A DNA stretch of 22,129 nt from a candidate division LCP-89 bacterium (GTDB taxonomy: Bacteria; Electryoneota; B3-LCP). The number at the start of each line of letters is the position of its first letter. Position 1 is the first letter of the stretch. The stretch covers positions 1 to 22,129 of the forward strand of contig JALGZU010000064.1 of the NCBI GenBank assembly GCA_025774735.1, written 5' to 3'. Below are positions 1-22,129 of the stretch, in pieces. The notes under the pieces are model-generated. The model was given only the letters and a program-made list of their open reading frames with translations. It searched no databases and was not told the DNA's origin. The translations under genes and the position numbers were made by a program.

Positions 1-934
1 CTACCCACGGATTGAGGCCGATTGCACCACCATTCGGGGCTGTATTTCCACTGAAAGTACAGTTGATTAATTCGGGTTCATTACCATAACAGAAAAAACC
101 ACCTCCGAATTCTCCGGCTGAATTTCCTAAAAAGGTACAATTGCGGATTATTGTGGTAGAACTAGTGCAATAAAGCCCGCCACCCCATACACTCGCAGTA
201 TTCTCCGTGATAAGGCAATTTTCGACGATTGTGTTACTATTACCTACCATAAGTCCACCACCCATCGTACCCGCTGTGTTTTGGCTGATAACACAGTGGC
301 GTACAATGGCTATGTTGTTGGCTCCACCTATTGAAATGCCACCCCCAGAATGCGATGGTGCCGAATTTCCGGTAATGGTACAATATTCTATTATGGGTGA
401 TGAAAATTCAAAATACATTCCTCCGGCCCCAGACCAGGAATTTCCGGTAATCTCGCAGTATCGGATGGTCGGTTGGGAAGAGTTCTGGCCGAAAATGCCG
501 CATCCCCAACAATCGCTAATCGTACAATTTAGAATTTCTGGGCTCGAATTATCGCAAAACAAACCGGCTGAACTGGATTTGGTTATCATGCAGTATTCTA
601 ATCTGCTGACAACGTAAGGAGAGAGGAAATCGATACCGCCCCAGTTTGGGACTCCCGTGTCCGGCAAAAACTTGATGCTGTCAGCTTCTGTTCCGATAGC
701 ACCCAGATACCCCTCAACGATGAAACTGTAATATCCTTGAAAGAGCACCTCTACGGCTGGTTCAATGTACAGCGTATCGTTCCAGGGCACCGTGATTTCA
801 CCCTCAATCAGGTATGGTGAACCGAATTCTTCCCAGACACCAGAAACATATCCCCCTGGTATGACCGTTTGCGCAGAAATGATTGCAGGCAAAACTGCTC
901 CCAGAATCAAAGTTTTCAATACTTTCTTTAACAT
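1..934 (-). CDS. Secreted right-handed beta-helix repeat protein, 3' end beyond window
   Basis: A frame open from ATG at 934 to the window edge gives 311 residues with no stop. It begins with a signal peptide (MLKKVLKTLILGAVLPAIISA, then Gln). Residues about 23-100 form a cap with the pattern IPGGYVSG..W, GEITVPWNDTLYIEPA and GTEADSIKF, common at the start of secreted beta-helix proteins. After it come repeats of about 22-30 residues of the type NCTISDC, YCTITGNSAP, NCLITENTAS and NCTFSGNTAP separated by GGG(I/L/F) turns, as in polymorphic parallel beta-helices. A GGAGG ribosome site lies 5-6 bases before the ATG, with a strong promoter upstream. The missing C-terminus probably carries the Ig-like and sorting domains seen in its neighbours (inference). 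The ligand or substrate is unknown. The gene is AT-richer than most neighbours. Confidence 0.85.
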   Translation of the reverse strand, partial: MLKKVLKTLILGAVLPAIISAQTVIPGGYVSGVWEEFGSPYLIEGEITVPWNDTLYIEPAVEVLFQGYYSFIVEGYLGAIGTEADSIKFLPDTGVPNWGGIDFLSPYVVSRLEYCMITKSSSAGLFCDNSSPEILNCTISDCWGCGIFGQNSSQPTIRYCEITGNSWSGAGGMYFEFSSPIIEYCTITGNSAPSHSGGGISIGGANNIAIVRHCVISQNTAGTMGGGLMVGNSNTIVENCLITENTASVWGGGLYCTSSTTIIRNCTFLGNSAGEFGGGFFCYGNEPELINCTFSGNTAPNGGAIGLNPWV

Positions 935-977
935 TTTGACCTCCACGGTAATAAAATAGGCTGATAATTATGTAAAT

Positions 978-1006
978 AATATAATAAATTCAATTAAGGA
1001 TGTCAA
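978..1006 (-). promoter_or_regulatory. Sigma-70-type promoter for the 1-934 gene
   Basis: Read on the minus strand: TTGACA (1006-1001), a 17-base spacer, and TATATT (983-978). This predicts a start near 971 and a 5' leader of about 37 bases before ATG 934. The same element precedes five other genes in the array. Confidence 0.75.
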
Positions 1007-1076
1007 GTAAAATTTTTTACTTCCTAAAAATTTTATCAGTGCTTTTTTGATTTATTTACATCATTAAATGAAACAT

Positions 1077-1103
1077 AAAAAGGCGACTTCTCGAGCCGCC
1101 TTT
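1077..1103 (-). terminator. Rho-independent terminator after the 1126-3108 gene
   Basis: On the minus strand the stem AAAGGCG/CGCCTTT (1097-1103 with 1079-1085) closes an 11-base loop and runs into TTTTT (1081-1077). It lies 23 bases after the stop codon. Confidence 0.8.
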
Positions 1104-1125
1104 GGTTTCTATCTATTTTGTTCGG

Positions 1126-3108
1126 CTACTTCATCAGCACCATCTTGTCAGTGGCACTGAATTCACCCGCCTGCATCTGATAGACATAGATACCGGAAGC
1201 CAGGTGCGACGCATCGAAGGTCACCTCATGAAAGCCAGCGTCCCGGTAGCCGTTCACCAGAACGGCGACTTCGCGGCCCGAGACGTCATACACCTTGATG
1301 CTGACTGTGCCTGCTTCGGCGATGCTGAAGCTTAGGGTTGTCATCGGGTTGAAGGGATTGGGGTAGGCGGACAACCTATGCTCAGTCGGCAATACCGATA
1401 ATTCCGATTGCCCCTGGTCGAAATTTTCACCCCAACATTCCCAACCGACGAGTTGAGAACCACCATCTTCCCCTGCCAGCTTCTCAAATTCAAAATGATC
1501 TTCGTCCCAGATGTCATCCGGGTAGATGCCGACATAGGCATCGTAGGTATACATGCCGGTCGGAGCAGCTGCTGGTACTGACTGTGTTCGATCTCGATTA
1601 GTCGACCAGCTAGCCGGTGCGGTAAAGTTCGGAAGATTGATAATCGGTCCGTATTGGCCTCCAGGGGGCAGAGTTGCCATCGTCCAGATGTCGAAGGTTT
1701 CAGGATCAGCCCCGTTATTGGCTACTTCGGCGTTGAAATCGAAACTGCCGCCCGAGGCGGGGATGCTGATAGGCGTTCCATAGGGCGTCAGCGTGATCGT
1801 GACGTCGGGCGTGCCTGCGGTTTCCAATTCGATTGCGTAGATCTGGCCTCCGTTGCCGAAGGTGCGGGCATGAACCGCCTTGCCGCCGCAGACGGCGTAC
1901 TGGCCGTCGTCCGAAATGGCCACGTCGAATATCGTCCCCGGCTCGTCGATGTCATCGAGGAGCTGCAGAATGACGTCTCCGCTGCTCATCTCGAATGCTG
2001 TGAATACGTCACCGTAGGTGGCGTCCAGCATCCCCCATGACCCGACCACGCCGACCGAACCGTCGTCGCAGAGGGCGACCGAAGAGATGTAATCTCCGTA
2101 CTGGTCGTAAGACCAGAGCAGGGTGCCGCCGATGTCGAAAGCTCGAACTTCACCGGCATAGGACGGAGAATAGACGAAATTGCCCGCCAGGACCGCCGAC
2201 CCGTCAGCCGATATATCTACGGCTGTCACCCAGCCGCCCATGTAATTGTTCCACTGTTCGACGTACCCTGTCGCCGTGCGCTGGTAGACGTGCAGCTGGC
2301 CGTAGAAATCTCCCGTGGCCAGCCATTCGGCATCCGCGTCGATGCCGGCCTTGGTCTGACTGTAATTGTCCGCCGTGAAGAACAGAGTCTGGGCGTTGAG
2401 ATCGAAAACATGAATTGCCCAGTAAGTCGAGACGATGATCCAGTCGTTATCCTCCGAAATTTCGACTCCGATCACCTGGGTCTCACCGCTGAAATCGGTC
2501 TCCCAGACCGGTGTCGGCGTGCTCGCATCGAAAACGGCCAGTTTGCCGTTATCTCCGCCGGTCTCGGCGCTGACCACCGCAACGTAATTGCCGTTGTCGG
2601 ACACGTCACAATCCACACCTTTGTAGCCCATGGGATGATAGTACTGCCAGGAGGGTGTCGGACCGGCGAGTCCAAGCCAGGCATTCAGAGGCGTGATGTC
2701 CCCTGTCGATGCCATCACGCTGCCGCTGTTCGAGACAGAAACGGGGAGATAAAAGTCGGGGAATTGATAGTATTCCCAGAGAGGACTGCCCGTACCGGAA
2801 ACCTGGTACTTGGAGACGCGCTCCTCGTTCAAGTACCATCCAGTGAGCATGTACACCCCGCTCCCGGTGACGTCGATGTTGTTGGCGATGGCGCTGGGGT
2901 GTTCGACGCTCCACAGCACCTCCTGATCCGTGGCTCCACTGACCCGTGGAGAGATCTCCCGGTCCTGGTTCGGCGTCCCAGGGGTGACACAGCGAACCGC
3001 CATTTCCCCGGGTTGATCTCCACTGATCTCCACACTAACCTGTGCTTGAACCGGCGCTAAACCGGCCAAACAGATACAAACAGATAAAACCACCAATCCT
3101 GTTCTCAT
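1126..3108 (-). CDS. Secreted WD40/PQQ-like beta-propeller protein with Ig-like module and C-terminal sorting domain
   Basis: 660 residues. The signal peptide is MRTGLVVLSVCICLAGLAPVQA, with Gln at +1. Residues about 55-425 are a beta-propeller built from repeats such as VTAVDISADGSAVLAGN, VGVEISEDNDWIIVS and IFDVAISDDGQYAVCGG, each followed by a strand with FD or FE and a Trp; I count about seven blades. Residues about 435-567 are the shared Ig-like module (TLTPYGTPISIPASGGSF, DIWTMATLP, NRDRTQ, WDEDHFEFEKL, GWECWGE). Residues 579-660 are the sorting domain (AYPNPFNPMTTLSF to the end DKMVLMK). GGAGG lies 6 bases before ATG 3108. It has its own promoter and terminator, so it is probably monocistronic. 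The likely role is an exported, surface-displayed or released propeller binding protein; no catalytic residues are apparent. Other possible annotation: PQQ- or WD40-repeat T9SS protein. Confidence 0.85.
   Translation of the reverse strand: MRTGLVVLSVCICLAGLAPVQAQVSVEISGDQPGEMAVRCVTPGTPNQDREISPRVSGATDQEVLWSVEHPSAIANNIDVTGSGVYMLTGWYLNEERVSKYQVSGTGSPLWEYYQFPDFYLPVSVSNSGSVMASTGDITPLNAWLGLAGPTPSWQYYHPMGYKGVDCDVSDNGNYVAVVSAETGGDNGKLAVFDASTPTPVWETDFSGETQVIGVEISEDNDWIIVSTYWAIHVFDLNAQTLFFTADNYSQTKAGIDADAEWLATGDFYGQLHVYQRTATGYVEQWNNYMGGWVTAVDISADGSAVLAGNFVYSPSYAGEVRAFDIGGTLLWSYDQYGDYISSVALCDDGSVGVVGSWGMLDATYGDVFTAFEMSSGDVILQLLDDIDEPGTIFDVAISDDGQYAVCGGKAVHARTFGNGGQIYAIELETAGTPDVTITLTPYGTPISIPASGGSFDFNAEVANNGADPETFDIWTMATLPPGGQYGPIINLPNFTAPASWSTNRDRTQSVPAAAPTGMYTYDAYVGIYPDDIWDEDHFEFEKLAGEDGGSQLVGWECWGENFDQGQSELSVLPTEHRLSAYPNPFNPMTTLSFSIAEAGTVSIKVYDVSGREVAVLVNGYRDAGFHEVTFDASHLASGIYVYQMQAGEFSATDKMVLMK
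1300..1369. repeat. 70-bp exact repeat, copy 1 (partner 5780-5849)
   Basis: The 70 bases encoding the start of the sorting domain (from the AYPNPFNP region through AGTVS) are identical to 5780-5849 in the beta-helix gene about 4.5 kb away. The match includes synonymous positions and breaks at mismatches on both sides. Confidence 0.9.
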
Positions 3109-3156
3109 GTCGATCCTCCTCGTTTGCCGCGACGTCCAGATTCAGAAATGCCTAAC

Positions 3157-3185
3157 AATATAGTTAATTCAAACGCCAATGTCAA
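3157..3185 (-). promoter_or_regulatory. Sigma-70-type promoter for the 1126-3108 gene
   Basis: TTGACA (3185-3180), a 17-base spacer, and TATATT (3162-3157) on the minus strand, giving a leader of about 42 bases. The ribosome site GGAGG follows just before ATG 3108. Confidence 0.78.
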
Positions 3186-3298
3186 GACACCAGAAAAAAT
3201 AACCCATTTTTTTCGCCGGGCAAACCGTAAGGTGGTGATCGAACGCTCTGATGTCTCCTTGTTGATGTGGCTTGACCTGTAGCCGGGATCATCTAAAC

Positions 3299-3324
3299 AA
3301 AAAGGGCGGACTTTCCGTCCGCCC
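3299..3324 (-). terminator. Rho-independent terminator after the 3349-5424 gene
   Basis: A perfect 8-bp stem GGGCGGAC/GTCCGCCC (3324-3317 with 3311-3304) closes a 5-base loop and is followed on the minus strand by TTTTTG. It starts 25 bases after the TGA stop of the propeller gene. Confidence 0.9.
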
Positions 3325-3348
3325 TGTATCTGCTATTACAAATCTGCA

Positions 3349-5424
3349 TCACCTCATCAGCACCATCTTGCCTGACGCTGAATAAGATCCTGCTTCCAGC
3401 CGATAGATGTACAGTCCCGACGCTAGTTCTGATCCATCGAAGACCACCTCATGAGTTCCTGCCTCCCGCCAGCCATCCACCAGGTCGGTTACCTTCCGCC
3501 CCCCGACGTCGTAAACGGCCAGGCTCACCAGATTCGCCTCAGGCAACTGGAACCGTAATGTCGTCACCGGATTGAACGGATTGGGGTGGTTCTGGCTTAT
3601 AAAATATCCCGCGGGAATGATTGTTATAGTAGCGTTGGCGGACGGTTCCTGGAAGACTTCACCGTCACTGGCCCATTCTTCGATCCAGGTACCATCACCA
3701 CTTAGGAGCTTCTCAAATTGCAGGGTGTCGGCATCCCAGAGGCTGTCCGGATATTCACCCACGAAACCGATATAAGTATAGATACCTGCTGGTGCACCAC
3801 CAGGTACCGCTTGAGTACGGTCGCGATTCAGCGAAGTGTACCCAGCGATTGTTAGGTCCGAGATATTGATAATCGGACCATAGACGACTGCATTCGGCAA
3901 TATTGCCATCGTCCAAATATCAACCATGTTTGGCTGTGGTTCGTTGTTTTCCACACCGATATTGTATTCGAAACTTCCACCGGTCCACGGAATCTGAATT
4001 GGTGAACCATAAGGTGTAAGAGTGATGGATACCGATGGTGGGCCATATTTGATGGTCACATAATCTTTATTCTCAGCGTAGTTAATGCTACCGCCGGTGA
4101 CGTAAACGTTGTCTTCTGCATCAACGGCAATTGCTTCAGGAATGTCCCATCCGTCCCAATAACCAGAGTATATCATTGACCACGACTGCTCACCGGTTGT
4201 CCCGTTGTACTTTAGGGTAAGATAGTCATAGTGAAAGTTTGACGAAAGCCAGAAAATATCTTCCACTCTTCCGGTAATGTATACGTTGTTATCCTGATCT
4301 AAGGCTAAGCCTTCGACCAAGTCATGCATCGATCCGTCATAGATTGCAGTCCATAGTTCAGAACCGTCAGGATCATATTTGATAGTCACTATATTTTTAT
4401 GAGTAGGTGGAACTACAGTCCCTTCAAAGAATGCATCCCCGCTGACAATAATGTTATTCTCAGTATCAACTGCCATGTATTTTATTTCATCATTATTGTT
4501 GAGTGGACCATTATAGGTGGTTATCCATTGCTCATTACCATTTGAATCATACTTAATCAGGACAAAATCATCGTTATTCCCCACTTCACGGGCATAACCT
4601 CCAACGTAGACGTTATAATCTTGATCTACGGCGACATCATTCGCGCCATCATCGTTAGTGTCCGATCCATCATGAATCCCAACCCATTGTTCAACGCCAG
4701 CATTATCGTATTTAATGATCACCAGGTCATCGGACCCACTGTTGGCGCAATCTCCTGCGACATAGACGTTGCCCAGGGGATCCACAGTTATTGCGGCGGC
4801 ATTGTCATCACGGTTGTAGCCACCATCGTAGAAGGCGCTCCATTGCGGATCACCGGCTGAGTCGTATTTTAGAGTCAATATGTCATAGTAATAGGGATGA
4901 TGGTAATTCGCTGCGACGAATGCATTACCATCTCCATCAACTGCGATATCAACAACATGATCGTCATCATTTTCTGGACTTTTCATAGTTCTAACCCAGA
5001 GAGAATCCCCGTTTGGATCGTACTTGATGACGAAAAAACCAAAAATAGTGTCGTCTCCCGGATCGAAATCGGTATCCCCTGTTAGGTAGATATTGCCTTC
5101 TTGGTCGAGCACCATGGCTTTAGGGATATCATCGCCGGCACCTGGGCCTTCGAAACCGCTCGACCACTGCTGGACACCCTCAGAATTGTACTTGATCAAA
5201 ACACAATTGAGATTATCAGAATAACCAGGAATTACATCACTAGTACCGGCAACGAAAATATCTCCATTGTAGTCGATTTCAAGACAATAAGCGCAATCAA
5301 AATCACCCGCATCATACCTGGCTACCCATTCCTTAATTATTTGGCCGGAGGAGACGTTGGCAATTCCCAATAGAGTAACGAGAACTACAGTTATTGTTAT
5401 TATTACAGAGATGTGCCTCCACAT
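3349..5424 (-). CDS. Secreted SBBP-type beta-propeller protein with Ig-like module and C-terminal sorting domain
   Basis: 691 residues. The signal peptide ends near NVSSG with Gln at +1. Residues about 30-463 hold eight repeats of about 50 residues with the pattern D.A..IAVD..GNVYVAG, then (D/Y).(L/V)(T/I)IKYD..G..QW, which matches the SBBP beta-propeller repeat family. Examples are DNAAAITVDPLGNVYVAGD and DIPEAIAVDAEDNVYVTGG. Residues 464-590 are the shared Ig-like module (TLTPYGSPIQIP, NRDRTQ, FEKL), and 612-691 the sorting domain (HPNPFNPVTTLRF to GKMVLMR). GGAGGT lies 7 bases before ATG 5424. The propeller part is markedly AT-richer than the tail, and its many Asp/Asn codons suggest a different origin (see findings). 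Likely a displayed binding or structural protein; no enzyme motif seen. Confidence 0.87.
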   Translation of the reverse strand: MWRHISVIITITVVLVTLLGIANVSSGQIIKEWVARYDAGDFDCAYCLEIDYNGDIFVAGTSDVIPGYSDNLNCVLIKYNSEGVQQWSSGFEGPGAGDDIPKAMVLDQEGNIYLTGDTDFDPGDDTIFGFFVIKYDPNGDSLWVRTMKSPENDDDHVVDIAVDGDGNAFVAANYHHPYYYDILTLKYDSAGDPQWSAFYDGGYNRDDNAAAITVDPLGNVYVAGDCANSGSDDLVIIKYDNAGVEQWVGIHDGSDTNDDGANDVAVDQDYNVYVGGYAREVGNNDDFVLIKYDSNGNEQWITTYNGPLNNNDEIKYMAVDTENNIIVSGDAFFEGTVVPPTHKNIVTIKYDPDGSELWTAIYDGSMHDLVEGLALDQDNNVYITGRVEDIFWLSSNFHYDYLTLKYNGTTGEQSWSMIYSGYWDGWDIPEAIAVDAEDNVYVTGGSINYAENKDYVTIKYGPPSVSITLTPYGSPIQIPWTGGSFEYNIGVENNEPQPNMVDIWTMAILPNAVVYGPIINISDLTIAGYTSLNRDRTQAVPGGAPAGIYTYIGFVGEYPDSLWDADTLQFEKLLSGDGTWIEEWASDGEVFQEPSANATITIIPAGYFISQNHPNPFNPVTTLRFQLPEANLVSLAVYDVGGRKVTDLVDGWREAGTHEVVFDGSELASGLYIYRLEAGSYSASGKMVLMR

Positions 5425-5476
5425 TATAGATACCTCCGCTTGATTCAGATGTAATAAATTTAGTGCTTGTCAATAT

Positions 5477-5505
5477 AATCTACTAATAAAATCCTAAATT
5501 GTCAA
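5477..5505 (-). promoter_or_regulatory. Sigma-70-type promoter for the 3349-5424 gene
   Basis: TTGACA (5505-5500), a 17-base spacer, and TAGATT (5482-5477) on the minus strand. The -10 is poorer than in the other units (TATATT there). Predicted leader is about 46 bases. Confidence 0.6.
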
Positions 5506-5545
5506 GTGATATTAAAAATTTACTTGATTTTACAAATGATATATT

Positions 5546-5585
5546 AAAAAGGGCACGAATTATGATAATCATCCAACTCGTGCCC
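5546..5585 (-). terminator. Rho-independent terminator after the 5606-7405 gene
   Basis: Stem GGGCACGA/TCGTGCCC (5585-5578 with 5558-5551) with a 19-base loop, followed on the minus strand by TTTTTAA. It begins 20 bases after the stop codon. Confidence 0.82.
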
Positions 5586-5605
5586 TAATATTATGTACAG
5601 GAGGA

Positions 5606-7405
5606 CTACTTCATCAACACCATCTTACCTGTTGTGCTGAAGTCACCGATCTGCATCTGATAGACATAGATTCCGGAAGCCAGGTGTGACGCGTCGAATG
5701 TCACCTCGTGAACACCCGCATTCCGGTAGCCGTTCACCAGAACGACGACCTCCCGGCCCGTGACGTCGTACACCTTGAGGCTGACTGTGCCTGCTTCGGC
5801 GATGCTGAAGCTTAGGGTTGTCATCGGGTTGAAGGGATTGGGGTAGGCGCTGAAGAGAACGTAACTGTTAGCTACGTTCCCCACTGTCGCGTCTGCGTTC
5901 TCAAACAGTTCCCCCCAGCATTCCCAACCGCCGACCTGAGAAACACCTCCATCTCCTGCCAACTTTTCGAAATCAAAGTGATCTTCATTCCAGATATTAT
6001 CGGGATAGACACCAACATAAGCGTCGTAGGTGTATATGCCTGCGGGGGCGCTTCCTGGAACCGCCTGGGTTCGATCCCGGTTGGCTGACCAGCTCGCTGG
6101 TGCAGTGAAGTCGGGCACGTTGATTATCGGCCCGTATTCACTGCCATTAGGTAGAGTTGTCATTGTCCAGATGTCGAAGGTCTCCGGATTCGTCCCGTTG
6201 TTGGCCACTTCGATGTTGAAGTCGAAGGAACCGCCAGAGGCCGGGACCTGAATAGGGGGATTATACGGCATCAGCGTCACGACAACTGGTGACGATCCAC
6301 TCTGATCGTAGTAAAACGCTCCCATGTCGGCGATGGTGTTGTCCGGATCGAGGGGGGATGTCGGATCACCCGCATCGATGCACGGAGACCCGGCCTGAAG
6401 CTGGAAATTCCCGCTGACCGGACTGACAAACAGGGGATCATCCATGATGTTACCGGTCCCTGAAAGCGATGCTCCGCTGCAGCTATAGGTGAAACTGACG
6501 CTGCCGTAACAATCAGGGCCATTCCCGGCCGAGTTGCCGTAGACAATGTTGTTGTATCCCTGGCACGTGCCCCAGTCAACAAAGATGCCTCCGCCATAAC
6601 TCGTATACGAACCCGACATGCCATTTTCAGAAATGGTGTTGTTGATGAATTGAGGCATGAAGCCGTCCACGTATACTCCACCTCCCTTGGACAGCGAGAG
6701 GTTATGGGCGATCAGGTTATGGGAGAAAGTTGCGTTAGAGTTTTGGCAGCGGATCCCGCCGCCTCCACAGGTGCTTCACGTGCCGGTACAGGTATTGTTG
6801 ACGATGGCGCAGTTTTTCACCTGGGCGCCGCTGCTCAGATTCAGGTAAATCCCGCCGCCGATATCCGCGGTGCAGCGGTCAATCTGGCAATCTTCAACCA
6901 GCAGCATGGTACCGTAATACGCGTAGATGCCCGCGCCGTCCTCCACGGTTTGGCAGCTTGATATCCTGGTATTCCTTACCGTGATATAGTTGCCTTCGAC
7001 GTAAATCCCGCCGCCCAGAATGTCCGTTCCATTATAGACGTCTTCGATGACGCAGTAGTTGAGGATACTCTGCACCGGAACCGTCGGGGTGAACCGGATG
7101 CCGCCCCAGCGATAGGTGGGATAGGGTGATTGGCGGATAAAGAGGATGGAATCGCCCTCTGCTCCTTCGGCGGTAAGCTTACCGTAAATCAACCAGGAGT
7201 AATGCCCCACATGCAAGAATTCCGTGCCGGGGAGAATCGTCAGCGAATCCCCCAGCAACACCTGGCAGTCCCCGTCGACGATGTAACTTCCCGGACCTAA
7301 TGTCCCTGATAAGGTGCCACTGATATGAGGTTGGGCAAAGGCTTGTACCGACAACAAGCTCACAGCCGCGAGCAATGCGAAGAAGACCGTTTTGGGTGCA
7401 GACAT
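5606..7405 (-). pseudogene. Secreted beta-helix protein with Ig-like module and sorting domain, interrupted by an in-frame UGA
   Basis: One frame runs from ATG 7405 to 5606 (600 codons) but holds a TGA at 6778-6776 (codon 210). Before it: a signal peptide ending QAFA with Gln at +1, a cap (GTLSGTLGPGSYIVDGD, DSLTILPGTEFL) and beta-helix repeats ending NNTCTGT. After it the same frame resumes with more repeats (GGGGIRCQNSN, GGGVYVDGF), a choice-of-anchor-Q-like stretch (SPCIDAGDPTSP, DMGAFYYD), the Ig-like module (PASGGSFDFNIEVANNGT, NRDRTQAVP, GWECWGE) and the sorting domain (YPNPFNPMTTLSF to GKMVLMK). The 3' part could be read from an internal start (TTG/ATG near 6670-6651) but would lack a signal peptide. 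GAGG precedes ATG 7405. There is no consensus promoter in the short gap to the 7524-9300 gene, so the two may be co-transcribed. Nonsense mutation or sequence error is the simplest explanation. Confidence 0.82.
5780..5849. repeat. 70-bp exact repeat, copy 2 (partner 1300-1369)
   Basis: Identical over 70 bases to 1300-1369. It encodes the start of the sorting domain in the UGA-interrupted beta-helix gene. Confidence 0.9.
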
Positions 7406-7488
7406 GGTTCCCTCATCATTTAAAGCTGGTTCTCGGAGTTCTCCCCCGAACCATTCAGATTCTTTTTTGTTCTGTACTATTAAGTCAG

Positions 7489-7514
7489 CCGGGGCGGGCA
7501 GATGCCCGCCCCGG
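7489..7514. other. Perfect 12-bp GC-rich inverted repeat between two beta-helix genes
   Basis: CCGGGGCGGGCA (7489-7500) and its exact complement (7503-7514) are separated by two bases. It lies 10 bases after the expected stop codon of the 7524-9300 gene. On the minus strand it is followed by CTGACTTAATAG, with no U-run, unlike the terminators elsewhere in the array. It could be a weak terminator, an mRNA-stabilising hairpin or a processing site. Confidence 0.7.
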
Positions 7515-7523
7515 TAGCAGTAT

Positions 7524-9300
7524 CTACTTCATCAAAACCATTTTGCCGCAGCCGGTAAAATCGCCTGCAGACAAGCGATACACGTAGACGCCGGACGCGA
7601 ATTCCGATCCGTCGAACATCATGGATACCCGCATCCCGCCAACCATCAATCAGGGTTGAGACCAGTCGGCCAGAGGTATCGTAAATCGACAGTTTCACGA
7701 GGGACGCCTGCGGCAGAGCAAAACTCAACTGGGTGGTCGGATTGAAGGGATTGGGGTAGTTCTGACCGAGCGCATAGACGTCAGGGATGACCGGTTGATC
7801 CAGATTGGAGGTCAACCAGGCATCGAACGGTTCGCCGTCATTACTCCAATCGCCGACCCAGGTGCCGTCGAGGCTGTCTGACTTCTGAAAGTCAAAGTGA
7901 TCTTCGTCCCAGATGTCATCCGGGTAAACTCCAACGTAGCCATCGTAGGTGTACATGCCTGCGGGAGCACTGGCTGGTACCGCCTGGGTTCGATCCCGGT
8001 TGCCTGACCAGCCCTCTGGAGCAGTGAAGCCGGGCACGTTGATTATCGGCCCGTATTGGCTGCCATTAGGTAGAGTTGCCATCGTCCAGATATCGAAGGT
8101 CTCCGGATTCGTCCCGTTGTTAGCCACTTCGATGTTGAAGCTGAAGGAGCCGCCGGATGACGGGATCAGGATAGGCGGGTCGTAGGGAAGCATGGTGATA
8201 TCGATAGCAGGGGGAGCGGCCGTTACTTCGTAATGGTAACCCATATCGACGATACCTCCATCCTGAACGCCATCCGTCCGTGTCGTTCCGATGATCATGG
8301 ATGACGTCGGATCGCCCGTATCGACGCAGGACGAATTGACTGCTTGTCCGGCAGCAATTTGAGACAAATAATAATCGCCGCCAGGACCCGCCACGAAGTC
8401 AGGATCCGTATTGATATTTCCCACTCCCGCAAATCCGCCCTCGATGTCGCTGTAAGTGCATGTGAATCCGCCGGCGAAAACATAAATCGGTCCTGTTCCG
8501 CTGTTACCCCAGGCGATGAGGTTTTTACCCGTGGGTGTCTGATTGATGACGAAAATAGCCCCACCATCAGCGGCTGTGTTTTCAGCGAAAGTGCAATTGA
8601 CAACTTCCGAGGGAGATGACGACATTCGTATACCACCACCTGCATTTGCCTGGTTCTGATAGAAGAGGCAGTTGGTCAGGGCGAAACCGGAGACGAAGTA
8701 CTGAGCCATGGCTCCGCCGTAGGTGCCCTGATTACCATAGAAGACGAGATTGTCAGCCAGCGAGGGTCCCTGGTAGCGCAGCACGAGCCCTCCGCCATGC
8801 AGGGCGTTATTGTACGAAAAGACGCAGTGCGAGAAGGATGAATTGGAACTTTGGCTGTAACATCCCCCTCCCATATCGACGGAAGAATTCTCCGTGAAGG
8901 TGCAGTGGCTGATGGTTACCGAGGGTGCGGAATTGAGGTAAACGCCCATATCGTTACTGCCTTTAATCAGGCAGTAGGAGAGCTGGGAGTTAGGTGAAGC
9001 GGAGCTGGTAAATTCAATTCCGCTCCAGAAGGGTACCCCGGAATTGGGTTTGAACCTGATACTGTCGGTTGCATTGCCCACGGCGGTGAGCGCACCTGCG
9101 ACTTCAAACCCGAATGACCCGTTGAAGAGAAAGTCGGTCCCCGGTTCGATAGTTAGCGCATCTCCAGCCGTAACAGAAATGTCACCGATAACGGTGAAAC
9201 TTCCCGGACCCAGACTGCCGCTCAACGGCCCGGTCAGTTGTGCGAGAGCTGTACCGAAGGGGATCAGGCACAGCATTAAAACAACGATTAACCTTTTCAT
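7524..9300 (-). pseudogene. Secreted beta-helix protein with Ig-like module; sorting domain broken by a frameshift
   Basis: The start is ATG 9300 (GGAGG 5 bases upstream); a TTG 24 bases earlier is unlikely because the ribosome site would then lie inside the gene. The signal peptide is MKRLIVVLMLCLIPFGTALA, Gln at +1. It is followed by a cap (GPLSGSLGPGSFTV, DALTIEPGTDFLF) and beta-helix repeats with GGG turns (NCTFAENTAADGGAIFV), an anchor-Q-like stretch (SSCVDTGDPTSS, DMGYHYE), the Ig-like module (PYDPPILIPSSGGSF, NRDRTQAVP, WDEDHFDFQK) and a sorting domain starting QNYPNPFNPTTQLSF. At 7620 the frame shifts after GWRDAGIH. The other frame continues with FDGSEFASGVYVYRLSAG and KMVLMK and stops at 7524. 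Compared with HEVTFDGSE in its paralogues, about five bases are missing. As it stands the frame runs on to a stop at 7480 with an unrelated tail, so the exported product would probably not be sorted. Confidence 0.83.
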
Positions 9301-9367
9301 GTGAGCCTCCATTGATGTATTCAAGTATCAAGCTACATAATTCAGGTAACGTTCAAGTTCGAGGTTA

Positions 9368-9396
9368 AATATAATGAAAAATAACCATAAAGTCAA
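9368..9396 (-). promoter_or_regulatory. Sigma-70-type promoter for the 7524-9300 gene
   Basis: TTGACT (9396-9391), a 17-base spacer, and TATATT (9373-9368) on the minus strand; leader about 61 bases. Confidence 0.73.
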
Positions 9397-9481
9397 TAGC
9401 TTGAAAAAATAATCACATTTTTTTATATAATTAATTATCATTGGTTTAATATTTACTTTATCCAAAATGCCCTTATTGCAT

Positions 9482-9505
9482 AAAAAAAGACGGGCATTTC
9501 GCCCG
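9482..9505 (-). terminator. Rho-independent terminator after the 9533-11536 gene
   Basis: Stem CGGGC/GCCCG (9505-9501 with 9495-9491) with a 5-base loop, then TC and seven T on the minus strand (9488-9482). It lies 27 bases after the stop codon. Confidence 0.82.
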
Positions 9506-9532
9506 CCTTTCTTCTACTAATACAAATCCACG

Positions 9533-11536
9533 TCATTTCATCAGCACCAGCTTCTGGATGGTGTTGTATGAACCCGCTTCCATCCTGGCAAAGTAGATGC
9601 CGGAGGGAAGATTCGAAGCGTCAAAGGTGACTTCATGGGTACCCTGTTCACGTACACCATCCACCAGAGTTGCCACCAGACGACCCTGCAGGTCATAGAC
9701 TTGCAGTTTCACGGGTGATATTCCTGGTAAGCTGTAGCTTAAAGTCGTCATAGCGTTGAAAGGATTGGGATAACTCTGACCCAGCGAATAGCCTTTAGCC
9801 AGGGTCAAATCCGGTGCAACTGACAGCCATTCATCGAAGGATTCACCCGTATTGGTCCATCCTTCTGTCCAGTCACCTTCTACTACACCCAGCTTTTCAA
9901 ATAGGAAACTATCTGTAAAGGTGATATCATACGGATAGGTACCTACGTAGGCATTGAAGCTATACAAACCTGCAGGAGCGGGCGCCGGCACATATTGTAT
10001 TTGGAAGCGAGTAATAGGATCACACGGCATTAGCGTTACTGTGGCCGGTCCAACTACAGGGCCGTAAACCGCACCATTGGGCAACGTCACATCACACCAA
10101 ATGTCAGCTGTCATGGGGACACTATGTCCATTTGCTCCGAGGATATCGTAGTCAAATGAACCACCCGCAGCAGGGATGACGATTGGAGTAATAAGTGGAG
10201 TTAACTGTACACCGATGATCTCCGTAATAGTTTCGCCCATTGCAGCTCCGCCGGCACCGCCACCTCCAGCCATAACGTACCATAAATCAGGATCACCTAT
10301 TCCATTGGATTCTACTAGGATGGCTTCAATTGTAGAACCGGAGCTATCCAGACTACCGTAACAGTCAAAGACCCCATACCCAGGATCTATTTCACCTCCG
10401 CCCACGAGACTAATCAAGCCATTGACGACAACAGGATTGTCCACCAGCGCTAGGGCGCCAATAACAAGATTACCGGGGCCGCCTGCAGTACCTGCACCTG
10501 CAAAATAAGGCTCCCCATACCAGCCGCCACAGCCACCAACTCCACCTTGCCCTCCCTGTCCTGGAGGAATTATAATCGTACCACAGATATAGACACCGTC
10601 GGCGCCGCCACCGCCGCCACCACCACCGCCGCCGCCATTAGGGTCATTTAGACCATTAAAGCCATCTTCACCGTCACCACCTGGGAAATCACCCCCATCG
10701 CCTCCATCACCTCCATCACCTCCTCCATAGCCACTCGCTCCACCAGCGCCGCCATCACCACCCCAGAAAAAGAAAGCGGGTGCACCATCTTCTCCGTGTT
10801 GACCTGGAGGAGCACACAAACCGTTGCCGCCAGGGGCACCTGAACCGCCGGGTCCTCCAATGGCACCGCCGCCGCCACCGCCGCCGCCGCCGCCACTCGG
10901 ACAACCGCCTACACCACCACTTCCGCCACCACCTCCGGCGACGGTAATACCACCATCACCGCCATCGCCACCACCGCCGACACCAACCCCACCGAAGCCA
11001 TTTCCATCTCCGGTTCCTCCAAGTCCTCTCTCGCCACCGTTGGCAAAGATTTGGCCTGTGAAGTCTACTGTGACAGTGTTATCAGCAAAGAGCGCAATAC
11101 CGCCTCCGCCTGCACCTCCACCGCCACCAGCGCCGAGGTCAGGATTGCATTCACCGTCTCCTCCGGAAAGGTCTATGGTTCCACATACCATGATATCGGT
11201 ACCAGAGGTTAGGATCAGAGGTGAAATGCCGACCGCTCTTACTGTAGCGCCTTCTGCAATGAATATGCTTTCATAATCAAACACACGGACATCAACACCA
11301 CAACTACACAAAACTGTGGAGAATACATTTAGCACTCGACCAGAAAGGGTGGTATCGAATGGATCCGTGTTAAAGACCAGGGTGCCACCGGGAACTACAT
11401 TTAGAACCCCCAAAGAGTAAGTCGAATCATATTGGATCGGGAGTTCTACTTGGGCAAATGCCCCGTTGGTCCAGCATGCTACAGTCAGCATAACGAAGAC
11501 CAGCATCAATTTGTTAAAGCTGTAATACTTTTTCAT
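9533..11536 (-). CDS. Secreted glycine-rich protein with divergent Ig-like module and C-terminal sorting domain
   Basis: 667 residues. The signal peptide ends TNGAFA with Gln at +1. Residues about 30-130 look like beta-solenoid strands (GTLVFNTDPFDTTLSGRVLN, IFIAEGATVRAVG). Residues about 130-345 are extremely Gly-rich, with runs of 10-11 Gly and motifs such as GGDGGDGGDGGDFPGGDGED, broken by strand-like pieces (IALFADNTVTVDFTGQIFANG, CGTIIIPPG). Such segments usually form Gly loops between solenoid turns (inference). The Ig-like module (about 425-575) is the most divergent in the array: it keeps PAAGGSFDYDI, DIWCDVTLPNGAVYGP and FEKL but lacks NRDRTQ. The sorting domain is 584-667 with PNPFNA in place of PNPFNP, ending QKLVLMK. 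GGAGG lies 6 bases before ATG 11536; the mRNA leader appears unusually long. Probably an adhesive or structural surface protein; function not recognised. Confidence 0.85.
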   Translation of the reverse strand: MKKYYSFNKLMLVFVMLTVACWTNGAFAQVELPIQYDSTYSLGVLNVVPGGTLVFNTDPFDTTLSGRVLNVFSTVLCSCGVDVRVFDYESIFIAEGATVRAVGISPLILTSGTDIMVCGTIDLSGGDGECNPDLGAGGGGGAGGGGIALFADNTVTVDFTGQIFANGGERGLGGTGDGNGFGGVGVGGGGDGGDGGITVAGGGGGSGGVGGCPSGGGGGGGGGGAIGGPGGSGAPGGNGLCAPPGQHGEDGAPAFFFWGGDGGAGGASGYGGGDGGDGGDGGDFPGGDGEDGFNGLNDPNGGGGGGGGGGGADGVYICGTIIIPPGQGGQGGVGGCGGWYGEPYFAGAGTAGGPGNLVIGALALVDNPVVVNGLISLVGGGEIDPGYGVFDCYGSLDSSGSTIEAILVESNGIGDPDLWYVMAGGGGAGGAAMGETITEIIGVQLTPLITPIVIPAAGGSFDYDILGANGHSVPMTADIWCDVTLPNGAVYGPVVGPATVTLMPCDPITRFQIQYVPAPAPAGLYSFNAYVGTYPYDITFTDSFLFEKLGVVEGDWTEGWTNTGESFDEWLSVAPDLTLAKGYSLGQSYPNPFNAMTTLSYSLPGISPVKLQVYDLQGRLVATLVDGVREQGTHEVTFDASNLPSGIYFARMEAGSYNTIQKLVLMK
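10601..10636. repeat. GCC/ACC triplet repeat coding for poly-glycine
   Basis: Twelve consecutive GGC/GCC/ACC triplets encode eleven Gly and one Ala in the Gly-rich protein. Whole-triplet gain or loss would change length without shifting the frame. Confidence 0.85.
10865..10894. repeat. Second GCC/ACC triplet repeat coding for poly-glycine
   Basis: Ten consecutive ACC/GCC triplets encode ten Gly residues in the same protein. Confidence 0.85.
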
Positions 11537-11821
11537 GATATTCCTCCTTTGTTAGAGATTTAATTTCTAAGGATCTCTAGTGATACAGGTGGAATGGAAT
11601 CGACTTGTACTAAACCAGGATATTCAGGCCGTCCTTCGAAGCGCAAAGAGGCAACTTCACCTAATAACAACAGGTGCCATCCAATAGGTGATACTCTTAT
11701 TGATTTTTTTTACCTCCACTTTTTAGGTAAGGTTTTTTGATCCCTCGATCAGAAAGAGCGGGAAAGGGGTGAAATTGGATACAGAAGAAAAGGATCAGAG
11801 GTAGGGCTGGATTTGGAATGG
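11537..11821 (-). promoter_or_regulatory. Long predicted mRNA leader of the Gly-rich protein gene
   Basis: The promoter at 11828-11856 predicts transcription start near 11821, leaving about 285 bases before ATG 11536, against about 37-87 in the sister genes. The leader holds an inverted repeat TCACCTA/TAGGTGA (11657-11663 and 11685-11691), another TAGAGAT/ATCTCTA pair (11553-11559 and 11573-11579) close to the ribosome site, and an open frame of 49 codons (11709-11560) with no ATG. I recognise no known riboswitch. Together with 11822-11975 (promoter plus the terminator of the protease gene) this is the only gap over 300 bases in the window. Confidence 0.5.
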
Positions 11822-11827
11822 TATTTA

Positions 11828-11856
11828 AATATATAAAAGAATAAAGTAAATGTCAA
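11828..11856 (-). promoter_or_regulatory. Sigma-70-type promoter for the 9533-11536 gene
   Basis: TTGACA (11856-11851), a 17-base spacer, and TATATT (11833-11828) on the minus strand. Confidence 0.75.
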
Positions 11857-11926
11857 GTATTATTTTGAAATTATTTTTTAATATAACCTGATCTTTCACA
11901 TCCATGCATTGCAGAGAAAAAGCCAC

Positions 11927-11954
11927 AAAAAAAGGCGACCCACCGGGGGTCGCC
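11927..11954 (-). terminator. Rho-independent terminator after the 11976-14852 gene
   Basis: A perfect 8-bp stem GGCGACCC/GGGTCGCC (11954-11947 with 11941-11934) with a 5-base loop is followed by seven T on the minus strand (11933-11927). It lies 21 bases after the stop codon. Confidence 0.92.
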
Positions 11955-11975
11955 CTATTCTTGTGATTATATGAT

Positions 11976-14852
11976 CTATTTCATCAGCACCATCTTCCCG
12001 CTGGCGCTGAAGTTACCTGCCTGCATCTGGTAGACGTAGATGCCGGACGCCAGGTTCGACGCGTCGAAGGTCACTTCGTGTACGCCGGCGCTTCTGTACC
12101 CATTCACCAGCGCGGCGACTTCACGGGCAGTGATGTCGTACACCTTCAAGCTGACCAGGCCCGCCTCGGCGAGGCTGAAGCTCAGGGTCGTCGCCGGATT
12201 GAAGGGGTTGGGGTAACTCCGGTGCAGAGCATGAGCATCCGGAACCGTTCCGTCGCCCGAGACCGCCAGGCCTGCTTCGAACGACTCGCCCGTGTTGTTC
12301 CACGAGCCGATCGGCGTGCCGTCACCCGCCGGCAGCTTTTCGAAGGTGAAGCTGTCTTCGGAATACGCATAGTACGGGTGGATTCCGATATACGCATTGT
12401 AGGTGTAGGTGCCCGTGGGCGCGCTGGCAGGAACGGCCTGGGTACGGTCGCGGTTCGTGGACCAGTTCCCGGGAAGCGCAAATCCCATCACGGGACCCAG
12501 AGTCGGACCGTAGGTCGATCCGTTCGGCAGAGTCACGTCACACCAGATATCCGCAGTCGCCGGATCCGGGTCGTTGTTCGTTCCTGCGATATTGAAGTCG
12601 AAGCTGCCGCCCGACGCCGGGATCTGGATGGGAGTTCCCGAAGGTGTCAGCGTAATTGCCAGGTCCGGAGCGGTACCCTCGACCGTCACTTCGGCGCTGT
12701 AGCGGTAGTAATTCGCCTTGGTAACGGTCACCAGCATGGGGATCCCCGGAATCAATCCAGAGAGATCCACCGACACCGCGGAACCAGTCCCAGAAGCGCT
12801 GCCGACGACTGAGCCAACCTGGCTCAAGCCGATCAGGGAACCGTCATCGGCGGTGACGTCAAAGGTCGAAGCAGTGTTGGATACTGTGCTCGCATGACTC
12901 ACGGTCAGGTTCTGCGGAACTTCGGAAAAGAGCGTCATGAACGCATCGCCGTGATGGTGGAAGAGGTAGTAGGTCTCATCCTTATTCGACGAATTATACG
13001 GCCAACTGGATGCCTCCAGGTAATATTTACCGCTGGCATTACCGAAGCAGGGGCGTAAATTATCTTCACCCGTGGGATCCGCGCCGTAACCGGGATCGAA
13101 GTCCGGCCACATCAGGTCGTACACACCCCAGACGAACGTATCGTTCACGAATGAGTAGGATGTCTCCGAAGCCGCCAGGGCGCCCAGCGCCCGGTTCGGG
13201 TAGCGGTGGAACGCTTCAGTGAAGCACTCAGTCGGACTGTTGAATTTTCCCGTCAGGCAGTTGATGGTGAAAACGTAGGTGTAATTCTCGTTATAGAGCC
13301 CGTTCAGATCCCCGACGTCGTAATCAGGCTCTCCCCAGCCAGTCACCGAACCGTGATCGCGATGTTGGACGATGAAGGCGCCGCTGTTGATGGAGGCGTT
13401 GACGCCCGCGGCGTTGCCGCTCCAGTTCGTCAGGTGACTCGGATCGGCGGGAATGTAGCCCAGGCCGCTCGGACCGAAGTAGTTGACCACCATCCAGGTG
13501 TTCGAATTGCTCGACCAGGAAGTGCCCGGATACCCGGAATAGATGGCGTATTCCCGGTGAGGCCTCTTGCCGTGCACGGTCTCGAAGTAACCGTAAATCA
13601 CTTCGCAGCAGAGGATGAACCAACGGGTAGTCTGCCAGCCCCCAGCGATGAGAGGCGCATTATAGAAATTAGAATCGGTGGGGGGAGTGCGCTCGTACTC
13701 CAGCATCTTGCCGATCATAGTCTGGAGATGGGTATTATTTTGGGCTGTGATCCGTGCCACGGCCAGATCCGGCAGCTGATCGTTGTCGACGTCAGCGTAG
13801 AAATTATCGGAAACACAGCTATAACTGTAATTGTAGACCGGCGCCGTAATTCCGTAGGTGTCGCCAGACCACTCGTAATCTGACAGTAGCAAGACTGCAA
13901 CCGGCGGGATGTCCCAGTTGTTATAGGCGTTGTTGATGTAGTTTTCGATCGCCGTGGAGTTGTTCCCGCCGATCTCCGAGAGCGTAACCACGCCCGTCCG
14001 GATACCCTGCTCGCTGCGCCAATTTTTCAGGGTGTCCGCCCAGGCGATGAAGGCCGGGTCGTCGGGGACGATAATGATGTACTCGACGTTATCATCATCC
14101 GTCTGCGCGTGGCGGTCGAAGTTCACTGCGGGCAATGTCGTGTAATTCAACAGGTTCTGACGCAGAACCGGTTCCCACCAGCGGCTGCGCAGTCGGTCTT
14201 CTCCGAAATGACCGTTCCCGCCGACGAAACTCACCTGAACGAGGATGTCCCGATAAACGATCAGGTCTCTGGTGACAGGATTATACTGGAAGGGAGTGAT
14301 GCCGAGCTTGACGGCGTCCACGCCCCGCATCTGGGTGATCTCGCTCACCATCACCGGCGATGACGGATATGGAGCATCCAGTTCGTAGATTTCACGGTTC
14401 TTTTCGTACTTGAGGGGTGAATCGTCATTCTCGTAAGGGATCTCAAACGCAGGGATCACGTTGACACCGCGCAGCACCTCCGTGCGGTAATCGACGATCT
14501 CCAGCTGGACCTGAGCACCTTCCGGAATGGCGATGAACCTGGCCGTGCCCGGCAAATCGGGGGCGCCGGCGTCGTTGGGCAGGAATACCCCTGGAATGTT
14601 CACGGCCTGCATCATCTCCCCGTCAATCATGACGTCGGTGAGATTCATCGTGGGGACAGAGAAGACGATTTCGACTCCGCTGGCGGATTGATCCATCAGG
14701 TTGAATCCCGCTTCACCCCAACTGTCCTCGAAGGAGATGATTTCGGCGTTCGTTGCCGGCACCAGGAGAATCAGTGCACAGATGGAAACGAGTGCTGCAC
14801 CGAACCCTGTTCTGATCCACCGAGGATCTGGTTTCCCATAAAAATCGCGCAT
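11976..14852 (-). CDS. Gingipain-like C25 family cysteine protease with Ig-like modules and C-terminal sorting domain
   Basis: 958 residues. The signal peptide is long, with Arg residues before a hydrophobic stretch (about 17-36, ending PATNA, Glu at +1). Residues about 40-235 resemble the C25 propeptide (GTARFIAIPEGAQVQLEIVD, RDILVQVSF). Residues about 255-640 are the protease: YIIIVPDD, DNFYADVDNDQLPDLAVARI, the catalytic His in HRDHGSVTGWG (His500) and the catalytic Cys in INCLTGKF (Cys532). This matches the His-Cys dyad of gingipains. Residues 646-727 look like the Ig-like domain that follows C25 catalytic domains, 730-850 are the shared module (TLTPSGTPIQIPASGGSF, NRDRTQAVP, FEKL) and 879-958 the sorting domain (YPNPFNPATTLSF to GKMVLMK). 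AGGAAGG lies 4 bases before ATG 14852. It is the only clear enzyme in the array; it could act on external protein or on its sister proteins (inference). Arg or Lys specificity cannot be read from sequence. Confidence 0.92.
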   Translation of the reverse strand: MRDFYGKPDPRWIRTGFGAALVSICALILLVPATNAEIISFEDSWGEAGFNLMDQSASGVEIVFSVPTMNLTDVMIDGEMMQAVNIPGVFLPNDAGAPDLPGTARFIAIPEGAQVQLEIVDYRTEVLRGVNVIPAFEIPYENDDSPLKYEKNREIYELDAPYPSSPVMVSEITQMRGVDAVKLGITPFQYNPVTRDLIVYRDILVQVSFVGGNGHFGEDRLRSRWWEPVLRQNLLNYTTLPAVNFDRHAQTDDDNVEYIIIVPDDPAFIAWADTLKNWRSEQGIRTGVVTLSEIGGNNSTAIENYINNAYNNWDIPPVAVLLLSDYEWSGDTYGITAPVYNYSYSCVSDNFYADVDNDQLPDLAVARITAQNNTHLQTMIGKMLEYERTPPTDSNFYNAPLIAGGWQTTRWFILCCEVIYGYFETVHGKRPHREYAIYSGYPGTSWSSNSNTWMVVNYFGPSGLGYIPADPSHLTNWSGNAAGVNASINSGAFIVQHRDHGSVTGWGEPDYDVGDLNGLYNENYTYVFTINCLTGKFNSPTECFTEAFHRYPNRALGALAASETSYSFVNDTFVWGVYDLMWPDFDPGYGADPTGEDNLRPCFGNASGKYYLEASSWPYNSSNKDETYYLFHHHGDAFMTLFSEVPQNLTVSHASTVSNTASTFDVTADDGSLIGLSQVGSVVGSASGTGSAVSVDLSGLIPGIPMLVTVTKANYYRYSAEVTVEGTAPDLAITLTPSGTPIQIPASGGSFDFNIAGTNNDPDPATADIWCDVTLPNGSTYGPTLGPVMGFALPGNWSTNRDRTQAVPASAPTGTYTYNAYIGIHPYYAYSEDSFTFEKLPAGDGTPIGSWNNTGESFEAGLAVSGDGTVPDAHALHRSYPNPFNPATTLSFSLAEAGLVSLKVYDITAREVAALVNGYRSAGVHEVTFDASNLASGIYVYQMQAGNFSASGKMVLMK

Positions 14853-14945
14853 GTTGCCTTCCTCACTGTTTGATGAGTATCTTTATGTTGGGATAATTCG
14901 TCCTGGCGATGCAAAATCCACTGCGCTGGAATAATGCGGTGTAAT

Positions 14946-14974
14946 AATATAAGGCTTTATTTGGTAGAAGTCAA
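14946..14974 (-). promoter_or_regulatory. Sigma-70-type promoter for the C25 protease gene
   Basis: TTGACT (14974-14969), a 17-base spacer, and TATATT (14951-14946) on the minus strand; leader about 87 bases. Confidence 0.73.
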
Positions 14975-15028
14975 CATAAAAAAATATTCATGGCTTTTTT
15001 AAACGTGCTCCTGTCACTTCTGATACAT

Positions 15029-15063
15029 AAAAAAGCCGCTCGAACAACCCGAGCGGCTTTTTT
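15029..15063 (-). terminator. Rho-independent terminator after the 15082-17019 gene
   Basis: A perfect 8-bp stem GCCGCTCG/CGAGCGGC (15057-15050 with 15042-15035), 7-base loop, flanked by AAAAAA and TTTTTT, so it can act in both directions. It starts 19 bases after the stop codon at 15082. Confidence 0.92.
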
Positions 15064-15081
15064 CACTGTTATATCCGTCTG

Positions 15082-17019
15082 TTACTTGATCAGAAGCATC
15101 TTGCGCTGAAGCGTGCGCGTCCCGTCGTCCAGCTTGTAGATGTACACACCCGAAGCCAGTTCCGACCCATCGAAACTGACCACGTGTTCTCCGGGATGAT
15201 ACTCGCCCGAAGCCAATCTCGCCACGAATTCACCCCTGGAATTGTAAACCCTCAGGCTGATCTCGCCCGGTTGATCCAGTGTGAACCGTATGGACGTTTC
15301 CGGGTTGAAGGGATTGGGATAGTTCTGATCGAGCGAAAATGCCAGCGGAGAGGCGACGGTTCCCGGTTCCGGCTCTACACTTGTTGAGCTGGTGTCCACG
15401 TGGAAGGGTACGACCTGAGGCACCAGTGGTGTCGTGGGGATCAACTCGACGGGTACCTTGTGGTAGATGACATCGTTGAGTGTCCAGATCCCCTCGGTCT
15501 GGAGGACGTTGCCCGCATCGCGATCCAGAATGTACTGGATATGGCAGTCCCCGTCGACCACTTTGGCCAGGCTGGGCGTGATCTCGGACAGACACTGCCC
15601 CGGCGGAGCATTTTCGGGCGTCACCGTGTTGGTGATGTTCGTGCCTACGGCCCAGTTCTGCCCGCCGTCCGTGGACACGGACAGGTAGATTTCACCGGAA
15701 GGCCACCCCCCCTGACTGATCGCCGTCGTATCGACATCGAACACCTGATAAGCGCAATACAGGTACCCCGATGCTGGATCCTGTCCCAGCGAGGGACGCT
15801 GGGCTTTGAAGTGCCAGGCGCCGCATTCGACGAAATTCCACCAGAAATCATCGAAAGCGTTGTGAATCAATTGAAAATCGTCCGGGTACTCTTCCGACCA
15901 GTGCCAGACCAGAGAGGCGTGAAAGTAGAGTGTACCCTCAAGCGCGAAATACGACGGGGTGGTGAAGGCTACATGCAGGTAATCGTTTTGATCGAAAAAG
16001 GTGGTGATGTCCGTGTACGCACGGATGGTGTCCATATTGGCCGTCAGCGTGTCTGGCAGGAACGTGCTGTCCACGGGGATAAAATTGGTCAGGTTGACCG
16101 CCTGCCCCCAGTCGGGAGCGGCGCCGTCTTCGTCGATGAGCAGGTAGATGTCGTTGTTGTACTGGGTATAATCACCACCTGGAGCGGGAAAACCTTCATC
16201 ACGGCAAACCGTCCAGGCAAACGCGGTGCGGTTCGACACCGCGGATGCCGCCATATCGCCGGCTATGGTCATGGTCCAGGCGGCCTCCTGCCAGGGTTCG
16301 TAGGAGATCGAAAACAGGACCGGATCGTAGGTTCCCCGCGTGTAGTAATGCCGCTGGGGATCCCCGGGTAGACCCGAAGCCGGATTTTCGGTCGAGAAGA
16401 GGTGGATGTACTGGTTAAGATCGAACTGCATGCGCGGCCAGATGACTTCCGGTACGCCGGCGACCTGCGGAGTTTCGTAGGTGATAAAGGTTCCGGAATG
16501 AGGAAAGAAATCGGTGGCGACGGCGGTCGTATTATCTCCTCCCGGTACGTTCGTCCAGTGAAAGGCCGGAAAGGCAATGCCATCGAAATCGATATCCAGA
16601 TTTGTGAAACCGGCCCGAGCGGACGATTCCACCGGATAACCCTCTCCCAGCCAGCCCTGCACACCGGATGGATCGATGTAGTTGTAAAAAACGTGCCGAT
16701 CCGCTCCCATGGCGTCGCGGCCGCTCATCCAGGCGAAATGCAGGTAGCCGGAATCATCTTTTTCAACCATACGCCCTACGGTACCATTATGCTGGTTCTC
16801 GTACCAGGTTTGCCCGATCACGGTGGTGTCGCCAACGATCTCATCCGTGCCGTCCAGCACGCTGAGATTGTACGGCGGATAGACCACTGGAGCGCGCACG
16901 GTTTCCTCCCCTGTAGTCAGTGGATGATTTTCAAATGGGGTCGTCGGGTTGGAATTAGGGTTGGAGAGTGCCGTTGTCGCTGCCACAAGCGGCAGGATGA
17001 GAAAGTAATAGCGTCGCAT
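15082..17019 (-). CDS. Secreted BNR/sialidase-like propeller protein with C-terminal sorting domain
   Basis: 645 residues from ATG 17019, chosen because it opens directly into the signal peptide MRRYYFLILPLVAATTALS and has GGGGG 5 bases upstream; an upstream start at 17067 would add 16 polar residues. The middle (about 60-540) has repeats with DSGYLHFAWMSG, DQNDYLHVAFTTPS and ASGYLYCAYQVF and one clear Asp-box, STDGGQNW, typical of BNR/sialidase-like six-bladed propellers. I do not see the full arginine triad of sialidases, so an enzyme activity is not claimed. The sorting domain starts QNYPNPFNPETSIRF and ends RKMLLIK. It lacks the Ig-like module shared by the next genes and is the first of the array after the housekeeping cluster. 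No consensus promoter found upstream. Confidence 0.82.
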   Translation of the reverse strand: MRRYYFLILPLVAATTALSNPNSNPTTPFENHPLTTGEETVRAPVVYPPYNLSVLDGTDEIVGDTTVIGQTWYENQHNGTVGRMVEKDDSGYLHFAWMSGRDAMGADRHVFYNYIDPSGVQGWLGEGYPVESSARAGFTNLDIDFDGIAFPAFHWTNVPGGDNTTAVATDFFPHSGTFITYETPQVAGVPEVIWPRMQFDLNQYIHLFSTENPASGLPGDPQRHYYTRGTYDPVLFSISYEPWQEAAWTMTIAGDMAASAVSNRTAFAWTVCRDEGFPAPGGDYTQYNNDIYLLIDEDGAAPDWGQAVNLTNFIPVDSTFLPDTLTANMDTIRAYTDITTFFDQNDYLHVAFTTPSYFALEGTLYFHASLVWHWSEEYPDDFQLIHNAFDDFWWNFVECGAWHFKAQRPSLGQDPASGYLYCAYQVFDVDTTAISQGGWPSGEIYLSVSTDGGQNWAVGTNITNTVTPENAPPGQCLSEITPSLAKVVDGDCHIQYILDRDAGNVLQTEGIWTLNDVIYHKVPVELIPTTPLVPQVVPFHVDTSSTSVEPEPGTVASPLAFSLDQNYPNPFNPETSIRFTLDQPGEISLRVYNSRGEFVARLASGEYHPGEHVVSFDGSELASGVYIYKLDDGTRTLQRKMLLIK

Positions 17020-17115
17020 GATTACCCCCGAATATAGTGAACGTGAATTAAGTTGATGTCTCAGCACTACAATATGATACGGAAAAAAATCGAAAATATT
17101 GACAAAATAATATCA

Positions 17116-17141
17116 AATCGAACCCATCGTTGAGTTCGATT
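17116..17141 (-). terminator. Possible terminator after the SAM hydrolase gene
   Basis: 8-bp stem AATCGAAC/GTTCGATT (17141-17134 with 17123-17116), 10-base loop, followed on the minus strand by TGATATTATTTTG. The U-run is interrupted, so it is weaker than the array terminators. It separates the upstream cluster from the secreted-protein array. Confidence 0.45.
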
Positions 17142-17215
17142 CCCCTATAAGCCCCGGTATTTCATGGATTTATGCGGTATTCGAGTAGCGAGAGGTAGGA
17201 AATTACTGCACCGCG

Positions 17216-18013
17216 TCACGGCGTCGACTTGCCCTTGACCACCACCGCCGTACCAATAGGGAAGCGCAGCTTATCTGAGGCGGAGCCTTCGCGCAAGGCT
17301 ATCTCCAAATACCCTGCGGAGCCTATCAGGCAGAGGAGCTCACCTTTTTCGGCGTCGCTGTAGGCGCCTGAGAGCCCCTTGATCTGCGTGTAACCCGCCT
17401 CCACTTCGAGACCCGCAGGATCGTACCCCTCAAGATCCGTCTGGGAAATGTTGGTCATCAGGTTGCCGAAGCGGTCTCGGTAGACGATCTGACCTTCCAG
17501 AGAATCGACCTTGGCGATGGGGTGAGGGAATTCGCCCCGGTCGAAATCACCCGTTTTCGGGCCGACTTTACTCAGTGCCAGGCCGTTGGCGAGATGAGCA
17601 GCCACGGGAGCCAGGATGTCCCGGCCGTGGAAGGTGCGGGAAACCCGGGGCATAAACAGCGACTTGTTCTCGATCCGGTAAACGTTCGGCACCGGGTATT
17701 TCTCGAAGATTGCCGTCAGCAATCCGTTGTCCGGAGCCAGGTAAATGTGACCTCCCGCTTCGACGGCCAGCAGAGCGCGATCCGTACCTACGCCCGGATC
17801 GACCACGGCGACGTGTATCGTGCCGCTGGGGAAATAACCTGCCGCAGTGGCCATGACGATCGCCGCCTGCCGGATGTCCTGCGGTTCGATGTCGTGTGTG
17901 AGGTCGACGATCTGACATGTGTGTGCCACGGAGAGAATCACCCCCTTCATAGCCGCGAGATACCCGTCCGTCAGCCCGAAATCAGTCGTCAGCGTGATGA
18001 TTTTTGCCGCCAT
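17216..18013 (-). CDS. SAM hydrolase / S-adenosyl-L-methionine hydroxide adenosyltransferase (DUF62)
   Basis: 265 residues from ATG 18013; a TTG start 33 bases earlier would add residues before the conserved N-terminus. The family splits SAM into adenosine and methionine using water and is related to the SAM fluorinase/chlorinase. Conserved blocks are all present: TLTTDFGLTDGYLAAMKG (8-24), HVAVVDPGVGTDR (67-79), YLAPDNGLL (91-99), TFHGRDILAPVAA (127-139), DRFGNLMTNI and IGSAGYLEIALREGSA. The Asp-Arg-His triad described for the hydroxide enzymes fits D72, R79 and H129. The small-residue context fits a hydrolase rather than a halogenase (inference). Cytoplasmic, no signal peptide. Last gene of the cluster, 142 bases after lemA. 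The physiological role of this family is not settled. Confidence 0.93.
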   Translation of the reverse strand: MAAKIITLTTDFGLTDGYLAAMKGVILSVAHTCQIVDLTHDIEPQDIRQAAIVMATAAGYFPSGTIHVAVVDPGVGTDRALLAVEAGGHIYLAPDNGLLTAIFEKYPVPNVYRIENKSLFMPRVSRTFHGRDILAPVAAHLANGLALSKVGPKTGDFDRGEFPHPIAKVDSLEGQIVYRDRFGNLMTNISQTDLEGYDPAGLEVEAGYTQIKGLSGAYSDAEKGELLCLIGSAGYLEIALREGSASDKLRFPIGTAVVVKGKSTP

Positions 18014-18155
18014 AGCTTTTCTACCCTGTCCTTTACAGTTGGTCAAATCAGGAAGTCTCCGTCTCGGTAAAATGGCTCACCGTCGGCAGATACCTCGCCT
18101 CCGGCCCGCAGAAAATCGAGCCCCTTACCCGCTTCAACGCGTGCATCCTGCATGG

Positions 18156-18687
18156 TTAGAACTCAACCTCAGGAACCGTCTCGGCCGCTTCCGGTGCTTC
18201 AAAGAATTCGGCGCGTTCGAAGCCGAACATGTTGGCGATTATATTACGGGGGAAAATCCTGATCATGACGTTGTACGCCTGCACGACCTGGTTGTACCGT
18301 CGCCGTTCCACGGCGATCCGGTTTTCGGTGCCGGCCAGTTCATCCTGCAGCCGGATGAAGTTCTGGTTGGCCTTGAGCGGAGAGCTCGTTCTCGGCGCCC
18401 ATCCGTTCCCCCACGGAGCCCGCCCCGCCAACCTTGGCGCGCGCTTCGGTCACTGTTATGAACACCTCCTTCTCGTGCGCGGCGTAACCTTTCACGGTCT
18501 CGACCAGGTTGGGGATCAGGTCGAAACGGCGCTGAAACTGGTTCTCAACCTGAGCCCAGGCGCCCTTGACTCCCTCATCCGCCGCCACCAGGCCGTTGTA
18601 GGTCCCCTTAACAAATCCGTAAACGGACAACAAGCCGATGATGATGACCGCCGAAACGATCAGGAGGATCAACGTTCCTCGCTTCAT
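18156..18687 (-). pseudogene. lemA: LemA family protein, frameshifted by an apparent internal deletion
   Basis: The 5' part (ATG 18687, AGGTGA upstream) gives an N-terminal membrane segment (GTLILLIVSAVIIIGLLSVYG) and the LemA core YNGLVAADEGVKGAWAQVEN, QRRFDLIPNLVETVKGYA and EARAKVGGAGSV, to NELS. The 3' part, in another frame, resumes at LKANQNFIRLQDELAGTENR, then RRRYNQVVQAYNVMIRIFPR and ends PEVEF. Between them, at 18375-18378, the family normally has about 15 residues (a SALSRLLVVVENYPNL-like stretch); roughly 44 bases are missing, which also shifts the frame. Restored, the protein would be about 190 residues, the usual size. LemA is a coiled-coil membrane protein with its N-terminus near the outside and unclear function, often encoded beside TPM-domain proteins. 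Uninterrupted translation would end soon after the junction with an unrelated tail. Confidence 0.88.
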
Positions 18688-18748
18688 GGTCTCACCTTTT
18701 AATTTGGATTAACGAAACGCCGCCCGGCGGCCCCCTGATGCCGCCGCG

Positions 18749-19471
18749 TCAGCGAACTTGGTAGGAGTCGATCCAGCGAACCAGAGAATCCATCTCCCTC
18801 AGCAACTCCTTAAAGACGACGCGCAAGTTCTTGCCGCCTTTCCCGTCGCGGATCTCCAGAATTTGCAGAAACGTTCTCTCCGAACACCCCGCAATCGCAG
18901 TCGCTTCCCGGAACAGCGTGATGCGGTCACCCGGGATAGGCCGGTTGGCAAGATCTAGAATTCCCTGGAAGACCGCTGTGAACACCGAAACGGATCGCTT
19001 CAGGGCAGCCTGGAGCTGTTTCGCCCGCCCGGCTTCCGATGCGAAAATCTGGCGGAGTAGAAACAGTTTACCGCGCAATTCACGCTCGATCTGAAGACGC
19101 AGGGGGTTCTTGGGAATGCTCATCTCAGCAAGAATGTCCGGGCCCAGGATGACCTGGTGAAACGTCATGAAATCTAAAAATTCCAGCGGGTAGGAATCCA
19201 GAGCGCGGGTCAGCGCATCCGGCACCATGAAATGGGGAACCGCCAGACGCTTGCGCTGCCAGCGCTGCAGCAGAGGGTAGGCCTTCTCCAGCCATCCCAT
19301 GCCTTCCTGCGTCAGGATGACCAGGGTATTGATGTCGGATTTGCCCGGGATATAATCTCCCCTGGCGGCTGACCCGACCATCAGAACGGACTGCAATTCC
19401 TCGCCGAAAGCCTCCTTCATATCATTGGCAAAGCCGGTGGCGATTTCAACCGGATCTTTCTGGGAAGGCAT
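18749..19471 (-). CDS. Nucleotidyltransferase-fold protein with altered metal-binding motif
   Basis: 240 residues. Residues 29-53 carry the Pol-beta-like signature VLMVGSAARGDYIPGKSDIN followed by hydrophobic strand TLVIL: GS at 33-34 and D46-I-N48. The usual motif is D-x-D, so the second metal-binding Asp is Asn here. The rest is mostly helical (RLQIERELRGKLFLLRQIFA, ALKRSVSVFTAVFQGILDLA), resembling the HEPN-like helical half found in some fused nucleotidyltransferases. No signal peptide. The ribosome site is weak (GAGAG). It starts 16 bases after the stop of the glycosyltransferase gene and ends 61 bases before lemA, so it is probably in the same transcript. Substrate unknown; it could be catalytically impaired or a variant subfamily. 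Confidence 0.75.
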   Translation of the reverse strand: MPSQKDPVEIATGFANDMKEAFGEELQSVLMVGSAARGDYIPGKSDINTLVILTQEGMGWLEKAYPLLQRWQRKRLAVPHFMVPDALTRALDSYPLEFLDFMTFHQVILGPDILAEMSIPKNPLRLQIERELRGKLFLLRQIFASEAGRAKQLQAALKRSVSVFTAVFQGILDLANRPIPGDRITLFREATAIAGCSERTFLQILEIRDGKGGKNLRVVFKELLREMDSLVRWIDSYQVR

Positions 19472-19487
19472 TTAATTCTCTCACAAT

Positions 19488-21092
19488 TTAGGGATTTTCT
19501 ACGGATGTTTGGTCGATGGCAAAGACAAAAACTTGGACAACATAGTCCGGAGGTTCGCGTCCCAGGAACCTCTTCCAGAAGGGAGCTACTTCCGGAGTCG
19601 TGGGGACATAATTCCAGGTGTTCACAAGAGGATACAATGCTTCGAGCTCTCTTTTCACATTGAGTGTTTCCAGTGTGATCTGTTCATCGCCACGATAACG
19701 GATAACCCCAAAGACATGAAACGCCCCCCCCCCCTCCAAGTTTTGTTGTATTTTCTCTAAAGCGCCGACCAAACCGTAGACTTCTAACTGGTAGCCAGAA
19801 ATCCTCATTTCATGGAGCAGGCCTTCTTCGTCTGTCAAAACGAGGTCTTGAGGATCAGCCACGGATTCGATATCTTTAAGCATCTGTCGCCAGGGAGCCA
19901 GATACTTGGGATTCAAAAACTGCTTGCCGGTGTAGTAGTTGGTCAATCCATAGGCGTTGCCGGCGAGAATTATTAAGGCGAACGCCGCTCTGGGCAACTG
20001 TAATCTCAGAATCGCCAGGCTTTTAGCAGTCAACAACAGGAGGATCGGCAGCATAAAGACAATTTTCGAAGGTAGCTGGAACGTACGTGACGAAAAGTTG
20101 CGGTGTATTTCACTTAACGGAATAAGTAGCAGAAGCGATACTAGAAAAAGGAATATCAGAAACTTCAGATTCTCCTTATTGGGTCCTCGAATTTTTATCA
20201 CCGCAAAAAGAAACAGCAGGAGGAATGAAGCAGCCACCGGGATCGTTATTAACCAGCGCCAGGGATAGGTCGTCTCGCCCAGAGTGAACACGTAGCCGAG
20301 GTATCCTACCTTCATGATGCTGTTTACAGCCACACCTCTGATACCGAATCCTCTCTGTGCAACGCGGGGTGATTCTTTCTCTGCTTGGTAAGCTAGCTCC
20401 GGATAGGGGTTGTATTCACGCCCAATCTGATCCGTGACGACGGGCATCCAGGGCAGGTATAGGAGGAATATGACAATCCCGGAAAGCACCCATCTACCCC
20501 AATGCTCTCTGGCGTATTTAGGATTCGAAAATACGGAAAGAAACAGCACGAATAGGACGATAATACCTAAATAATTCCCATAGGCTAAAGCGGTTCCAGC
20601 AAGTGTAAAAAGGAGCCAGCGTAGCCACCCTCCCTTCTCTTTGAGACGCAAGAATAACCAGATAGTCAACAATATGAAAAAAGTATTCATCGGATAATAA
20701 CGTAACATGCGAGAATACATGACTAAAAAAGGACTGGTAGCACAGAGAAAAGTTGCGAAGAGCGCTACCTTCTTATCGAACAAATTCTTGCCCAGAATGT
20801 AGACCATTATCAGGTTAAGAAAGCCAAAAATAGCATAGAAAAAGCGGTTCTTAACCGTATCCATATCTGAAAATAGCTGAGAATATGTAAATTGGATAAT
20901 ATTATAGAGGGGGGGGTGGACAGTAATAGCGACCATTTTCGTATAGGCTATGACTTCATGGATATTAGAGCCCTTCGGAAAAGTGAAGGTCTCATCACCC
21001 CAGATATCATAAAGGTCCAGGTTCGCGAAAAGGAGAGTTCCGCCAACCAGGCAGATGACGGCCAACAAAAGCCATTCCGTCTTCTTACTCAT
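19488..21092 (-). CDS. GT39/ArnT-like multi-pass membrane glycosyltransferase
   Basis: 534 residues with about ten or more hydrophobic segments (first at about 8-24). The first periplasmic loop has the Asp-Glu pair in IWGDETFTF (D33-E34), typical of GT-C enzymes that use a lipid-phosphate sugar donor, and the HPPLY motif at 59-63, common in the PMT_2/ArnT-like group. A soluble C-terminal part of about 140 residues follows (from about 400). It probably moves a sugar from a polyprenyl-phosphate donor to a lipid or protein at the outer face of the inner membrane; the substrate cannot be told. The gene is visibly AT-richer than its neighbours, and contains an 11-G run (coding strand) at residues 453-456 and an 8-C run in the HPPL codons. 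The ribosome site before ATG 21092 is weak. Confidence 0.83.
   Translation of the reverse strand: MSKKTEWLLLAVICLVGGTLLFANLDLYDIWGDETFTFPKGSNIHEVIAYTKMVAITVHPPLYNIIQFTYSQLFSDMDTVKNRFFYAIFGFLNLIMVYILGKNLFDKKVALFATFLCATSPFLVMYSRMLRYYPMNTFFILLTIWLFLRLKEKGGWLRWLLFTLAGTALAYGNYLGIIVLFVLFLSVFSNPKYAREHWGRWVLSGIVIFLLYLPWMPVVTDQIGREYNPYPELAYQAEKESPRVAQRGFGIRGVAVNSIMKVGYLGYVFTLGETTYPWRWLITIPVAASFLLLFLFAVIKIRGPNKENLKFLIFLFLVSLLLLIPLSEIHRNFSSRTFQLPSKIVFMLPILLLLTAKSLAILRLQLPRAAFALIILAGNAYGLTNYYTGKQFLNPKYLAPWRQMLKDIESVADPQDLVLTDEEGLLHEMRISGYQLEVYGLVGALEKIQQNLEGGGAFHVFGVIRYRGDEQITLETLNVKRELEALYPLVNTWNYVPTTPEVAPFWKRFLGREPPDYVVQVFVFAIDQTSVENP
19724..19734. repeat. Homopolymer tract of 11 C (11 G on the coding strand) inside the glycosyltransferase gene
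   Basis: Eleven consecutive C on the plus strand encode the Glu-Gly-Gly-Gly-Ala stretch near residue 453. The frame is open at this length; a change of one or two bases would replace the last ~80 residues. Confidence 0.9.
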
Positions 21093-21135
21093 GTTCAGTC
21101 GATAACTCCATCAAGGATTTTACTTGACACACAAG

Positions 21136-21897
21136 CTAATAGCTCCCCCCAGCTCCACCGCCACCCGACATGCCTCCACCAAAGCCGCCGAAACCACCCC
21201 CAAAACCGCCGCCGAAGCCTCCTCCAAAACCGCCGCGTCCCCCGCCGATGCCGCCGCCCAGAAAGAACCAGGGCAGAATCCAGAGGCCCGAGGCTCCACG
21301 CCGCCGTCCCATCAGCGCCATCATGACCAGAAAGAACAGGAAGGGAATGATTCCCAATATTCCCCGGCTGGAGCGTGATGATCGCGTCGCAGCTTGGGGC
21401 ACCCCCGTCAGTGTTACGCCAGCGTCGACGGCAATGATCGATCCTGCCGCCGCAAGCCCCGAGAAATACGCCGTGCCGTAGTCGCCTGCTTGCAAGTTGG
21501 GGATCAAGTAGCGGTCTCGAATTTCGCCCACCAGACCATCCGGGAGAATGCCTTCCAACCCGTAACCAACTTCCATCCAGATCTCTCTGTCCTCCACCGC
21601 GTTCACCAGGAGAAGGCCGTTATCCTTTCCTCTCTGCCCGATGCCCCAGTTTTCGAAGAGGCGGTTGGCATAATCCTGGACATCGTTCCCTTCCAGGGAA
21701 GCCAGGGTAACCAGCACCATCTGCGCGCCGGTCTTCTGTTCGAGTTCCCGGCAGAGCGCATCAATCTTTTGGCTGCTTCCGGCGTCCAGAACCCCGGCGA
21801 AATCGTTCACGTATCCGCGCGGTTGAGGAAACTGCGGCTGCGCTTGTAGAGGCAGAACCAGAAGAAGTGGAAACAGGAGGTGAATGAAACGTTTCAT
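21136..21897 (-). CDS. TPM-domain (YgcG-like) membrane protein with Gly/Phe-rich tail
   Basis: 253 residues from ATG 21897, which overlaps the TGA of the upstream protease gene as TGATG, a typical coupled start. The signal peptide is MKRFIHLLFPLLLVLPLQA, Gln at +1. Residues about 27-155 are the TPM domain: YVNDFAGVLD, LEQKTGAQMVLVTLASLEGN, LFENWGIGQRGKDNGLLL, EVGYGLEGILPDG and GDYGTAYFSG. One or two membrane segments follow (about 183-203 and 207-222, LGIIPFLFFLVMMALMG), then a Gly/Phe-rich tail with GGGF repeats, ending GGGGAGGSY, like the family's usual GGGGASG ending. The domain faces the periplasm or outside. TPM proteins have been linked to photosystem repair in plants and acid phosphatase activity; the bacterial role is unclear. 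LemA, its frequent partner, is two genes downstream. Confidence 0.9.
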   Translation of the reverse strand: MKRFIHLLFPLLLVLPLQAQPQFPQPRGYVNDFAGVLDAGSSQKIDALCRELEQKTGAQMVLVTLASLEGNDVQDYANRLFENWGIGQRGKDNGLLLVNAVEDREIWMEVGYGLEGILPDGLVGEIRDRYLIPNLQAGDYGTAYFSGLAAAGSIIAVDAGVTLTGVPQAATRSSRSSRGILGIIPFLFFLVMMALMGRRRGASGLWILPWFFLGGGIGGGRGGFGGGFGGGFGGGFGGFGGGMSGGGGAGGSY

Positions 21898-22129
21898 CAG
21901 GTTCCTGATACGGTGATACCGTCCACACGAGCTACGAAATTCTAGGTCGTCGCCAATCATGGTGACGCTCTTCAACATCTCGAGCACGTTGCCGGCGATT
22001 GTTGCCTCAGCTACAGGGTAGGCCAGTTCTCCGTTCTCAATCCACATTCCACCGGCTCCGCGAGACAAATCGCCGTTCACCATATTTAATCCCCAGCCCA
22101 TTGTGCGGTTCAAGTAAAGACCGTTGTCC
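21897..22129 (-). pseudogene. PmbA/TldD-family metalloprotease, C-terminal end only, frameshifted near its end
   Basis: The 5' end lies outside the window. The frame from the edge reads NGLYLNRTMGWGLNMVNGDL, then SRGAGGMWIENGELAYPVAE, ATIAGNVLEMLKSV and IGDDLEFRS. This matches the PmbA-like C-terminal half of the family, which forms the TldD/PmbA protease that processes peptide antibiotics and similar substrates. In its relatives about nine residues separate LEFR from the final VDG(I/M)TVSG. Here only 7 bases lie between the Arg codon and the Val codon of VDGITVSGT (junction 21927-21933), and these are in different frames, so about 20 bases appear to be missing. The restored end ARVDGITVSGT-stop overlaps the TPM start as TGATG, supporting this reading. 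As it stands the frame would run on into the TPM gene. Confidence 0.85.

Follow-up and report, generated by a model that had tools for sequence, protein, structure and literature searches.

Whether a row of genes in which unrelated N-terminal domains precede a common C-terminal tail is a dedicated display locus built by module exchange, and by which route its products would be exported, is the question raised by contig JALGZU010000064.1 (GCA_025774735.1). The window, to which all positions and strands refer, is the whole 22,129-nt stretch analysed. Eight minus-strand ORFs were present in a row at the place described earlier, with g4 consisting of two ORFs. We consider it probable that this row is made up of type IX secretion system (T9SS) cargo cassettes of an FCB bacterium related to LCP-89, and that genes lying next to each other trade tail DNA by recombination.

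Layout and modules of the gene row

The genes and their parts are as follows.

2-946, minus, g1: right-handed beta-helix with hydrophobic N-terminus (PF13229, E 1.4e-25); C-terminus beyond the window end
1126-3108, minus, g2: PQQ/WD-like beta-propeller, FnIII (1477-1803) and sorting tail (about 1126-1365); PF13360, PF18962; TIGR04183 44.2 bits
3349-5424, minus, g3: SBBP/delta-60 propeller (PF06739, E 1.8e-22), FnIII (about 3706-4032) and sorting tail (about 3349-3588); TIGR04183 31.2 bits
5606-7405, minus, g4: beta-helix, FnIII (5960-6286) and sorting tail (about 5606-5845); mosaic; frame cut by TGA (6776-6778)
7480-9324, minus, g5: beta-helix, FnIII (7879-8205) and sorting tail (about 7525-7758); frame break near 7615
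9533-11536, minus, g6: Gly-rich N-terminus with short tandem repeats (10608-10894), divergent FnIII (about 9890-10216) and sorting tail (about 9533-9772); TIGR04183 45.4 bits
11976-14852, minus, g7: C25 (gingipain-type) peptidase with propeptide, FnIII (12330-12662) and sorting tail (about 11976-12215); TIGR04183 33.9 bits
15082-17019, minus, g8: cargo gene without FnIII, sorting tail about 15082-15321; TIGR04183 34.7 bits
17216-18046, minus, SAM hydroxide adenosyltransferase (PF01887, E 1.9e-56), a conserved neighbour

Most of the N-terminal labels given earlier held: beta-helices in g1, g4 and g5 (29-37% pairwise identity), propellers in g2 and g3, a Gly-rich region in g6 and a peptidase of family C25 in g7, as assigned from its catalytic domain (PF01364, E 1.3e-49) and propeptide (PF08126, E 5.8e-22). 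Two residues of g7, picked out by eye, are presumably the catalytic His and Cys. For the BNR propeller proposed in g8, neither Pfam nor NCBIfam gave a match at E 0.01. Hydrophobic N-termini of the cargo proteins were judged by eye rather than by a signal-peptide predictor. The two ORFs of g4 are divided by an in-frame TGA at codon 210 of 600, and the reading frame of g5 is lost within the tail. In this sequence g4, g5 and lemA are all broken, and lemA has a gap. Scans of the window with Rfam and for tRNAs and tandem repeats gave nothing relevant to the question raised here.

The YPNPFNP sorting domain attributed to the seven visible C-termini was confirmed, as TIGR04183 matched all seven, six of them above the 23-bit cut-off. 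The tail of g5 scored 20.3 bits, below the cut-off because the frame breaks within it and leaves just its first half readable. A structure model predicted the tail to be a CTD beta-sandwich with a fold like the PorU C-terminal domain.

A module of ~109 residues precedes the tail in six of the seven visible C-termini (g2 to g7). That six genes share it agrees with the earlier note; as judged from profiles and a structure model, however, the module is an RbmA-like FnIII, not a generic Ig domain, for which there was no Pfam match over cut-off. A 62-member module profile matched both domains of RbmA with E 1.9e-13, and the six-member profile from the window only gave E 0.064. PF22021 matched 19 of the 62 members at E 0.1 (best 2.5e-05), and four window copies scanned singly with Pfam were all below cut-off. 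The modelled fold resembled that of RbmA FnIII. R234 of RbmA was rejected as a conserved functional residue, the aligned position being Arg in only 32 of the 62 members (numbering by our own count). According to excerpts of PMC5605196, RbmA is a matrix scaffold of two FnIII domains that binds VPS, and FnIII-2 is reported to bind polysaccharide. The likeness to RbmA of Vibrio cholerae (PDB 4kkp, 4be5) lies in related FnIII sequence and fold; unlike RbmA, these proteins carry a single FnIII copy between the working domain and the T9SS tail. This FnIII may bind surface polysaccharide.

A promoter and a terminator for each unit, as formerly suggested, were found in part. The pattern TTGAC[AT]-N16-18-TA[TG]ATT was used for promoter-like sites, with the starts set by eye for g1 and g5.

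978-1006, minus, promoter-like TTGACA-N17-TATATT before g1, 72 nt upstream
3157-3185, minus, promoter-like TTGACA-N17-TATATT before g2
5477-5505, minus, promoter-like TTGACA-N17-TAGATT before g3
9368-9396, minus, promoter-like TTGACT-N17-TATATT before g5
11828-11856, minus, promoter-like TTGACA-N17-TATATT before g6, 320 nt upstream of the start
14946-14974, minus, promoter-like TTGACT-N17-TATATT before g7
1079-1103, minus, terminator-like hairpin just 3' of g2
3303-3325, minus, terminator-like hairpin just 3' of g3
11932-11956, minus, terminator-like hairpin just 3' of g7

Thus 6/8 starts (g1, g2, g3, g5, g6 and g7) had a promoter-like site 72-320 nt upstream, and those of g4 and g8 had no upstream match to the pattern. 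Promoter-like sites were in mild excess over shuffles (24 vs 17.2, sd 4.2). Hairpins stood directly 3' of g2, g3 and g7, but terminator-like sites overall showed no excess over shuffles (18 vs 16.0, sd 4.7).

Probable exchange of tail DNA between cargo genes

Within the window, g4 is a mosaic whose FnIII is nearest that of g5 and whose tail is nearest that of g2, the changeover falling at the edge of the FnIII (MaxChi p 0.0002). FnIII and tail each rejected the tree of the other module (AU p 0.003). Of the ten MaxChi triplets, six were weaker (p 0.004-0.25, uncorrected). The FnIII copies of g4 and g5 are 79% identical and their N-termini 31%.

To compare neighbours in the relatives, we counted pairs of same-strand cargo genes with unrelated N-termini, and a young tail was one with low synonymous divergence between the two tails. 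Young tails occurred in 18 of 87 adjacent pairs, compared with 6 of 181 pairs lying apart within one locus and 23 of 7298 pairs from different loci of one genome; within-genome shuffles gave a mean of 0.66 young adjacent pairs and a maximum of 4. SURF9, in which synonymous divergence is low across the board (median 0.60 for other-locus tail pairs), was for that reason kept out of this main count; when it was included, the counts were 21/95 adjacent vs 63/7618. Meg19 had young tails in 0/4 adjacent pairs, and DeMMO had them in 2/8, yet the rank test showed no shift there (p 0.57). In the window, 0/4 of the adjacent pairs counted had young tails, the sole young pair being g2/g4 with g3 in between.

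In 19 of 24 young pairs the two genes become similar at the point where the sorting domain opens, and the shared tracts mostly start at PNPFNP of that domain and mostly end at the stop codon. FnIII was young in 1/38 adjacent pairs vs 1/1870 (Fisher p 0.04; rank test p 0.18). Among adjacent pairs, the nine whose tails were youngest had FnIII modules near saturation at synonymous sites (pS 0.71-0.81), so that here the FnIII is older than the tail it precedes. A permuted nearest-neighbour test also showed tails grouping by genome in proteins whose N-termini are unrelated. Among the 189 testable of 208 directed pairs, the tail was closer to a same-genome paralog than to the ortholog in 183 and FnIII in 174, a count biased by taking the maximum over many paralogs against a single ortholog. 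It was set aside because of this bias, and our conclusions rest on the nearest-neighbour and adjacency tests instead. The sequence comparisons indicate that neighbouring cargo genes exchange tails, and that FnIII shows far less exchange without being wholly exempt. Module exchange, as first proposed, is supported by recombination in the window, genome-wise clustering of tails, young tails of neighbours, and the occurrence of the same N-terminal domain with and without FnIII.

Young tails could also be left by tandem duplication of whole genes whose N-termini diverged past recognition, with the tails looking young through constraint. Duplication does occur here, as in the related beta-helix proteins g1, g4 and g5, the only part of the window where the previously suggested expansion by duplication is visible, and in tandem g8 copies of the relatives G007 and G002. 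However, the divergence was taken at synonymous sites, the FnIII ahead of the youngest tails is near saturation, and most young pairs are similar only from the start of the sorting domain, which makes this account improbable. Selection for tails that fit the shuttle and sortase of their own genome, with no DNA exchange, is quite improbable: the co-evolution would also lead to amino-acid-level clustering of tails by genome, but protein selection should neither lower synonymous divergence nor favour neighbours, and both were seen.

In the exchange reading, a cassette would have, in most cases, its own promoter, then a presumed Sec signal in the hydrophobic N-terminus, a working domain, mostly an RbmA-like FnIII, and a type A CTD. 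Tail DNA would pass between neighbours by gene conversion or unequal crossing-over, so that the tract from PNPFNP to the stop codon is swapped and the working domain is untouched; FnIII would be gained and lost independently of the tail. Cassettes would stay compatible with one machine because neighbours exchange tail DNA. This would give an account of how hundreds of unrelated proteins stay matched to a single export machine, with neighbours homogenising the signal instead of the cargo, and suggests how surface-protein collections arise. We put forward only tentatively that the tail is a recombining socket, through which new working domains gain an exportable tail by local exchange from PNPFNP, and that FnIII docks many of the proteins to the cell's own polysaccharide. 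If so, continued exchange between neighbours would let a single machine go on reading hundreds of tails, and the proteins would form a common matrix in which enzymes and binding domains are interchangeable.

Export route and known systems

SprA was over cut-off in 35 and PorU in 37 of the 39 genomes of the phylum. The PorV family was found in all seven relative genomes, with several PorV-family genes per genome, and PorU and PorV genes adjoin in the relative G003. Profile searches found GldL and GldN in 0/39 genomes and GldM (TIGR03517) in 0/7, with no genome known to have these genes as a control. GldM_1st was over cut-off in 0/39 genomes, with two weak matches below it and weak matches in two control genomes too. 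One weak GldM_1st match, in G007 (E 0.0018, still under the cut-off), was rejected, since by eye the ORF looks MotA/TolQ-like and not like GldM. The T9SS core genes that the earlier note called for are therefore represented in the relatives by SprA, PorU and PorV.

These gene contents support T9SS as the export route in the relatives. Together with a PorV-type shuttle, the SprA translocon in the outer membrane would read the CTD, PorU would cut it off, and the protein would then be surface-attached or released. Another surface route, with the CTD-like fold as a leftover or a generic beta-sandwich, appears highly improbable given the high scores of the SprA, PorU and PorV families, the adjoining PorU and PorV genes, and the match of every visible tail to the sorting-domain model.

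T9SS type A cargo of Bacteroidota (TIGR04183; gingipains, F. johnsoniae AmyB, RemA) has the same variable working domain followed by a type A CTD, and a C25 peptidase is likewise among the proteins of the row. Unlike that cargo, the present genes belong to a host group outside Bacteroidota, relatives have at least 147-150 tail genes per genome, an RbmA-like FnIII stands ahead of the tail, and GldLMN were not found in the searches described above. In F. johnsoniae all type A CTDs use PorV, as stated in the available part of PMC12618676, whereas several PorV-family genes are present per genome here. Surface proteins of P. gingivalis are also exported by T9SS and diversified by recombination between related modules, with strain-to-strain variation in the adhesin domains of Kgp and RgpA (PMC5266723, in extract). 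Here, in contrast, the sorting tail itself appears to be exchanged, between neighbours with unrelated working domains. The available portions of the T9SS literature searched held no report of cargo genes exchanging CTDs with their neighbours, and a 2016 survey, in its accessible part, reported T9SS in Bacteroidetes only (PMC4793230). The present reading would bring uncultured FCB bacteria into the field of T9SS cargo and link a biofilm-matrix type of FnIII to T9SS cargo.

Genomic setting of the row

The row might be a chance cluster among hundreds of cargo genes, without evolutionary coherence. The number of tails per relative genome and the homologues of row genes at many loci in the relatives agree with this, as does the longest FnIII run of G003, which was 4 and within chance (random mean 3.6, max 8). 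However, 34 FnIII copies of G003 lay within 3 kb of the next, against a random mean of 18.1 and a maximum of 31 in 5000 randomisations (122 of the 150 matches listed, on 8 contigs whose length is known), and neighbours share young tails. We regard chance clustering as rather unlikely, and exchange between neighbouring cassettes as the better account.

That the row is a special display locus is not supported, given the abundance of tails in each relative genome and the position of g8. By conserved gene order, g8 is an older syntenic gene of a conserved neighbourhood: the order LemA-SAM_HAT-g8 is kept in four relatives (G001, G002, G003 and G007), and the SAM hydroxide adenosyltransferase is 73% identical to that of G007 and 69% identical to that of G003.

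Gene row in the window

Eight consecutive minus-strand genes (g1–g8) span positions 2–17019, as described in the earlier note. All seven visible C-termini match TIGR04183, the type A T9SS sorting domain (the tail), although the score of g5 is below the cut-off because its frame breaks within the tail. Six of the seven (g2–g7) carry a common module of ~109 residues ahead of the tail, RbmA-like and called FnIII here. The N-terminal parts are beta-helices in g1, g4, and g5 (29–37% mutual identity), propellers in g2 and g3, a Gly-rich region in g6, and a C25 peptidase in g7. The label "BNR propeller" formerly given to g8 found no support in the library scan at E 0.01. A SAM hydroxide adenosyltransferase (SAM_HAT) was matched upstream of the row, where LemA, nucleotidyltransferase-like, glycosyltransferase-like, and TPM-type ORFs were also named from reading.

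The view that each unit has its own promoter and terminator held in part. Six of the eight genes have the promoter-like motif TTGAC[AT]-N16-18-TA[TG]ATT 72 to 320 nt upstream of the assigned start, and g4, close behind g5, is without one. In relatives, 67 of 255 tail genes had a related form (N17, TA[TA]A[TA]T) around their 5′ ends, compared with 10 occurrences on the opposite strand of these 5′ stretches and none within the tail genes long enough for the test (sums over the eight non-window rows of the scan); the same scan gave 2/6 in the window. Terminator-like hairpins follow g2, g3, and g7, but the total of such sites in the window is close to the shuffled mean.

The lemA gene (18159–18687) is broken: about 14 codons kept in two relatives are absent at 18376/18377 and the frame shifts. 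Counting g4 and g5 as well, 22 kb hold three broken genes, pointing to sequence errors or decay. Some FnIII copies in relatives also contain an internal stop codon (G003:C16:312947-313321, G001:C12:890-1324, G039:C70:3871-4203, and G002:C310:3070-3459, given as genome:contig:positions), which means that broken cargo genes are not confined to the window.

Export machinery and cargo repertoire

Some of the T9SS core genes that the earlier note looked to as support were present in relatives. SprA exceeded the cut-off in 35 and PorU in 37 of the 39 genomes of the phylum, and both occurred in all of the seven genomes G001–G007. The PorV family was likewise found in 7/7, with several matches over the cut-off and 11–18 per genome at E 0.001; PorU adjoins PorV in B3_LCP (G003, C12:468303-472789). 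Several PorV-family genes per genome differ from F. johnsoniae, in which type A cargo reportedly uses PorV alone. GldL and GldN (0/39 genomes each) and GldM TIGR03517 (0/7) were not matched in searches that had no positive control and gave no match in any control genome, and GldM_1st was over the cut-off in 0/39, with two weak sub-threshold matches. These genomes, with clear SprA and PorU and many cargo genes, may have a motor that is divergent or of another kind.

Each genome had at least 147–150 scored TIGR04183 matches (first-look candidates, 163–364), and FnIII was found in 11 of the 39 genomes (E 1e-5). In the FnIII search of genome contigs, 93 of 126 pattern stretches were confirmed and the best 80 were kept, giving 78 loci. 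The matches included candidate division LCP-89 MAGs, Tariuqbacter, LacPavin, Modern_marine.mb.49, and BS750m-G18, as well as SURF_9 (filed as Zixiibacteriota), DeMMO3_2 and SuakinDeep (filed as Calditrichaeota), and SM23_40 (filed as TA06). In the protein collection, an FnIII-plus-tail query was matched by 3643 of 7997 scored candidates at E 0.001, where a tail match alone can suffice; among the 120 matches listed, query coverage was 90–100% and the N-terminal domains included C25, C13, M14, M28, M1, subtilisin, agmatine deiminase, and others.

Probable exchange of tails between neighbouring genes

In the window, divergence differs between the two modules. For g2/g4, Ks was 0.39 in the tail versus 2.24 in FnIII, whereas for g4/g5 it was 0.71 in FnIII versus 1.87 in the tail (48 codons); for g2/g7, the tail Ks was 0.84 and FnIII was saturated. 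In the g4/g2/g5 triplet, informative sites favoured g5 by 55 to 22 left of column 328 and g2 by 115 to 28 right of it, the FnIII end being column 330, and this signal was reached in 0/5000 shuffles. Ten triplets were tried; four were at the 5000-shuffle floor, all setting g5 against g2, g4, or g7, and the remainder gave uncorrected p values of 0.004 to 0.25. The maximum-likelihood trees of FnIII and tail rejected each other (AU 0.0027 each).

In relatives, 154 proteins from the first loci have both modules; adding six window genes gave 160, and after removal of two the comparison covered 158. When only proteins lacking N-terminal similarity were compared, the nearest tail was in the same genome for 107/150 (permutation mean 32.1, max 53) and the nearest FnIII for 84/150 (mean 32.2, max 52). 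Tail pS was below 0.4 in 12/2161 same-genome pairs versus 0/7783 between-genome pairs. With SURF9 left out, tail pS was below 0.5 in 9/38 adjacent same-strand pairs, 2/52 pairs apart in the same locus, 11/1859 pairs from other loci, and 0/7 opposite-strand neighbours; for FnIII the counts were 1/38 adjacent versus 1/1870 from other loci. Fisher tests of adjacency (tails p 2.7e-11, FnIII p 0.04) and rank tests (p 1.5e-6 and 0.18) are only guides, because pairs share genes.

Forty further stretches and all earlier loci gave 294 unique tail proteins. Tails of low synonymous divergence (young tails) joined 18/87 adjacent same-strand pairs versus 6/181 apart in the same locus, with 23/7298 between other loci, 9/28651 between genomes, and 0/15 among opposite-strand neighbours (SURF9 left out); these frequencies are not genome averages, because the stretches were picked around known hits. 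Restricting the count to pairs with at least one member from outside the first set gave 5/23 adjacent versus 10/3453 from other loci. Adjacent young pairs came from B3LCP (11/47), LacPavin (4/13), DeMMO (2/8), and Mmb49 (1/10), with 0/4 in Meg19 and 0/4 in the window, whose sole young pair, g2/g4, is non-adjacent. Shuffling tails within each of five relatives (82 pairs, 2000 shuffles) gave a mean of 0.66 and a maximum of 4, versus 18 observed.

The shared tracts were delimited in 24 same-locus pairs with pS < 0.5 (18 adjacent, six apart; SURF9 left out). In 19 they start 236–263 nt before the gene end, at the sorting domain start; three others extend into the linker or FnIII (g2/g4 among them) and two start inside the tail. 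The tract ends no more than 4 nt from the stop codon in 15 pairs, 19 to at least 200 nt beyond it in seven, and short of it in two. FnIII may have been exchanged too, since in g4/g5 it is 79% identical while the N-termini are 31% identical. Where N-terminal domains were at least 45% identical over 75%, FnIII was in one partner only in 70/184 pairs, as in L064:1942-4308 (with) and L096:506-2503 (without), a pair from relatives at 65% identity.

The simplest account, which we consider probable from these sequence comparisons, is a large T9SS cargo repertoire with tails recombining locally; that FnIII is not fully spared such exchange slightly lowers our confidence. Local recombination of this kind would hold the export signal constant across cargo with varied working domains, and the event could be either conversion of tails already in place or acquisition of a new N-terminal part beside such a tail. 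Export, cleavage, and attachment of the cargo would be as in known T9SS biology.

Conserved neighbourhood in relatives

SAM_HAT is 73% identical to that of LacPavin (G007) and 69% to that of B3_LCP (LCP-89; G003). The block of GT, NT, LemA, and SAM_HAT, with inserted extra genes, is conserved in G001, G002, G003, G006, and G007. g8 comes next after SAM_HAT in all of these except G006, where the following ORF had no match. The G003 contig stops after g8, and in G001 g8 is followed by three opposite-strand genes and then an ORF weakly similar to g1 and to tails. Tandem g8-type genes occur at the SAM_HAT neighbourhood in LacPavin (L093; three, with another ORF that matches the tail as the fourth) and G002 (L096; two, plus a fragment where the contig ends). 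The g7-to-g1 order was not found at the conserved block in G001 and G007, the only relatives allowing the comparison. Because g8 follows SAM_HAT in relatives and the g7-to-g1 order was not seen there, g8 looks like an old resident of the locus, and the FnIII-bearing genes look as if they joined it later or in a lineage-specific way. Another LacPavin locus (L115:12639-15710; G007:C16) holds a 510-aa MotA/TolQ-like ORF and two downstream ORFs, which by eye resemble a Zorya-type defence set.
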